A DNA stretch of 64,000 nt from Qipengyuania psychrotolerans (lineage in GTDB: Bacteria; Pseudomonadota; Alphaproteobacteria; Sphingomonadales; Sphingomonadaceae): the NCBI RefSeq assembly GCF_019711355.1, contig NZ_CP081297.1, forward strand, positions 558,001-622,000, written 5' to 3'. This document shows positions 1-64,000 of this stretch, piece after piece; the stretch's first letter is position 1; every line of letters starts with the position of its first letter. Below the pieces are notes generated by a model that was given only the letters and a program-made list of their open reading frames with translations, ran no database searches and was not told the origin of the DNA. A program made the translations under genes and the position numbers.

Positions 1-2
1 TG

Positions 3-272
3 GCGGATGAAGCGGGCATTCCGGTGCTCTGCTACGGGCTGAGGACTGACTTTCAGGGCGAACTGTTCCCCGGTTCTGCGACCCTGCTGGGTATTGCGGA
101 CAAGCTGGTCGAGATGAAGGCGGTGTGCGACTGCGGCCGCAAGGCCACGATGAACCTGCGTGTCGATGAAAGCGGCAAGGCCGTGAGAGAGGGTGCCCAG
201 ACCGAAATCGGGGGCAATGACCGCTACGTGGCCATGTGCCGCAAGCATTTCTCTGCCGCATTGGCGCAATAG
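3..272 (+). CDS. tdk: Thymidine kinase, C-terminal part (partial)
   Basis: The reading frame is already open at the left edge, so this is the last 89 codons of a gene that begins upstream. The residues [14 protein letters not shown] match the lasso region of type II thymidine kinases, which phosphorylate thymidine in the nucleotide salvage pathway. Two cysteines in VCDCGRKA and one in MCRKHF fit the structural zinc site of the family. The end is a normal TAG stop, 37 bases before the next start. Identity is firm for a fragment; nothing can be said of the kinase P-loop, which lies outside the window. Confidence 0.9.
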
Positions 273-309
273 GGATGCAAGGGCCCTCCCGGCTACCTAT
301 CTAGCGAAA

Positions 310-999
310 ATGACAGAAACTCTCGCTCTCGCGGTCATCCTGATACCTTGCCTTGTTATCGCAATCGTCTTTCATGAGGTGGCGCATGGCTGGGTGGCGC
401 TCATGCTCGGGGACACTACCGCCCGCGATTTGGGGCGGCTCACACTGAACCCGATAAAGCATGTTGACCCGGTGGGAACGCTGTTGGTGCCGGGGGCCCT
501 TGCCCTGATGGGCGGGCCGATTTTCGGCTGGGCCAAGCCGGTACCGGTCAATGCGCGCAGGCTGAATAACCCGCGCTACGGTATGATGGCCGTGGCCGCA
601 GCGGGGCCGGGGACGAATATCCTGCTCGCTTTTATCGGCGCAGTGCTGGTCGGCCTTGCGTCCGGCCTGGCCATGAATTGGGGCACCCAGCTGCCGGAAT
701 TCGCAATGACAGCCTTTGGCGCGTTCATCCTCATCAACGCGTTCCTCGCCTTCTTCAACCTGTTGCCGATACCGCCATTCGACGGCTCCCATATCGTCGG
801 CGGCTTGTTGCCGAGGCGCTGGGCGAAGCAATGGCAGCAACTGCAGGCGCTGGGCATGTTGCTCTTGGTCGTGCTGATTGCGGCCACCTGGGCATTCCCG
901 AACGCCCGCTGGATCGAGAACACGATCCTGCCGCCGGTGACATGGATGAGCGGGTTGTTCTTCTCAGTGGCCGACGGCATCGCAGGTTTCGTTTCCTGA
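310..999 (+). CDS. Site-2 protease family (M50) membrane protein
   Basis: A 229-residue multi-pass membrane protein. HEVAHG near residue 21 is the HExxH zinc motif, NPIKHVDPVGT follows, and NLLPIPPFDGSHI near the C-terminus carries the third zinc ligand (the NPDG-like motif of M50 enzymes). Proteins of this compact type are intramembrane zinc metalloproteases without a PDZ domain; their substrates are mostly unknown. I chose the ATG at 310 because the hydrophobic first helix starts there; an upstream in-frame ATG at 193 would overlap the thymidine kinase gene. The stop overlaps the truB start by one base, so the two are probably co-translated. Confidence 0.85.
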   Translation: MTETLALAVILIPCLVIAIVFHEVAHGWVALMLGDTTARDLGRLTLNPIKHVDPVGTLLVPGALALMGGPIFGWAKPVPVNARRLNNPRYGMMAVAAAGPGTNILLAFIGAVLVGLASGLAMNWGTQLPEFAMTAFGAFILINAFLAFFNLLPIPPFDGSHIVGGLLPRRWAKQWQQLQALGMLLLVVLIAATWAFPNARWIENTILPPVTWMSGLFFSVADGIAGFVS

Positions 1000-1997
1000 T
1001 GGACGACAAGAAGCCTGCACCGCACGGTTGGCTCGTGCTCGACAAGCCGCGCGGGCTAGGGTCGACGCAGGCCGTGGGCATGGTGAAGCGCGTGCTGCGC
1101 CAGGGCGGCTATGCCAAGACCAAGGTCGGGCACGGCGGTACGCTGGACCCATTGGCAGAAGGCGTGCTCCCCATTGCGCTGGGAGAAGCGACCAAGCTGG
1201 CGGGGCGTATGCTGGATGCGAGCAAGATCTATGATTTCACGATACAGTTCGGCGAGGAAACCGACACGCTCGATACCGAAGGCGAGGTGACTCAGCACAG
1301 TGACCGGCGGCCACCGATGGCGGCCATCGCTGGCGTGCTCGAACATTTCACCGGCCTGATAGAGCAGATCCCGCCCAAGTACTCGGCGCTCAAGATCGAC
1401 GGCAAGCGCGCCTACGATCTGGCGCGTGCAGGGGAAGAGGTCGAGATGAAGACCCGCGAGGTTACGGTCCATTCCCTCGAAATGCAGGGCAATCGCTTAG
1501 ATCCCGAGCTTCGTTCGGCTTTCCAGACAACTTCGGGCCGTCCGGACCCCTACGACCCCGGGGCGCCGCTCGAGCTGGCCGATGCCGTAACGCTGACCGC
1601 TCATGTCTCCAAGGGCACCTATATCCGGTCTCTTGCACGGGACATCGCACGCGCGCTTGGAACCTTCGGTCACGTTACCTATCTCAGGCGTATCAAGGCC
1701 GGTCCGTTCCATCAGGATCACGCGATTTCACTGGACAAGCTAGAGGAAATCGCTAAGGGCGCGCGTCTTGAACACCTACTCCTGCCGCTAGAGGCGGGGC
1801 TGGACGACATCCCGGCTCTATCCCTCGATCCCGACAGCGCGCAGGCGGTCCGCCAGGGCCGGGTACTGTCGGACATGCCCCAAACCGACGGGCTCTATTT
1901 CGCGAAGCTGGGTGACACTCCGCTCGCGCTGATGGAACTCACCGGAGGGACGGCGAAAGTCGTCCGGGGTTTTAACTTACCGGATGTCGCGGAGTAA
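999..1997 (+). CDS. truB: tRNA pseudouridine(55) synthase TruB
   Basis: TruB converts U55 in the T-loop of tRNAs to pseudouridine. The 332-residue protein begins with HGWLVLDKPRGLGST and has the catalytic motif GHGGTLDPLAEG, with Asp50 as the expected nucleophile. KGTYIRSLARDIA is the conserved RNA-binding block. A Pro/Asp-rich stretch around residues 165-190 (TTSGRPDPYDPGAP) looks like an extra loop relative to the enterobacterial enzyme. The start ATG overlaps the upstream TGA, and rpsO follows after 6 bases, giving the common truB-rpsO linkage. Confidence 0.95.
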   Translation: MDDKKPAPHGWLVLDKPRGLGSTQAVGMVKRVLRQGGYAKTKVGHGGTLDPLAEGVLPIALGEATKLAGRMLDASKIYDFTIQFGEETDTLDTEGEVTQHSDRRPPMAAIAGVLEHFTGLIEQIPPKYSALKIDGKRAYDLARAGEEVEMKTREVTVHSLEMQGNRLDPELRSAFQTTSGRPDPYDPGAPLELADAVTLTAHVSKGTYIRSLARDIARALGTFGHVTYLRRIKAGPFHQDHAISLDKLEEIAKGARLEHLLLPLEAGLDDIPALSLDPDSAQAVRQGRVLSDMPQTDGLYFAKLGDTPLALMELTGGTAKVVRGFNLPDVAE

Positions 1998-2003
1998 AAA
2001 TGC

Positions 2004-2273
2004 ATGACGATTACCGCTGAGAAGAAGCAAGAAGTTATCAAGGACAACGCACAGACCGAGGGCGACACCGGTTCCCCCGAAGTCCAGGTTGCGATCCTGA
2101 CCGAACGTATCCGCAACCTGACGGATCACTTCAAAGCCAATCACAAAGACAACCACTCGCGTCGCGGCCTTCTGATGATGGTCAACAAGCGTCGTAATCT
2201 GCTCGCCTATCTCAAGAAGATTGATGTCGAGCGTTACAACGCCCTGATCGCGAAGCTGGGTCTTCGTAAATAA
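2004..2273 (+). CDS. rpsO: 30S ribosomal protein S15
   Basis: The 89-residue length is exactly the usual size of S15, a primary 16S rRNA-binding protein of the small subunit. [16 protein letters not shown] and [20 protein letters not shown] are the diagnostic blocks. The gene starts 6 bases after truB and is closed by a strong rho-independent terminator at 2285, before pnp. The order truB-rpsO-pnp is the classic one in many bacteria. Confidence 0.97.
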
Positions 2274-2284
2274 GAGTTTCAGAG

Positions 2285-2310
2285 GGGCGGCCAAAAGGTC
2301 GCCCTTCTTT
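2285..2310 (+). terminator. Rho-independent terminator after rpsO
   Basis: GGGCGGCC and GGTCGCCC form an 8-bp stem with one G-U pair around an AAAA loop, followed directly by TTCTTT. It lies 12 bases after the rpsO stop. Confidence 0.85.
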
Positions 2311-2343
2311 CTATCCGGCGTCTGCGCAATTCGGCGCAGGTGA

Positions 2344-2393
2344 CCGGCATCGGGGCAGATATACGCCCCACCGGACCGGGACGATACACCCGG
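2344..2393 (+). promoter_or_regulatory. Paired hairpins in the pnp leader
   Basis: Two stem-loops lie in tandem in the 5' leader of pnp. The first has CCGG/CCGG outside and GGGGC/GCCCC inside; the second is CCGGG/CCCGG around an 8-base loop. In enterobacteria the pnp leader is a double-stranded target for RNase III that allows autocontrol by PNPase. The structure here suggests a similar role, but this is an inference from fold only. Confidence 0.4.
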
Positions 2394-2445
2394 AAAAGTA
2401 GGCCCCGCACCGCAATATGGCCGCGCGGGTTCATAAGGAAAATAC

Positions 2446-4749
2446 ATGTTCGATAAGAAAACCGTATCGCTGGAGTGGGGCGGCAAAACCCTCACCCTCG
2501 AAACCGGTCAGATCGCCCGTCAAGCTGACGGCGCCGTACTGGCCACCTATGGCGAAACCGTGGTGCTGTGCGCCGTGACCGCCGCCAAGAGTGTTCGCGA
2601 AGGCCAGGACTTCTTCCCGCTGACCGTCCACTACCAGGAAAAATTCTCGTCCGCGGGCCGTATCCCGGGCGGCTTCTTCAAGCGCGAAGGCCGCGCCACG
2701 GAGAAGGAAACGCTGACCAGCCGCCTCATCGACCGTCCGGTGCGCCCGCTGTTCCCCGAAGGTTTCTACAACGAAATCAACGTAATCTGCCAGGTCCTGT
2801 CGTATGACGGCGAAACCGAACCCGATATCGTCGCCATGGTTGCAGCATCTGCTGCCCTGACCATTTCCGGTCTGCCCTTCATGGGTCCGATCGGCGCAGC
2901 GCGTGTCGGCTTCTCGAACGATGGCGAATACATCCTCAACCCGAGCATCAACGATGCCCTGGGTGAAGATGGCCGTCTCGACCTCGTCGTGGCCGCAACG
3001 CAAGACGCGGTGATGATGGTTGAATCGGAAGCCAAGGAGCTGACCGAAGAAGAAATGCTCGGCGCCGTCTTGTTTGCACACGAAGAAAGCCGCAAGGTCA
3101 TCGGTGCGATCATCGATCTCGCTGAACAGGCTGCCAAGGAACCTTGGGAAGTCGATACTTCGGACGATACCTCGGCAATCAAGGAAAAGCTTCGCGGCAT
3201 CGTAGGTGACGACATCGCTGCTGCTTACAAGCTGACCGACAAGTCGGCCCGTTCGGACGCGCTCAACCTGGCACGTGCCAAGGCCAAGGAAGCTTTCGCT
3301 GACGAAGAAGGCCAGACGCAGATGGTCGCCAACAAGGCGGTCAAGAAGCTGGAAGCTGAAATCGTTCGCGGTGCCATCCTCAAGGACGGCCAGCGTATCG
3401 ACGGCCGTAAGCTGGATCAGGTTCGCTCGATCGAAGCCATGGTCGGCCTTCTGCCCCGTACCCACGGTTCGGCGCTGTTTACCCGCGGTGAAACGCAGGC
3501 GATCTGCACCACTACGCTGGGCACCAAGGACGCAGAACAGATGATCGACGGCCTCGAAGGCCTGTCGTACAATCACTTCATGCTGCACTATAACTTCCCG
3601 CCGTATTCGGTCGGTGAAGTTGGCCGTTTCGGCTTCACCAGCCGCCGCGAAACCGGTCACGGTAAGCTGGCATGGCGCGCGCTGCACCCGGTGCTGCCCG
3701 CCCATGAAGACTTCCCGTACACCATCCGCATCCTGTCGGACATCACCGAGTCCAACGGCTCGTCCTCGATGGCGACTGTCTGCGGTGGCTGTCTGTCCAT
3801 GATGGACGCCGGCGTTCCGATCGAACGTCCGGTTTCGGGTATTGCCATGGGCCTCATCCTTGAAGGTGATGACTTCGCGGTTCTGTCGGACATCCTTGGT
3901 GACGAAGATCACCTCGGCGACATGGACTTCAAGGTTGCCGGTTCGGAAAAGGGCATCACCTCGCTTCAGATGGACATCAAGGTCGCCGGCATCACGCAGG
4001 AGATCATGAAGACCGCACTGGCGCAGGCCAGCGAAGGCCGTGCACACATCCTGGGTGAAATGACCAAGGCGCTTTCGGGCGCTCGCGGTGAAGTGTCCAA
4101 GCATGCTCCGCGTATCGAAACGATGCAGATCGACAAGTCGAAGATCCGTGACATCATCGGTACCGGCGGCAAGGTCATCCGCGAAATCGTCGCGGAAACC
4201 GGTGCGAAGGTCGACATCGACGACGAAGGCGTGATCAAGATCAGCTCCTCGAACGCCGACGAAATCGCCGCAGCACGTGCATGGATCGAAGGCATTGTGG
4301 AAGAAGCCGAAGTCGGCAAGGTCTACAACGGCAAGGTCGTGAACATCGTCGACTTCGGCGCATTCGTGAACTTCATGGGCGGCAAGGACGGTCTCGTCCA
4401 CGTGTCCGAAATGAAGAACGAGCGCGTAGAAAAGCCGACCGACGTCGTGTCGGAAGGCCAGGAAGTTAAGGTCAAGGTTCTCGAAATCGACCAGCGCGGC
4501 AAGGTGCGCCTGTCGATGCGCGTCGTCGACCAGGAAACTGGCGAAGAACTCGAAGACACCCGTCCGCCGCGCGAAAGCAAGCCGCGCGGTGACCGCGGTG
4601 ACCGTGGCCCACGTGGCGGCGGCGGCGGCGGTGATCGCCGCGGTGGCCGCGGCCCGCGTGGCGGCGGTGATCGTGGTCCGCGCCGTGAAGGCGGCGGAAA
4701 CACGGACGGGGGCGGTGAAGCCCACGTTCCGGATTTCCTCAAGGACTGA
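2446..4749 (+). CDS. pnp: Polyribonucleotide nucleotidyltransferase (PNPase)
   Basis: PNPase degrades RNA phosphorolytically from the 3' end and is a partner of the degradosome. The 767 residues carry two RNase PH domains (first about 10-140, second about 315-530), a KH domain around 555-610 with the GxxG loop IGTGGK, and an S1 domain around 620-690 ([16 protein letters not shown]). The protein is longer than the E. coli enzyme because of a Gly/Arg-rich tail (repeats such as [12 protein letters not shown]) after S1, a feature seen in other alphaproteobacterial PNPases and probably RNA- or partner-binding. A clear AAGGAA ribosome site precedes the ATG. Confidence 0.97.
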
Positions 4750-4772
4750 TCTGGCTTTAGCCAACTGATAGA

Positions 4773-4806
4773 GGGGCCGAGGGAGTAATCCCTTGGCCCC
4801 TTTTTC
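4773..4806 (+). terminator. Rho-independent terminator after pnp
   Basis: A 12-bp stem (GGGGCCGAGGGA with TCCCTTGGCCCC, one G-U pair) closes a 4-base loop and runs straight into TTTTT. Confidence 0.93.
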
Positions 4807-4932
4807 GTATGCCAATCGCATGTGCTACTATGCACCCAAGGCGAAATTCGCAGCACAACGCGCGAGTCGCCGTAGCACGACAATTCTAAACCGGTGTCGC
4901 TGGGTCGCTTAACCTCAAGAGGGAGAGTGAAG

Positions 4933-5994
4933 ATGAGCGAAGAGATCGATATGGCCAAGGTTGAAGAACTGGCCGGTAAGGTGATTGGCGACGTTGCCGG
5001 GGCGCTCAGCCTCTACATGGCCTACTTGGGCGATCAGACCGGCGTGTTCGAAGCGCTGGACGAAATGGGGCGCGTATCTGTGGCCCAGCTTGCCGAGCAC
5101 ACGGGCATGAATGAAAAATACCTGCACCAATGGCTTGGTTCGGTCAGCGCGGCCGGATACGTCAATTTCCACGCGGAAGACGAAACCTTTTCGATCAGTC
5201 CGGAACAGGCACTGATCTTCACACGCGAGGGCCAACCAGCCTGCATGCAGGGGTTCATCCAAGCCGTCGTTTCGCAATACGAAAGCCACGAAAAGGCAGT
5301 CAAAACCTTCAAGAGCGGCGAAGGACGCCCCTGGAGCGACCAGAGCGAATGCTGTTTCTGCGGCACTGACAGGTTCTTCCGTCCCGGCTACGCGGCAAGC
5401 CTGACCAGTGAATGGATTCCCGCCCTTGATGGCGTGGAAGACAAGCTGAGGTCAGGCGCCAAGATTGCAGATATCGGCTGCGGCCACGGTTCCTCGGCGA
5501 TCCTGATGGCGGAAGCCTATCCCAATTCGACGGTTTACGGCTTCGATTTCCACGAGCCCTCCATCGAGGAAGCGCGGCGCAAGGCAAAGGCCGCCGGGGT
5601 AGAAAACGTCCAGTTTCAAGTTGCCAGCGCGCAGAATTATCCGGGTGACGACTATGATTTCGCCTGCATTTTCGATGCGCTGCACGATATGGGCGATCCG
5701 GTCGGTGCTGCGGGACATATCTGCGAGACCTTGAAGGATGATGGCACCTTCATGCTGGTCGAACCCATGGCCGGAGATAGCATGGTGGAAAACATGCATC
5801 CGCTGGGCCAGATCTTCTACGCATTCTCGACCACCGTGTGCACACCTGCATCTCTGGCGCAGGACGTTGGTCTGGGGCTGGGCGCACAAGCGGGCCAGAA
5901 ACGCCTGACCGAGGTTCTGAACGAGGCCGGCTTCGGCAATGTGCGCCGCGCTTCGGAGACACCCACGAATATGGTGCTGGAGGTGACGGCTTAA
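4933..5994 (+). CDS. SAM-dependent methyltransferase with winged-helix N-terminus
   Basis: A 353-residue protein. Residues 1-100 resemble the winged-helix dimerisation domain of O-methyltransferase-like enzymes (AQLAEHTGMNEKYLHQWL). The class I methyltransferase core starts about residue 165, where ADIGCGHGSS is motif I and FDALHDMGDP is motif IV. The substrate is unknown. I chose the ATG at 4933, preceded by AGAGGGAGAG, over an upstream GTG at 4894. Two genes follow closely in the same direction, suggesting an operon with the AstE-like and spermidine-synthase-like genes. Confidence 0.8.
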   Translation: MSEEIDMAKVEELAGKVIGDVAGALSLYMAYLGDQTGVFEALDEMGRVSVAQLAEHTGMNEKYLHQWLGSVSAAGYVNFHAEDETFSISPEQALIFTREGQPACMQGFIQAVVSQYESHEKAVKTFKSGEGRPWSDQSECCFCGTDRFFRPGYAASLTSEWIPALDGVEDKLRSGAKIADIGCGHGSSAILMAEAYPNSTVYGFDFHEPSIEEARRKAKAAGVENVQFQVASAQNYPGDDYDFACIFDALHDMGDPVGAAGHICETLKDDGTFMLVEPMAGDSMVENMHPLGQIFYAFSTTVCTPASLAQDVGLGLGAQAGQKRLTEVLNEAGFGNVRRASETPTNMVLEVTA

Positions 5995-6045
5995 CTATCC
6001 CGGCGCGCTGATTGCGGCTATCGAACGGCCTGAAAAGGAATTTTG

Positions 6046-7125
6046 ATGGTGGACAATCAGGCTGGCGATGTGCCGCGCAAGCGCAGCAAGAGCCGCGCGC
6101 CCTTTTCTCTGGGCGGTGAAGAAGTGCCGGCAGGTACAAGCAAGACGATCGACCTGCCGATCAGCCGCCTCTCCACGCGTACCGAAATCACCATGCCCGT
6201 GCGCGTTCTGCATGGTGCAAAGCCCGGACCTACCCTGTTCGTAAGCGCGGCTGTCCACGGCAACGAAATCGTTGGCGTGGAGATGATACGCCGATTGCTG
6301 AAAGTCATCTCGATCAAGCGGCTGGCGGGCACGTTGCTGTGTATCCCGGTGGTCAATGCCTATGGCTTCACATCGCATAGCCGTTACCTGCCGGACGGGC
6401 GCGATCTCAACCGCGTATTCCCCGGCACTCCGAAAGGTTCGCTGGCATCGCAGCTCGCGCAGGTTTTCACCGAGGAGATCATCAAGCGAAGCGATTACGG
6501 GATCGACCTACATTCGGCAGGTATGAACCGCGAAAACCTGCCCCAGATTCGCTATAGCCCGGGTAACGAGCAAGCGTCCGAATTGGCAGATATTTTCGGT
6601 GCGCCGGCGATCATTACTTCCCCTCTCAGGCCCGGGTCCCTCCGGCAAACGGCGGACGAGAACAATTGCACGATGCTGCTCATGGAATCGGGCGAAGCGC
6701 TGCGATTTGACGAATATGCCATCCGGGTTGGCGTGAGGGGTATATTGCGGGTGATGGCGCATCTCGGCATGGGCGTGCGCAAGCAGCCGCCACCGGTCGC
6801 GTCGGGCCTGCGGTGTGACAGCAGCAGGTGGGTACGGGCAGAACAAGGCGGTATTTTCCGCTCAATTCGCAATACGGGCACGATGGTTCTGGAAGGGGAA
6901 CAGATCGGCTATATCAGTGATCCGTTCGGCGATTACGATACCGCGGTGCTGGCCTCGCTGACGGGTGTGATCATCGGACGCAGCGTGATGCCGGTCGTGA
7001 ACCAGGGCGATGCCCTGATGCACATCGCGCGCGTCAGGGTGCCCGGTACCGCTGACGCACGCCTTTCGGCCATTGAAGAAGCCGCCTATGACGACCCGCT
7101 GTTTGACGAAGACGAGATAATGTAA
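6046..7125 (+). CDS. Succinylglutamate desuccinylase/aspartoacylase family protein
   Basis: This 359-residue protein belongs to the M14-like zinc deacylases that remove acyl groups from amino acids (AstE/AspA family). The zinc ligands are visible in AAVHGNEIVG (H and E) and in DLHSAG (H), with DLNRVFPG as the substrate-binding block between them. The C-terminal beta-rich part (ISDPFGDYD, GVIIGRS) fits the capping domain of the family. The true substrate cannot be told from sequence. The first ATG is at 6046 after AAAAGGA; a TTG three bases earlier is also open. Its stop overlaps the next start (TAATG). Confidence 0.85.
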   Translation: MVDNQAGDVPRKRSKSRAPFSLGGEEVPAGTSKTIDLPISRLSTRTEITMPVRVLHGAKPGPTLFVSAAVHGNEIVGVEMIRRLLKVISIKRLAGTLLCIPVVNAYGFTSHSRYLPDGRDLNRVFPGTPKGSLASQLAQVFTEEIIKRSDYGIDLHSAGMNRENLPQIRYSPGNEQASELADIFGAPAIITSPLRPGSLRQTADENNCTMLLMESGEALRFDEYAIRVGVRGILRVMAHLGMGVRKQPPPVASGLRCDSSRWVRAEQGGIFRSIRNTGTMVLEGEQIGYISDPFGDYDTAVLASLTGVIIGRSVMPVVNQGDALMHIARVRVPGTADARLSAIEEAAYDDPLFDEDEIM

Positions 7126-7805
7126 TGCTGCCCCGCGAAACCATAGACACCGCACAAATACCGAACGGCGAGGAATTAACCCTCATCAGCCACGGTCGCG
7201 ATTTCATCATCATGCTCGGCCGCGACGAGCTGATGGGAACACGAATGCAGTTCAGCGAGGAACAGCTCGCGGAATTGACGATTGCGGAACTGGAAGAGCC
7301 TGCGCCAAACATCCTCATCGGTGGCTACGGCATGGGCTTCACTTATCGGTCAGCCCTTCGGCACCTGCCTGAAAATGGGCGCGTCGTGGTAGCGGAGGTC
7401 GTGCCGGAAATCCTCGAGTGGGCTGAAGGTCCTCTTGCCGAACTGACCGGAGACACCCTCAAAGATCCACGCGGCGAGATCGTTATCTGCGACGTTGCGG
7501 CGCTGATCGATGATGCCAATGACGGCACCTGTGCCAAGTGGGACGCGATCCTGCTCGACGTGGACAATGGTCCGGACGGCATCGTGCGCGACGGCAATCA
7601 ACGGCTCTATTCCACCACCGGCCTAGGCAAGGCGCGTGACGCGCTGAAACCGGGCGGGGTGCTGGCTGTATGGTCGGCGGCACCCGACCACCGTTTTTCG
7701 AAACGTTTGAAAGAGGCCGGCTATGTCGTGGACGAGCGGATCGTTCGCGCTCGGCCCAACAACAAGGGTCCGCGTCATAGTATCTGGTTCGCCCGCAAAC
7801 GCTGA
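7125..7805 (+). CDS. Spermidine synthase-like SAM-binding protein
   Basis: A 226-residue protein with the Rossmann core of the spermidine synthase superfamily: ILIGGYGMGFTYRSAL is the nucleotide loop, VVVAEVVPEILEWAEG the acidic second strand, and DAILLDVDNGPDG the catalytic-loop region. It lacks the full N-terminal beta-domain of SpeE, so an aminopropyl transfer role is uncertain; a methyltransferase is as likely. Its start overlaps the stop of the AstE-like gene by one base, so the two proteins are probably made together, perhaps for a shared small-molecule pathway. Confidence 0.75.
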   Translation: MLPRETIDTAQIPNGEELTLISHGRDFIIMLGRDELMGTRMQFSEEQLAELTIAELEEPAPNILIGGYGMGFTYRSALRHLPENGRVVVAEVVPEILEWAEGPLAELTGDTLKDPRGEIVICDVAALIDDANDGTCAKWDAILLDVDNGPDGIVRDGNQRLYSTTGLGKARDALKPGGVLAVWSAAPDHRFSKRLKEAGYVVDERIVRARPNNKGPRHSIWFARKR

Positions 7806-7817
7806 CTGGCCGGGGCC

Positions 7818-9002
7818 TCAGGCAACCGCAGTGAGCGGCGTGTTGTCCGAACGGAATTCCGTGAGCGCAAGGCTGCGATTGCGGCCCGCTTCCTTTGCCG
7901 CGTAAAGCGCTTGGTCGGCACGCTTCATGGCACACGAAAGAGTGTCGGTCGGCGCAATCGCGGTAAGTCCGGCACTGGCGGTAACAGTATGTTGCAGTTC
8001 CGGGACCTCTACGCGCACGGCCTGCGTCATCCGCCGCCGCGCTGCCTCGGCCTTGCTCTGCCAATCATCGCTATAGATGAGCAGGATGAACTCCTCCCCG
8101 CCAAGCCGTGCGACAAACAGGTCGTCGCCCTTGAGTGACTGCGCCAGTGCGACAAGCACGCGGTCGCCCATGTCATGGCCGAAACTGTCGTTGATCCGCT
8201 TGAAGTGATCGCAATCGATGAGGGCAATGCCGGCCGGACGGTCACGTCCATTGCGTTCGAAATGCTGCTCGAGACCGCGGCGGTTTGCGATGTTGGTCAA
8301 CGGATCGGTCTGCGTCATCTGTTCAGCGGCCATCACGCTGGCCACCGCGCGGTCGCGTTCCTGCTTGATCTGCAGAAAACCGTCCGCGAAGCCGGTCGCT
8401 GTAACGATGAAGTCGAGCACCAGGCCGACTATCACGATGTACGGCCAATATGGGAGGCTGTCGCGCGTCAGGAACTCATAGCTGAACGCTACGAAGCCGA
8501 TCGCGATCAAGGGCATCCAGGCCACGGCCTGATACCGGGCAACGCGGCTGCCTGCGCGAAGCGCGACGTATAGTCCGACGGCCAGCAGGTACGTGACTAC
8601 AAGGAGCAGGAGGTCATGCATCTGGTGAGCGGCCGGGAAATAGCTGCCAATCCAGGTTGCCGCAGCAGCCAGTACGCCAAGTATGAAAATCCAGCCCAGG
8701 TGCCTGCGAAAACGCCCCAGCCTGATGCGTGGTTCGATATAGGTTGCCAGGAATGGCCCGGTACACGCCGCCCCCAGGGCGAGTGCGACTTCACCGATGA
8801 TAAGGCGGGTTTCCAGCGGCAGGACTGTGTCCGGCAAGCCCATGGGCAGGACCATCACCGCCATGACCGCGAAGCACAGTACGCGCGCCGCGGTCCACAG
8901 CAGGTACTTGCTGCGGACACGCGGGTAAAGCGCGACGGCCGCGATGCCGAAAACGCCTGCTATCCCGATAAATGCGCCCAGAAAGACGCTCGCCCAATCC
9001 AT
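7818..9002 (-). CDS. Membrane diguanylate cyclase (GGDEF)
   Basis: The 394-residue protein has about seven hydrophobic segments in residues 1-215 and a GGDEF domain after it. The active-site signature is GGEEF at residues 301-305, with the substrate-binding block DPLTNIANRRGLEQHF about 65 residues earlier. It should make cyclic di-GMP in response to an unknown membrane signal. The usual RxxD inhibitory site five residues before GGEEF is not present (KGDDLFVA occupies the place), so product inhibition may be weak or different. It is transcribed alone, convergent with the operon to its left. Confidence 0.9.
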   Translation of the reverse strand: MDWASVFLGAFIGIAGVFGIAAVALYPRVRSKYLLWTAARVLCFAVMAVMVLPMGLPDTVLPLETRLIIGEVALALGAACTGPFLATYIEPRIRLGRFRRHLGWIFILGVLAAAATWIGSYFPAAHQMHDLLLLVVTYLLAVGLYVALRAGSRVARYQAVAWMPLIAIGFVAFSYEFLTRDSLPYWPYIVIVGLVLDFIVTATGFADGFLQIKQERDRAVASVMAAEQMTQTDPLTNIANRRGLEQHFERNGRDRPAGIALIDCDHFKRINDSFGHDMGDRVLVALAQSLKGDDLFVARLGGEEFILLIYSDDWQSKAEAARRRMTQAVRVEVPELQHTVTASAGLTAIAPTDTLSCAMKRADQALYAAKEAGRNRSLALTEFRSDNTPLTAVA

Positions 9003-9137
9003 GATTTTTCCGGTCTCTGCCTCTTGATTTCAACAAATGTTGTAATCGCATGGACAAATGACAGGTTGGTCAACCGATATGGTAACTACGGAGGAAAGAT
9101 ATCGCCAGGAATGGCGGAAATTTACCGTTTTTGACAA

Positions 9138-9167
9138 GTCGGGAGCGTTTAGAAGTTCGCTCCCGAC
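9138..9167 (-). terminator. Hairpin downstream of gcrA
   Basis: A perfect 10-bp stem (GTCGGGAGCG with CGCTCCCGAC) around a 10-base loop starts 15 bases after the gcrA stop. On the minus strand it is followed by TTGTC and then AAAAA, so the U-tract is poor; it could act as a weak terminator or 3'-end stabiliser. Confidence 0.5.
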
Positions 9168-9182
9168 CGGTGCCAAATCGTC

Positions 9183-9872
9183 TTAGCGGACGCGAGGGCC
9201 GCCAAATGGAAGGGGCGGAGGGGGACGGCGCGCACCGCGGGGTAGCTGTGCCTGATAAGCCCGGCCGCAATGTTCGACGCAATAGGGGAAGCCGGGGTTC
9301 ACGGCGGTGCCGCAGAAATGGAAATCCGGTTCGCCCGGGTGACCCATCGGCCAGCGGCAGACCTTGTCCGACAGGTCGAGCAGGCTGGTCTTGTCCGCAA
9401 TCGACGGATCGGGCTTGGCCGGGACAAGGCGGCGCGGCGGCGCCGGCGGAATGGGCGGCTGCTGGTCGCCGGGTCCCTGCCGCAGGAAGCCGCCCGGACC
9501 GACCGATACAATCTTCGGCAGGTCGGCGTTCTTGTTTGGCATCGGCTGCGACGGCGAATTGTCTGACCGGGCAGCAGGTGCGGCCGGTTTTGCCACAGGT
9601 GCAGGGGCTGGTGCCGGCGCGGGCCTTGCCGCCACTACGCGCGGTGCCGCCTTCTTGGGCGCGGGCTTCGGAGCGGGCGCAGCAGGTTTGACAGTCTTTT
9701 TCTTCTCGCCAGCCTTAACGGGCGAGGGGCGCGATTTCAGGCCAAGACGGTGCGCCTTGCCGATAACTGCGTTGCGGCTGACCCCGCCGAGTTCTTCGGC
9801 GATCTGGCTGGCGGTCGAGCCGCCTTCCCACATTTTCTTCAGCGTCGCGATCCGTTCGTCGGTCCAGCTCAT
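9183..9872 (-). CDS. gcrA: GcrA cell cycle regulator
   Basis: GcrA is an alphaproteobacterial DNA-binding protein that works with sigma-70 RNA polymerase at promoters methylated by CcrM. The N-terminal residues 1-45 (SWTDERIATLKKMW, then VSRNAVIGKAHRLGL) are the diagnostic helix-turn-helix. A long Ala/Pro/Lys-rich linker follows (about 50-150). The C-terminal block CRWPMGHPGEPDFHFC and GFPYCVEHC is the conserved Cys-containing sigma-interaction module. At 229 residues it is longer than the Caulobacter protein because of the linker. It is divergent from the ABC permease gene. Confidence 0.93.
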   Translation of the reverse strand: MSWTDERIATLKKMWEGGSTASQIAEELGGVSRNAVIGKAHRLGLKSRPSPVKAGEKKKTVKPAAPAPKPAPKKAAPRVVAARPAPAPAPAPVAKPAAPAARSDNSPSQPMPNKNADLPKIVSVGPGGFLRQGPGDQQPPIPPAPPRRLVPAKPDPSIADKTSLLDLSDKVCRWPMGHPGEPDFHFCGTAVNPGFPYCVEHCGRAYQAQLPRGARRPPPPLPFGGPRVR

Positions 9873-9943
9873 ACCTATTCCGTATTCCTTACATGGCCCG
9901 GCGCGGCTTGCCAGCCGGGATGCTTGGCCCTAGGCGCACGCCT

Positions 9944-10846
9944 ATGGCCGATCAAGTCCAACCCGCTTCTTCCGACATGCCGAATGGCGATGCCTCCTTC
10001 ACTGAAGAGAGTGCCGGAAAAAAAGGTCGTTTCCCCGAACGCGGTCAGCCGGTCATCACCGGGATCAACCGCGTGGGTCTGTGGAGTCTCTATATTAAGG
10101 AGGTTCGCCGGTTTCTCAAGGTCCAGACGCAGACGATTTGGGCTCCAGGCGTCTCAACCTTTCTCTTTCTGGTGATTTTCACCGTCGCATTGGGCCGCGA
10201 GGGCCGAGAAGTGCTGGGCGTAAATTTCGCCACCTTCGTTGCACCGGGCCTGATCGTGATGGGCATGATGCAAAATGCGTTTGCCAATTCCAGCTTCTCT
10301 CTGCTGTCGGGCAAGATCCAGGGCACGATCATCGACTTGCTCATGCCGCCGCTTTCCGAAGGCGAGTTGATGGGCGGTATCGTGGCCGCTGCCGTGACGC
10401 GGGCGATTTTCGTGGGCGGCGCCGTCGCACTTGCAATGGCCCTGTATCCGGGCGTCGAGTTGGGCATTGCGCATTGGTGGGCGGTAATATGGTTCGGCCT
10501 GATGGGCGCGACGATGCTGGCATTGCTCGGCCTTCTTGCATCGATCTGGTCGGAAAAATTCGACCACAATGCTGCTGTCAGCAATTTCGTGATTGCACCG
10601 CTCAGCCTGCTGTCGGGTACTTTCTACCTGATCGACAACCTGGCTCCGGCATTCCAGGCAATCAGCCGGGTAAATCCGTTTTTCTATGTGATCAGCGGCT
10701 TCCGATTCGGGTTCCTCGGACAAAGCGATATCGGTGATACCAACGCGGCTCTCGTAAACAGCGCGATCGGACTTGGCGTATTCAATCTGGTCCTGGCATT
10801 CATCGTTTACCGGGTGCTGAAGTCAGGATGGAAAATCCGCAGCTAG
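9944..10846 (+). CDS. ABC-2 type transporter permease
   Basis: A 300-residue protein with about six membrane helices in the pattern of ABC-2 exporters (drug, polysaccharide or lipid export). The conserved ABC-2 block is around LSLLSGTFYLIDNLAPAFQAISRVNPFFYVISGFR, read here as LSGTFYLID and NPFFYVI. No ATPase gene is next to it, so the partner must lie elsewhere. Start choice is uncertain: ATGs at 9893, 9944 and 9977 are all in frame; 9944 avoids crowding the divergent gcrA start and keeps a short hydrophilic N-terminus. Confidence 0.85.
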   Translation: MADQVQPASSDMPNGDASFTEESAGKKGRFPERGQPVITGINRVGLWSLYIKEVRRFLKVQTQTIWAPGVSTFLFLVIFTVALGREGREVLGVNFATFVAPGLIVMGMMQNAFANSSFSLLSGKIQGTIIDLLMPPLSEGELMGGIVAAAVTRAIFVGGAVALAMALYPGVELGIAHWWAVIWFGLMGATMLALLGLLASIWSEKFDHNAAVSNFVIAPLSLLSGTFYLIDNLAPAFQAISRVNPFFYVISGFRFGFLGQSDIGDTNAALVNSAIGLGVFNLVLAFIVYRVLKSGWKIRS

Positions 10847-10927
10847 CCTGCGGGCTTTTGGCGAACTGTGGCCTGCCGAGCGCTGCTTGAGCTTTGCCAA
10901 CTCGGAATACGCGGCTAGGCCGATTGC

Positions 10928-12025
10928 ATGAGTGAGCAGACGCTCCTTCTCGTGGGCGCGGGCCACGCACATCTCGGTGCCATCGACGACGTCCGGCAAA
11001 ATGGTGCGCCATGTAGCCGAATTGTCCTGATCGAACCGCGCGAGGCCATGCACTATTCCGGCATGGTCCCCGGATGGCTGGCGGGGGAGTACCGCGCCAG
11101 CGAGGCGATGATCCCGCTGCAGCCGTTGGTTGAGCAATGCGGCCTCGAATGGCACAAGGCCGCAGCGACCGGGATCGACGCAGCAAACCGCGTCATTCAC
11201 CTCGATACCGGCGAAGAACTGAACTTCGACATCTGTTCCATCGCCATCGGCGGCTCTGGCCGAGCGGCCCGAATTTTGGGCAGGGATGACCGCCTGCTCG
11301 ACATCAGGCCCATCGACCGCTTCGTCGACAAATGGCGGGACTTGCGTGACGGCGACGCACCGCCGCGCAGGATTGTGGTTGTTGGCGGAGGTGCCGGCGG
11401 CGTCGAACTTGCTTTCGGTTTCGCCAATGCGCCGCTTGACCGGCCGTCAAAGGTCCTCATCGTCACGGGGAAGGGCGGCTTGTTGCCTGACCACGAACCA
11501 GCAGTGCGCCGCAAAACGAGGCGCGAATTAAAAGCGCAGGGCGTCACTATCCTCGAGGAAGATGCCCGGATCGAGGCTGGAGAGTTAAGAGCCGCTGAAA
11601 GATCGCTGGAACCGCTCGATCTGATTGTAGCAGCAATCGGCAGCGCCGCCGCCGAGTGGCCAAAAGCGAGCGGACTGCCAGTCGACCAGCAGGGTTTCAT
11701 CGAGGTCGACGAACACCAGCGCGTGCTAGGCCTCCCCCACGTATTCGCCGCGGGTGATACGGCCAGTAGGATGGACCGGGACCTGCCGCATTCCGGTGTT
11801 CATGCCGTTTACGCCGGACCGGTGCTCGCCCGGAACTTGAGAGCGGCGCTGGCCGGAAAGCCGGTACGAGGCACCTATTTGGGGCGCGGCATGAACTTCT
11901 ACCTGCTGAATACATGCCGCGGCGAGGCGATCCTCAGCTATGGACCATTCGCCCTCAAGGGGCGCTGGCTTCGCAGGCTCAAGGACTGGCTCGACCGGCG
12001 GTGGATCGACCGGTTTAGTCGTTGA
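10928..12025 (+). CDS. FAD-dependent pyridine nucleotide-disulfide oxidoreductase
   Basis: A 365-residue flavoprotein of the NDH-2-like / SelD-fusion oxidoreductase group. LLVGAGHAHL at the N-terminus is the FAD dinucleotide fold, HYSGMVPGWLAG is a block typical of this subgroup, VVVGGGAGGVELAFGF near residue 155 is the NAD(P)H fold, and VFAAGDTASR binds the flavin near the C-terminus. There is no redox-active CxxxxC disulfide. In related proteins the domain is fused to selenide-water dikinase; here it stands alone. Electron acceptor unknown. Its 3' end overlaps the convergent DUF1499 gene by 11 bases. Confidence 0.82.
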   Translation: MSEQTLLLVGAGHAHLGAIDDVRQNGAPCSRIVLIEPREAMHYSGMVPGWLAGEYRASEAMIPLQPLVEQCGLEWHKAAATGIDAANRVIHLDTGEELNFDICSIAIGGSGRAARILGRDDRLLDIRPIDRFVDKWRDLRDGDAPPRRIVVVGGGAGGVELAFGFANAPLDRPSKVLIVTGKGGLLPDHEPAVRRKTRRELKAQGVTILEEDARIEAGELRAAERSLEPLDLIVAAIGSAAAEWPKASGLPVDQQGFIEVDEHQRVLGLPHVFAAGDTASRMDRDLPHSGVHAVYAGPVLARNLRAALAGKPVRGTYLGRGMNFYLLNTCRGEAILSYGPFALKGRWLRRLKDWLDRRWIDRFSR

Positions 12026-12809
12026 GGCGCAGTTCGATAGCCTCGGACAGCTTCCTTAGACGCGCAGCGTTATAGCCAAGGTCCGACAGACCAACCCGGC
12101 TGACCGAACGCAGATCGATCTCGCCATCTCCCACGCGCGCCACCACGTCGTCTTTGAACCCGAACAGGAATGTCTCTGCGACGCCTTCGACGCGGCCGCC
12201 CTCGACATCGCTGGTCACGTCTTTGAGGCCGATGTCTTCCATCGCCAGCGCAACGGCAACCATCGCGTCGCTCTGCTCGCCGGAATAGGGGATCGAGGCG
12301 AGGTCTGGATAGCTGGCGGCGATCACATCGGCATGGGACTGCGTGGCCAGATCTTCGCCTGCCAATGATTCCTTCCAGGGCTCAAGCTCGCCAAGAGGTG
12401 TCCCGTAATCATTGAGCGCATTCGCCTGGAGCTGCGCCCGTTTTTCCATCGTCCACGAGGTAAACTCTGGCGGATCAAGTACGTCGGTCGCCACATCATG
12501 AATGGGCGGCACGCTTTCGGCCGTCGAGCGGACGTTTGCAAGGCCAGCCATCAGGGCTGCCGGAATTGCCAGTGCGATAACCGGTTTCCACCACTCGCCG
12601 CGTGGTCCCTTCCAGAGGACCACGACAAGCGCGATCACGGCGACGAGTGCGACAATCCCGATCAGGATCGGCCCCCAGGCCGTCACCATCATGCCGAGTG
12701 CGAAACGCCAGTCGATCATTCCGAATTTGGGTCCGAAGACTGCTGCGACAAACCATAAAACAAGTGCCAGCGCCAACCACAGCGCGATCCTAGGTAGCTT
12801 CGCAATCAT
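12015..12809 (-). CDS. DUF1499 membrane protein
   Basis: The 264-residue protein has three hydrophobic segments in its first 100 residues, followed by a soluble domain that matches DUF1499: PPIHDVATDVLDPPEF at its start and SRVGLSDLGYNAARLRKL at its end. The function of DUF1499 is not known. I chose the ATG at 12809, which follows GGGAGAA and starts a typical membrane segment; the frame stays open upstream to 12944 into the queF gene, which is implausible. It lies 13 bases downstream of queF on the same strand and may be co-transcribed. Confidence 0.78.
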   Translation of the reverse strand: MIAKLPRIALWLALALVLWFVAAVFGPKFGMIDWRFALGMMVTAWGPILIGIVALVAVIALVVVLWKGPRGEWWKPVIALAIPAALMAGLANVRSTAESVPPIHDVATDVLDPPEFTSWTMEKRAQLQANALNDYGTPLGELEPWKESLAGEDLATQSHADVIAASYPDLASIPYSGEQSDAMVAVALAMEDIGLKDVTSDVEGGRVEGVAETFLFGFKDDVVARVGDGEIDLRSVSRVGLSDLGYNAARLRKLSEAIELRLND

Positions 12810-12822
12810 CGGAAATTCTCCC

Positions 12823-13281
12823 TTATCCGCGGCCACGATAGGACGAGACGCCCTGATCGGGAAGCCACAAGGCTTCGGGCGGGGCACCGCTCTGCCAGAA
12901 TACGTCAATCGGGATGCCGCCGCGCGGATACCAGTATCCGCCAATTCGCAGCCATTTGGGCTTCATTTCATCGAACAGGCGCTGACCGATGCCGACCGTA
13001 ACATCTTCGTGGAAGCCGTCGTGATTGCGGAACGAGCCGAGGAAAAGCTTCAGGCTCTTCGATTCGACTATTGTCTCGCCTGGAGCATAGTCGATCACGA
13101 GATGCGCAAAGTCCGGCTGACCGGTTACCGGGCATAGAGACGTGAACTCGGGCGCGGCAAACCGCACGAGGTATAAAGCGCCCGCGCGCGGATTGGGCAC
13201 GTAGTCGAGTTCGGCCTCTTCCGGAGAGGATGGGAGGCGGCTGTTCTCGCCGAGGAATTTGGGTGTCGGTGTGTCGCTCAT
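12823..13281 (-). CDS. queF: NADPH-dependent 7-cyano-7-deazaguanine reductase QueF
   Basis: QueF reduces preQ0 to preQ1, the last step before the modified base is put into tRNA in queuosine synthesis. [13 protein letters not shown] holds the catalytic cysteine, [15 protein letters not shown] binds NADPH, and GFHE carries the conserved acid. The 152-residue size fits the short, unimodular type of enzyme. The ATG at 13281 (MSDTPTP) looks best; another in-frame ATG is at 13290. The gene is divergent from the 375-residue secreted/membrane protein gene. Confidence 0.93.
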
Positions 13282-13384
13282 GCCGCGCATCTGCCGTGAA
13301 TGGCACTTCGGCGCAAGGCAGGGCTTGGAAGCGGCGTCTTCACCGCCTATTCAGCGCGCCTCCCCGACCAGATCGACCTGCCCC

Positions 13385-14512
13385 ATGATTCCGCGTATTT
13401 CTCTTCCCCTCGTTGCACTCGTCCTGTCTGCGCCCGCAACCCTTGCGGCGCAGAGCGCGCAGGATTTCCAGCTTCCGCCTGCACCCACTCCGACGCCGAG
13501 CGCGAATGTTCAGGGTCCCACCGATGTAGAGGGCGGAGCTGTCCCTGTACGGCCGCGCGCAATACCGACCGAAACGCCGACCCCGACCGCAACGGTTGCG
13601 CCGACTCCGGTGCCTACAATCACACCGTCCCCAATTTTCGAGGCGGAGCCGTCGCCGAATCCGGCTGCCCGCACCGCGCCTGCCCCCGCGCGGGGATCGG
13701 CAGCGGCAACCGCTCCGATCCGCGATTCGGGACCGGCCCCATCGCCTGAGCAGGGCGCACCAGCATCACTGCCGGCCGAAGATGGCGTTCAACCTACTGC
13801 GACAGTGCCGCCGATTGAACCAATTGCTCCCGGCGATCCCGAGGTTGCAGGCGAAGCACCGGCTCCGGCTAATGACTTCTCCCTTTGGATTGCCGGCGCT
13901 CTTGGCTTGCTTGCCGCTCTTGGCGCGCTGTTCTTCTTTTGGCGCCGAAGCCGGACGAATGCCGAGCCGCCGAAAATCGAACGACCGACAGTTGCGCGCC
14001 GCGAGGAAGCTCCCGCAACGCCCGTCGCAGCCGGCGCGGATCGCGGGGTTCGGATCAGTGCGGACGCCATCAAGCTGACACGCTCGTTTGCGAACGCGAC
14101 CCTCGATTACCGTGTGACGCTGATCAACCGGACGACCGCCGCGTTAAGCGGTGTTTCCCTGGCGGCGGACATGGTTTCAGCGCACGGCGATCTGCCCATG
14201 GAGCAACAGGTTGCAACAGCGGACCAGGCGCTCGAGCAGCGCCACATGTTCGACCGCATCGCACCGGGACAAAGCGTAAGGTACGAGGGCAAGATTATCC
14301 TTCCGCTCGGGCAGGCGCGTGTCATCCGGCAGGGTCAACTGGCCTTGCTGGTGCCGCTGCTCCGCCTGAAGCTCGAAGGAGCCGGTGACGAGGCAATCAT
14401 CCGCACCTTCGTGGTGGGTCAGGGCACTGGCGACGGCGGCCGCGTCGCACCGTTCCGGCTCGACGAGGGTCCGCGTACCTGGTCGCCCATTGCTGCCCGC
14501 GCGCTCGACTGA
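13385..14512 (+). CDS. Signal-peptide protein with Pro/Thr-rich region and one membrane helix
   Basis: I do not recognise a named family. The 375-residue protein begins with a Sec signal peptide ending near TLAAQSAQ. Residues 30-185 are rich in Pro, Thr, Ala and Glu (TPTPTATVAPTP and similar), like an extended surface or periplasmic linker. One helix (WIAGALGLLAALGALFFFW) near residue 195 is followed by RRSR, which places the C-terminal 150 residues in the cytoplasm. That part (GVRISADAIKLTRSFANATLDYR and on) looks like a beta-sandwich. The start chosen is the ATG that begins the signal peptide. It may share a promoter with sseA, 37 bases downstream. Confidence 0.7.
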   Translation: MIPRISLPLVALVLSAPATLAAQSAQDFQLPPAPTPTPSANVQGPTDVEGGAVPVRPRAIPTETPTPTATVAPTPVPTITPSPIFEAEPSPNPAARTAPAPARGSAAATAPIRDSGPAPSPEQGAPASLPAEDGVQPTATVPPIEPIAPGDPEVAGEAPAPANDFSLWIAGALGLLAALGALFFFWRRSRTNAEPPKIERPTVARREEAPATPVAAGADRGVRISADAIKLTRSFANATLDYRVTLINRTTAALSGVSLAADMVSAHGDLPMEQQVATADQALEQRHMFDRIAPGQSVRYEGKIILPLGQARVIRQGQLALLVPLLRLKLEGAGDEAIIRTFVVGQGTGDGGRVAPFRLDEGPRTWSPIAARALD

Positions 14513-14549
14513 CATCGACACCGGCGAACCTCCGCGCTAGCACACGGGG

Positions 14550-15383
14550 ATGGACAAACTGGTTTCGACCGAATGGGTTGCCGCCCGCATCGGCGCAGAC
14601 GATCTCGTCATTCTCGATGCAACCATGCATTTGCCCGAGAGCGGGCGCGATGCAGCCGCAGAGTATGAAGAACGACACCTGCCCGGTGCCCGCTTCCTGG
14701 ACCTGGCAAGCTTTGTGGACGCCGGATCCAAGGTTCCCAAGGCGATACCGACGCCTGAACAATTTGCCGAACGCATGGCTGCGCTTGGTATTGCGCGAGG
14801 CAGCAGGATTGTCCTCTACGATGACAGCCAGATCAGAAGCGCCGCCCGCGCATGGTTCTTGTTCGATCATGCGGGCGAGCCGAATGTGGCCATCATGGAT
14901 GGCGGCCTTGCGAAATGGCAGTCGGAAGGGCGCGCGCTGGATACTGGCAACGCTGGCGTCTCGCCGCGCGGCTACCCGGAACCGCATATGCGCCGCGAAG
15001 TGCGGGACAAGCAGGCCATGCTCGCCAACATCGATGCAGCGGACATGCAGGTCATCGACGCCCGCGACGCAGCGCGGTTCGCGGGTGAGGAGGGTAGCGG
15101 CTCCGAAGGGCACATTCCTGGTGCAGCAAATGTCCCGTTCGGGATGCTGCTCAAGGAAGATGGCACATACCGTCCGGCAGAAGAAATCCGCGCTACGTTC
15201 GAGGCTGCGGGCGTCGATCTGGATCGGCCAATCGTCACCAGCTGCAATAGCGGCATGACCGCATGCGTCCTGTTGTTCGGGCTGGAATTGGCAGGTGCAC
15301 AAAACGTAGCGCTCTATGATGGCAGCTGGCTGGATTGGGGTGCTGATCCTGCGACGCCGAAGGAAAGCGGAGGGGCGCGCTGA
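14550..15383 (+). CDS. sseA: Sulfurtransferase, 3-mercaptopyruvate sulfurtransferase type
   Basis: A 277-residue protein with two rhodanese domains, the N-terminal one inactive and the C-terminal one holding the catalytic cysteine. The active loop reads TSCNSGMTA, where most mercaptopyruvate sulfurtransferases have CGSGVTA and thiosulfate sulfurtransferases CRxGVTA, so the substrate preference is not settled. GHIPGAANVPF and WLDWG are other family blocks. The gene is followed after two bases by metC and then mscS, suggesting a sulfur-amino-acid operon. Confidence 0.88.
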   Translation: MDKLVSTEWVAARIGADDLVILDATMHLPESGRDAAAEYEERHLPGARFLDLASFVDAGSKVPKAIPTPEQFAERMAALGIARGSRIVLYDDSQIRSAARAWFLFDHAGEPNVAIMDGGLAKWQSEGRALDTGNAGVSPRGYPEPHMRREVRDKQAMLANIDAADMQVIDARDAARFAGEEGSGSEGHIPGAANVPFGMLLKEDGTYRPAEEIRATFEAAGVDLDRPIVTSCNSGMTACVLLFGLELAGAQNVALYDGSWLDWGADPATPKESGGAR

Positions 15384-15385
15384 TC

Positions 15386-16597
15386 ATGGCGGGGGGCAAG
15401 GACAAGCAGGTCGGCGATGGTACGCGGCTGGTCACCACAGGCCGCAGGGGTGACTTCGCTGATACGGTGGTCAATCCGCCCGTCTGGCGAGCGAGCACGC
15501 ATCTTTACCCTGATTGCGCCACATTGCGGGCAGGCACCAAGGCCAACGAAGACGGTGCATTCTTCTATGGCCGCCGCGGTGCGCCGACGCAGTGGGCGCT
15601 TTGCGATGCCCTGACGGAACTGGAGCCGGGAGCTGCAGGCACTGTCCTGTATCCCAGCGGACTGGCGGCAATCGTTGGCGCCCTCATGGCAGTGTTGAAG
15701 GCAGGGGATGTGCTGCTTGTTGCCGACAACGCCTATGACCCGACCCGCAACACGGCCATGGGTCTGCTGAAACGCTACGGCGTCGAGCACCGGTTTTTCG
15801 ATCCGCTCGATCTCGGTAGCTTTGCCGACGTGTTTTGCGAGAAGACCAAGGCAGTGATGCTGGAAAACCCCGGCAGCCTGACCATGGAAATGTGCGATAT
15901 TCCCGCGCTGGCGAAGATTGCCAGAGATCACGGCGCGGTGAGCCTTGTGGACAATACCTGGGCGACTTCGCTCGGTTTTCATGCGCTTGAGCATGGGTGC
16001 GACATCACGATTACCGCGCTGACCAAGCATATCGGCGGGCATTCAGACCTGATGATGGGCGCGGCCAGCGCTGGCGAGCGGTGGTATCGCCGACTGCGCC
16101 TCACCGCCCAGCAGCTCGGCCACGTGGTTTCACCGGACGATGCCGCTCTCGCCCTGCGCGGCCTCAGGACGATGGGGGTACGCCTGCAGCGCGAAACGGC
16201 GAGCGCGCTTGCCACTGCCCGGTGGCTGGATGCACGGGACGATGTTGCACACGTCCTTTACCCCGTTCTGCCGGGCTCGCCTGGGCATACCCTGTGGCAG
16301 CGAGACTTCACCGGAGGGTGCGGCCTGTTCAGCTTCGTGCTCAGAAACCGCGATGACGCGGCGCGCTGCCGATTGATCGATGCGCTCGACCTGTTCGGCA
16401 TCGGATACAGCTGGGGCGGGTTTGAAAGCCTGGCGCTGCCATTCGATGTTCCCGGAGTGCGCCAGAAGATGGATTGGCCCAAAAAGGGCTGGGGGCTTGG
16501 CGATGACTGCGGAATTCGCCTATCGATTGGTCTGGAAGACGCAGATGACCTGATCGCGGACCTCGAATCCGCATTTGCCGTCATGGATGAAGGATAA
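15386..16597 (+). CDS. metC: Cystathionine beta-lyase
   Basis: A 403-residue PLP enzyme of the Cys/Met metabolism family; MetC cleaves cystathionine to homocysteine, ammonia and pyruvate. The PLP lysine is in ALTKHIGGHSDLMMGA, with LVDNTWATS upstream as the cofactor-contact strand. The N-terminus (RGDFADTVVNPPVWRASTH) and the FGIGYSWGGFESL block are those of the beta-lyase branch rather than of gamma-synthase or gamma-lyase. It begins two bases after the sseA stop and ends two bases before the next start, so the three genes form a tight operon. Confidence 0.92.
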   Translation: MAGGKDKQVGDGTRLVTTGRRGDFADTVVNPPVWRASTHLYPDCATLRAGTKANEDGAFFYGRRGAPTQWALCDALTELEPGAAGTVLYPSGLAAIVGALMAVLKAGDVLLVADNAYDPTRNTAMGLLKRYGVEHRFFDPLDLGSFADVFCEKTKAVMLENPGSLTMEMCDIPALAKIARDHGAVSLVDNTWATSLGFHALEHGCDITITALTKHIGGHSDLMMGAASAGERWYRRLRLTAQQLGHVVSPDDAALALRGLRTMGVRLQRETASALATARWLDARDDVAHVLYPVLPGSPGHTLWQRDFTGGCGLFSFVLRNRDDAARCRLIDALDLFGIGYSWGGFESLALPFDVPGVRQKMDWPKKGWGLGDDCGIRLSIGLEDADDLIADLESAFAVMDEG

Positions 16598-16599
16598 AC

Positions 16600-17667
16600 G
16601 TGCAGGGCGAAACTCCACCCGCAAGCGGCGATGCCGCACAGGTTGAACCGGTCGAACAGGCATGGTCGCTGGCCGAGCCTGCTCCAGAAGAGGCTGCGGT
16701 TGCAGCGTCCGAGGGCATCAGGGAGGCCGTGAGCGAAAAAAGCGAGACCGTGGGGTCGATCGTCGACACGCTCGATTCCCTCGCGCTGAGTTTCGGCGAC
16801 ATGCGGGTGTCCGTGTTCGATGTGCTGATTGTCATCGTGATTCTGTTCGGCGTAATCGCCTTTGCGTGGTTCTCCAGCAAACTGTCGCGCCGCATGGTTC
16901 GGCGCGTTCATCGCCTCGACGATACGCAGCAATTGCTGGTCGAGAAGATCATCACGATCGCGATCTGGGCAGCGGCATTCTTTCTCGGCATTGATTTGCT
17001 GGGGATCGACCTGACGGCATTGGCAGTATTCTCCGGCGCCTTCGGTCTTGCCATCGGTTTCGGTCTGCAAAAGACGTTCGGTAACCTGATTGCCGGGATC
17101 ATCCTGTTGATGGACAAATCGATCAAGCCGGGCGACGTCATTGCTGTGACCGACATGGCGGGTAACGAAAGCTTCGGCCAAATCCGCAAGATCGGCGTGC
17201 GCGCAGTGTCCGTGACCACCCGTGACCAGCGCGAATACCTGATCCCGAACGAAAACCTGATGATCAACCAGGTCGAAAACTGGTCGTATTCATCGAAAAA
17301 CGTCCGTGTGCAGGTGCCGGTTGGCGTAAGCTACGATTCCGACATGAAGCTGGCCGAAGAGCTGATGCTCGAAGCTGCGCGCGCCTGCGATCGCATCCTG
17401 AAGGCACCGCCTCCGACTGTCTGGATGAGCGAATATGGCGATAATTCCGTCAACTTCGTGATCCACTGCTGGATCAAGGACCCCGAAGACGGCGTCGGCA
17501 ATATCCGCAGCATGGTCCTGAAAAAGCTGTGGTGGCTGTTCAAGGACAATGGCATCGAGATCCCGTTCCCGCAGCGCGATCTCCATATCCGGTCGAGCGA
17601 CCAGCTCGACAAACTGCTCTCCATGATGGCCAAAGGCGGCGACCGCGCGCAGGTTACAAAAGAATAG
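16600..17667 (+). CDS. Small-conductance mechanosensitive channel (MscS family)
   Basis: A 355-residue channel protein. A soluble acidic N-terminus of about 65 residues precedes three membrane helices. The pore helix region GLAIGFGLQKTFGNLIAG and the beta-domain block YLIPNENLMINQVENWS are diagnostic of MscS. Such channels open on membrane tension and relieve hypo-osmotic stress. The start is a GTG two bases after metC, so translation is likely coupled; no ATG in the first 60 codons fits better. The long acidic N-terminal tail is unusual for the short MscS type. Confidence 0.9.
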   Translation: MQGETPPASGDAAQVEPVEQAWSLAEPAPEEAAVAASEGIREAVSEKSETVGSIVDTLDSLALSFGDMRVSVFDVLIVIVILFGVIAFAWFSSKLSRRMVRRVHRLDDTQQLLVEKIITIAIWAAAFFLGIDLLGIDLTALAVFSGAFGLAIGFGLQKTFGNLIAGIILLMDKSIKPGDVIAVTDMAGNESFGQIRKIGVRAVSVTTRDQREYLIPNENLMINQVENWSYSSKNVRVQVPVGVSYDSDMKLAEELMLEAARACDRILKAPPPTVWMSEYGDNSVNFVIHCWIKDPEDGVGNIRSMVLKKLWWLFKDNGIEIPFPQRDLHIRSSDQLDKLLSMMAKGGDRAQVTKE

Positions 17668-17764
17668 ATTGCCACCGGGACAGCGTGGATTTCAAAATCT
17701 ACGCTACCTGCCCGCGCATTCATTCTGATTGGTCCCCGCAAGCAATGCGGCGCATCTTGGCGTC

Positions 17765-18519
<755 letters not shown>

Positions 18520-18523
<4 letters not shown>

Positions 18524-18815
18524 GGCTTCTCACCGGAAATGACCTTAAGACCGGTGCTGTCACCTGGTGGACCGGCAACGACTGGTCGCTCCATGTCGAA
18601 GACGCCGCCGATGTTTCGGGTAGCGAAGAAGAGATAGCTCGCCGCGAGGAATCGGCCCGCCGTGTCAACGCACCCTACGCTATCGATGCCTCACTGGAAG
18701 ATGGCACACCGCGCCCCTCGCATATCAAGGACCGCGTTCGCGCACTGGGCCCCACGGTGCGCCCGGACCTGACCCTCAAACCCGCCGATCCCGATATCGG
18801 CAACTGGGTGATCTG

Positions 18816-18816
<1 letters not shown>
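18520..18816 (+). CDS. DUF2849 protein
   Basis: A 98-residue protein of the DUF2849 family, which in alphaproteobacteria sits almost always between cobA and the sulfite reductase gene. The N-terminal part (RLLTGNDLKTGAVTWWTG) is a short beta-sheet module; the C-terminal part reads HIKDRVRALGPTVRPDL. Function is unproven; the context points to sulfite reduction. The start overlaps the cobA stop (ATGA) and its own stop overlaps the cysI start, so all are translated from one message. Confidence 0.85.
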
Positions 18817-20439
<1,623 letters not shown>

Positions 20440-20447
<8 letters not shown>

Positions 20448-20886
20448 CTTCGTTTCCGCCACAGACACGCTGATCCGCTACCGCGATGACGAAACGGTCG
20501 ATCACGGGGCCGTGACCGTTGATTCCTTTCTGGATCAATCCAACGCGAATGCAGTGCGCGTGGAGCCGGGCGATGATGCGCGCGAGTTGATCCCGCACTT
20601 GTCGCGCCTCTCGCTTGTCGAGGTGAACTTCCCGGCATTCGGCGACGGGCGAGGGTATTCCTCCGCACGTATGCTCCGCGAAGCTGGATACGAAGGCGAA
20701 CTGCGCGCTGTGGGCGATGTGCTGGTCGACCAAATTGCCTATATGCGGCGGTGCGGTTTCGATGCCTTCGAGCCTGATGCGGCGCTGGATAAGGATGATC
20801 TGGCAGCAGCCTTGGCGCGGTGGCCCGAAGTCTATCAACCCGCCGCCGACAGCCGGAAGCCGATCTGGGCCAAACGTCACGCATGA
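20440..20886 (+). CDS. DUF934 protein
   Basis: A 148-residue member of DUF934, a family of unknown function found next to sulfite reductase and CysH in proteobacteria. The core block is LSLVEVNFPAFGDGRGYSSA followed by LREAGYEGELRAVGDVLVDQ. It has been proposed to be an accessory or electron-transfer adaptor for the reductase, but that is not shown by sequence. It overlaps cysI by eight bases and cysH by four. Confidence 0.87.
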
Positions 20887-21638
20887 ACGAAACTCGCGCC
20901 ATCGACCGGCTCGACACGCAGCCAAGGTTCACGGATCAGGAAGCGATCCGGCTGAACCGAATGTTCCGCGGTGCAGAGACCGAGGAATGGCTGCGCGCGG
21001 TATTCGAAGGCGACCTGGTTGGCGATATCGCGCTGGTATCCAGTTTCGGCGCGGAGAGTGCGGCACTGCTGCACCTTGTTTCGCGCATCGATGCGTCAAT
21101 TCCGGTGCTGTTTCTCGATACGGGCAAACATTTTCCCGAAACGCTGGCGTACCGTGATGAGCTGACGGACCGGTTCGGCCTCAATCGTGTGGACCTCTAC
21201 CCGGACCTCGCAGACCTGGAGGCCCGCGATAATACCGGGCTGCGCTGGTCCTATGACCCCGACGGCTGCTGCGAATTGCGCAAGGTCAAACCGCTGGAAA
21301 TCGCGCTGGCTCGCTTTGATGCCAGCCTGACCGGGCGCAAGGCATTCCAGTCTTCTACCCGCGCGAACCTCCCGAGGTTCGAAGTCGATACGGCTGATGC
21401 GCAGGGGCGCTTGAAGATCAATCCGCTGATCGATTGGGATGCGCAGCGCATCGCGGCCTATTTCGAGGAACACGATCTGCCGCGCCACCCACTGATCGAA
21501 CGCGGCTTTGCCTCGATCGGCTGCTCGCCATGTACCCGGGCGATCAAACCGGGCGAAGACCCGCGCTCGGGGCGCTGGGCGGGCTGGGACAAGGTCGAAT
21601 GCGGCATTCACAAGCCGGGCGAGGAGCCGTTCCTCTAA
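20883..21638 (+). CDS. cysH: Phosphoadenylyl/adenylyl-sulfate reductase
   Basis: The 251-residue enzyme reduces activated sulfate (APS or PAPS) to sulfite. The P-loop-like block is SSFGAESAALLHL. Cysteine pairs CCELRK and CSPC are the ligands of a 4Fe-4S cluster, which marks the bacterial assimilatory APS-reductase type, and ECGIH near the C-terminus holds the redox-active cysteine. The start ATG overlaps the DUF934 stop. A hairpin terminator follows at 21646. Confidence 0.93.
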   Translation: MNETRAIDRLDTQPRFTDQEAIRLNRMFRGAETEEWLRAVFEGDLVGDIALVSSFGAESAALLHLVSRIDASIPVLFLDTGKHFPETLAYRDELTDRFGLNRVDLYPDLADLEARDNTGLRWSYDPDGCCELRKVKPLEIALARFDASLTGRKAFQSSTRANLPRFEVDTADAQGRLKINPLIDWDAQRIAAYFEEHDLPRHPLIERGFASIGCSPCTRAIKPGEDPRSGRWAGWDKVECGIHKPGEEPFL

Positions 21639-21645
21639 ATAGAAA

Positions 21646-21680
21646 CGGCGCAGGGCCGCCCAGGCCGCTGCGCCGCTTTC
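21646..21680 (+). terminator. Terminator after the sulfate operon
   Basis: CGGCGCAG and CTGCGCCG pair, with GGCC/GGCC stacked inside, and the stem is followed by CTTTCTCT. It starts 8 bases after the cysH stop. Confidence 0.7.
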
Positions 21681-21696
21681 TCTGGCTTCGGGCCGC

Positions 21697-22119
21697 TTAG
21701 CCGTCCGCGCGTTCTACGACAGCGGTTTCGCCATCGGGATTGGTCGAGGTCCAGACGCCGTCGTCGCCGACCTGTTCGGTATTGCACCGCTCCCCGCCGG
21801 TTTCCCCTTCTTCGACATATTCGGCATCAACCGTGTAACAGTACTCGTTCGGTGTTTTCTGATCCCACGTGCCCGTTTCGACAACTTCGCCGTTCTGGGT
21901 CGAGACGTAGGTGCCATCTGGCCGGAGTTCTTCCTCGAAGACCTCGCCTTCTGACGAGGTGACGCGGTACTTGCCGGCTGGCGGTTGGCCGTCAGCTGCC
22001 ATTGAAGGCGCGGGTGCTTCGGCCACCGCGTCATCAGCGACTACGTCTACTTCTTCCTCGGCAGCTGGTGAACAGCTGGCGAGAATCGCCGCGCTTGCGA
22101 CGAAAATCAGTTTCTTCAT
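21697..22119 (-). CDS. Small acidic lipoprotein
   Basis: A 140-residue secreted protein with a lipobox LASC at residues 13-16, so Cys16 should be lipidated. The mature part starts with an acidic Ala-rich linker (AAEEEVDVVADDAVAE) and continues as a beta-rich domain of about 90 residues (KYRVTSSEGEVFEEEL and TGTWDQKTPNEYCYTV). I know no function. ATG at 22119 is preceded by GGAGGATTT. Convergent with cysH. Confidence 0.8.
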   Translation of the reverse strand: MKKLIFVASAAILASCSPAAEEEVDVVADDAVAEAPAPSMAADGQPPAGKYRVTSSEGEVFEEELRPDGTYVSTQNGEVVETGTWDQKTPNEYCYTVDAEYVEEGETGGERCNTEQVGDDGVWTSTNPDGETAVVERADG

Positions 22120-22225
22120 TAAAATCCTCCAAAACGACCCGTGATAGAAATAGGCGGATTTTTCCGCTCACGACTCGCGCCCCGCGGGGACGTTAGGCTG
22201 CCGGAGGTGACAGCGCAAATCAGGC

Positions 22226-23137
22226 TTAGAGCCAGCCCTCGGCGCGATACCATTCAGCAGTGCGGGCCAGACCTTCCCCAGCATCTATGGCCGGGCTCCA
22301 GACGGCCTCAGGCACACGCTTGGCCGAGCGGGAGACCCAGTTCGGATGGGTCATGTAGCCGACCCGGTCCTGCGTCAGACGGGCGTTCTTGCCGCGCAGC
22401 ATGCCATCGGCTTTCGCGCCCAGTTCGAGCAGCGCCTTGGGCAGGTGCGGGGCGAATACACGGCGGCCGACGGCTGATCCGATGGCGCGGGCAAGTTCAT
22501 CATGCCCCCAGCCGCCTTCGCGCCCGTCATCGGGCTCGAACATACGGCGCCGCACCAGAGCGGGGGGCGCGTCGATCAGGTCTAGGAGCAACCGCGCAAG
22601 GTCATGCACGTGAATGATCGAGCTCGCCCCGCTTGGCGGCAAGGGAATAAAACCCCACTTCGCGCTGCGGAACATCTCGAAGTAATCGATGTCGCGCGGG
22701 CCGTAGACGCCGGGCGGTCGCACTATGGTCCAGTCCAGGCCGCTCTTCTCGACCAGGGTTTCGGCCTTGGCCTTCGATGCGCCGTACTGCGACAGGTCGG
22801 GCTGGCGTGCTGCTAGCGATGACACGAAGACGAACCGCTTGATGCGGGCCGCCTTGGCAGCCTCGATCATCCGCTGCGTCCCTTCGACATTGGCTTCATC
22901 GAAGTCTGCGGGATCGGTCGCATTGGTCAGGCCCGCCACATGGACGACAGTATCTGCACCCTCGCAAAGCGCGCCGAGTGTCGCCGGATCGGACAAGGTG
23001 CCCGGCACCCAGGCAACATTCACGCGAATTTCCTGCTCGCGCCGGGTGAGCGCGCGAACAGCCAGGTCTCTCTGAGCGGCAACGTCGAGCACCGCTTGTC
23101 CGACGAACCCGGTCGCCCCGGTCAATGCAATCGTCAT
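22226..23137 (-). CDS. NAD(P)-dependent epimerase/dehydratase-like protein
   Basis: A 303-residue extended short-chain dehydrogenase. TGATGFVGQAVL is the dinucleotide motif, VSSLAARQ the active-site Ser strand, and YGASKAKAE the YxxxK catalytic pair. It resembles the NDUFA9-like/complex I-associated and 3-beta-HSD-like group of atypical SDRs. The substrate is unknown. The ATG at 23137 overlaps the proB stop by four bases (ATGA), so it is the last gene of the obgE-proB-epimerase operon. Confidence 0.85.
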   Translation of the reverse strand: MTIALTGATGFVGQAVLDVAAQRDLAVRALTRREQEIRVNVAWVPGTLSDPATLGALCEGADTVVHVAGLTNATDPADFDEANVEGTQRMIEAAKAARIKRFVFVSSLAARQPDLSQYGASKAKAETLVEKSGLDWTIVRPPGVYGPRDIDYFEMFRSAKWGFIPLPPSGASSIIHVHDLARLLLDLIDAPPALVRRRMFEPDDGREGGWGHDELARAIGSAVGRRVFAPHLPKALLELGAKADGMLRGKNARLTQDRVGYMTHPNWVSRSAKRVPEAVWSPAIDAGEGLARTAEWYRAEGWL

Positions 23138-24255
23138 GCGCGCACCATGTGATCGCGGTGGACCACTGCTGCACGCGGAGCATAATCCAGCTTGGCCGCC
23201 TGTTCGTCCTCGCGCAGGCCCAAAATAGCGCGGCATTCAGCCGCGTCATATTCGACAAGTCCCTGACCCAATCGCTCACCCTTTGCTCCATGGATCGCCA
23301 CCAGGTCGCCGCGGTGAAAATTACCTTCGACCTCGGTCAGGCCCGCGGCAAGCAGGCTGGCCCCGTCCGCAAGTGCTTTCGTGCAGCCCGCATCGACGGT
23401 GAGCACGCCTGCAGGGGCAAGCCTACCGGATAGCCATGCCTTGCGGGCGCTTTCGTCGCCCTGAGGCAGGAATATCGTGCCGGTACCGCTATCCAGCGCG
23501 CGCGTAATCGGCGCGTCATACGTGCCATTGATGATTGCGAGCGTTATGCCCGCACGCTCTGCAATTCGCGCCGCCTGCAGCTTGGACAGCATTCCGCCCG
23601 AACCCATGCCGGATGAAGATGTGCTGGTTGCCATGGCGATGATTTCGGGGGTCACGCCTTCGACCTTGGCGAGCATTTTCGCGCCCGCTTCAGCAGGATC
23701 GCGGTCATACAGGCCATCAACGTCAGATAGCAGCAGCACTGTATCTGCACCCGCTGCCTGCGCGACGCGGGCTGCCAATCGGTCGTTATCTCCGAACCGG
23801 ATTTCTTCGGTGGCCACGCTGTCGTTTTCGTTGATGACAGGAACCGCGCCGGCTTCAACAAGACGCTCCAGAGTGGCTGCCGCGTTGAGATAGCGCCGCC
23901 GGTCTTCTAGATCGCCCAGCGTGACGAGCATTTGCGCTGCCAGAAGATCGTGCGTGCCAAGCGCTTCTGCCCACAGCCGGGCCAGTGCGACCTGGCCGAC
24001 CGATGCCGCCGCCTGCGCATCGGCAAGGCTTGCCCTGCCGCCCTTGGCCAGGCCAAGCTTCGCCGCGCCTAGTGCAATCGCACCGGACGAGACGATCAGG
24101 ATTTGTGTCCCCGCAGCGCGCAAGTTCGCCAATTCGCCAACCAGGCTCGCCAGCCATTCGCGCCGGGCCGCGCCCTGTTCCACCAGCAATGCTGACCCGA
24201 CTTTTACAATCAGGCGTTTGGAGTTGCGGATTTCAGCGAGGGTCGTGACGGCCAT
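23134..24255 (-). CDS. proB: Glutamate 5-kinase
   Basis: ProB phosphorylates glutamate, the first step of proline synthesis. The 373-residue protein has the amino-acid kinase domain (IVKVGSALLV, VSSGAIALGAAKLGL, INENDSVATEEI) followed by a C-terminal PUA domain from about residue 275. Its linkage with obgE, 7 bases away, is common in bacteria. It is likely feedback-inhibited by proline as in the family. Confidence 0.95.
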   Translation of the reverse strand: MAVTTLAEIRNSKRLIVKVGSALLVEQGAARREWLASLVGELANLRAAGTQILIVSSGAIALGAAKLGLAKGGRASLADAQAAASVGQVALARLWAEALGTHDLLAAQMLVTLGDLEDRRRYLNAAATLERLVEAGAVPVINENDSVATEEIRFGDNDRLAARVAQAAGADTVLLLSDVDGLYDRDPAEAGAKMLAKVEGVTPEIIAMATSTSSSGMGSGGMLSKLQAARIAERAGITLAIINGTYDAPITRALDSGTGTIFLPQGDESARKAWLSGRLAPAGVLTVDAGCTKALADGASLLAAGLTEVEGNFHRGDLVAIHGAKGERLGQGLVEYDAAECRAILGLREDEQAAKLDYAPRAAVVHRDHMVRA

Positions 24256-24262
24256 CGGTCTA

Positions 24263-25333
<1,071 letters not shown>

Positions 25334-25424
25334 CTAATCCTTTTTGTTCGTGAAGGCGAGCGTAAGCGGCGTTTGGCAGGGTTTTTGCTTTCCCGCTGCC
25401 GACATGGCCACTAGGCCGGTGGTC

Positions 25425-25694
25425 ATGCAATTCGATGACCTGCTTCGCCGCTATTTCGCAACTGATGACCTATCTGGGGTCAGTGCATCCGGATTGGAAG
25501 CCGGGATTGAACGCTGCAAGGTCGATTTGGGGCTGGAAACCGATCGTGGCAAGCGCTTTGCCCTCTGGTCGCTCCTGTACATGCTGGGTTCGTCGCCCGA
25601 CCTCGATGTAGCCTTCAAGCATGAAGACGAGCGCGAGGCTGCGCGGAATTTCATGGACCTGATGGCGGCCAGCGAGAACCCGGATAATACTTGA
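25425..25694 (+). CDS. Conserved hypothetical protein, 89 aa
   Basis: I do not recognise a family. It is a small helical soluble protein (LLRRYFATDDLSGVS, then RFALWSLLYMLGSSPDLDVAF) with no signal peptide. The ATG at 25425 is the most likely start since an ORF start at 25344 would run into the obgE promoter region. It is divergent from obgE, and it is the last gene before the accessory region begins. Confidence 0.6.
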   Translation: MQFDDLLRRYFATDDLSGVSASGLEAGIERCKVDLGLETDRGKRFALWSLLYMLGSSPDLDVAFKHEDEREAARNFMDLMAASENPDNT

Positions 25695-26060
25695 TCTCGG
25701 GGAGGAGTTGTGGGGCGCCACTAAACCTTGGATAGCGCGTACGAGAGTTCGGGCGCTTTGAAGCTGCACTTTTCCAACTAGCTTGGACAAGCTGTCAACG
25801 TAGCCTGGATAATCCTACAGACAGCCACGAGTGGTTGGATCCCTTGGTGATCCCACAAGTCATTTCAGCGCTTTCGTTTGCGCCGATTGGACCTTTGGCG
25901 TGCGGGTTGATCTTATCGATTCTAGGCCGTCCGCTTTACGCCCTCATTCCGGACATTCGAGGCGGCTTGCTATTTTCCTGTAAGGAGACCGTCCGCTTTT
26001 CCTGCCGGGTGTCATCAGCCAATGTCCGGAATTGGGTGGGAAGCCGCCGTTCAACGAAAT
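25695..26060. other. Non-coding gap with a decayed repeat copy
   Basis: No credible gene. The right half holds a degenerate copy of the 90-bp dispersed repeat (25987-26053). The left half shows nothing I can name; it marks the change from core to accessory DNA. Confidence 0.5.
25987..26053 (+). repeat. Dispersed repeat copy 0 (degenerate, subfamily B)
   Basis: Only parts match the family: GTCCGCTT near the left and GAATTGGGTGGGAAGC near the right, the B-type tail. It ends 8 bases from the stop of the minus-strand kinase gene. Confidence 0.5.
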
Positions 26061-27146
26061 CTATCTTGCCGGAATGCGAACCAACATGCAGCAACCTTCC
26101 TCTTCCTTGTCGTGCACTTCGATGTAGCCGTCGTGAAGGTTTGCGATGCGTTGACTGATTGTAAGCCCAAGACCGAGCTTCCCTCCACTGCCCCCCTTGA
26201 AGAACTGGTTGAATATCTGCTCGCGCTGTTCCAGTGGGATTCCAGGACCATTATCCCCAACGAAAAACAGATGCTCTCCTTCTTCTTCGCGATGATGGAT
26301 TGTCACCACAGGTCGTTTGTCGCCCGCATGGCGTATCGAATTTTCGATCAGGTTCTGGAACAGCTGCCGAAAGAGGTTTGGTTCGACTGTCGCATCAGGA
26401 AGTCGCGTAACATGCAGACTCATATTAGCATCCTGCATCGCGGCCGAAAGATTGAAGCGCACTTCTTCCAAGAGAAGGTTTAAATCGTATTTCTGGAACT
26501 GCAGGTCTTCGCGTTCGCTGATTGCAGCTTTGAGGGTCGAGCTGATCATGCCAGCCATTCCGCTCGCGCTGTCTTTAAGAGCCGAGACGACCATCTCGCT
26601 CCGCTCACTCAATTTCGAGGTCCTATCGCGCTGCAGAAGGTTTAGCCCACTGATAAAGCTGCCGACCGGATTTTTAAGATCGTGAGCAATCGAATGAGAA
26701 TACAATTTTAGCTGCGCATTAAGCCTGACAACCCGCCGCTCGCGGGCTGCCAGGTCAGTAATATCTGTGGCGATACAAACAAGCCGTTTGTCCCCGTCGG
26801 CGGTATGGAAGACCATCTTTCGCGTCAGGAAAGTGCGACGCTCTGCTTTCCAGTCGGTGATTTCCTCGACAATTTCTGAAAAGCCCTCGCGCAGTGCCCG
26901 CCGGTCTTCGCTGAGGAACAGTTCCGCTTCTTCGGGTTCGAAGCTTTCCACCGTGGTGGTGCCGATAACCTCCGAACGCATATCGGGAGCATACAGGCCG
27001 AGAAATGCAGCATTGGCGTAGATCAGCCTACTCTCCTCATCCTTTATAAAGATGAGGTTGGGGCCGTTATCTAGGACGAACGCCAAGAGATCGTCATTGT
27101 CGGCGAACGTGGGCGCATCAACACCCAATAAATGTGAAAATGGCAT
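26061..27146 (-). CDS. PAS-domain sensor histidine kinase
   Basis: A soluble 361-residue kinase. Residues 15-135 form one PAS domain (NGPNLIFIKDEESRLIYANAAFLG). The H-box SIAHDLKNPVGSF puts the phosphorylated histidine at His155; NLIENSIRHA is the N-box, DNGPGIP the G1 box and LGLGLTISQRI the G2 box. It has no membrane segment and no receiver, so it must pass phosphate to a separate regulator; the lone receiver at 37.5 kb is one candidate but not adjacent. The gene lies between repeat copies 0 and 1. Confidence 0.9.
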   Translation of the reverse strand: MPFSHLLGVDAPTFADNDDLLAFVLDNGPNLIFIKDEESRLIYANAAFLGLYAPDMRSEVIGTTTVESFEPEEAELFLSEDRRALREGFSEIVEEITDWKAERRTFLTRKMVFHTADGDKRLVCIATDITDLAARERRVVRLNAQLKLYSHSIAHDLKNPVGSFISGLNLLQRDRTSKLSERSEMVVSALKDSASGMAGMISSTLKAAISEREDLQFQKYDLNLLLEEVRFNLSAAMQDANMSLHVTRLPDATVEPNLFRQLFQNLIENSIRHAGDKRPVVTIHHREEEGEHLFFVGDNGPGIPLEQREQIFNQFFKGGSGGKLGLGLTISQRIANLHDGYIEVHDKEEEGCCMLVRIPAR

Positions 27147-27205
27147 TGCGCGACCCTCTCTCCGGAGATGACACTAAGTGGATTCCCAATGCCTTACAAG
27201 ATATC

Positions 27206-27294
27206 TGTCCGGAATCGGGTAGTTAGCTGCCAGTCAGCTCTCGGCACATCGTTAACGCGGCAGATCAGTCACATTTTGGGTGGGATGAGGACAT
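27206..27294 (+). repeat. Dispersed repeat copy 1 (subfamily B)
   Basis: Begins TGTCCGGAATCGGGTAGTTA and ends in TGGGATGAGGACA. The outer ends TGTCC and GGACA are inverted. It abuts the stop codon of the small membrane-protein ORF on the minus strand. Confidence 0.85.
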
Positions 27295-27533
27295 CAAATG
27301 CCACCGCCAAAAATGACGAGATAGGGCGCTAGCGAAGCAAGGGCGCCTAATGAGCCAAGCGCCAGTACAGACGGCCGCGTCCCGCTTGCGTTGCAAACCC
27401 ACGCGAATATCGAGAGCGCCGTTGCCATTAATATTGGCAGTGTGATGGCGAAATCGATGCTCCTCATTCTCGGCCAGTCTGGAACAGCATCGGTGAGAAA
27501 CGGCTTCAAATCCGCGCGGCCTGTGAATGCCAA
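27294..27533 (-). CDS. Possible small membrane protein, 79 aa
   Basis: Two hydrophobic stretches (ITLPILMATALSIFAWV and LGSLGALASLAPYLVIF) follow a short polar start, which looks like a genuine inner-membrane protein. The only long start is a TTG with a stop codon two codons before it and no good ribosome site; an ATG at 27467 is the alternative. The gene is boxed between repeat copies 1 and 2 and its stop codon touches the end of copy 1. I cannot assign a function; it may be a remnant. Confidence 0.42.
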   Translation of the reverse strand: MAFTGRADLKPFLTDAVPDWPRMRSIDFAITLPILMATALSIFAWVCNASGTRPSVLALGSLGALASLAPYLVIFGGGI

Positions 27534-27996
27534 CCCTAATCAAATCAAGATCACAAGCGCTGAGAAGAGGTTTGCAGCTCTCATCAGCTGGAAATACACT
27601 TTCGTCCATTGTCCGCAATCGGGTCGTTAACTGCCTGTCGGCTCCTGGCACAGCGCTAGTTCTTGGAAAGCGTCGCCAGATGGGGTGGGAAGCAGTCGGT
27701 TCGCTTCCAGGAAATTCCGCGCTCGGTAGCTAAGTCTCAAGCTGGGCGGAAAAAACCAACTACTGTTCCGACGAAGGGGGCGGGCCTTGCTGCGCCCGTC
27801 TAAACGAAGTTGGGCCCAGACTGACAGTACATCAGGACTGCATCTCAAAAAAAAATTGAGACCGCAGCATGATAATCATCGGCTCTCGCTTCGCTAGCGC
27901 AGCACTCTTCTTACGTATTGTCTCGCAGTCATCCCTTCACCTCAAAATCACGATCCTCTCTGAAAAAAGGATCGCACTTTTTGTGGAGGAAAAACC
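27534..27996. other. Non-coding gap with repeat copy 2
   Basis: Contains repeat copy 2 and, to its right, an A-rich tract (nine A) near 27850 inside an imperfect palindrome CATCTCAA/TTGAGAC. This is the divergent promoter region for the hybrid kinase. No further gene seen. Confidence 0.5.
27610..27703 (+). repeat. Dispersed repeat copy 2 (A-type middle, B-type tail)
   Basis: Begins TGTCCGCAATCGGGTCGTTA, has GCGTCGCCAGATGGGGTGG in the middle (A type) but ends GGGAAGCAGTCGGTTC, like the B type. Confidence 0.9.
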
Positions 27997-29814
<1,818 letters not shown>

Positions 29815-30127
29815 GAGAAGTGATGGCCTACAATGTCGGTAACTCAGTGCTGCTACCCCTTGAAAGTTAGATCCCGCTAAAATGATGCCAGCAGGTCCGT
29901 TTCGGTAGTTTAACCCATCGCCCACGGTCTTCTGCCTAGGAGTTATCTTGGGGGGTCAGCTTGCCGCTGAGCTTCAACAATCCAAGACCTGCTGGCCAAG
30001 TGGCAAAACCACAGGACCTGAGTTCAATTTGGGAAAGTCATAGCTGGGCCCATCATTGATAAGTTGAGTTAAGACTCACAGCACTCAATTATTGGATAAG
30101 CTTCAGTGGTAGAAGAGCAAATATGCA
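29815..30127. other. Non-coding gap
   Basis: No gene or clear terminator. A short hairpin-like stretch (TTGAGTTAAGACTCACAG) lies near 30065. Nothing else recognised, and no repeat copy. Confidence 0.4.
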
Positions 30128-30640
30128 TCAATCGTGCAAGAAGGGTGCGCCGTAGTTCAATCTCATGATGTGAGCACTTAAGGTGTCACGAAGTAGCCGT
30201 TCAGGGCAGGACGGCACAGAACGGATTTGATATTGATCAAAGCGGTGAGGAAGCCAGCCCCGCAGTCGCGCAACTCGGGTAGATATTGCCAGATCTTCGA
30301 TGTTGAGTTGCTCTTCAGAAATTTGCGCGGACTCTGCCAGCAAAGAGATGTTGCCGAAGTCGCTAGCGGTGGCTTGTCCAAGCAGACCCATCTTACGGCC
30401 AAGCCGGTACCGGCGCCCTGAATTGCGAGTAACCACATTAGCAGCCATCATCCTAGCGTGGGCAAGGTCTGGAGAAAGGTGCCGACACAGCATCGTATCT
30501 GTACAATCAGCGAAATATTGAGCGCAGGCACTTATGATCATGCCCAAGTCACTTCCATGTGCCACGAAGTTGAGCATTCGAGGCAGCTCAGAGATCGTCA
30601 GTAACGGTGAATTGTCGTTGAGGGAGAGCGATACATTCAT
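30128..30640 (-). CDS. Hypothetical protein, 170 aa
   Basis: Unknown. The frame is open for 170 codons in an AT-richer stretch with no competing gene. The sequence is soluble and mostly helical (LPRMLNFVAHGSDLGMII, then HARMMAANVVTRNSGRRYRLG). No ribosome site is visible before the ATG at 30640, and no signal peptide or known motif is present, so it could be spurious. Confidence 0.4.
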   Translation of the reverse strand: MNVSLSLNDNSPLLTISELPRMLNFVAHGSDLGMIISACAQYFADCTDTMLCRHLSPDLAHARMMAANVVTRNSGRRYRLGRKMGLLGQATASDFGNISLLAESAQISEEQLNIEDLAISTRVARLRGWLPHRFDQYQIRSVPSCPERLLRDTLSAHIMRLNYGAPFLHD

Positions 30641-30811
30641 ACCGCGCGCTCAACACTACATACGGACGATTCTGGCAATCAGGGCGAATGCGTAGCGAAA
30701 AAATAGTGGGTTGACCAAGCTGATGGCCCGGCCACGCTGAATGATTGGTGGCCGCCCCTGCTGCGCTTACGCTATGTGCGATAAATGGAGACACAATGCC
30801 TAGCGGAAAGG

Positions 30812-31129
30812 CTATTCCTTTTTTGATCGTAAATCTGTTCCGAACTCGCGATCAAGAAGTTGCGCTACACGTTCCATGGCGACCCGCATTTCTCCGCCCT
30901 CAAATCGTTCGGCGTCCTGTCGGACAAAATCGCCCGGGGAAATTTCCCTTTGATAACCCGCTGCACGGCGATCATAATCTTTCATCGCTTGCTGGAGGCG
31001 GACAGGATCACGAAGCCGACGCTCTCCAGCAGCTTGGGATAGGTCCGCTACCAACTTTGCAGCCTTCGCAAGATTTAAGAGCTCATCGTCCACTTTGCCC
31101 TGCTTTCCGTAATATTTGTTTGACCACAT
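30812..31129 (-). CDS. Hypothetical helical protein, about 105 aa
   Basis: A charged, helical protein (DDELLNLAKAAKLVADLSQ, RDPVRLQQAMKDYDRRAAGY, ERVAQLLDREFG) with no signal peptide. The amino-acid pattern is that of a real protein on the minus strand, while the opposite-strand ORF is not. I place the start at the ATG at 31129 (MWSNKYYG); the frame is open to 31183. Function unknown. Confidence 0.5.
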   Translation of the reverse strand: MWSNKYYGKQGKVDDELLNLAKAAKLVADLSQAAGERRLRDPVRLQQAMKDYDRRAAGYQREISPGDFVRQDAERFEGGEMRVAMERVAQLLDREFGTDLRSKKE

Positions 31130-31439
31130 GTTTTCCGGAAAACTTAATTTAGTCAATGATCCCGGCCGCGACGCCAAAATCAACCTATTTGATCACATCT
31201 CACTTCTTGGCCCTGGCTTCTGTGCGGCGCAGGAAACGGGACTATATCCGAAACCGAAACCGGTTCTGTCTCGACAGGGATCAAAGCTTGCATCGAACTC
31301 CAAAGAAGCCATACGCTGGCCAAAATTCGTATGCGGAAAAGCAAGGGGGGCTAGACGTGACATTCTCTCGACAATGGTAATGCTCTCGACATTGGCAAGG
31401 GCCATTTTGAGCGAACGACGTATTTAAGGTGATCAACCG

Positions 31440-32033
31440 ATGAAGTCCGAAAATTTCCGGGCAGCCCTTACCAAGATTGGCAATATTGTATTGGTCTCCG
31501 CGGCGTTCTTGCTGGCACTAGCCTTGATCAACAAGACTTTCGCGTCACCATCGCCAAGCGCGGGGAGCCAATCAACGAGGCAGCCTGGCCTTTGGTCACA
31601 GCGATTGGATACGTGGCAGGAGGAAGTCGAGGCTGCAATTGATCGGTGTGACGACTCGACCACGATGATGGCCACGAAGATGAGCGCGTACGACAAGGGA
31701 AGTATAACACGCGATGGTTTGTTGGAAAGTGCCTCCGAGGCATGGCAAGTCTGCGATCAAGAGTGGCAACAATTCCCGCAAAAGAGGCAAGTGGTATCTA
31801 CTGACACCATCTTTCAAAGCCACATTGATCGCGCGTTTCGCGATTGCAAGCTTGCTATTTTCCTCCGGCGCGAAGCCGCAAAGACCGTCAAATCTGGATT
31901 GACCGGCACTCTCTCACTGGAGAAGTTTGAGACGCGCATGCATCGTATCGTTTACGATATCACCACCCAGACACGGACTTGCGATAGCACAGCAAGTAGT
32001 CTGCGAGCTGTGAATGAGAGGCTTCGCGATTAA
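31440..32033 (+). CDS. Hypothetical secreted or membrane-anchored protein, 197 aa
   Basis: Residues 13-35 (GNIVLVSAAFLLALALI) are a signal sequence or N-terminal anchor, so the rest should be periplasmic. The body is helical with three spaced cysteines (RCDDS, QVCDQEW, DCKLAIFL) that could form disulfides. The start is preceded by AAGGTG. No family recognised. The next gene downstream is another short exported protein in the same direction. Confidence 0.6.
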   Translation: MKSENFRAALTKIGNIVLVSAAFLLALALINKTFASPSPSAGSQSTRQPGLWSQRLDTWQEEVEAAIDRCDDSTTMMATKMSAYDKGSITRDGLLESASEAWQVCDQEWQQFPQKRQVVSTDTIFQSHIDRAFRDCKLAIFLRREAAKTVKSGLTGTLSLEKFETRMHRIVYDITTQTRTCDSTASSLRAVNERLRD

Positions 32034-32086
32034 AAGGATACCGTGCTTTACTTGCTTTATTTGAGAGTGTAATCTGCGCTGAAGAT

Positions 32087-32521
32087 ATGACTAAATTTCA
32101 AAATCTTCCGTTTTTTGTCGTCCTCGCAATCGCTATCTCTGGCGGTGTCGTTATGGCGCGCGAAGACTCGGACCGTGGGGTTAAGCCCCCAAAACCGATT
32201 CTGTCCACTGAGGAGGGTGCAATGGCCCCACCGAGCGAGTGGAATTGCGATCTCTATGTACAAGAATATCGGGACTGGCTCGATCAAGGTAACCGCTTCG
32301 GTGATTGGCGGTTCGCTGGCAAAGCTTACCGCGACGCAGGGAGCGGCGAACGGTACACCGCGGCTCAGTGGCGGCTTTGGTTGCAAGAAGCAGATTGTCC
32401 CGGGATTGCCTTTGCAAACGATGAGCTAGCGGTACCGGTAATTCAGCAGCTGATTTTTGGGGCTACGGCCGTCGCAACGCCGATTATTGCGAGCCAAATC
32501 GGGGCGGTAAGCCCAGGCTGA
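32087..32521 (+). CDS. Hypothetical exported protein, 144 aa
   Basis: The first 24 residues (NLPFFVVLAIAISGGVVMA) form a Sec signal peptide with a likely cut after MA. The mature part has two cysteines (WNCDLY, EADCPG) and ends in a hydrophobic segment (IQQLIFGATAVATPIIASQIG) that could be a membrane anchor. No family recognised. Its 3' end overlaps the convergent protease gene by 38 bases, which is unusual. Confidence 0.55.
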   Translation: MTKFQNLPFFVVLAIAISGGVVMAREDSDRGVKPPKPILSTEEGAMAPPSEWNCDLYVQEYRDWLDQGNRFGDWRFAGKAYRDAGSGERYTAAQWRLWLQEADCPGIAFANDELAVPVIQQLIFGATAVATPIIASQIGAVSPG

Positions 32522-33281
32522 CTTTGGCCTGCAACGCGTTCATACTGATCGCCTTCCTGACTGAACCTTCAAGGCCAACAGCGATCCCGAAGCCTTTCGA
32601 ACGTTTGGCATGAATTCCAACTATCCTATATCCTCCCGGCCATTGTGTTAGCAGTGGAGCACCGCTGAGACCTGGCCTAGTCGGACATGAGTGCAGTAGA
32701 ATTATGGAGCCGGCGCGTTGACGTCTTGGCCCGCAGTCGTGACTTGTCCGCAGAATTCGATTGCCACGCATGGCTGGACGATAGGAAACCAGATCAACTT
32801 TCTCTTCATGCAGGCTCGCCATTGTCCCAAGTTGAAGCGGAGTTCCAGTCGCGGGACGCTCAAGCCGCAATAGAGCCCAGTCCAATGCCATGCTGTCGCT
32901 TAGTTCGGGCCCGCGACCACCGCGATCGATGACGGAAAACTTACTTCGGAAAATAATCGCTCCCTCGTCATCGCGCATGGTGAATGTGCAGCCATCAGCA
33001 GGCAATTCACGCCCGCTCTTACGATTGAAATTGAAATGAGATACCGCGAGGACGAGATCCCTTCGCTCTACCAGGCTCGCATTGGTTAAGAATGGTCCTC
33101 CGCGGCCCCTGCATATAATCGTTCCGATCGCGTCACTTAGGCGGAAAGAATCGCCCACGGTCGGGGTTGGCGGCGACGCTCCAGACAGCAAAATGAATGC
33201 AGCCGAACCAAGGACCCCATGGAAAAATCGACGGCGGGCGCGCGTACTTTTTTGAACATCTGGCATAGGAACCAGATGCAT
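32484..33281 (-). CDS. Trypsin-like serine protease with Tat-type signal
   Basis: About 265 residues. RARRRFFHGVLGSAAFILL near the N-terminus resembles a twin-arginine signal, so the protein is probably exported folded. The chymotrypsin-like triad can be placed: His in LAVSHFNF, Asp in DWALLRL, and Ser in RPGLSGAPLL, the counterpart of GDSGGP. Four cysteines in the mature part may form disulfides. Substrate unknown. An ATG at 33266 is an alternative start. A 17-bp motif shared with the LuxR-type gene lies 68 bases upstream. Confidence 0.72.
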   Translation of the reverse strand: MHLVPMPDVQKSTRARRRFFHGVLGSAAFILLSGASPPTPTVGDSFRLSDAIGTIICRGRGGPFLTNASLVERRDLVLAVSHFNFNRKSGRELPADGCTFTMRDDEGAIIFRSKFSVIDRGGRGPELSDSMALDWALLRLERPATGTPLQLGTMASLHEEKVDLVSYRPAMRGNRILRTSHDCGPRRQRAGSIILLHSCPTRPGLSGAPLLTQWPGGYRIVGIHAKRSKGFGIAVGLEGSVRKAISMNALQAKVSLGLPPRFGSQ

Positions 33282-33348
33282 CAATATCGTTCAGGTGCAG
33301 CTCCCTACTGCCTCGGGGAAACCACCTAGTGCTCTAAACTGGCGCGCA

Positions 33349-33365
33349 CAACGTTGCAAAAGTTG
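33349..33365 (+). promoter_or_regulatory. Operator-like motif copy 1
   Basis: CAACGTTGCAAAAGTTG, with half-sites CAAC and GTTG nine bases apart, lies upstream of the protease gene. A near copy is at 35845. The size and symmetry fit a site for a dimeric LuxR-type protein. Confidence 0.45.
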
Positions 33366-33422
33366 GGCTGCCCTGGAATCACTTTATCAGACAGGTAATG
33401 ACTTTCAGTCTAGACCATACCC

Positions 33423-33890
33423 TTAATCTTCAGTCTGCTCGAAGTCGCGGAGGGTTGAAGCAATGGCCTTATAGCCCTGCGTAGTCAGGAGAACGAAGTC
33501 CCTTCTGCCATCAGTTGCATCAGGTAACCGGGTCAGCAATCCTCGCTGACCAAGAAGTGAAAGTTGTCTCAACGCTGTCGTGGTCGGGACTAGAGATGCA
33601 ATGCAGGCATCACTCACAGAAACTTTGCCCCCAACTGCATCTGCGATAAAAAGATCGAGCAAAATATTGTAACCCCCTTCGGCAAACATGTCCTCAGGCA
33701 AGTATTTTGAGCGTACCTTTCGACGCGCAAGCTCCGAGCGGGCGCGCCTTAAGAGAACCTCCTGTTCTTTATAGGGTTGACCTTCACTTGGATGCTCACG
33801 TGCTTCCTCCGTTTGTCGTGGAATGTCGCCGACTATATCGAAAATTTTTCTGGCGATCTGATGAAGTTCAGCATTTTCGCGTGAAGTCAT
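33423..33890 (-). CDS. Winged-helix DNA-binding protein (MarR-like)
   Basis: A 155-residue protein. Residues 1-75 are charged and helical; residues 90-150 form a winged helix (VSDACIASLVPTTTALRQLSLLGQRGLLTR, wing DATDGRRDFVLLTTQGYKAI). It should bind DNA, perhaps as a repressor. Its ATG overlaps the stop of the RadC-like gene (ATGA), so the two are translated together and the pair is probably one functional unit. Confidence 0.7.
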   Translation of the reverse strand: MTSRENAELHQIARKIFDIVGDIPRQTEEAREHPSEGQPYKEQEVLLRRARSELARRKVRSKYLPEDMFAEGGYNILLDLFIADAVGGKVSVSDACIASLVPTTTALRQLSLLGQRGLLTRLPDATDGRRDFVLLTTQGYKAIASTLRDFEQTED

Positions 33891-34660
33891 AGTAGCCCCC
33901 TCGCCCTCATGCTTGTGACATGCGCCCGGCCAACAATCAGATGGTCTTCAAAATTGATGCCCAGCCGATGAGATTGGTCGATGAGAGCCTTAGTCTGTTC
34001 AACGTCTGCTTGGCTTGGCTCGGAGTTTCCAGAAGGGTGATTGTGAGCAAGAAGAATACGGCGAGCTTCAACTTTCAGGGCTTTGCCAAATATCCGGCGT
34101 AACGAAAGTTGCAGCGAGCCTTGATCTCCCTCACCTACGATCTCTTCGCTAATCACATAGCCAGCCTCATCCGCAAAGATTGCAACCATAATTTCGTGTT
34201 TTGAACTACCAATTGAGGCGCGAAGGTATCGATGGAGGGCGGCGTCTGCGGAATCTAAAGGCACCCGGGTGAAAGCCTCTCGATGCCCCTCAGAAAGCAG
34301 GTCGCGAACAGCGATAAAGCTTTCCGACCACGTCTCACCATACAAACTGCATCCACGGAGTTCATCGGGACTAGCGTTCCCGATTTCAGCGATACTACCA
34401 AAGCGGCGCAGCATCCGATGGGCAAGTTCTTCAGGATCGCTATGAAGCGGTGCCAAAAGCGTGCTCAGGAGGCGATGCGTGCGTCGCGCTCCCTTCTCGC
34501 GTGCAACACTGTACCTATTCCGGTAATTGTTATTGCTGCCCAGAATGGCCAGCGCTCCATGATCAAATAGACGGTCATTGGCAGATTGGCGTCTATCGCT
34601 CTGAAAACGTGCGCCATAATTGCGAGTAGTTGTGCCGATCCTACCCATAGAGGCCACCAT
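33887..34660 (-). CDS. RadC/JAB-domain protein
   Basis: The C-terminal 150 residues are a RadC-type JAB (MPN+) domain: AHNHPSGNSEPSQAD carries the HxH...D zinc motif, with an upstream Glu in ISEEIVGEG. Residues from about 55 on (THRLLSTLLAPL, LRRFGSIAEIG) are the helix-hairpin-helix-like front part. The role of RadC proteins is unsettled; the name does not imply DNA repair. The open frame reaches 34660 but the first 65 codons overlap the upstream membrane-protein gene, so the real start is probably a non-ATG codon near 34460-34550. It is coupled to the winged-helix gene. Confidence 0.75.
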   Translation of the reverse strand: MVASMGRIGTTTRNYGARFQSDRRQSANDRLFDHGALAILGSNNNYRNRYSVAREKGARRTHRLLSTLLAPLHSDPEELAHRMLRRFGSIAEIGNASPDELRGCSLYGETWSESFIAVRDLLSEGHREAFTRVPLDSADAALHRYLRASIGSSKHEIMVAIFADEAGYVISEEIVGEGDQGSLQLSLRRIFGKALKVEARRILLAHNHPSGNSEPSQADVEQTKALIDQSHRLGINFEDHLIVGRAHVTSMRARGLL

Positions 34661-34899
34661 CGGTTCGCACGGAGCGCGATATAAAGAATTGCCAGGAATC
34701 CAACGAGATCGAGCGACATTCTGAAAATTGGCCAGGTGACCAATCCTTCCCAGTCGCTGAACAAAAAATATTGGATTGCACTAACGACGTGCATGGAGAC
34801 GAGGACCACAGCGACACGTTTTTCGGAGCTCCCACCCTTGAAATACGCAAGCGCAGCGACGAGCAACAGCAGGGTAACCTGTAGGAAATATCGGTCCAT
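34465..34899 (-). CDS. Four-helix membrane protein, 144 aa
   Basis: Four to five hydrophobic segments (LQVTLLLLVAALAYF, VVLVSMHVVSAIQYFLF, LVGFLAILYIAL, FWAAITITGIGTVL) separated by short loops with conserved-looking Trp residues. No family recognised. It lies inside the LuxR/RadC minus-strand cluster, 36 bases after the 110-residue gene. The ATG at 34899 is chosen over a TTG at 34935. Confidence 0.65.
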   Translation of the reverse strand: MDRYFLQVTLLLLVAALAYFKGGSSEKRVAVVLVSMHVVSAIQYFLFSDWEGLVTWPIFRMSLDLVGFLAILYIALRANRWWPLWVGSAQLLAIMAHVFRAIDANLPMTVYLIMERWPFWAAITITGIGTVLHARRERDARIAS

Positions 34900-34935
34900 C
34901 CTGATGCTGCTCGCGCATTGCGCTTGCAAAAGCAA

Positions 34936-35268
34936 TTAAGCCGCGTCGGAAACAAGCTCGGCGCCTGTGAACAGATCGTCAGGGCATTCCTCCGGCGTCT
35001 CAGGCCCGTTCACAACACGGGAAATGTCGATTAATTGACCGTGTGATCGACGAGCGTCGGCTTGCACCCCAACAAGTTCGCCCACCATCTTGTTAAGCCG
35101 CAGAAAGAATGCGTGAGCTTCACTATGTGGAGCGCCCCCAACTTCCTGTTGCGCAAGTGCGGCTGTATGCAAAAGTCCTGTCGTCTCGACGAAGGCTTGA
35201 GTTACAGCGCTCTCGGTTGACCTAATTTGGCGAGCGAGACGAGCAGTAGCGGCATGGCGATTCAGCAT
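34936..35268 (-). CDS. Hypothetical helical protein, 110 aa, LuxR/RadC cluster
   Basis: Unknown family. Mostly helical (HAATARLARQIRSTESAVTQ, AHAFFLRLNKMVGELVGVQ) with an acidic C-terminal tail (ETPEECPDDLFTGAEL) and no membrane segment. It follows the LuxR-type gene by 45 bases, so it is probably co-transcribed and may be its partner protein. Confidence 0.55.
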   Translation of the reverse strand: MLNRHAATARLARQIRSTESAVTQAFVETTGLLHTAALAQQEVGGAPHSEAHAFFLRLNKMVGELVGVQADARRSHGQLIDISRVVNGPETPEECPDDLFTGAELVSDAA

Positions 35269-35313
35269 TAGGTTTTACTCCGGCTAGGTTGGACCCGCCG
35301 GGAACCGCGTATC

Positions 35314-35820
35314 TCAGCTCGCTAACAAGCCAATTAGAGCTTCAGCGGCAGCGACCACGAGAAGGAATGCGGCTGCGAGGATGAATGCCCCACCAATAAC
35401 CAGCAGCAATTTCTTTCCCGGGCCTAGATCAATCGGCTTTATTCCCGGCCGCAGCCATTCGGCGCCGAGGTTAGGCTTCACATATTCGTCGAAAGCCAAC
35501 GAATCTCGGAAAACCAACGTCTGCCCCTCTGGCTGCGCTTCAGGCTTTGACTGAATTGTAGGCAACGGCGCTAGTGGGGACGCACCACCGGTGGTTGATT
35601 GACACCTTACCCAATCGCGATACTCGCGAATGATCTGCACGCGCGACGCACCATTGAAGGCAAAGCGAACATTGTCGATCCGCTTGTCAACCGAATGATG
35701 AGAAATATCGAGTTTTCGGGCGATCTCTTTCGAGGTAAATCCCTCAGAAGCAAGGCTCAGCGCCTCATTTTGCTTCGTCGTCAGCCTCTCGAATGTGTAC
35801 GCGGAGGTTTGATTTGGCAT
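35314..35820 (-). CDS. LuxR-type HTH protein with C-terminal membrane anchor
   Basis: Residues 10-60 are a GerE/LuxR helix-turn-helix (LTTKQNEALSLASEGFTSKE, RKLDISHHSVDKRIDNVRF). Unlike usual LuxR proteins it is at the N-terminus with no sensory domain before it. A Pro/Gln-rich linker follows, and residues 135-168 are a very hydrophobic helix (LLLVIGGAFILAAAFLLVV) at the extreme C-terminus. This predicts a tail-anchored transcription factor whose DNA-binding part faces the cytoplasm. Release by proteolysis is possible. A 17-bp motif 25 bases upstream may be its own operator. Confidence 0.75.
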   Translation of the reverse strand: MPNQTSAYTFERLTTKQNEALSLASEGFTSKEIARKLDISHHSVDKRIDNVRFAFNGASRVQIIREYRDWVRCQSTTGGASPLAPLPTIQSKPEAQPEGQTLVFRDSLAFDEYVKPNLGAEWLRPGIKPIDLGPGKKLLLVIGGAFILAAAFLLVVAAAEALIGLLAS

Positions 35821-35844
35821 ACAATTAGTTTACATTTGGCGGCG

Positions 35845-35861
35845 CAACTTTGCAAACGTTA
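35845..35861 (+). promoter_or_regulatory. Operator-like motif copy 2
   Basis: CAACTTTGCAAACGTTA matches copy 1 at 14 of 17 positions and has the same 9-base spacing between half-sites. It lies just upstream of the LuxR-type gene and overlaps the last codons of the 54-residue ORF. Confidence 0.45.
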
Positions 35862-36023
35862 ACGCGATTGATCTGCGGCATTGCCGAGCTGCAAGACTTT
35901 CTGCCGAGCCGAGTCAAGATCAATGCCAGCGGCTGCGAGGCCCAAGCGATCGCAACTAGCCAATGCTTGTTCGATTAGTTGGATCAATTCAAATAACTCC
36001 TTATCGGAGGTCAAATTCGTCAA
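35859..36023 (-). CDS. Small helical protein, 54 aa
   Basis: A short frame on the minus strand reads as a clean amphipathic helical protein: TSDKELFELIQLIEQALASC, then GLAAAGIDLDSARQKVLQLG. The start is a TTG at 36023 preceded by AAGGA at a good distance, after an in-frame stop; a second TTG at 36014 is also possible. It ends 38 bases before the LuxR-type gene on the same strand, so it is probably the first gene of that cluster. No family recognised. The low frequency of polar-loop or stop-like codons and the coherent helix pattern argue that it is real. Confidence 0.55.
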   Translation of the reverse strand: MTNLTSDKELFELIQLIEQALASCDRLGLAAAGIDLDSARQKVLQLGNAADQSR

Positions 36024-36533
36024 AATTCTGGATCCTTAGGTACAGCAGCGGCACGGAGCGCATATAGCGCAGCCGCACTTTAATTCCAGAGCGGGCATGG
36101 ATAGCGTCAAAGGATTTCAGAATTTTTGACTATGTTAAGTGGTAGGACCGAGCGTGTGAACCCGCGAGGGGGGCCTAATAAGTGCAATTGAGCCGGCACT
36201 TCTAGAGGAAATGCACAGACGAACCCTGTGCGGGTAGTCGAATACGACAGAGGCTAAGCCAAGACCCAAAAGCAAGCGTCCGACCGAGCTGAACGATTGG
36301 TAAAATCGCATGACTTTCTCTGATCAACCCAGAGCGAAAGCTGCGCCCATCGGAGAGGTTGTGCGATTAGGCCCTAGCAATCATTCATTTTTCTAGAAGG
36401 ATCGCTCGAGATGCCAATGTCCACAATCGGGTCTTTAGCCGCCCGTCCGCTCCTGGCACATCGCTAGCTCGGTGATAGTGTCGCCAGATGGGTGGAAAGC
36501 GGACATCAGCACTCGTCAGGATTAGAACGAACT
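36024..36533. other. Non-coding gap with possible transcript and repeat copy 3
   Basis: No ORF. A TTGACT hexamer at about 36126 could be a -35 box. A hairpin GCACAG/CTGTGC lies near 36214-36232. Repeat copy 3 fills the right end. The stretch 36120-36400 is structured enough to be an untranslated RNA, but I recognise no family. Confidence 0.35.
36418..36505 (+). repeat. Dispersed repeat copy 3 (subfamily A)
   Basis: Begins TGTCCACAATCGGGTCTTTA, has GTGTCGCCAGATGGGTGG, and ends AAAGCGGACA. One of the best preserved copies; the outer TGTCC and GGACA are inverted, and CTGGCACA / TGTCGCCAG pair inside. Confidence 0.92.
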
Positions 36534-37220
36534 TTAGCGTGTGAATTGAGCTGCATCGTTGATCTCCGCAACCGCTTCAATGGCCCCCGCTTCTGCAGCG
36601 TCTTGAGCATCTGTCACCGCTCTGCGCGAGATCCGAAAGTCCAATGAGCGGGCCAACTCAATCGCTCCCGTCCGGGCGTCCACGATGATGAAGCGCGCCA
36701 GTTCAGGTTCGTCCCAGACAATCGCACTAAAGGTATTGTCATCTATCTGTTGTGTTGTGTCGAGTGCATCGATCGCACGCGCAATCGTGAACCGATCAAG
36801 TTCGGGAAAACTCACAAACACCAAATCGAAGACTGGTCGTTCGTCACGCACTGCGGTCTTAATCAGCGCGATGCGACCAATGTCGCCGACGGCTTTTTCT
36901 TGGTAGATCAAAGCACTTGGATCGTCGGCAACGCGAGTTACCTTGCCTGTGCCCATTGACACGTAGCGCACATTACGAACGGCATCTCGGTCGTCAGGAA
37001 CCTCGGATTTGTAAAAGGTTATGGTCCCTTCCGGTGTTTCAATCTCCTCGCCCGTTACGAGAGACTCTTCCGTTGGGGTTTCCCATTCTCTGTAGTCATC
37101 GAATTCTTGAACTTCCCTCCACGTATAAAAGGAAATTACCGCTGCTGCCACGACCGCCCAAGTCAAGACAATCGCTAGCGCGGCTTGATTGTAACGCCGG
37201 AGTAAACGAGCAAAGCGCAT
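36534..37220 (-). CDS. Membrane-anchored hypothetical protein, 228 aa
   Basis: One N-terminal membrane helix (AALAIVLTWAVVAAAVISF) is followed by a soluble domain of about 190 residues with mixed alpha/beta pattern (GRIALIKTAVRDERPVFDLVF shortened: ERPVFDLVFVSFPELDRF). It is probably periplasmic. I know no family. The ATG at 37220 is chosen over the 13-codon longer frame. It sits alone between repeat copies 3 and 4. Confidence 0.62.
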   Translation of the reverse strand: MRFARLLRRYNQAALAIVLTWAVVAAAVISFYTWREVQEFDDYREWETPTEESLVTGEEIETPEGTITFYKSEVPDDRDAVRNVRYVSMGTGKVTRVADDPSALIYQEKAVGDIGRIALIKTAVRDERPVFDLVFVSFPELDRFTIARAIDALDTTQQIDDNTFSAIVWDEPELARFIIVDARTGAIELARSLDFRISRRAVTDAQDAAEAGAIEAVAEINDAAQFTR

Positions 37221-37546
37221 TTTGTTGCCTCGAACGGGGTTCGATGATGGTGTTCGCACGATGTTGGCGATGGCGCAATTCTTGAACCATTGCTGCCGGT
37301 TCGCTTAGACAAGAATGTCCGTAATCGGGTCGTTAGCGGCTGGTCCGCTTCTGGCACAGCGCAAGCTCGGAAAATCGGTCACGAATTGGGTGGGAAGCTG
37401 CCGTTCCGCTCGCAGTAGCGCAGTCTGGCAATTCCCGCCTTGGTGTTCAATAGCTCGATATGAAAGGCGACCATATCGCTGGATCGATCATTCGGGCCCT
37501 GGCGGCTGTGAGACAAGAGTGCTTTCGCCCAAAGTGGAGATGGCAT
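37221..37546. other. Non-coding gap with repeat copy 4
   Basis: Divergent promoter region of the 228-residue protein and the receiver protein. Most of it is repeat copy 4; a fragment CTGCCGGTTCGCTTAG at about 37293 resembles the tail of copy 2 and may be a second, decayed end. Confidence 0.5.
37316..37406 (+). repeat. Dispersed repeat copy 4 (subfamily B)
   Basis: Begins TGTCCGTAATCGGGTCGTTA, has GGTCACGAATTGGGTGGG, and ends AAGCTGCCGTTC. Confidence 0.92.
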
Positions 37547-37915
37547 TTGTCGCATGTTCTCATCATCGAAGACGAAGTTCTGCTCGCATTTTCGGTCGAG
37601 GAAGCGCTTCGCAACCTCGGGTATTCAACTTTCGATATCGTCAAAAGTGCCCCTGAAGCCATAGAAGCGGCTGAACAGAAATGCCCCGACCTTATTATAG
37701 CTGACCATCAGCTTATCGATGGAACAGGAGTAGGCGCTGTAAAAGCGATCTGCGCAGACAAATCGATACCCGTAGTGTTCGTTACCGGTAGCCGAACCAA
37801 GGTACGCCAACATTTGCCAGAGGCATACGTTGTCGACAAGCCGTTCAACTTTCGGCGACTTAAGAGTGCCGTGTCTCGAGCTGTCGAGAAACCGTTCCGA
37901 TTTCAAAACAATTGA
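37547..37915 (+). CDS. Single-domain response regulator receiver
   Basis: A 122-residue receiver with nothing fused to it. HVLIIEDEV holds the acidic pocket, the phospho-acceptor is Asp53 in LIIADHQL, VVFVTGS has the switch Thr, and VDKPFN the conserved Lys. Lone receivers act as phosphate relays or by protein binding. I place the start at the TTG at 37547, after GGAG and directly before the receiver fold; the frame is open to an ATG at 37460 with an unlikely extra 29 residues. It lies alone between repeat copies 4 and 5. Confidence 0.82.
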   Translation: MSHVLIIEDEVLLAFSVEEALRNLGYSTFDIVKSAPEAIEAAEQKCPDLIIADHQLIDGTGVGAVKAICADKSIPVVFVTGSRTKVRQHLPEAYVVDKPFNFRRLKSAVSRAVEKPFRFQNN

Positions 37916-38237
37916 GGGTCCAATTTGACCGATACGCATCAGGAAGTAGCGTATCGCGATCGTACACTGACGCGCCAGCGACTGCCGCAATCGGGTCGTT
38001 AGCGGCTGGTCCCCTCCCGGCACATCGCCAGCTCCACAATTCAGTCACAAACTTGGGTTGTTACGCGACAGGCAGCTTTGCGGGCGCGAGTGCGAAAAAC
38101 GGTCATTGGACGGAAGGCGAAGCAGCGGCCGTTTGCGGACGGTTCGAATTTGACGTTGCTGAGATCCCAACGAATTTTCAGAAGCGCTCTCGCGTTACGG
38201 GAAACTTCCCACAAGAATAGAAGCAAACATGCAAAAA
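37916..38237. other. Non-coding gap with repeat copy 5
   Basis: Convergent 3' ends of the receiver gene and the TonB receptor gene. Holds repeat copy 5; nothing else recognised and no clear U-tract terminator. Confidence 0.5.
37982..38078 (+). repeat. Dispersed repeat copy 5 (subfamily B, diverged tail)
   Basis: Begins CTGCCGCAATCGGGTCGTTA; the middle reads CAGTCACAAACTTGGGTTG, and the end GGCAGCTTTGC pairs with the start CTGCC. Confidence 0.85.
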
Positions 38238-40454
38238 TCAGAACTTCTTGCGCAATGCGAGCTCGATCCATCGACCTGTCGGATCGCGATAGGCCTGCTG
38301 GTAAAGCAGCGGTGTGGTTCCGCTGGAATCCTGAACATCCTGTCGACTATTCGTGATGTTCCTGATTGCGAAGGTGAAGCGGGTGCCGCTCAGAAATTTT
38401 GAGTTCTGAGCAATCCGCCGACCTTCGATGAAAAATCGCAGATCTGCGGTTGATAGTGCCGAGAATCGGAAGGTTTCCATGTCGCCATCATCTGCCGCGC
38501 TTATGAAACCCGCACTTGAGTGTCTTGCGCTCGCCTCGGCTCCAATACCGCTGGCTCCGTAGCGCACCGTCAGATCGGCCTCATGACGCGATCGCCCACT
38601 TCCACCAAGGCCCAGAGCGCTTGGAGACAGTAGATCAATCGGGGCAAACCCTTGTGCAACCAGTATCTCGCTATCCAGTAATATCGCATGCGAGAACAGG
38701 ATTTGCAGTCGCTGAGGGATACCGATCCTTCTTGGCGGTTCGATGCCGGAACCGGCGCTTGCCGAGTTCTCCGAATAGACCGCGCCACCAAGCGGGAAGG
38801 ATAGTTCAAACGCATAGCGCAACCGTTTCTCGCTCTTCTGCGCAAAATTGAGCGGGCGTGTATCGACAGCGAGAAGACGCCCCGAGTCGTCACGTTCGAA
38901 GCGTTCGGGAAAGGCATCTAGAATGAGTGGATTAGCTGGTGGCAGCGCGGTAATTATGTTGCGGTTTCGGGTCGAAGAGAAGTCCGCAGTAAGGGCCTTT
39001 AGGCGGGAGCTTTGAGGTCTGATTTCCAATCCGAGGCGCCAATCATGATCGTCCTGTGTCAGAAGGTTCGGGGATCCACCTGTGATCGCGACAACATCGA
39101 CTGTTTGGTTCGACAAGGGATCGAAGTAGCGCGTGCCGGGTGTTGAGATGACCGGTGCCGAAAGGAGCTCCGTGCTAGGCGGGGCTTTGCCTGTCGAAAG
39201 CGATCCTGAGAGTCGCAACCAAGTTGCCGGACGCCAATTCAACGAGATAATTGAGTTCGAGAAGCTCTCTATGCCGCTATAGTCGGTAAACGATGCATCG
39301 ACACCAAGATCGATCGTGCCGATACCTCTCACAGGGCCGAGATCATCGTGCGTCAAGGGAATGGAGATACCGCCACTGAGCTGACGCATTGACTGGGTGA
39401 ACTCATCCCCTCCCGTTTGGATGGACTCGCTTGAAAATCGACCGCGAGCCGTCAAGGTCAAAGGGCCGGCAGGCAGCTGTACCACCGGCCGTGTGATGCC
39501 CAAGTCAGCCTCGAACCGCCGTAGTAGGGTGTCAATCTTGGGCTGTGGCGATTTGGGACCGGCCAGGACATTGTCGGTCAGCGTACGTCGTCGCGTGATA
39601 CCATAAGATGCGTTTGCTGTGACAAGCCATTCGTCGAATTGCCCGGTCAGCACGGCGTTGGTGCGAAATCTTTCCAGCAGAGCATCTTGCGTTAGCGCTC
39701 CGCCATTCGCGCCGATGCCCAGTTTCGAAACCGTACTACGTCGAAGGAACCGGGTGCTCACCACAGCCGTCAGGCTCGGCGAGAGAGCGTCGGAAATCGT
39801 ACCCCGAAGTCGCAATTCCCGGTTTTCCGGTAAAAGCGTGCGAAAGTCACCAAGGTTCGGTGACGAGGTGTCTGCTTGAACGATGTCACGTTCGCTCTCC
39901 AGTAGTGCCCCGTTGCCACGCACTTGGATGCCCAGATTGATGCGTCGTGGCGCTTCGATATGCGTGAAGTTGAATTCGCCATCGTATTGCTCGAAACCTC
40001 CGTCGGTCGCGGATGTCAGCGTGGCGTTCGCCAAATAGATGCTTGTGGACGGCTTGAGCCTGATGTTCACCACCCTTTGGCTGGCAGTGCCCCCCACTTC
40101 TGGTGCCGATCCCGGTGGAAACAGTTCAAGCTGGTCGATCGCTTCGGCCGGGAATTCCGATATGTCTTCAAGACCGCCGACCCGTTTGCCGTCGACCAGA
40201 AACACGATGTCGTCATCGGATCCCCCGTTCCGGGAACTGATCTCGTCCACCACTTCGCCAATGCTGTCGAACCCGTAAAAGGCGATGTCTTCTTCGCTAA
40301 AAACCTCGTCGGGACGGATGTCGAGCGTTGCTCTTTCGCCGCGCACGATGATGGTCCCGAAGGGGGCGGGACTATCTCCGCTCGGCTCGGTTCCAGTCTG
40401 CGCATGAATGGTACTGCTGCAGACTAACGCAACGACGGGGGCGAGCTTACGCAT
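38238..40454 (-). CDS. TonB-dependent outer-membrane receptor-like protein
   Basis: A 738-residue protein with a signal peptide (cut near IHAQT), a plug domain (about 30-150: GTIIVRGERATLD, FLVDGKRVGGLEDI) and a long beta-barrel. The last residues ELALRKKF end in Phe, as needed for barrel assembly. The plug reads more like the carbohydrate/peptide receptor type with an acidic DDDIVFLVDG block. No extended N-terminal signalling domain is present, so it does not itself feed an anti-sigma factor. The ligand is unknown. It shares direction with the CHRD and sigma/anti-sigma genes. Confidence 0.85.
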   Translation of the reverse strand: MRKLAPVVALVCSSTIHAQTGTEPSGDSPAPFGTIIVRGERATLDIRPDEVFSEEDIAFYGFDSIGEVVDEISSRNGGSDDDIVFLVDGKRVGGLEDISEFPAEAIDQLELFPPGSAPEVGGTASQRVVNIRLKPSTSIYLANATLTSATDGGFEQYDGEFNFTHIEAPRRINLGIQVRGNGALLESERDIVQADTSSPNLGDFRTLLPENRELRLRGTISDALSPSLTAVVSTRFLRRSTVSKLGIGANGGALTQDALLERFRTNAVLTGQFDEWLVTANASYGITRRRTLTDNVLAGPKSPQPKIDTLLRRFEADLGITRPVVQLPAGPLTLTARGRFSSESIQTGGDEFTQSMRQLSGGISIPLTHDDLGPVRGIGTIDLGVDASFTDYSGIESFSNSIISLNWRPATWLRLSGSLSTGKAPPSTELLSAPVISTPGTRYFDPLSNQTVDVVAITGGSPNLLTQDDHDWRLGLEIRPQSSRLKALTADFSSTRNRNIITALPPANPLILDAFPERFERDDSGRLLAVDTRPLNFAQKSEKRLRYAFELSFPLGGAVYSENSASAGSGIEPPRRIGIPQRLQILFSHAILLDSEILVAQGFAPIDLLSPSALGLGGSGRSRHEADLTVRYGASGIGAEASARHSSAGFISAADDGDMETFRFSALSTADLRFFIEGRRIAQNSKFLSGTRFTFAIRNITNSRQDVQDSSGTTPLLYQQAYRDPTGRWIELALRKKF

Positions 40455-40597
40455 GATGATTGGCTTCTTCCCGAGGACTGAAGGAATCCCGCTTCGCTGA
40501 GGTCGGCGAAGCTCGCGCGACCGATAGAGATAGAATGCGAGGGCAAAGACAGCCTGGCGACCGCCCTTGCCCTCGAATTATCGCATTTCAGGTGAGA

Positions 40598-41032
40598 TTA
40601 GCGCCCAAGCTGACCGCGAACAGCGCCGCCCGGATATTCGGCATTGTGTACATTAACGTAATAGCTTTCCGGATTCTTGATGATGTTCTTTGCAACGTCG
40701 CGGCTAACCGAAGCACAACCCTGACTGGTTCCGCCGGAAGGTGCCGAAAGGGTAACCACAACTGGGCCGCTCGTCCCCGCCTCACCGAGGTGGATATGGG
40801 CTGCCGCTGCAGGGTCGATATCGCTTACACGGAGCGAATAGCAAACACGCTCCTGGCCCGGATTGACGCTCATCGTTGCGCTTCCGAAACCATCCGGGTC
40901 ACCCGGACCGGGAACTTCGCTTTGGCCGTCGAGCGTTGCGGTAAAGGTCGCGCCGCCCGTGTGAGCCGCGCTCGCTCCGACCGCAGGTGCAAATGCAAGT
41001 GCGGCGGCGGAAAGGGCATGGATAATCTTCAT
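40598..41032 (-). CDS. CHRD-domain exported protein
   Basis: A 144-residue protein with a signal peptide (IIHALSAAALAFAPAVGASA) and one CHRD domain: FTATLDGQSEVPGPGDPDG at its start, AAAHIHLGEAGTSGPVVVTL in the middle and YYVNVHNAEYPGGAVRGQL at the end. CHRD domains are beta-sandwiches named after chordin; the bacterial role is unknown but HIHLG with histidines suggests a metal site. It lies between the sigma/anti-sigma pair and the TonB receptor and is likely controlled by that sigma factor. Confidence 0.85.
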   Translation of the reverse strand: MKIIHALSAAALAFAPAVGASAAHTGGATFTATLDGQSEVPGPGDPDGFGSATMSVNPGQERVCYSLRVSDIDPAAAAHIHLGEAGTSGPVVVTLSAPSGGTSQGCASVSRDVAKNIIKNPESYYVNVHNAEYPGGAVRGQLGR

Positions 41033-41249
41033 GGCATTTTCTCCTCTTCGTCCCCGAAAGTCCGTCATGGCATGGGTGCTGGGGACAACTGAAGCACCAA
41101 GAGCCCACGTGTGTCGGCCTGCCACTCAACTCGGATGACGAACGCAGCTACCCCGCAACCAATGGATCGGATGCAGTATGGTTAAAGTTTTTTGAGATTA
41201 GGCGGGTAGTGGGCTTAAGGTGCTGAACTAGTGAAGAAAAATTCTTCTG

Positions 41250-41999
41250 TCAGACCTGATCAAGCGTGCCTGCAAGCAAGATCGGCATAGTCGGCGTTTC
41301 GTGCCGCACGCCGGTATCTTCTTCGAAAGTCACGGCCAGTGTGGAGCCGGCCACTAGCAACCGCGCCTCGGCGGGGTCGATCTCACGATCGAATGTCCCA
41401 GTCTCGGGAATCGCGCCCAACGATACCGGAGCCCCGCCCGCGGGAATAACCCACAGTTCGGGCGTCTGTCCTGCTTCAGCCTCGAGGCCTGAAATATTCA
41501 AGGCGAGACGATTGTTATCGACATCGATCCTGCCGGCTAGCTTCCGTCCGCTTTCCTCATCTTGAAGCTGCGCGATCAGCTGGTCGCCCGGTGTAGCAAC
41601 CAGAGGTGGTTGGTCCGGAACCACTGTGGTGCGAGGGGTCGCGACGAAGAATACGAGACCGGCAATAGCCAATGCGACACCGCCGAAGAGCGCGGCCAGG
41701 CTCGACTGCGAGAGCCGCTTTGGGACCATGGGCGTCGGAGCGTCGTCATTCGCTGCTTCTTCTGCCTGGATCCGCGCTTCGATCCCACGCCACACGCTAG
41801 AGGACGGTACGAAGTTGCCAGCTGCTTCGCCCATGGCTCCGAGCCTCAACTCCCACCATTCGACAGCTTCCAAGAAGTCGCTATCGGCGAGGATCGCCCG
41901 TTGGGCATCCGCCAGCTCCTCTCCCTCGAGCACGCCAAGCACATATTCCCCGGCGAGAATAAAGGGATCGAGAGGAAGGATTTCTTCCGCGTCAGCCAC
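41250..41999 (-). CDS. Anti-sigma factor (RskA/ChrR-type)
   Basis: A 249-residue protein. Residues 1-60 form the sigma-binding zinc-less anti-sigma domain (DPFILAGEYVLGVLEGEELADAQ); one membrane helix (LAALFGGVALAIAGLVFFVA) lies near residue 110; the C-terminal periplasmic part is the RskA domain (TPELWVIPAGGAPVSLG). It should hold the ECF sigma factor at the membrane until a periplasmic signal triggers release. It overlaps the sigma gene by eight bases. Confidence 0.9.
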   Translation of the reverse strand: MADAEEILPLDPFILAGEYVLGVLEGEELADAQRAILADSDFLEAVEWWELRLGAMGEAAGNFVPSSSVWRGIEARIQAEEAANDDAPTPMVPKRLSQSSLAALFGGVALAIAGLVFFVATPRTTVVPDQPPLVATPGDQLIAQLQDEESGRKLAGRIDVDNNRLALNISGLEAEAGQTPELWVIPAGGAPVSLGAIPETGTFDREIDPAEARLLVAGSTLAVTFEEDTGVRHETPTMPILLAGTLDQV

Positions 42000-42543
42000 C
42001 GAGACATCCCCTAAGCCCGGCCAGCCCGCGTTTGATCCAGCTCTTCATCGTGCCAAGTGGCACATTGACCTTCTCGGCCAATTCGGAATGCGAAAACCCT
42101 TCGAAAAACGCCATCTTGATCGATCGACGATGATCGCCGCGCAGCTCCTCAAGGCATTTTTCAAGCGCGGCGCTGTCCTCTGCAGCACAGAGCCAGTCAT
42201 CTGCCGCTACGAGGTTCGTGTCGGCCACCTCGGGGAACTCGTCGTCCGGAATTTCTTGTTTGCGACCACTGCGGCGCAAGTCATTCAGCGCCGAATTGCG
42301 CGCGATGGCGCAGAGCCAGGTGATCGGACTGCCCTTGGCCGGATCGAAGCGAGCGGCGCGCCGCCAGACCTTCACATATACTTCTTGGAGAATATCTTCT
42401 GCACGTTCTCTTTGCCGCACGATACGCACGATGGTCGAGAACACCTTGCTCGACGTCATTTCATAGACGCGTTCAAGAGATTGACGGTCGCCCCTCCCGG
42501 TCGCCGCCAGTGCCTCCTTCAGTTCTGTACGACGATCAGTCAA
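41992..42543 (-). CDS. ECF sigma factor (SigK-like)
   Basis: A 183-residue extracytoplasmic-function sigma factor. Region 2 spans residues 20-90 (AEDILQEVYVKVWRRAARFD) and region 4 residues 125-180 (RSIKMAFFEGFSHSELAEKV, PLGTMKSWIKRGL). It pairs with the RskA-type anti-sigma factor, with which it overlaps by eight bases. The start is a TTG after AGGGGG, which would lower its translation. Likely targets are its own operon and the CHRD gene. Confidence 0.92.
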   Translation of the reverse strand: MTDRRTELKEALAATGRGDRQSLERVYEMTSSKVFSTIVRIVRQRERAEDILQEVYVKVWRRAARFDPAKGSPITWLCAIARNSALNDLRRSGRKQEIPDDEFPEVADTNLVAADDWLCAAEDSAALEKCLEELRGDHRRSIKMAFFEGFSHSELAEKVNVPLGTMKSWIKRGLAGLRGCLGG

Positions 42544-42618
42544 TTAACCCCCTAGGGAGGAGACTGCCCTATTTTGGCCTATTGTCAATTGGCTGTTGGT
42601 CAAACGCCACCTTCTTGA

Positions 42619-42706
42619 TGTCCGCATTCGGGTCGTTAGCTGACGGTCCGCTTATGGCATCTCACTAGCTCGGTGAAACAGGCGCGAAGTGGGTGGATCC
42701 CGGACG
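42619..42706 (+). repeat. Dispersed repeat copy 6
   Basis: Begins TGTCCGCATTCGGGTCGTTA and ends GGGTGGATCCCGGACGC; middle CAGGCGCGAAGTGGG is intermediate between the two types. It ends 7 bases from the stop of the zinc-ribbon gene. Confidence 0.9.
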
Positions 42707-42713
42707 CTCTTCC

Positions 42714-42989
42714 TTAGCTGGTGAAGCGATCGCCGCACTTGCTACACTTCGAAGTCGGGAAGAAATTCGGAATTCCCCATTTTGAAAAAATTGTCGTTCC
42801 GCAAGTAGGGCACGGAAAGCGCCTGGCTTGAACGCGCATGTAAATTGCAATCACAAGAGTTAATCCAACGAAAATCGCGTAGCTGACATCGCGCCCTACG
42901 AACGTTGGTGGACTTGCTACCGTCAAGGCAAAGACTAACAAGACGGCGGCAAGCATCTTGAGAGAAAACTTCCAAGCTTGAGCATACAT
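42714..42989 (-). CDS. Small membrane protein with zinc ribbon, 91 aa
   Basis: Two membrane helices (MLAAVLLVFALTVAS and YAIFVGLTLVIAIYM) are followed by a cytoplasmic zinc ribbon with two CxxC knuckles, CPTC and CSKC. Such small proteins may bind nucleic acid or protein at the membrane. No named family. It stands alone, flanked on both sides by repeat copies 6 and 7. Confidence 0.7.
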   Translation of the reverse strand: MYAQAWKFSLKMLAAVLLVFALTVASPPTFVGRDVSYAIFVGLTLVIAIYMRVQARRFPCPTCGTTIFSKWGIPNFFPTSKCSKCGDRFTS

Positions 42990-43050
42990 TTCGAGGTCTT
43001 AGCCCTTCCATCGGCAACGAGGCGCTCTCGGGTATGCATTTGCTCGGTTG

Positions 43051-43140
43051 CGACCGCAATCGGGTCGTTAGCCGCGCGTCCGCTTCTGGCAGATCGGTAG
43101 CTTGTTGAAAGCGTCACAAGATGGGTGGATAGCAGAAGGT
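43051..43140 (+). repeat. Dispersed repeat copy 7 (subfamily A)
   Basis: Begins CGACCGCAATCGGGTCGTTA, has GCGTCACAAGATGGGTGG, and ends ATAGCAGAAGGTC; the tail is worn. Confidence 0.88.
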
Positions 43141-43175
43141 CTGGTTTCGACCAAAGAACCGTATATACCGGATAT

Positions 43176-44057
43176 ATGGTTACACGCTTTTCGCAGTCCA
43201 TCGTGCGTTTAATTGCAGCCGTGTGCCTAACAGTTTCATGTCCTATCGCAGCGCAAGAAAGCGCCAGAATCGACGGATCGCTCTCTCATCTGCCTTCATT
43301 GCGCGGCGACTATTTCTTGCTTGGTTCGCAAGAAGTCGGAAGGGATTACCATATCTACATCCGTCTCCCAGAAAACTACGACGAATTGGAAGAAACCAAG
43401 TTTCCGGTCGTCTTCCTCCTCGATGGAGATTCCACCTTTCCGATGCTCGCACCGCTTCATCTGTTCATGAATTATGACGACCAAATCCCGGAAGCGATCA
43501 TTGTCGGCATCGCATATGGGGGCTTCGATCCCGGCGTGAACAAGCGCCACGTGGACTTTCGCGTGATCATGGATGACGGAAGCGCAGGCGGAGCCCTACC
43601 ATTCCTTGCGATGCTCGAAAATGAACTGATCCCGCAGATCGACGCGCGTTACCGAACCGAACCGACGCGACGGATTCTCTTCGGGCAAAGCCGGGGTGGC
43701 AGTGCCGTTTTGCAGGCCGCCTATCTCAAGCCCGGCCTGTTCTGGGGGCATGTCGCGAGCAATCCTGGACGCGAGCCGGACACCCGGCTCCTGTTCGGCA
43801 TGGATCGCGAGGTCGATGCGAAGGACAAGGATGGATATCTGATCGTTGCCTCCGGCTCCGATGATCGAGATTATCTTCGCGGTACCGCTCTTGAATGGAG
43901 AGATACCATCGCTTCCCGAGATGACCTGCCGTGGGATACGAGATTTATCGACATCGAAGGCGGGACGCACGCTGCCAATCTTGGGGATGCTTATAGGTCA
44001 GCTTGGCGAATCATGTTTTCGGACCGCCCAGCGAAAGTTACGGAGACTCAGCCATAG
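43176..44057 (+). CDS. Exported esterase of the alpha/beta-hydrolase fold
   Basis: A 293-residue protein with a signal peptide (cut near CPIAAQ). It belongs to the putative esterase (esterase D / IroE-like) family: FPVVFLLDGDSTF is the oxyanion region, ILFGQSRGGSAV holds the nucleophilic Ser, and GTHAANLG the catalytic His. Substrates of the family include siderophore esters and trehalose or acyl esters; here it is open. It stands alone between repeat copies 7 and 8. The ATG at 43176 starts the signal peptide. Confidence 0.83.
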   Translation: MVTRFSQSIVRLIAAVCLTVSCPIAAQESARIDGSLSHLPSLRGDYFLLGSQEVGRDYHIYIRLPENYDELEETKFPVVFLLDGDSTFPMLAPLHLFMNYDDQIPEAIIVGIAYGGFDPGVNKRHVDFRVIMDDGSAGGALPFLAMLENELIPQIDARYRTEPTRRILFGQSRGGSAVLQAAYLKPGLFWGHVASNPGREPDTRLLFGMDREVDAKDKDGYLIVASGSDDRDYLRGTALEWRDTIASRDDLPWDTRFIDIEGGTHAANLGDAYRSAWRIMFSDRPAKVTETQP

Positions 44058-44103
44058 AAGATTGAAAGGGCCCGCTTCAGTGATGATCGAAGCTTTTTCT
44101 ATC

Positions 44104-44190
44104 GTCGGCTATCGGGTCGTTAGCGGACAGTCCGCTCCTGGCACTTCGCTATCTCGGTGAAATTGTCGTCAGATGGGTGGAAAACGGACA
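44104..44190 (+). repeat. Dispersed repeat copy 8 (subfamily A)
   Basis: Contains ATCGGGTCGTTAGC, a perfect inner hairpin AGCGGACAGTCCGCT, GTCGTCAGATGGGTGG, and ends AAACGGACA. This copy shows the fold of the family best. Confidence 0.92.
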
Positions 44191-44212
44191 TGCACAGTCG
44201 CGAGAATTGCGG

Positions 44213-44953
44213 TCAGTGCTGCATCCTCTCCTCCGAAATCAATTCGATTATGCGACGGGTGATATTCGAAAGAGTTTCGATGCTCGCTTTGTCCTGAAGA
44301 AAGCAAATTTGTCTCGCTACAAGTAGTCCGTCAAATTCCCTGCCTAATGCACTACGGTCGATCGGAAAACCGCTCGGGGCGATATAGTTCGCCCCTCCAG
44401 GTGCACTTCGCGAAATCGAGCCGACTGGGAAATTTTCGATAATATAGGGGTTGAGCAAATTATCTCTGGAATTCAGGCAATCACTTTGAGCACGGTTGGC
44501 ATCGGAAAAGACCTCTTCCCACCTTTCTATTTGATCAATCAGCGCAGGTGTCGCTGTCCGTGTGAAAATTGCTGATGACTGGAGCATCTCAAGTGCGCCT
44601 CGTCTAAGATTTAGTGAGTAAACAGGGACAGCGTTCCAGATCAGCGGATTGAGCTCGCTTTCCGATATCCGGGCGCTGTCTTCAGCCAGCATTGCTCGTA
44701 ACGCCGCCAATTGTTCGCCTTGGGTATTGAGGGTGGCGTCTACAGTCGCCAATCGATCCAGGTTCTCCCGCATCTCTAATTGGGTCGCCGCCAGTTTGCT
44801 GTCGAGCCTGTCGAATTCCAACCGCCTTTCATTCCACGCAGTTATCTGGAATGCCAATAGCACGCCTACAACCACGATTATGAAGTCTACGCCGATGGCG
44901 AACCAGTTCTGCTGCTTTATGTGTTCTGTAACACGACGCAAGCGCATACTCAT
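44213..44953 (-). CDS. DUF6090-like membrane protein, 246 aa
   Basis: One N-terminal helix with the block GVDFIIVVVGVLLAFQITAW followed by NERR is typical of a widespread family with a single anchor and a periplasmic helical domain, which I believe is DUF6090. The rest is helical (QLEMRENLDRLATVDATLN). Function unknown. It stands alone between repeat copies 8 and 9. Start could be either of two ATGs two codons apart. Confidence 0.65.
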   Translation of the reverse strand: MSMRLRRVTEHIKQQNWFAIGVDFIIVVVGVLLAFQITAWNERRLEFDRLDSKLAATQLEMRENLDRLATVDATLNTQGEQLAALRAMLAEDSARISESELNPLIWNAVPVYSLNLRRGALEMLQSSAIFTRTATPALIDQIERWEEVFSDANRAQSDCLNSRDNLLNPYIIENFPVGSISRSAPGGANYIAPSGFPIDRSALGREFDGLLVARQICFLQDKASIETLSNITRRIIELISEERMQH

Positions 44954-45059
44954 TTGGATGACCTCCCCTTGCGCAAGTCATGCAGTAAAGCTTTTGGCTT
45001 GGCAAATCAGAGCGTTCGTCCATGGCCTAATAGCGCCCCCATCTCATTTTAATGGGTGG

Positions 45060-45146
45060 TCTGCCCTTGGGTCGTTAGCGGCTGGTCCGCTTCTGGCACA
45101 TGCCTAGCGCGGTGAAAGCGTCGTCAGATGGGTGGTTAGGAGACGC
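45060..45146 (+). repeat. Dispersed repeat copy 9 (subfamily A)
   Basis: Contains TTGGGTCGTTAGCGGCTGG, GCGTCGTCAGATGGGTGG and a worn tail TTAGGAGACGC. It ends about 6 bases from the stop of the 89-residue gene. Confidence 0.9.
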
Positions 45147-45151
45147 TCCTG

Positions 45152-45421
45152 CTAACGACTGAAGGCTACAGTTTCACTGGTAGCGAAAGGTGGCTGCGAG
45201 ACCGCCGCAAACCAGTCTTCTCGAAAGTCCGGCAGGTTCTCCAAATGGGCGAGCAGTAAGTCCCAGCCGATAAGCTCCTCATGGAAACTCCACACCTCGT
45301 TAGCAATCACCACATCACAGCAAATAAGATCGGTCGTCACTTCATCGCGCTTGTAGAATGTGACTTTGTCGACCTCCATAAGCGGAATTTGAGCGAGAAC
45401 GTCAGCATCGATGCGGGTCAT
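45152..45421 (-). CDS. Conserved-looking small protein, 89 aa
   Basis: A small soluble acidic protein (LMEVDKVTFYKRDEVTTDLI, NEVWSFHEELIGWDLLLAHL) with no signal sequence. The Trp/His-rich middle looks like a compact folded domain. Family not recognised. The longer open frame to 45490 only reads through the neighbouring repeat (copy 10), so the ATG at 45421 is the right start. It is flanked by repeat copies 9 and 10. Confidence 0.6.
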   Translation of the reverse strand: MTRIDADVLAQIPLMEVDKVTFYKRDEVTTDLICCDVVIANEVWSFHEELIGWDLLLAHLENLPDFREDWFAAVSQPPFATSETVAFSR

Positions 45422-45448
45422 GTGGGAGCCTTTGCCTTCGGATTGCGA

Positions 45449-45537
45449 TTGCCACAATCGGGTCGTCAGCCGCCCGTCCGCTCCTGGCACATCGCTAGAG
45501 CGGTGAAACTGGCGCCAGATGGGTGGAAAGCGGACGT
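45449..45537 (+). repeat. Dispersed repeat copy 10 (subfamily A)
   Basis: Begins TTGCCACAATCGGGTCGTCA, has TGGCGCCAGATGGGTGG and ends AAAGCGGACG. Confidence 0.92.
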
Positions 45538-45617
45538 TCGATTGCGCCCCTGGAAAGCCTCTTCATGAGCAAGGTGAAGCCGCACAGAAGAGCAGAGTAA
45601 GCAGATATTACCAACGA

Positions 45618-47342
45618 CTAAAAGCGCGAGCGCGTAAGTTCGATATCTGCCTTGGACCAGACGATACGGAAGTTCTTCGTAATTTCGTCCGTCGGTTTAT
45701 TTTGCGCTTCGAGTGAAGCGATAAGGCCCGCCATTGACCATCCGTTGCGTGGGTAGTCTTCTAAGTCTTCGCGATAAACCTTTTCAGCGTCCTCCGGCCT
45801 GTCAATTTCTAGAAGCGCTTGGCCGAGTGACTGCCGAGTTGGATAATACCAGAAAGGCGGCTCCATGTATGGAAGCTCGTCCTGCAGCGATACCGCATGT
45901 TCAAAAGCGGATATCGCCTTATCTTGGCTGCCACTGGCTAGGGCTATTTCACCTTCTAGAAGGTTATTTGCGATGTTTAGCAATGTCGACGCGGGATAGT
46001 CCGCACCGTCGAGGAACCGTATTTGGACGGTGTCCTTCAATTTAGTGAGCCTCGAAAGCTCAGCCTCTGCTCCCGAAAGGTTCCCCTTGTGAACCATGGC
46101 TATGCCGCGGGCGTAGCTCAATATGGCGGTCGAGTAATCACGCGGCGTCGGCGGTTCGGATAACGAGAGAATATCGTCCCATTTCCCGAACTGCACCAAG
46201 GTTAGCAAGGGGATGGTCTTGAAAAACTCGACAGTCGCGAACTGCTCAATCTGCTCCATATGCACGTTTGTAGCCAGCTTCCGTGCCGCATCGAGTGCCA
46301 TGGTGCTTTGGCCAGACATACTGCTGGCGGCCCATAAGAAATGGATGTTGTGGGGATAGTATGCCGCCGGGTAGAACCCCTGCGCATTGCAGGCCGCAAT
46401 GTAATCCTCATCCACAGCAGCCGCTTTGATATTCGCTTTCGCGGCGTCATCGTAACGTCCGATCCGCCAATAAATGTGCGAGGGCATATGAACGAGATGA
46501 CCCGATCCCGGAACCAGCGTCAGCAAGCGGTCTGCTTCGTCTTCGGCCACTCCGGGTGCAGCTGATGCCTCAACTGCGTGAATGTAGAGGTGCAAAGCTA
46601 GGGGGTGGTTGGGGCTGCGCTCGAGAATCCGCTCAAGAGATGCGATGATTTTGCGCGTATCGTCCTTCGGCGCTCCTTGATCGGACCAGTAGTCCCACGG
46701 CATCAGGTTCATTAGTGATTCTGCGTAGATCGCAGCGGCATCATCGTCTTCGGGAAACAGCGCAACATAGCGTCCCATCGCATCCGCATAGGCTTGGTCG
46801 AGCGGGTAGCGTTCAGTGCTCGGGTCGCCGTTGTAACGTGCGGCTTGGGCTTCGATCAGTCTCGCCTCTCCAGCGCTAGCCCCCATACGCAAATCCATCG
46901 CCTTGCTGATGGCAGCATGCGCGGCCAAGCGTTGCTCATCGCTCATCACGGCTCGGCCTTTGGAAGTAACGTTAATGTTGGGCCCGGTTGCTAATGCTTC
47001 ACCCCAGAAACACATTGCACAGGATGGATCCAGACGTTGCGCAGCGCGGAACGAGCGGATTGCCTCGGCATGATTGAAGCCGAAAGTGAGAACCATGCCT
47101 TGGTTGAAATAGCGTTGAGCCAACGTTTCCGTCGTCGTTATCGGACGATGATACTCTCCCATCCCATCGAAGAGGGGCGCTCCGCTATCTTGAGCGACCT
47201 TGATCCGATTTGCGGTGTCGACTGCATCAATCGATGTAGAGATCAAATCTTCGTCTGGAACGCCTGATGAGGCGCAGCCTGAGAGCGCGATCGCAACAAG
47301 GCCTGTTGTAAAGGTTAGAGTAAACCGGGCGTCGAGCATCAT
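45618..47342 (-). CDS. TPR-type lipoprotein, 574 aa
   Basis: A signal sequence ends in the lipobox LSGC (about residue 23), so the protein is a lipoprotein. The body is made of helical repeats: NHAEAIRSFRAAQRLDPSCA is a clear TPR unit near residue 95, and others follow (RYDDAAKANIKAAAVDEDYI; QDKAISAFEHAVSLQDELPY). HLVHMPSHIYWRIGRYDDA is a block I have seen in large periplasmic TPR proteins of this kind. Role unknown, perhaps protein or ligand binding at the outer membrane. The start is ATG at 47342 after TTTGGAGAAT. Flanked by repeat copies 10 and 11. Confidence 0.8.
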   Translation of the reverse strand: MMLDARFTLTFTTGLVAIALSGCASSGVPDEDLISTSIDAVDTANRIKVAQDSGAPLFDGMGEYHRPITTTETLAQRYFNQGMVLTFGFNHAEAIRSFRAAQRLDPSCAMCFWGEALATGPNINVTSKGRAVMSDEQRLAAHAAISKAMDLRMGASAGEARLIEAQAARYNGDPSTERYPLDQAYADAMGRYVALFPEDDDAAAIYAESLMNLMPWDYWSDQGAPKDDTRKIIASLERILERSPNHPLALHLYIHAVEASAAPGVAEDEADRLLTLVPGSGHLVHMPSHIYWRIGRYDDAAKANIKAAAVDEDYIAACNAQGFYPAAYYPHNIHFLWAASSMSGQSTMALDAARKLATNVHMEQIEQFATVEFFKTIPLLTLVQFGKWDDILSLSEPPTPRDYSTAILSYARGIAMVHKGNLSGAEAELSRLTKLKDTVQIRFLDGADYPASTLLNIANNLLEGEIALASGSQDKAISAFEHAVSLQDELPYMEPPFWYYPTRQSLGQALLEIDRPEDAEKVYREDLEDYPRNGWSMAGLIASLEAQNKPTDEITKNFRIVWSKADIELTRSRF

Positions 47343-47864
47343 ATTCTCCAAAGAATACGGACAGGGTTGAACGACTCCGAGGACGGAACATTAGCATCGA
47401 AAATACCGCGTTCGCAAATTTGGGTCGCGCCACGGTCAGATGATCTGCTCACCGAAGACCATGAGGAATGTCTGCAATCGGGTCGTTAGCTGCCGGTCCG
47501 CTCTTAGCGCACCGCTAGTTCGGCAAATCAGGCACGAATTGGGTGGAATCCGGTTCGTCTGCTGTTGGGCAGTCAGGCGAAAGAAGCGGACATCTATTGG
47601 GTCGGATTAGCGCGGGAGCTTAGCGCTCTAATGCCGGTCATTTGAATTGGAACGCAAGATTTTCGCGGATGCTGATGGTTTGGTGTAGCGTTCCTATTCT
47701 GCGAGAAGTTAAGGCAATCGCACGTGACCGACCGGTTCTTGATGTTCAATATCGAGAATTAAACGGGAGGCCGCCGATTTGGCGTCAAATACAACGCTCC
47801 ATGCCACTGCGGTTTCAACGATAGCATCCTAGACAATTCCTATTGGAAACACGGGAATTGAACA
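47343..47864. other. Non-coding gap with repeat copy 11
   Basis: Divergent promoter region for the TPR lipoprotein and the glutamine operon. Repeat copy 11 takes the left third. I looked for a sigma-54 box (TGGCAC-N5-TTGC) before the operon and found none; no other gene seen. Confidence 0.5.
47469..47557 (+). repeat. Dispersed repeat copy 11 (subfamily B)
   Basis: Begins TGTCTGCAATCGGGTCGTTA, has CAGGCACGAATTGGGTGG, and ends AATCCGGTTCG. Confidence 0.92.
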
Positions 47865-48155
47865 ATGACTATCAAACTGGACAAGGTTGTGTCCGCCCTT
47901 GCCGCGCTGATGATCAGCACCGCCTCACTTGTGGTGGTCACTGACGCGCAGGCGAGAGAGCGTGAAGATTATGACCTAAGCGATAAGGCTCGGTGCATGG
48001 CCCGTACTTACGGTCCGTCGCACCATCCGCTGCGCAAACGGCGCAGCATTGAATGCAGTGGTGATGAAATCCTCGAGGAAGGCACAAAGACGGTAAGCCC
48101 TCCCTGTGCCGACTTCGTCCCGACACAGAAAAACCCAAAAGGATTAAGACTATGA
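47865..48155 (+). CDS. Small exported protein coupled to glnII, 96 aa
   Basis: A signal peptide (VVSALAALMISTASLVVVTDAQA) precedes a mature part of about 65 residues. The front of this (REREDYDLSDKARCMARTYG) looks normal, but the rest (HHPLRKRRSIECSGDEILEE to the end) is low in pattern and could come from a frameshift. Its stop overlaps the glnII start (ATGA), so translation is coupled. No family recognised. A leader-peptide role for glnII is possible but speculative. Confidence 0.6.
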   Translation: MTIKLDKVVSALAALMISTASLVVVTDAQAREREDYDLSDKARCMARTYGPSHHPLRKRRSIECSGDEILEEGTKTVSPPCADFVPTQKNPKGLRL

Positions 48156-49225
48156 GTCTAGCAGAATATATCTGGCTGGACGGCAATCGCCCCACCCAAG
48201 GACTCCGTGCCAAGACGCGCTTTGTGAACATCAAGAACCAAGATGCGTGTCCTGAAAACTTTCCGGAATGGAGCTTCGATGGCTCGTCAACCCTGCAAGC
48301 CGAAGGTTCCGATTCAGACTGCGGACTGAAGCCGGTATGTGTGGTTGCCGACCCCATCCGCGGCGCCGACAATTTTCTCGTGCTGTGCGAAGTGCAAAAT
48401 GCCGACGGAAGCAATCATGCTAGCAACTCTCGGGCAAGCCTGCGAGCAGTCCTAGCCGCAGGCGGCGAAGAGCGGAATGCGTGGATCGGATTCGAACAGG
48501 AATACACCCTCTATCAAGGTGGACGCCCGCTGGGCTTCCCGGCGACCGGCTATCCCGAACCGCAGGGCCCCTATTATTGCAGCATCGGTGCTGACCGCGC
48601 ATTCGGTCGGATGATCGCTGATGAACATGCGCAGCTCTGCCTTGATGCTGGTCTTCTATACTATGGCCTCAATGCCGAAGTGATGCCGGGTCAATGGGAA
48701 TTCCAGATCGGCTATCGTGGGTTTGAAGGTGACGACCCAGGCCTGCTGAATGCAGCTGATCACATGTGGATCGCCCGCTACCTTCTCGATCGCGTTGCCG
48801 AAAAACATGGCGTTCTCGTTTCTTACGATAACAAGCCCATGAAGGGTGACTGGAACGGCGCCGGAATGCACACCAACTTCTCATGTTCGAGAACTCGAGC
48901 TGTTGGCGGTCTGGATGCGATCTACGAGGCTGTCCGCCGGCTCGCCCACAAGCACGACCAGCACATCGCAGTCTATGGCGACCGACTTGAGGAACGGCTC
49001 ACGGGTGCGCATGAAACCTGTTCGATAAGTGAGTTCAAGGCAGGCGGGGCAGATCGCGGGGCTTCCATCCGCATTCCACTGGGTGTGGAGCGGGCGGGGT
49101 TCGGCTATTTCGAAGACCGCCGTCCTGGCGCAAATGCCTGTCCTTACCGGGTGGCAGCCCGCATCGCTTCTACGGTGTTCGGCATTGAAATCGAAGACCA
49201 TTCAAAGATGGCGCTAGTCGCCTGA
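48152..49225 (+). CDS. glnII: Glutamine synthetase type II (eukaryotic-type GSII)
   Basis: GSII makes glutamine from glutamate, ammonia and ATP. The 357-residue size and motifs are those of the octameric/decameric eukaryotic-like enzyme, not the 470-residue GSI: EWSFDGSSTLQAEGSDSD at the N-terminus, WIGFEQEYTL and NAEVMPGQWEFQIG as metal/ATP sites, and GAGMHTNFS for substrate binding. Ribosome site AAAAGGA precedes the ATG. GSII is best known from rhizobia and actinomycetes. A glutaminase gene follows directly, encoding the reverse reaction. Confidence 0.95.
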   Translation: MSLAEYIWLDGNRPTQGLRAKTRFVNIKNQDACPENFPEWSFDGSSTLQAEGSDSDCGLKPVCVVADPIRGADNFLVLCEVQNADGSNHASNSRASLRAVLAAGGEERNAWIGFEQEYTLYQGGRPLGFPATGYPEPQGPYYCSIGADRAFGRMIADEHAQLCLDAGLLYYGLNAEVMPGQWEFQIGYRGFEGDDPGLLNAADHMWIARYLLDRVAEKHGVLVSYDNKPMKGDWNGAGMHTNFSCSRTRAVGGLDAIYEAVRRLAHKHDQHIAVYGDRLEERLTGAHETCSISEFKAGGADRGASIRIPLGVERAGFGYFEDRRPGANACPYRVAARIASTVFGIEIEDHSKMALVA

Positions 49226-49267
49226 CCTCGACACCAGTCCTCTAGACACCCCAGACACGTCGAGGTC

Positions 49268-49303
49268 GCGACCGGGTGTGCAGCGTCCCGCACATCCGGT
49301 CGC
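49268..49303 (+). promoter_or_regulatory. Long hairpin between glnII and glsA
   Basis: A 14-bp stem (GCGACCGGGTGTGC with GCACATCCGGTCGC, one G-U pair) around an 8-base loop lies in the 98-base gap. No U-tract follows, so it is more likely an mRNA stabiliser or an attenuator that separates expression of the two opposing enzymes than a full terminator. Confidence 0.6.
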
Positions 49304-49323
49304 ACCCCCCAGGGAGAAAATAC

Positions 49324-50916
49324 ATGGTTACGCTCAAGAGCATTCCTGCGGATTCAAAGGCATTTGCAGCTGAACACCTTATCAAATCGTTGAAGAGTGA
49401 ACACACACAAGCGGTATCCAATGCCATGTTGATCCGCGCACTTGAGGAAATGGGGCTCCAGCGGGCCGATCCGCGCCTTTCCTCGCTTTTCGCAAAACTC
49501 GACGACATGCCAGAAAGCGGGACGCTCGACGAAGACGGGCTGCGCTACTTGCTGGGTGAAGTTGAGGCTTCCCTAGTAGGTCGTGCACTGTCGGGCTCGC
49601 TCGTCATTCCTGCATTCGATGAGTTCAGGGACCAACTCGACACAATATTTGATGCCTGCCGCGACGAAGCCAGCGGATCCGTGGCAAGCTACATCCCGCA
49701 GCTAGCGAGGGTAGACCCCGAGAAGTTTGCAATGGCCGTATGCACTATCGATGGCCAACGCCATTCGGTGGGGGACGATCATGATAGTTTCTGCGTGCAA
49801 TCGACCTGCAAGCCTGTGAACTATGCGATCGCACATGGTCTCTCCAGCGCGGACTCGATCCATAGCCATGTCGGTCGCGAACCATCCGGACGTTCGTTCA
49901 ACGAACTTACCTTAAACCCTGCCGGCTTGCCCCACAATCCGATGATCAATGCCGGCGCCATCATGGCCAGTTCGCTGATCAAGCCGGAGGAAAGCTTGGC
50001 CGATCGGTTCGACTTCGTGATGTCGAAATGGCGCGAGCTAGGCGGTGGTGCAGAACCGGGTTTCGACAATACGGTTTTCCTCTCGGAAAAAGCGACAGCT
50101 GACCGGAATTTCGCATTGGCCTATTTTATGCGAGAGAACGGCGCATTCCCTCCCAATACGAACTTGATGGAAACACTCGATTTCTATTTCCAGTGCTGCT
50201 CGATACGGATCGACGTTAGGCATATGGCGATCATTGCTGCCACGCTGGCAAATGGCGGTGTATGTCCAACAACGAGCCAGCGTGTGCTCGATGCCGAGTC
50301 AGTTCGGAACTGCCTCTCTCTGATGTATTCCTGCGGGATGTACGATTATTCCGGTGAATTCGCATTCACAGTCGGTATTCCCGCGAAGTCGGGCGTTTCG
50401 GGAGCCCTCATGTTGGTTGTTCCCGGCGTCTGCGGCTTTGCAATCTGGAGTCCGCGACTGGATCGATGCGGAAACAGCGTGCGTGGTGTACGGTTCGCCC
50501 AAGAACTTTCTAAGAAATACTCATTCCATAGTTATGCAACCATGGTCCAAGGGCAGGGACTCATCGACCCGACCAAGTCACAGGTCGAGCGCGCAGCGGA
50601 AGTGGCAAGCTCGCTTTGTTCGGCTGCTTCGGTCGGCGATCTGAGCGAATTGAGACGATTGGTTGCCAGCGGGGCGGACATCCTGCAAGCGGACTACGAC
50701 GGAAGAACGGCCCTTCACCTCGCTGCATCCGAAGGTCGTATTGGTGTTGTGCATTTTCTCCTGTCGATTGGGGCTAATGCAAAGCAGAAAGACCGCTGGG
50801 GCAATACAGCCCTCGCCGATGCAAAGCGTGAGGGTAAGGCAGATGTGGTGGAGATACTCTCCGCCATAGAGGCAGCCGAACCTATCAAACCCAAGCTGCG
50901 CCAAAGAGCCGCTTGA
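49324..50916 (+). CDS. glsA: Glutaminase with N-terminal helical and C-terminal ankyrin regions (animal-type)
   Basis: Glutaminase hydrolyses glutamine to glutamate and ammonia. The 530 residues are arranged like animal kidney-type glutaminase: an EF-hand-like helical front (1-110, LIRALEEMGLQRADPRLSSL), the beta-lactamase-like catalytic domain (115-415) with Ser160-x-x-Lys163 in QSTCKPVNY, GREPSGRSFNEL and PHNPMINAGAI, and two ankyrin repeats (about 450-515, DGRTALHLAASEGRIGVVHF). Short bacterial glutaminases lack both flanking parts. Start ATG at 49324 follows GGGAGAAA. It lies between glnII and a regulator-hydrolase gene. Confidence 0.93.
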   Translation: MVTLKSIPADSKAFAAEHLIKSLKSEHTQAVSNAMLIRALEEMGLQRADPRLSSLFAKLDDMPESGTLDEDGLRYLLGEVEASLVGRALSGSLVIPAFDEFRDQLDTIFDACRDEASGSVASYIPQLARVDPEKFAMAVCTIDGQRHSVGDDHDSFCVQSTCKPVNYAIAHGLSSADSIHSHVGREPSGRSFNELTLNPAGLPHNPMINAGAIMASSLIKPEESLADRFDFVMSKWRELGGGAEPGFDNTVFLSEKATADRNFALAYFMRENGAFPPNTNLMETLDFYFQCCSIRIDVRHMAIIAATLANGGVCPTTSQRVLDAESVRNCLSLMYSCGMYDYSGEFAFTVGIPAKSGVSGALMLVVPGVCGFAIWSPRLDRCGNSVRGVRFAQELSKKYSFHSYATMVQGQGLIDPTKSQVERAAEVASSLCSAASVGDLSELRRLVASGADILQADYDGRTALHLAASEGRIGVVHFLLSIGANAKQKDRWGNTALADAKREGKADVVEILSAIEAAEPIKPKLRQRAA

Positions 50917-50935
50917 AGGTTGAAGGGGTAGCGAA

Positions 50936-52522
50936 ATGCTTCAGATTGATCTCCTTGGCTCAGTTTCCGTGAGCGAATATGAAAAGAGCATTGCGCTTCC
51001 TGCATCACGCAAGACGAGGGCGCTCATCGCATTTCTGGCTATCGAGACAGGTCCACATACCCGCTCGGCGCTATGCGATATGTTCTGGGAAATACCTGAT
51101 GATCCGCGAGCATCTCTCCGCTGGTCGCTCAGCAAGCTGCGCACCGTCCTAAATTCGGATGGTCACGAGAGGCTCTTGGCTGATCGACAAAGTGTGCATC
51201 TCGAACTGAAAGATGCCGCGGTTGACTATTTGTCAGTTCGAGAGGCCATTCGAAATCCCGCTGGAGGTATCGATGATCTGATAAAGGCATGGGACATGTC
51301 CGGCAGCGAATTGCTGGAAGACTGCGAACTCTCGAACCAAGCGGATTTCATGATCTGGCTTGGTCAGCAGCGCAACGAGCTCTCGAGAATGCGATTTGAA
51401 ATTGCCAAGCGTGTGGCATTGGCAGACCAGCTTTCGACTACAGATCGGGACAGGTGGGCCGAACGCTGGCTGAACGAGGCCCCGTTTGATTACGAGGCGG
51501 CTGAAAATGCAGTTGCTTCCAAACGTGCAATCGGGATGGAAGCCCAAGCTGTACAACTCACTGCAGACCTCCAGCGAAGTTTCCGCGAAGCAGGGTTGCC
51601 TACACCGGGTTTTTCCAGAGAGAGCCTGTCCGCGCCGGGACCCGCACCGACCGTCGGGCTGGCAATGAAGGCTGCAGCGCCGCGGCAATCTATTCGCTTT
51701 GTGCAGGCAAAGGATAGAACCTCCATTGCATGGGCAAGTGTAGGCGGAAGGGATAATCCTCCGCTTATCAAGGCCGCGAACTGGCTAAATCATCTGGAAT
51801 TGGACTGGGAGGCACCGATCTGGAGTCCACTTTTTCGGGAGCTGGCGAAATCCTTTCATCTCGTTCGTTATGACGAGCGTGGTTGTGGTCTATCCGATTG
51901 GGAAGTCCCCGAAATCGATTTCGAGAGCTTCGTCGATGACCTAAAGCTGGTTGCCGATGCTTCAGGCTTGGAAACATTTCCTCTGCTCGGCATCAGTCAG
52001 GGCGCTGCGGTGTCCATTGAATTCGCAGCGCGCTATCCTGAGCGGGTTAGCAAGCTGATCCTCTTCGGTGGCTATCCGTGCGGTTGGCGGCACACCGCGA
52101 AAGAAGAGGAAGTGCGCGAACGCGAAGCCGTGATGGTGCTCACTGAAACGGGTTGGGGACGCGACAATCCCGTCTATCGTCACATGTTCTCGCAAACTTT
52201 CATGCCGGATGCGACAGTCGATGAATTGGCGTGGTTCGACGAATTTCAACGCTTGACGACTTCACCAGAGAATGCGGTGAGGTTTCTAGAAGCCTTTTCC
52301 ACACTCGACGTTAGACATAGCCTAGCGAAGGTTAAGTGTCCGACACTGGTCGTTCATTCTCAACGGGATCAACGTATCCCTCTTGCTGTCGGTGTAAATA
52401 TGGCTTCGCAGATACCCCATGCTCGCTTCTTGAGCGTCAACAGCAATAACCACCTGCTCTTGGGTAGAGAACTTGCCTCGACGCAATTCGTTCGGGAGGT
52501 CGCGGATTTCCTGCTGGATTAG
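50936..52522 (+). CDS. SARP/BTAD-type regulator fused to an alpha/beta hydrolase
   Basis: A 528-residue fusion. Residues 1-90 are a winged helix of the AfsR/SARP type (SRKTRALIAFLAIETGPHTR, RASLRWSLSKLRTVL), followed by a BTAD-like helical region to about 210. Residues 245-528 are an alpha/beta hydrolase: LLGISQGAAVSIEF holds the nucleophilic Ser, HSQRDQRIP the Asp and NSNNHLLLG the His, so the enzyme part looks active. This suggests a transcription factor that binds or hydrolyses a small molecule. It starts 19 bases after glsA, so it belongs to the glutamine operon. Confidence 0.82.
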   Translation: MLQIDLLGSVSVSEYEKSIALPASRKTRALIAFLAIETGPHTRSALCDMFWEIPDDPRASLRWSLSKLRTVLNSDGHERLLADRQSVHLELKDAAVDYLSVREAIRNPAGGIDDLIKAWDMSGSELLEDCELSNQADFMIWLGQQRNELSRMRFEIAKRVALADQLSTTDRDRWAERWLNEAPFDYEAAENAVASKRAIGMEAQAVQLTADLQRSFREAGLPTPGFSRESLSAPGPAPTVGLAMKAAAPRQSIRFVQAKDRTSIAWASVGGRDNPPLIKAANWLNHLELDWEAPIWSPLFRELAKSFHLVRYDERGCGLSDWEVPEIDFESFVDDLKLVADASGLETFPLLGISQGAAVSIEFAARYPERVSKLILFGGYPCGWRHTAKEEEVREREAVMVLTETGWGRDNPVYRHMFSQTFMPDATVDELAWFDEFQRLTTSPENAVRFLEAFSTLDVRHSLAKVKCPTLVVHSQRDQRIPLAVGVNMASQIPHARFLSVNSNNHLLLGRELASTQFVREVADFLLD

Positions 52523-52612
52523 ATATCCGCCAAGTGCCTTCTCCCCATGCCGGGCCCTTAGGTTCTGTCCTATCGAATGGCCGGTTTCGGGAGACGAACC
52601 TAGGCGAGGAAA

Positions 52613-52656
52613 TGTCGCAAACCGGGTCGTTAGCTGACAGGCAGCTTCTCGACAAA
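52613..52656 (+). repeat. Dispersed repeat copy 12 (5' half only)
   Basis: TGTCGCAAACCGGGTCGTTA followed by GCTGACAGGCAGCTTCTCG; the right half is missing. Confidence 0.75.
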
Positions 52657-52663
52657 AGGGGCC

Positions 52664-52690
52664 AATAGCGGACGGTCAGCTAACGGCCCC
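52664..52690 (-). repeat. Inverted fragment of the dispersed repeat
   Basis: Read on the minus strand it gives GGGGCCGTTAGCTGACCGTC, the same head as copy 12. The two heads face each other, the only inverted pair I found. Confidence 0.65.
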
Positions 52691-52712
52691 AAAGCTGTCG
52701 AACGGTCGGATT

Positions 52713-53357
52713 TCAAAGCAATCGATGCAGCTCTAGGCTGCGGCGCACACAAAGGTCAGCCAACGATTGGGCTTCCTCACTCTCACGTTTCGACATTCGA
52801 TGCCGGTCAACGATTTCGAAGCCACCGCTCGGTATTTGTAGAACAGAGGCGCCTGGCCAAATTTTCTCGGGCTTACAGCCAATGGAAGCGATCTTCTTCA
52901 GCCGCCCGTACTCTTTGCCCGCCCGAAAGTGTGCCCTGAGCGTTGCACACAATTCCTCAATCTCGACATGAAATGACCAACGACCAGTGGTTGCCCGGAC
53001 CGTGATCGCAGGATCCGCTACAATGCTAGCGGTCGCGGGGATTGAATTCGCGGCCAATGAACTTCTGAGTTCATGCTGGATGGCGCGGAGCTCCTCCAGA
53101 ATGGAAAGGGTTTCCAATTCCAACCCGACAGAACGTTCGACCGCTTCCCGCGAGACGAATTTGACGTTTTCGCTACCAAAGTCGTTGATTGGCGTAACAC
53201 CCATCTTTCGAAGCTGCTTGAGGGCAGAGGTTGGGTGGCACTGCAGCTGCGGCGCGTACGCCGAAGCTTTGACAAACCGACGTTCAAAGTTTCGGAGGGA
53301 TGCCTCGCAAATTGCGGTCCGCCCGTGCTTGCCGACTTTAGTGCGCAACAGGCGCAC
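52713..53357 (-). CDS. Hypothetical protein, 214 aa, possibly a truncated HTH protein
   Basis: Unknown. The N-terminal half has a helix-turn-helix look (RFVKASAYAPQLQCHPTSAL, KQLRKMGVTPINDFGSEN), like the DNA-binding tails of large mobile-element proteins. The C-terminal half (HVEIEELCATLRAHFRAGKE) is helical. It starts with GTG two bases after the stop of the next gene upstream, and the frame is open further to the 5' side, so a frameshifted or truncated longer protein is possible. Located at the inner side of the island end. Confidence 0.45.
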   Translation of the reverse strand: MRLLRTKVGKHGRTAICEASLRNFERRFVKASAYAPQLQCHPTSALKQLRKMGVTPINDFGSENVKFVSREAVERSVGLELETLSILEELRAIQHELRSSLAANSIPATASIVADPAITVRATTGRWSFHVEIEELCATLRAHFRAGKEYGRLKKIASIGCKPEKIWPGASVLQIPSGGFEIVDRHRMSKRESEEAQSLADLCVRRSLELHRLL

Positions 53358-53359
53358 GC

Positions 53360-53590
53360 TTAGCCGGCGAGCATGAATACAAGTGTCGCCATGCTGGCGA
53401 GCGTCAGGAAATTCGGATCAAATGCCAGCCCTGCCATGATCGCCGACAAGGCTACGTCATCTTGTGTACCGGCAGTGCCGCACGCGATCAGCAGCGTGGC
53501 AGCACCCCAGAAAAGCGCGTTTCTGCGGGCCGTAGCAAAGGCCGTGCTGTAATCGATCGGCTTGTCGGCGGGATTGTCGGTCTTTGCCAT
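53360..53590 (-). CDS. Small membrane protein, 76 aa
   Basis: A short polar start (AKTDNPADKPIDYSTAFATA) precedes two hydrophobic segments (LFWGAATLLIACGT and FLTLASMATLVFMLAG). It looks like a real inner-membrane protein; no family recognised. The ATG at 53590 is clear. The 214-residue gene begins right after it on the same strand. Confidence 0.6.
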   Translation of the reverse strand: MAKTDNPADKPIDYSTAFATARRNALFWGAATLLIACGTAGTQDDVALSAIMAGLAFDPNFLTLASMATLVFMLAG

Positions 53591-53862
53591 TTCCTATGGT
53601 TGCTTCGAGGTGTGCGCCGCAGTCAATCAGGCTGGCGAAGCTATCCCCGCTCGCTTCCACCGCCCGCGTGGCGGAGGCGAAGCGGAAACAGGAATGGAAG
53701 TAAATAAAGCGCGTCTTTTCAGGCGCTTGTCTTCGTTTGGAAGTCGTGGAAGCAAAATTCGGGCAACTCCGCACAAGAAACCATAGTATGGTTTGCAGCG
53801 CCATTACCCTGAAATTTACCTCCATTACTTCCAACCTCTCTCTTGTCGAAGGGAAGAATGGA

Positions 53863-54216
53863 ATGGAATATACTGATAATATTGGAGAAACCGGCAAATC
53901 GGGCGGCTTGGCATTTACTTCCAAGGGGCCTTCCAGCGTTCCTTCCACGCTTGAGGACTTGGAAGAGAGGCTGATCGGGGTGCACGAGCTGTGGCGGCGC
54001 AGTCCCGGTGAGGCGCGCTGGCCGTTTGCGGGCGACGGGCCGTGGCACCTGGCGCAGGGCGAGGTGGGCGACATCAAGGGCGATTTCTCCGAGACGCTGA
54101 TCACCACCGATGCGGGCAAGGAGTTGCTGGTACGCAAGATCGAGAGCCGCAGGCCGCGCACAGCGCTGGATGCGCGGGAGGTCGGCGAGCGCGCCGGGTT
54201 GGTCAAGACCGCTTGA
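53863..54216 (+). CDS. Hypothetical protein, 117 aa
   Basis: A soluble, charged protein. The C-terminal 85 residues (LEERLIGVHELWRRSPGEAR, WPFAGDGPWHLAQGEVGDIK) are GC-rich in codon use and look conserved, while the first 35 residues are AT-richer. No family recognised. I start at the ATG at 53863 after GAAGGGAAG; the frame is open to 53737. It lies between the island and the tRNA-Thr gene. Confidence 0.55.
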   Translation: MEYTDNIGETGKSGGLAFTSKGPSSVPSTLEDLEERLIGVHELWRRSPGEARWPFAGDGPWHLAQGEVGDIKGDFSETLITTDAGKELLVRKIESRRPRTALDAREVGERAGLVKTA

Positions 54217-54367
54217 TGGCTGCTTTTAGGACCGGCCATTCAAACGCTGAACGGCAAGGATGAGGGCGCAAAGCGGTCACAGCTCTCTGGATCTGTGCTG
54301 CCCTTTAGAAGTCGGAGTGTCCAAAGAACTTGGAAACTGTCCAAGCTTCAGTGACGTCCCACAGGAG

Positions 54368-54443
54368 TGGTGCCGGCTGCAGGAGTCGAACCCGCGGCCT
54401 GATGATTACAAATCAACTGCTCTACCAACTGAGCTAAGCCGGC
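54368..54443 (-). tRNA. tRNA-Thr (anticodon TGT)
   Basis: The minus strand folds as a cloverleaf: acceptor GCCGGCT, D-arm GCTC/GAGC, anticodon loop TTTGTAA (anticodon TGT for codon ACA), T-arm with GGTTCGACTCC, and encoded CCA. The anticodon stem has one T-T mismatch in my reading. The 3' end faces the accessory region on the left. Confidence 0.93.
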
Positions 54444-54563
54444 CCACATCTCATGCAACGATGCGCTGCGGCATGTTGCGAGCGCGCCTTTGCGATAATT
54501 TCGTGCCTACGTAAACCCACTTCCGGTTTGCGGGTGAGGAAAGGCGCGCCTATCGCCCCGATC

Positions 54564-55505
54564 ATGGATTTGCAGCGCATCGTCGAAGAGACCTGGAATG
54601 AACTGGCGGACGAGCGCGGAAGCGGCAATCCGGCCCGCTATATACCGGCGCTGGCCTTGGTGGATCCCAGGAAGTTCGGCATCGCCCTGGCAACGCGTGA
54701 AGGCGAGGTTTTTTGCGCCGGAGACGCTGACGAGCAGTTTTCGATCCAGTCGATTTCCAAGGTGTTTGCCCTTGCGCTGGCTTTGGAGCGACACGGTCCC
54801 GGCCTGTGGGAAGCAGTGGGCAGGGAACCGTCGGGCGATCCCTTCAACTCGATCGTCCAGCTCGAGCGGGAAAAAGGTATTCCCCGCAATCCGTTCATCA
54901 ATTCTGGCGCGATCGTGACCACGGACAGATTTGTCGATGACCGCACACCGGAACAAGCGGTCGGCGACCTAATGAGCCGCCTTCGCCGGATGGGGAGAGA
55001 CGAATCGATCAATTTCGATGAGGACGTCGCGCGGTCTGAGAGCGAGACGGGTTCACGCAACCGCTCGCTTGCGTATTTCCTGGCCGACTTTGGGCGACTC
55101 ATGAACCCGGTCGAGGATGTCCTGTCGGTCTATTTCCGGCAGTGCGCGCTGGCGATGAGCTGCCGGCAACTGGCCGAATCGTCCCTCTTCCTGCCGTTCG
55201 ACGGGACCGATCCGGTGACGGGCCAGGAAATGTGTTCGCCCAGCCGGTCGCGCCGGATCAACGCGCTGATGCTGCTGTGCGGCCACTATGACAATTCGGG
55301 CCAGTTTGCTTTCGAGGTCGGCGTTCCGGGCAAGTCTGGCGTGGGCGGGGGCATTCTTGCCAGCGTTCCGGGCAGGGCTTCCATCGCTGTATGGTCACCG
55401 GGATTGAACCGCGCAGGCACTAGTATGCTCGGTGCAAAGGCCCTGTCGTCCATTGCCCTGAAAACGGGTTGGTCTGTGTTCAGCGGACGGCCGCCGCAAA
55501 TCTAG
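54564..55505 (+). CDS. glsA: Glutaminase (short bacterial type)
   Basis: The 313-residue protein is the bare catalytic glutaminase as in E. coli GlsA1/YbaS. The beta-lactamase-like pair is Ser63-x-x-Lys66 in QSISKVFAL; GREPSGDPFNSI, IPRNPFINSGAI and VPGKSGVGGGILA are conserved blocks. It gives the genome a second glutaminase, about 3.6 kb from the ankyrin-bearing one, but is not similar to it outside the catalytic core. Its stop overlaps the stop of the convergent gene by four bases. Start at ATG 54564. Confidence 0.93.
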   Translation: MDLQRIVEETWNELADERGSGNPARYIPALALVDPRKFGIALATREGEVFCAGDADEQFSIQSISKVFALALALERHGPGLWEAVGREPSGDPFNSIVQLEREKGIPRNPFINSGAIVTTDRFVDDRTPEQAVGDLMSRLRRMGRDESINFDEDVARSESETGSRNRSLAYFLADFGRLMNPVEDVLSVYFRQCALAMSCRQLAESSLFLPFDGTDPVTGQEMCSPSRSRRINALMLLCGHYDNSGQFAFEVGVPGKSGVGGGILASVPGRASIAVWSPGLNRAGTSMLGAKALSSIALKTGWSVFSGRPPQI

Positions 55506-56380
55506 AGCGCGCCGAAGGTCCAGCCTTCGGTGCGGGCGATCTGGGGCGTGAGCGCCTGCGGAGCCCAGCGCTGCGGCTCGTCGGCGACCTTGCGCAGCCA
55601 AGCTGCTGTCAGCAGGGCGTCGGAGGCATGATCGTCGATGGGTCCTTCACCGGAGACTGTGGGCGAGCCGAGCGCCGCCAATGCTGCGTTCAAATCTTCA
55701 AAACTGCGCATCTTTGCCCTGGAAGCGCTTCGGCCCGCCTCTTTGGCGGCGAGGCTGGTGTAGATTTCGACGAGGAGGGAGCCTTTTGCCGGTTTGGGAT
55801 CAACTGGCCACACGGGCAGCTGGCCGCGCAGCCGATGGAGCATCCGCATTCCGGTCAGGCTGGATTTGCCGACCTGCGCCGCGCCCACCAGGTTGAAGTT
55901 CGAGTAAGGCTTGCAGCCCATGTCCGCTTGGGCGTGTTCGGTGACGCGGAAGCGGCCGCGGCCATGATCGGCCCGGTCGCACCGGAAATGCGCACCCGTC
56001 AAAGTGCCATCGCGGAAGTAGGGACAGTAGTCGGGATGGTCGACAAAGGGCTGCGCGCCAAGGTTCGGCTCATCTGCGCAAAGATCGTCAATCAGTGCCC
56101 ACAGCGCAGGGGCATCGGGCAACAGGACCGTGTTTTCGGGAAAGAACGCCCCGCAATCGGCATGGGGCAGGGCGATGCCCAAGTCGACGCCGACCAGCGT
56201 GTCCTGCGGCAGGTCGGTGCGCAGAACCTCCAGCACATCCTCGCGGCCCCAGCCAGCGCCCCGTTCAACCAGCACCGGCGGTCCGCCGGCACCATCAGCA
56301 AACGCCAGCGCGATACCTTTCTGGCGCGCACCTTTCGCGCCCGACCAGTCGACCGCCAGGAATTGGCGGAACCTACTCAC
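55502..56380 (-). CDS. DUF429-like predicted RNase H-fold protein
   Basis: About 292 residues. FLAVDWSGAKG near the N-terminus, VGVDLGIALPHA and the C-terminal acidic block DDHASDALLTAAWLRK resemble the DUF429 family, which is predicted to adopt an RNase H-like nuclease fold with acidic catalytic residues. Function untested. It starts with GTG at 56380, inside the end of rarA, so the two are translationally linked. Confidence 0.65.
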   Translation of the reverse strand: MSRFRQFLAVDWSGAKGARQKGIALAFADGAGGPPVLVERGAGWGREDVLEVLRTDLPQDTLVGVDLGIALPHADCGAFFPENTVLLPDAPALWALIDDLCADEPNLGAQPFVDHPDYCPYFRDGTLTGAHFRCDRADHGRGRFRVTEHAQADMGCKPYSNFNLVGAAQVGKSSLTGMRMLHRLRGQLPVWPVDPKPAKGSLLVEIYTSLAAKEAGRSASRAKMRSFEDLNAALAALGSPTVSGEGPIDDHASDALLTAAWLRKVADEPQRWAPQALTPQIARTEGWTFGAL

Positions 56381-57689
56381 GCTCGCGCCGCAGCTTGTCC
56401 CAATAATCAAGGCGCTTCTTCACATCTCGCTCGAACCCGCGCTCGACTGGTTCGTAATAGGTCTGCGGCTCCATTTCGTCGGGCCAGTAATTGTCACCGG
56501 AAAAGCCTTCGCCCGCGTCATGGTCGTAAGTGTAGCCTGCGCCATAACCGATATCCTTCATCAGCTTGGTAGGTGCGTTGAGGATGTTCTGCGGGGGCAT
56601 CAGGCTGCCGGTTTCCTTCGCGCTTTTGAACGAGGATTTCTGCGCTTTATAGACTGCATTCGATTTGGGTGCGGTGGCGAGGTAGGTGCAGGCCTGCACG
56701 AGCGCCAGCTCGCCTTCGGGACTGCCGAGAAATTCGTAAGCGTCCTTGGCGGCCATGCATTGTACCAGCGCCTGCGGGTCGGCCATGCCGATGTCTTCGA
56801 CCGCCATGCGCACGAGCCGGCGGGCAAGGAAGCGCGGTTCTTCACCGGCTGTCAGCATCCGCGCAAGGTAATAGAGCGAAGCCTGAACATCGCTGCCGCG
56901 CACCGCCTTGTGAAGCGCGGAGATTAGATTGTAATGGCCTTCGCGGTCCTTGTCATAAACCGCCACGCGCCGCTGAAGGAACTGGCCCAGTGCCGCAGGA
57001 TCGAGAGGTTTCTCGATCTTTGCATTGTAGAGCGTTTCGGCCTGATTGAGCAGGAAGCGGCCATCCCCGTCGGCCGATGCGACCAGCGCGTCGCGGGCTG
57101 CAGGCGTCAATGGAAGGGCGCCTTCCAGCTCCTCTGCCCGTTCGATCAGCAGGGAGAGTGCGTCGCGGCCGAGCCGCTGCAGGATCAGCACTTGCGCCCG
57201 GCTGAGCAAAGCTGCGTTCAGCGCAAAGCTGGGGTTTTCCGTAGTCGCGCCGACCAGCGTGACCGTGCCGCGTTCGACAAAGGGCAGGAAACCGTCCTGC
57301 TGGGCGCGGTTAAAACGGTGAATTTCGTCCACGAACAGCAGCGTGCGCTGTCCCGCCTTGGCAGCGGTATCGGCAGCGGCGAACGCCTTCTTGAGGTCGG
57401 CCACCCCGGAAAACACCGCGCTGACGCTTTCGAAACGCATTCCCACGCTGTCGGCCAGCAGCCGCGCGATAGTCGTCTTGCCTGTGCCGGGCGGTCCCCA
57501 CAGGATCATGCTGGAAAGGCGGCCCGCTGCCACCATGCGGCCAATGGCACCTTCGGACCCGGTCAGGTGGTCCTGCCCGATAACCTCGTCGAGTGAAACC
57601 GGGCGCAGCCGATCGGCGAGCGGCGCATCGTCGCGCACGCTATCGTTTGCGGATCGCTGGGGAAGGTCGTCTGGAAACAGGTCAGCCAT
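56373..57689 (-). CDS. rarA: Replication-associated recombination ATPase RarA (MgsA)
   Basis: A 438-residue AAA+ ATPase related to clamp loaders, acting at stalled replication forks. Walker A is GPPGTGKTTIARLL, Walker B LLFVDEIHRFNRAQQD, and VGATTENPSFALN is sensor 1. The C-terminal MgsA domain includes GSDVQASLYYLARML and PKSNAVYKAQKS-like blocks. The ATG at 57689 begins MADLFPDD, matching the family start; the frame is open further upstream but reaches the PadR operator region. Confidence 0.93.
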   Translation of the reverse strand: MADLFPDDLPQRSANDSVRDDAPLADRLRPVSLDEVIGQDHLTGSEGAIGRMVAAGRLSSMILWGPPGTGKTTIARLLADSVGMRFESVSAVFSGVADLKKAFAAADTAAKAGQRTLLFVDEIHRFNRAQQDGFLPFVERGTVTLVGATTENPSFALNAALLSRAQVLILQRLGRDALSLLIERAEELEGALPLTPAARDALVASADGDGRFLLNQAETLYNAKIEKPLDPAALGQFLQRRVAVYDKDREGHYNLISALHKAVRGSDVQASLYYLARMLTAGEEPRFLARRLVRMAVEDIGMADPQALVQCMAAKDAYEFLGSPEGELALVQACTYLATAPKSNAVYKAQKSSFKSAKETGSLMPPQNILNAPTKLMKDIGYGAGYTYDHDAGEGFSGDNYWPDEMEPQTYYEPVERGFERDVKKRLDYWDKLRRERE

Positions 57690-57749
57690 TGGTCGGCTGA
57701 CATAGGACGTTCGCCGACAAATTGCAGGGGCCACTTGCGGAATCACAGT

Positions 57750-57763
57750 TAAGATATATCTTA
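57750..57763 (+). promoter_or_regulatory. Perfect palindrome before the PadR gene
   Basis: TAAGATATATCTTA is a perfect 14-bp palindrome, 27 bases upstream of the PadR start. It fits an AT-rich operator for autoregulation by a PadR dimer and also lies in the rarA upstream region. Confidence 0.55.
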
Positions 57764-57790
57764 GAGCTATCGAAGATATAGGAGTGCGCA

Positions 57791-58438
57791 ATGCACAGAG
57801 CAGACAAATGGCGCAAGATGCGCAAAATGAGCAAGCTGGGCGCATGGCCCTACGCAGCTGCGATGGGCGCGAGCGGCCGCGGCTGGGAAGATGCGTTCGG
57901 CCCGGACGGACCTTTCGGCCGGGGCGGTCCTTTCGGACCCGGCGGACCGTTCGGCAAAGACGGCGGGGGGCGCCGTCGTCGCCGGATGTTCGGCTCGGGC
58001 GAGCTCAGGCTGGTGATGCTCAAGCTGCTCGCCGATGAACCGCGCCACGGTTACGAGTTGATCAAGGCCGTCGAAGACCTGACCGGCGGCAGCTATGCGC
58101 CGAGCCCAGGCACGGTCTATCCAACCCTCTCTCTGCTCGAGGACGAGGGCGCCATCGCGCAGGCCAAAGGTGATGAAACGCGCAAGGCGTTCGAGGCCAC
58201 GGACGCCGGGCGGGCCGAACTGGAAGAGCGCCATGACGAGGTCGAGGCCTTGTTCGACCGGCTTGCGGGCTACGGCGAACGCCGCCGCGCCTATGCCACG
58301 CCCGAAATGTTTCGCGCCGTCGGGAATCTGGCCAACGTGCTGAAGAACCGTGCGCGCTCGGGCAAGCTGGAAGAGGATACGATCCGCGAGATCGTGGACC
58401 TTGTGGACGATCTGGCAAAGAAGATCGAACGGCTTTGA
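57791..58438 (+). CDS. PadR family transcriptional regulator with Gly/Pro/Phe-rich N-terminus
   Basis: A 215-residue repressor. Residues 68-150 are the PadR winged helix (LRLVMLKLLADEPRHGYELI, SPGTVYPTLSLLEDEGAI). The C-terminal helices serve dimerisation. The first 65 residues are unusual: a basic start and then GPFG units (GPDGPFGRGGPFGPGGPFG) ending in GGGRRRRR, which is disordered and may bind metal, nucleic acid or membrane. The membrane protein gene 75 bases downstream may be its target. A palindrome upstream is a likely own operator. Confidence 0.88.
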   Translation: MHRADKWRKMRKMSKLGAWPYAAAMGASGRGWEDAFGPDGPFGRGGPFGPGGPFGKDGGGRRRRRMFGSGELRLVMLKLLADEPRHGYELIKAVEDLTGGSYAPSPGTVYPTLSLLEDEGAIAQAKGDETRKAFEATDAGRAELEERHDEVEALFDRLAGYGERRRAYATPEMFRAVGNLANVLKNRARSGKLEEDTIREIVDLVDDLAKKIERL

Positions 58439-58513
58439 GCGGCCCCGGCTTGCAGAAACTCCGCCGGGCGCGCTAATCTCGCTGGCGGAGGGTCTGCAAA
58501 AGGGGAGGACTTC

Positions 58514-58966
58514 ATGGATACAGCAAGCAAAACGCCGTGGCACCTTTGGGTGGTGGGGCTGGTATCGCTGCTATGGAACGGCTTTGGTGCTTACGACTAC
58601 TTGATGTCGAAGACGGGCAATCGCGAGTACCTCGCCGGCATGATGGAGCCCACCGGGGTCTCGGTCGATGCCGCCATCGCGTACATGGACGCGATGCCCC
58701 TTTGGGCGAACATCGCCTGGGGGCTGGGAGTATGGGGCGCGGTGGCCGGATCGATCCTGCTATTGCTGAGAAGCCGTCATGCGCTCACCGCCTTCGCTGC
58801 TTCATTGCTGGGACTGATCTTCGGCATGATCCATCAGTGGACCAATCCGATGCCCGAGATGACGGATCCCACGACGCCGATTATTTTCAGTTTCGTGATC
58901 ACCGTAATCACCGTCTTCCTGCTGCTGTACACGCGCAGGATGATCGGCGCGTCGGTGTTGCGGTAG
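58514..58966 (+). CDS. Four-helix membrane protein, 150 aa
   Basis: Four membrane helices (LWVVGLVSLLWNGFGAYDYL, IAWGLGVWGAVAGSILLLL, ALTAFAASLLGLIFGMI, IIFSFVITVITVFLLLY). NREYLAGMMEP in the first loop recurs in a family of proteobacterial membrane proteins of unknown role. It follows the PadR gene in the same direction and is likely under its control. Ribosome site AGGGGAGGA is strong. Convergent with the glycosyltransferase gene, 6 bases away. Confidence 0.75.
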   Translation: MDTASKTPWHLWVVGLVSLLWNGFGAYDYLMSKTGNREYLAGMMEPTGVSVDAAIAYMDAMPLWANIAWGLGVWGAVAGSILLLLRSRHALTAFAASLLGLIFGMIHQWTNPMPEMTDPTTPIIFSFVITVITVFLLLYTRRMIGASVLR

Positions 58967-58972
58967 GCGCTT

Positions 58973-60145
58973 TTAGCCCGCGGCTGCGCGGTTTTCGTGC
59001 AGCCGCAAATATGTTTCGACGACTGCCTGATTGATCGCATCCCAGCTGTACGCGCGCGCCGCCTGTTCGCCGGCAGCCCCGTGCGCCAGCCTTAGCGCAT
59101 CGTCGGTGCAATAGGGGGCGAGCGCCTCTGCGCAGCCTTTTGCGAAGGCATCCGTCTTGCTCGGCGTCACCAGCTGGCCGGTTGCGCCGTCCTTGACGAG
59201 GCTTGCGGCCCCCGTCGCACCTGCCGCAACGACCGGCAAACCGCAGGCCATCGCTTCCAGGGTCACATTGCCGAAGGTTTCGGTGATGGACGGGTTGAAG
59301 AAAATATCGCCGCTTGCAAGCGCGCGCCCCAGATCCTTGCCCGTCTGGAAGCCGACGAATGTGCCCCCCGGCAGCGCTTTCTCGAACCAGCCGCGTGCCG
59401 GACCGTCGCCGATAACCAGCACCTTGTGCGGAACTTGTCGGCGGCGAAGCTCGACGATGGTGTCGGCGAAGACATCGAGGCCCTTTTCCATGACCAGGCG
59501 TCCCAGGAATACGATCGCCACATCGTCATCCGCCAGGCCGTTGGCGCGCCGCCATTCCATATCGCGCTTGGATGGATCGAACACATCCCGGTCCACGCCG
59601 CGCGACCAGATGCTGATATCGTCATGCATCCCTTGCGCCTTGAGCTCGGTGATCTGGCTTTCAGACGGGGCCACCAATGCATCGCAGCGATTATAGAACC
59701 GGCGCAGGCCAGACTCGATCACCGGCTCCAGGAATCCGAGTCCGTAATAGCGCGGATAGGTTTCGAACCGCGTATGCACGCTGGCGAGAACCGGGATGTC
59801 GTTGGACCGCGCCCATTTGAGCGCCTTGTGCGCCGAGGGATCGGGCGAAGAAAGATGCATCGTGTTGGGCGCAAAACGGGCGAGGTCTTCCCTGACCTTG
59901 CTGCCAAGGCCGAGCGGGAGGCGGTACTCGCCGCGGCCTTTGATAGGCATCCGGACATTTGGCACATTGACCAGATCGCCGGTCGCCTCGAAATCGGGGT
60001 CTTCCACCTTCGGCGAATAGACGCGAAGCTTGGCCCCTTGCCGCAAGAGGTATTCGGCCAGCCGGTTGAGCGCCTGGTTCGCCCCATCACGGGTATAATT
60101 GTAATTCCCGCTCAGCAGCGCGATGCGAAGGTCGGTCACGTTCAT
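58973..60145 (-). CDS. Glycosyltransferase family 4
   Basis: A 390-residue GT-B fold enzyme. The N-terminal domain has the acceptor-binding loop NYNYTRDGANQALNRLAEYL; the C-terminal domain has FLGRLVMEKGLDVFADTI and the ExxxxxxxE donor motif in ITETFGNVTLEAMACGLPVV. The close pattern is that of alpha-mannosyl or sulfoquinovosyl-type transferases acting on lipids; the sugar and acceptor are not clear. The ATG at 60145 begins MNVTDLRIALL. Divergent from serC. Confidence 0.85.
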   Translation of the reverse strand: MNVTDLRIALLSGNYNYTRDGANQALNRLAEYLLRQGAKLRVYSPKVEDPDFEATGDLVNVPNVRMPIKGRGEYRLPLGLGSKVREDLARFAPNTMHLSSPDPSAHKALKWARSNDIPVLASVHTRFETYPRYYGLGFLEPVIESGLRRFYNRCDALVAPSESQITELKAQGMHDDISIWSRGVDRDVFDPSKRDMEWRRANGLADDDVAIVFLGRLVMEKGLDVFADTIVELRRRQVPHKVLVIGDGPARGWFEKALPGGTFVGFQTGKDLGRALASGDIFFNPSITETFGNVTLEAMACGLPVVAAGATGAASLVKDGATGQLVTPSKTDAFAKGCAEALAPYCTDDALRLAHGAAGEQAARAYSWDAINQAVVETYLRLHENRAAAG

Positions 60146-60269
60146 CGTCCGGGGCTTTAGGCAACCGGAACGAATTTGGCGAGAGGGCGCTTCTCTTACG
60201 AACCCGCGATTTGTTGACGCATACCTATTTCGCATTGACTCGCTGCACCGCAACATTATTGCCGCCGAT

Positions 60270-60313
60270 GGGCCACGCGGTCCCAACGCCGCGCGAGCTC
60301 TCTGCAAGGAGAG
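60270..60313 (+). promoter_or_regulatory. Structured serC leader (candidate serC motif)
   Basis: Two alternative stems share bases: GGGCC with GGTCCC (loop ACGC) and CGCGG with CCGCG. A last stem CTCTC/GAGAG covers the ribosome site just before serC. Mutually exclusive stems plus a masked ribosome site suggest a translation switch; a serC RNA motif is known in alphaproteobacteria, but I could not compare with its consensus. Confidence 0.4.
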
Positions 60314-60318
60314 AATAC

Positions 60319-61473
60319 ATGACTGAACCTACGCTCAAACCTGAGCGCCCGTTTTTTTCGTCCGGACCGACCGCCAAGCACAATGGCTGGTCTGCCGCCA
60401 ATCTGAAAACCGAATCGCTCGGACGCTCGCATCGCAGCGCCCTCGGCAAGTCGCGGCTGAAATATGCCATCGACCTGTCGAAGGAAATGCTCGGCGTGCC
60501 CGAGGATTACCTTGTTGGCATCATGCCTGCCTCGGACACCGGCGCGCTGGAATGCGCGATGTGGACGATGCTGCGCCCCGATCGCCCCGCGACCGTCGCG
60601 GCTTGGGAAAGCTTCGGTAACGTCTGGATCCAGGATGCTGTAAAGCAGCTCAAGCTGCCCAAGCTGACCACGATGGATGCCGATTACGGCGAAATTCCCG
60701 ATCTGGCGTCGATCCCGCAGGATAATGATGTCGTCTTTACCTGGAACGGCACGACTTCCGGTGCGAAGATCCCGAACACCGATTGGCTGGCCGAAAGCCG
60801 CGAAGGTGTGACCATCAACGATGCCACCAGCGCCATTTTCGCCATGGAGATGGACTGGGCCAAGCTCGATGCGACGACATACAGCTGGCAGAAGGTGATG
60901 GGCAGCGAAGCCCAGCACGGAATGCTGGTGCTCAGCCCCAAGGCGGTGAACCGGATCGAGGAATACGATCCCGAATGGCCGCTCCCCAAGCTGTTCCGCC
61001 TGAAGAAAGGCGACAAGATCAATCGCGGCATCTTCGAAGGCGCCACGATCAACACGCCGTCCATGCTGGCGACCGAAGATTATATCGATGCGCTCGAATG
61101 GGCGCAGGCGATGGGCGGTCGAAAGGCGATGTTCGAACGCGCCGATGCCAACGCCAAGATCGTCACCGACTGGATCGAGGCCACGCCGTGGATGCGAAAC
61201 ATGGTCTCCGACCCTGCCAAGCGCACCAACACCGGCGTGTGCATGGTCTTCCAGGGCGATTGGTACGATGGCCTGTCCGACGAGGACAAGGCCGGTGTTC
61301 CCAAGAAAATCGTCAAGCTGCTGGAAGAGCGCGACGTCGGCTATGACTTCAATGGCTACCGCGATGCCCCGCCGTCGCTTCGCATCTGGTGCGGCGGTAC
61401 GGTCGAGCAGGAGGACCTGAAACGCCTCCTGCCGTGGATCGAATGGGCTTACGAAACCGTCAAGAACGGCTGA
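60319..61473 (+). CDS. serC: Phosphoserine aminotransferase
   Basis: SerC transaminates 3-phosphohydroxypyruvate to phosphoserine in serine synthesis. The 384-residue protein is of the alphaproteobacterial/archaeal-like class: PERPFFSSGPTAKH at the start, MPASDTGALECAMW for phosphate and PLP binding, and the PLP lysine in YSWQKVMGSEAQHG. GGTVEQEDLKRLLPWIEWAY closes the protein. serA follows after a terminator-like hairpin. The ATG at 60319 has the ribosome site AAGGAGAG. Confidence 0.95.
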   Translation: MTEPTLKPERPFFSSGPTAKHNGWSAANLKTESLGRSHRSALGKSRLKYAIDLSKEMLGVPEDYLVGIMPASDTGALECAMWTMLRPDRPATVAAWESFGNVWIQDAVKQLKLPKLTTMDADYGEIPDLASIPQDNDVVFTWNGTTSGAKIPNTDWLAESREGVTINDATSAIFAMEMDWAKLDATTYSWQKVMGSEAQHGMLVLSPKAVNRIEEYDPEWPLPKLFRLKKGDKINRGIFEGATINTPSMLATEDYIDALEWAQAMGGRKAMFERADANAKIVTDWIEATPWMRNMVSDPAKRTNTGVCMVFQGDWYDGLSDEDKAGVPKKIVKLLEERDVGYDFNGYRDAPPSLRIWCGGTVEQEDLKRLLPWIEWAYETVKNG

Positions 61474-61480
61474 TCCGGCT

Positions 61481-61510
61481 GGCGGCCCGCTTCGGGCCGC
61501 CGCCTTCTTC
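61481..61510 (+). terminator. Hairpin between serC and serA
   Basis: A 9-bp stem (GGCGGCCCG with CGGGCCGCC, 3-base loop) is followed by GCCTTCTTC. It may end part of the serC transcripts, so that serA is read partly from its own promoter. Confidence 0.7.
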
Positions 61511-61564
61511 CCCCCTTACTATTGCCTCGGCCATCAGCCGGGGAAACGACAGGAAAATTCCGTC

Positions 61565-63148
61565 ATGAGCAAACCCAAAGTCCTCATCTCCGACAAGATG
61601 GACCCGAATGCCGCCAAGATTTTCGAAGAGCGCGGCTGCGATGTCGACGTCATCACCGGCGAAACTCCCGACGAACTGATCGCCCGAATTGGCGACTATG
61701 ACGGCCTTGCCATCCGCTCGTCGACCAAGGTCACTCCGGCCATCCTCGATGCCGCGACCAATCTCAAGGTTATCGGCCGTGCCGGTATTGGCGTCGATAA
61801 TGTCGATATCCCCTATGCCAGCGGCAAGGGCGTGGTGGTGATGAACACGCCGTTCGGCAACTCGATCACGACCGCCGAACACGCCATCGCAATGATCATG
61901 GCTCTTGCACGCCAGATTCCTCAAGCCGACCGCCGCACCCAGGCTGGCGAATGGCCCAAGAGCGATTTCATGGGTGTAGAGGTAACCGGCAAGACGCTGG
62001 GCCTGATTGGTGCCGGCAACATCGGTTCGATCGTAGCTGCCCGCGCGCAAGGTTTGCGGATGAAGGTCATCGCCTTCGATCCGTTCCTGACCGAAGAGCG
62101 CGCTGTCGAAATCGGCGTGGAAAAGGTCGATCTCGATACGCTGCTTGCGCGCGCTGACTTCATCACGCTGCACACTCCGCTCACCGACGAGACGCGCAAC
62201 ATCCTCTCGGCTGAAAACCTCGCCAAGACCAAGAAGGGCGTGCGAATCGTCAATTGCGCGCGAGGCGGCCTGATTGACGAAAATGCCCTCGCAGAGGCGC
62301 TCGACAGCGGGCAGGTCGCAGGCGCTGCGCTGGATGTTTTCCAGACTGAACCGGCCACCGAAAGTCCGCTGTTTGGCAAGCCCAATTTCATCTGCACCCC
62401 GCACCTGGGCGCCAGCACGACCGAGGCGCAGGTCAATGTCGCGCTCCAAGTGGCCGAGCAGATGGCGGATTATCTCGTCAATGGCGGCGTCAGCAATGCG
62501 CTGAACATGCCGAGCCTATCGGCAGAAGAAGCACCGAAATTGCGCCCCTACATGGGCCTTGCCGAAAATCTCGGCAGCCTGGTGGGCCAGCTTGCGCACG
62601 GCAATCTGACTAAAATCAGCATCGAGCGGGAAGGCGCCGCTGCGCAGCTTTCGGGCAAGCCGATCGAGGGCGCTGTCCTGGCCGGTCTGATGCGTCAGTA
62701 TTCGGACACGGTGAACATGGTCAACGCGCCCTATCTCGCCAAGGAACGCGGGCTCGATATCCGCTCGATCCGCCACGAAAAGGAAGGAGTCTACAACACA
62801 CTGCTGCGGGTAACCGTGGGCACCGACGCCGGCGACCGTTCGGTGGCCGGTACGCTCTTCGGCAGCGATGCACCGCGCCTGGTCGAAATCTTCGGCGTGC
62901 GCATCGAGGCCGAGCTTGAAGGCCATATGCTCTACATCGTCAACGAAGACGCACCCGGCTTCATTGGCCGGATCGGTTCGCTGCTGGGCGAAAACGGTAT
63001 CAATATCGGCACCTTCCACCTTGGCCGCCGCGAGGCAGGCGGCGAGGCGACACTATTGCTCAGCGTCGACCAGAAGATCCCGCAGGATGTCGTCAGCAAG
63101 GCCTGCGCGCTGCAAGGCGTGAAGACCGTTATCCCGCTGGAATTCTGA
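61565..63148 (+). CDS. serA: D-3-phosphoglycerate dehydrogenase
   Basis: SerA oxidises 3-phosphoglycerate, the first step of serine synthesis. The 527-residue length and layout are of the long type I form: catalytic/NAD domains to about 310 (LGLIGAGNIGSIVAARA is the NAD loop; NCARGGLIDENAL and PHLGASTTEAQ hold the active-site residues), then the intervening domain, and a C-terminal ACT domain (MLYIVNEDAPGFIGRIGSLL). The ACT domain suggests serine feedback control. It lies directly after serC. Confidence 0.96.
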   Translation: MSKPKVLISDKMDPNAAKIFEERGCDVDVITGETPDELIARIGDYDGLAIRSSTKVTPAILDAATNLKVIGRAGIGVDNVDIPYASGKGVVVMNTPFGNSITTAEHAIAMIMALARQIPQADRRTQAGEWPKSDFMGVEVTGKTLGLIGAGNIGSIVAARAQGLRMKVIAFDPFLTEERAVEIGVEKVDLDTLLARADFITLHTPLTDETRNILSAENLAKTKKGVRIVNCARGGLIDENALAEALDSGQVAGAALDVFQTEPATESPLFGKPNFICTPHLGASTTEAQVNVALQVAEQMADYLVNGGVSNALNMPSLSAEEAPKLRPYMGLAENLGSLVGQLAHGNLTKISIEREGAAAQLSGKPIEGAVLAGLMRQYSDTVNMVNAPYLAKERGLDIRSIRHEKEGVYNTLLRVTVGTDAGDRSVAGTLFGSDAPRLVEIFGVRIEAELEGHMLYIVNEDAPGFIGRIGSLLGENGINIGTFHLGRREAGGEATLLLSVDQKIPQDVVSKACALQGVKTVIPLEF

Positions 63149-63174
63149 GCCGTGATAGGGCAGGGGGCGCCGCG

Positions 63175-64000
63175 ATGACCCAACTTGACGATCTCCTGCC
63201 CATCGGCCTCGAAGATGCGCTGCCCGCGCGCGCGGCCGCAATCACCCGCGCTATGCGCCAGGTCCTCGGCGCGATGGACGCTCATGGTTATGACCGTGTT
63301 CGTCCGCCGCTTGTCGAGTTCGAACATTCGCTCGCTGGGCGGATGGAAGGGGTGGCGACGCGCCGCATGGTGCGCTTCACCGATCCTGAAAGCCTGCGGA
63401 CGCTGGCTTTGCGCAGCGACATGACCGTGCAAGTTGGCCGCATCGCTGCGACCAGCCTGCGCGAGGCGCCACGTCCTCTGCGGCTCTGCTATGCGGGCGA
63501 AGTCGCGACGATCAAGGCCGACCAGCTCGATCCCGCACGCCAGCGGCTGCAACTGGGTGCCGAGCTTGTTGGAAGTGACAGCGTTGCCGCGGCGGCAGAG
63601 GCGGTCTCCGTCGCTCTTGATGCGCTGGAATCTGCCGGGGCGACCGGGCTTTCAGTTGATTTCACCATGCCCGATCTCGTCGACACGCTCGCCGAAGATG
63701 CGCTTCCGCTGGATCATGAGCAGCGCGAAGCAGTTCGCCGCGAACTGGATATGAAGGATGCCGGCGGGCTGAAGGCGGTCGGCGGGGAAGCCTACCTGCC
63801 ACTGCTTTATGCGGCAGGACCTTTCGAAGAATCGCTGGAGCGGCTGTCTGCGCTGGATGCAGGCGGCGTGCTTGCAAGCCGGATCGATGCGCTTCGAGAG
63901 GTCGCCGCAATATTGGGTGACCGGGTGCGCCTTACGCTCGACCCGTCCGAACGCCACGGTTTCGGCTATCAAAGCTGGTTTGGTTTCACGCTCCTAAGCG
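63175..64000 (+). CDS. hisZ: ATP phosphoribosyltransferase regulatory subunit HisZ (partial)
   Basis: The frame starts with ATG at 63175 and is open to the right edge for 275 codons. It is a class II aaRS-like protein without synthetase function, the partner of short-form HisG in histidine synthesis. MTQLDDLLPIGLEDALPARA is the typical start, YDRVRPPLVEFEHSL and LALRSDMTVQVGRIA are motif 1- and 2-like blocks. HisS is the main alternative, but the domain order and weak motif 2 favour HisZ. It starts 26 bases after serA. Confidence 0.85.
   Translation, partial: MTQLDDLLPIGLEDALPARAAAITRAMRQVLGAMDAHGYDRVRPPLVEFEHSLAGRMEGVATRRMVRFTDPESLRTLALRSDMTVQVGRIAATSLREAPRPLRLCYAGEVATIKADQLDPARQRLQLGAELVGSDSVAAAAEAVSVALDALESAGATGLSVDFTMPDLVDTLAEDALPLDHEQREAVRRELDMKDAGGLKAVGGEAYLPLLYAAGPFEESLERLSALDAGGVLASRIDALREVAAILGDRVRLTLDPSERHGFGYQSWFGFTLLS

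Follow-up and report, generated by a model that had tools for sequence, protein, structure and literature searches.

A repeat-bounded gene array in Qipengyuania psychrotolerans is probably an orphan of an integron-like capture system that is not an integron

The window, the 64,000-nt stretch of DNA analysed here, comes from a marine bacterium. It holds a row of genes set between similar repeats, raising the question of whether these repeats mark the joints of mobile gene cassettes and, if so, what kind of system gathered them. Eleven full repeat elements of ~90 nt each were identified, all on the + strand, and the genes between them lie on both strands. Every full element consists of a 5′ core, GGGTCGTTAGC, and a 3′ core, GGGTGGAAAGC, with a core-to-core spacing of 61 nt in nine of the 11 elements and 62 nt in the other two. 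The repeats and two flanking half-sites are as follows.

26021..26059, +, attI-like half-site of the direct-repeat family, with a single GGGTGG core; recombinase gene not adjoining
27206..27309, +, repeat 1
27609..27710, +, repeat 2
36416..36515, +, repeat 3
37314..37416, +, repeat 4
37982..38089, +, repeat 5, 3′ core degenerate
42617..42725, +, repeat 6
43051..43151, +, repeat 7
44102..44202, +, repeat 8
45058..45163, +, repeat 9
45448..45555, +, repeat 10
47467..47570, +, repeat 11
52613..52649, +, half-site with the 5′ core only, at the array end (16.2 bits)

The order of genes and repeats that a first-pass annotation had proposed from 36.4 kb onwards fits the open reading frames and Pfam matches, and repeats 3 to 11 are full (36.4-47.6 kb), but its repeat 12, at 52,613-52,649, proved to be the 5′ half only; this half-site is followed by a weak opposite-strand match (52,659-52,700, 20.9 bits). 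The half-site at 26,021-26,059 is an addition to the first-pass list. When a model of the window copies was run against the whole genome (2.74 Mb), 24 matches reached E ≤ 0.01; 11 of them are the full copies in one 20-kb stretch, a clustering beyond chance. The genome scan for the repeat scored 150 of 1249 first-look candidates, and 22 repeats were counted in the window's genome (G000) and 12 in G031. Single copies also occur elsewhere in the genome and on a plasmid. An Rfam search of the window returned tRNA alone and no family for the repeats, and folding of 25 repeats gave no conserved hairpin (the consensus had an energy of -6.75 and a covariation term of 0.13, with both-side changes in 1 of 12 pairs).

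The array lies in an island beside a tRNA-Thr gene. In seven related genomes the left neighbour gene of the island abuts tRNA-Thr directly, leaving an empty site; the corresponding tRNA-Thr loci L338-L344, from G083, G019, G036, G012, G075, G070 and G035, contain no repeat, and a pattern scan of them gave one weak core match, in L339. The island and its contents are listed below as unstranded intervals with the ORF strand in brackets, except for the tRNA.

25677..54366, island holding the array, 28.7 kb, beside tRNA-Thr(TGT)
26033..27216, cassette with PAS histidine kinase ORF (26061-27146, -); G027 homology, Pfam
27689..36428, stretch of 8.7 kb with several genes, bounded by repeats 2 and 3; kinase-receiver and RadC-like among them
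36496..37326, cassette with 241-aa ORF (-) without Pfam match; G010 homology, Pfam
37394..37992, cassette with receiver-domain ORF (+); Pfam
38061..42629, 4.6-kb block of a 738-aa ORF, a 175-aa ORF and two more (all -); "TonB/CHRD/sigma" in the first-pass naming
42697..43061, cassette with small zinc-ribbon-like 91-aa ORF (-); Pfam match below cut-off
43129..44113, cassette with esterase ORF (+); Pfam
44181..45068, cassette with 246-aa ORF (-), "DUF6090-like" in the first-pass naming
45136..45459, cassette with small ORF (-)
45527..47479, cassette with 577-aa TPR ORF (-); Pfam
47547..52612, 5-kb glutamine block of a small ORF, glutamine synthetase, glutaminase and alpha/beta hydrolase (all +); Pfam
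54368..54443, -, tRNA-Thr(TGT), island neighbour; ARAGORN, Rfam

Several genes lie in the 8.7 kb between repeats 2 and 3, and therefore not every unit is one gene. Part of the 4.6-kb block has relatives in 14 genomes. The window's multi-gene blocks are related to sequences outside arrays at the loci checked (A. marinus L009; L307), and therefore these large blocks, which resemble ordinary gene clusters, may be island passengers and not cassettes in the usual sense.

The uniform direction of the repeats, whatever the strand of the unit they bound, had been noticed in the first pass and extends beyond the window. Among the stronger matches in the window genome and relatives, repeats ≤3 kb apart lay on the same strand in 90 of 90 cases and on opposite strands in none; the excluded weaker matches include opposite-strand ones (e.g. 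L126 15186-15280, 37.1 bits, and L138 4661-4716), and some weaker half-repeats are reverse-pointing. The matches used for the counts of strand, spacing and cassettes came from three match sets (99 of 137, 8 of 38 and 51 of 87, with lowest scores of 46.8, 42.5 and 48.6 bits, respectively), and both cores were present in 151 of these 158 repeats. Dense rows have one repeat per junction, and related G027 carries 19 repeats in 11.4 kb. The spacing in other arrays is ~97 nt, as in G010 (96, 97, 97) and G001 (97).

Cassettes common to different species sit in different neighbourhoods. Such pairs are G034/G029 (2757 nt, 99.9% identity), G019/G034 (682 nt, 99%), G033/G065 (320 nt, 99.7%), G027/G029 (373 nt, 98%), G026/G032 (320 nt, 89%) and G033/G015 (605 nt, 84%). 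The PAS histidine kinase cassette of the window is 87.5% identical to a G027 cassette over 1131 columns, the first base of homology being 26,033, and the 241-aa-ORF cassette is 75% identical to one of G010, with homology from TGGGTGG at 36,489. Among cassette pairs with at least 90% coverage, homology begins ≤3 nt from the GGGTGG core in six of seven, the exception beginning 95 nt inside the body; many shorter cassette matches fall inside bodies. Nine edge pairs were picked for homology reaching the core, excluding partial matches and the pair that starts 95 nt inside. When whole loci were compared with the edge left free, homology ran from (T)GGGTGG in G000/G027, G019/G034, G034/G029 and G000/G010. 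In five of six inter-genome pairs the cassette moved without the middle of the repeat, the spacer; in one the spacer was carried along. The cassette common to G034 and G029 sits at an attI-like site that resembles the array repeat in the core region only; in the G029 locus this site turned out to have no recombinase next to it, and the G034 array that has a cassette in common with G019 has a broken recombinase gene. No two arrays were seen that match except for the gain or loss of exactly one gene together with one repeat. Repeats coming and going while the neighbouring genes stay, which the first-pass annotation had named as the mark of simple insertion, was not what the comparison with relatives showed.

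In those relatives that have it, a gene for a protein of ~210-231 aa that consists of a catalytic domain only lies upstream of the arrays, on the same strand. Four of these proteins match PF00589 at 69-81 bits (cut-off 27.1). R82, K110, H179, R182 and Y214 are invariant in 21 of them and H205 is present in 20 of 21, the assignment of catalytic residues being our own, and a structure model matched XerA, XerH and Cre in fold. By domain, catalytic residues and modelled fold, the array-associated protein is a tyrosine recombinase. Its gene is followed by a hairpin resembling a terminator and by a single attI-like core, with inverted arms GTCC..GGAC and a centre with GGGTGG, and in many cases by repeats. 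At 34 of 67 loci this core motif was present no more than 140 nt beyond the stop codon of the recombinase, at a distance of 42-87 nt, compared with 372 of 20,000 windows drawn at random from these loci (1.9%); the other 33 loci were without the motif at the threshold used. Within 4 kb downstream of the recombinase, 24 repeats were on the same strand and three on the opposite strand, each repeat being counted once. Repeats were more numerous in genomes with the recombinase (18 vs 19 genomes, one-sided Mann-Whitney P=0.001). Of 246 genomes sampled within the order, 65 have the family; a class-wide search gave 14 of 337 genomes, where the sites behind the recombinases were mostly different. The presence of recombinase and attI-like site at array heads in relatives, and of interspecies cassettes that start at the repeat core, supports the first impression of a cassette-like array.

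The search for a tyrosine recombinase suggested in the first pass was thus productive in relatives but not in the window or its genome. No recombinase of the array type was found in G000 or G031 at E ≤ 1e-15, and the three PF00589 proteins of the window genome all lie away from the array. Translation, and tblastn with the relatives' recombinases, gave nothing convincing in the window as a recombinase remnant at the 26.02-kb half-site. Judged by sequence, the window array is an orphan in a genome without the recombinase of its relatives, and therefore it is probably fixed or mobile only in trans.

Taken together, these data make it probable that the window holds an orphan cassette array belonging to a gene-capture system that resembles an integron without being one. 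Common edges, orientation, recombinase association and the island with its empty sites are all shown by comparison between genomes. Cassettes, mostly 0.3-3 kb with the gene either way, start at the GGGTGG core and have the GGGTCGTTAGC core at their other end, two cores and a ~60-nt spacer making up one repeat. The recombinase would act on the cores, recognising and joining them as double-stranded, dif/lox-like sites, and the joining may lead to excision of a cassette, insertion at the attI-like site, or exchange between arrays of different species, presumably by way of circular cassette intermediates. Exchange could proceed as insertion followed by loss of the neighbour, whereby the spacers of the recipient would be kept. 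That the repeat middle is mostly left behind is unexpected under a simple one-site model and counts against our explanation. So do the loci where the recombinase stop is not followed by the motif, the arrays whose recombinase is absent or broken, the homologies that begin inside cassette bodies, the weaker half-repeats of opposite direction and the large cluster-like blocks of the window. Spacer-free junctions, sought as a prediction of simple insertion at one core, occurred inside 96 cassette bodies four times on the same strand and never on the opposite strand (expected, 0.1 per strand); two of the four are long spacers of G065. If the ends of a cassette paired with each other, their arms should covary; 57 cassettes showed no such covariation (5.96 pairs vs 5.97 in permutations), which also counts against our explanation.

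Alternatively, the genes lying between dispersed repeats might be swapped by ordinary homologous recombination that needs no enzyme of its own. The repeats are ~70% alike (spacer similarity of random pairs, 0.69), several arrays are without a recombinase, and in one intragenomic case, in G033, homology extends through the spacer up to the second core, all of which would suit this explanation. The edges, however, fall at a core of 6-16 nt, even where an attI-like site and a repeat have little else alike, the spacers of the two arrays remain different, and those around the same cassette measure 61 nt in G000 and ~97 nt in G010; we regard ordinary recombination as unlikely.

An integron whose attC sites are unusual and whose integrase has diverged would share the overall plan of recombinase, single site, cassette array and orphan arrays, yet it appears quite improbable: the four recombinases of relatives score 19-26 bits with integrase_gron against a cut-off of 265 and are not IntI, the repeat fold is neither conserved nor covarying, the arms do not covary, and a search by eye at the ends of aligned repeats found no RYYYAAC...GTTRRRY pair, the R''/R' boxes of attC. 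The earlier reading that this is not a normal integron is supported. The single copies elsewhere in the genome and on the plasmid would fit a MITE- or REP-like dispersed repeat inserted between island genes, but the strand agreement of 90:0, the single repeat per junction in dense rows and the movement of cassettes with edges inside the repeat make such an origin highly improbable.

Beyond the window, we lean, with less assurance, towards a second, independently arisen integron-like capture platform in Sphingomonadales, perhaps also in other Alphaproteobacteria, with a catalytic-domain-only recombinase, double-stranded core pairs and cassette exchange between slots with lineage-specific spacers. 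If the proposed system is real, row-wise gene collecting has evolved more than once, here with another enzyme and another type of site. It would then help to account for the variable rows of genes in a large group of bacteria, the Alphaproteobacteria, described in one report as entirely without integrons (PMC9668308). It would also suggest a function for the small recombinase family of the order.

To our knowledge, no well-known system apart from integrons uses site-specific recombination to store single mobile genes in rows. As in integrons, a recombinase gene stands beside a single site (the attI-like core at 34 of 67 loci of relatives), followed by a row of small cassettes with one repeated site between neighbours; different species have cassettes in common as units, and there are orphan arrays without integrase. 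Unlike in integrons, the recombinase is catalytic-domain only, non-IntI and points towards the array, each repeat is a pair of cores at a nearly constant distance and has no conserved hairpin, the repeat middle is mostly left behind, and genes run in both directions. FimB/FimE-type recombinases, of about 200 aa and with a catalytic domain only, in the known cases invert one segment between inverted repeats. The recombinases here are like them in size and domain content and match PRK09871 (NCBIfam tyrosine-type DNA invertase) at 17-20 bits, but this is far under the cut-off of 222, and the sites here are direct and many. Xer/dif and Cre/lox have similar inverted arms around an asymmetric centre, and XerA, XerH and Cre gave the fold matches above; in contrast to them, an N-terminal core-binding domain was not seen here, and gene cassettes stand in rows. 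The shufflon (Rci) also combines repeated sites with a tyrosine recombinase, but its inverted sites shuffle parts of one gene, whereas neighbouring strong repeats here are direct. GInt islands (ginABCD) likewise have tyrosine recombinases and varied cargo; they differ from the arrays here in their operon of three integrases with a helix-loop-helix protein and in insertion as a one-piece island (PMC5385486). A literature search, covering few subscription journals and no preprints, found no description of such a cassette system.

The window covers bases 558,001-622,000 of a 2.74-Mb genome in one contig (G000; other G numbers denote related genomes and L numbers their fetched loci). Between 27.2 and 47.6 kb it carries 11 full copies of the repeat, every one on the + strand; genome-wide, 24 matches were found at E <= 0.01. 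The consensus from the 100 longest among 137 aligned matches, AtGTCCGCAATCGGGTCGTTAGCtGCCcGTCCGCTCCTGGCACAtCGCTAGCTCGGTgAAAccGTCaCgAgaTGGGTGGAAAGCGGACgt, contains two similar cores, GGGTCGTTAGC and GGGTGGAAAGC, and has inverted outer arms (GTCCGC / GCGGAC). Of the 151 copies having both, 121 have the cores 61 nt apart and 24 have them 62 nt apart. Matches were present in 33 of 61 genomes searched, comprising 33/37 of the same genus and 0/24 elsewhere in the order. Strong copies within 3 kb of one another shared the same strand in 90 of 90 cases. Cores are spaced 96-97 nt apart rather than 61 nt in the arrays of G010 (L306) and G001 (L302), and the type of spacer (the part of the repeat lying between the cores) therefore seems lineage-specific. 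One repeat of the window's family also lies between two GNAT genes (L345 5998-6089) on pWH01K, a mobilizable plasmid of Erythrobacteraceae bacterium WH01K; a gene annotated as a tyrosine recombinase (~400 codons) is 3 kb away.

An attI-like half-site (a single GGGTGG core) at 26.02 kb opens the window's array, and a 5′ half-site at 52.61 kb closes it. In seven relatives (G031, G027, G029, G034, G033, G065 and G011) the left neighbour gene directly adjoins tRNA-Thr(TGT), so the intervening 28.7 kb of the window is an island beside this tRNA; a search of the stretches fetched at the same site from seven other genomes found no repeat. The 350-aa ORF beyond the tRNA (54453-55505) is also missing in G031, G027, G029 and G034, where only ~30-40 bases separate the tRNA from the next gene. 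Stretches of 8.7, 4.6 and 5 kb within the island are unlike typical cassettes. For the sigma part of the 4.6-kb block, relatives were counted in 14 genomes; one of these loci (L307) was checked for cores and gave no more than a weak match on the opposite strand. In Aurantiacibacter marinus, the closest named relative seen (glutaminase 89% identical), the small ORF, glutaminase and hydrolase genes are adjacent, the synthetase gene is missing, and the repeat is represented by a single weak half-match. This kinship places the window's genome most likely among the Erythrobacteraceae. The window's glutamine synthetase gene (48152-49225) is flanked by a 96-aa ORF on one side and the glutaminase gene on the other, the two that are adjacent in A. 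marinus.

Denser arrays occur in relatives. That of G027 packs 19 repeat copies into 11.4 kb, neighbouring copies being separated by roughly one ORF, and similar rows are present in G065 and G083. Contigs of G027 and G033 start or stop within repeats, as expected because an assembler there meets near-identical copies. The median cassette body, the DNA between neighbouring repeats, is 655 nt (96 bodies under 4 kb). Among the bodies shorter than 1.3 kb (66 in all), the longest mechanically called ORF covers a median of 86% of the body and runs against the array in 43 cases and along it in 23. Of ten G027 cassette proteins, eight lacked any Pfam match at E <= 0.01; one of the ten scored above a family cut-off (DUF7674).

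Sharing of cassettes was tested by comparing locus with locus, and then each body with all fetched loci. Seven between-genome pairs cover at least 90% of a body; homology begins at body base 1-3, directly behind GGGTGG, in six of these and 95 nt within the body in the other. Since bodies were defined as beginning at the core, whole-locus comparisons weigh more for the position of the edge, and these place it at (T)GGGTGG for G000/G027, G019/G034 and G034/G029, as does a search with window DNA for G000/G010. In nine core-aligned pairs, selected for homology that reaches the core, all six core bases are common in eight pairs and five of six in one; of the preceding 59 nt, 10-41 are identical, the value of 41 coming from two spacers that are alike at the background level. 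On the right side, six pairs were examined. In five of them homology stops behind GGGTCGTTAGC, and the similarity of the repeat middle is that of the background (0.54-0.74, against 0.69 for random pairs, sd 0.08); the sixth, G033/G065, shares the middle as well (0.96), with homology stopping at the second core. The clearest shared cassettes, of G034/G029 (2757 nt at 99.9%) and G019/G034 (682 nt at 99%), each have one copy within an array and the other at an attI-like site. This site follows a broken recombinase gene in G034; in G029 it is preceded by the same type of leader, and no recombinase was found in the fetched locus. Window cassettes are also shared: 26,033-27,162 matches a G027 cassette at 87.5% identity, and the one that lies between repeats 3 and 4 matches a G010 cassette at 75%. 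Because the G010 counterpart is flanked on both sides by cores 96-97 nt rather than 61 nt apart, the repeat middle seems to belong to the recipient lineage. Taken together, these alignments indicate that cassettes move as units.

The end of a tyrosine recombinase gene, truncated beside a transposase ORF, was found just upstream of the G027 array. The transposase ORF, presumably of the IS6 type by its appearance, occupies L123 4747-5484 and abuts the broken gene. Relatives of the recombinase at E <= 1e-15 occur in 33 of 60 genomes of the genus; the counts are 65 of 246 genomes (20/71 genera) for the order and 14 of 337 for the class. Many of these genes are broken; intact products are ~210-231 aa. 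PF00589 was the sole family matched by four tested, which scored far below the integron integrase model. R82, K110, H179, R182 and Y214 are invariant across 21 recombinases and H205 is present in 20; we assign these six as the putative catalytic residues. The predicted fold (mean pLDDT 76, pTM 0.70; residues 1-27 and 35-43 under 50) matches XerA, XerH, Tn1549 integrase and Cre, and ranks integron integrase 2a3v lower. Genomes with the recombinase are richer in repeats (18 vs 19 genomes, one-sided P=0.001).

Behind the recombinase stop codon lies a GC-rich, terminator-like hairpin (by eye) followed by an attI-like core, laid out as a dif or lox site with an asymmetric centre between inverted arms. 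The core falls 42-87 nt past the stop in 34 of 67 loci, versus 372 of 20,000 random windows from the same loci, and was found in 11 of 22 loci of other genera. Closely related loci (L201/L194, L199/L204, L202/L203) are alike up to the core and diverge after it. Repeats within 4 kb downstream of all recombinase loci are on the same strand in 24 cases and on the opposite strand in 3. Among the eight loci whose end piece is nearest that of the G027 enzyme (98-100%), four have a window-type repeat on the same strand within 4 kb downstream, three meet a contig end within 2.9 kb, and one (G066) has no such repeat. A distant recombinase relative in another family is followed, just behind L279 8905, by the inverted-repeat site GAGTCCGCTTTTAGCCAAAAGCGGACTC, and similar sites may mark the recombinase family more widely.

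These features suggest a mechanism in which the left GGGTGG and right GGGTCG cores of a cassette would recombine to give a circle with one such site, which could then enter at another core. Spacer-free junctions, predicted by simple insertion, are almost absent; cassette exchange, in which a unit inserts and its neighbour is then lost, would leave the recipient's spacers in place, matching what is observed. Some spacers in the G065 array are ~428 nt and finish with a copy of the leader that precedes the attI-like site at the array head, a hint that spacers may come from leaders.

Long G065 spacers ending in a copy of leader and attI-like site
L287 2102-2290
L287 5339-5763
L287 9384-9811

Several observations count against this reading. 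Half of the recombinase loci are without the motif at the threshold used, half-repeats in opposite orientation exist (as weaker matches), and no covariation of the arms was found within cassettes. G000 and G031 are both repeat-rich and without the recombinase; in G000, no relative was found at E <= 1e-4 with the end piece or 1e-25 with a whole enzyme as query. The three PF00589 proteins of G000 have reading frames of 304, 326 and 420 aa, and two may, by size, be XerC and XerD.

An integron proper is unlikely: the tests for IntI and for a conserved attC fold were negative, as was inspection by eye for attC boxes. Integrons are described as entirely absent from Alphaproteobacteria (PMC9668308). 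No description of such arrays was found in the literature searched, which did not include preprints and many journals and is thus weak evidence. Tyrosine recombinases have been divided into simple (core-binding plus catalytic domain) and complex types, and the available part of that account makes no mention of a catalytic-only cassette recombinase (PMC8138268). GInts differ in gene set from the window-type system (PMC5385486). The system described here appears to work like an integron.
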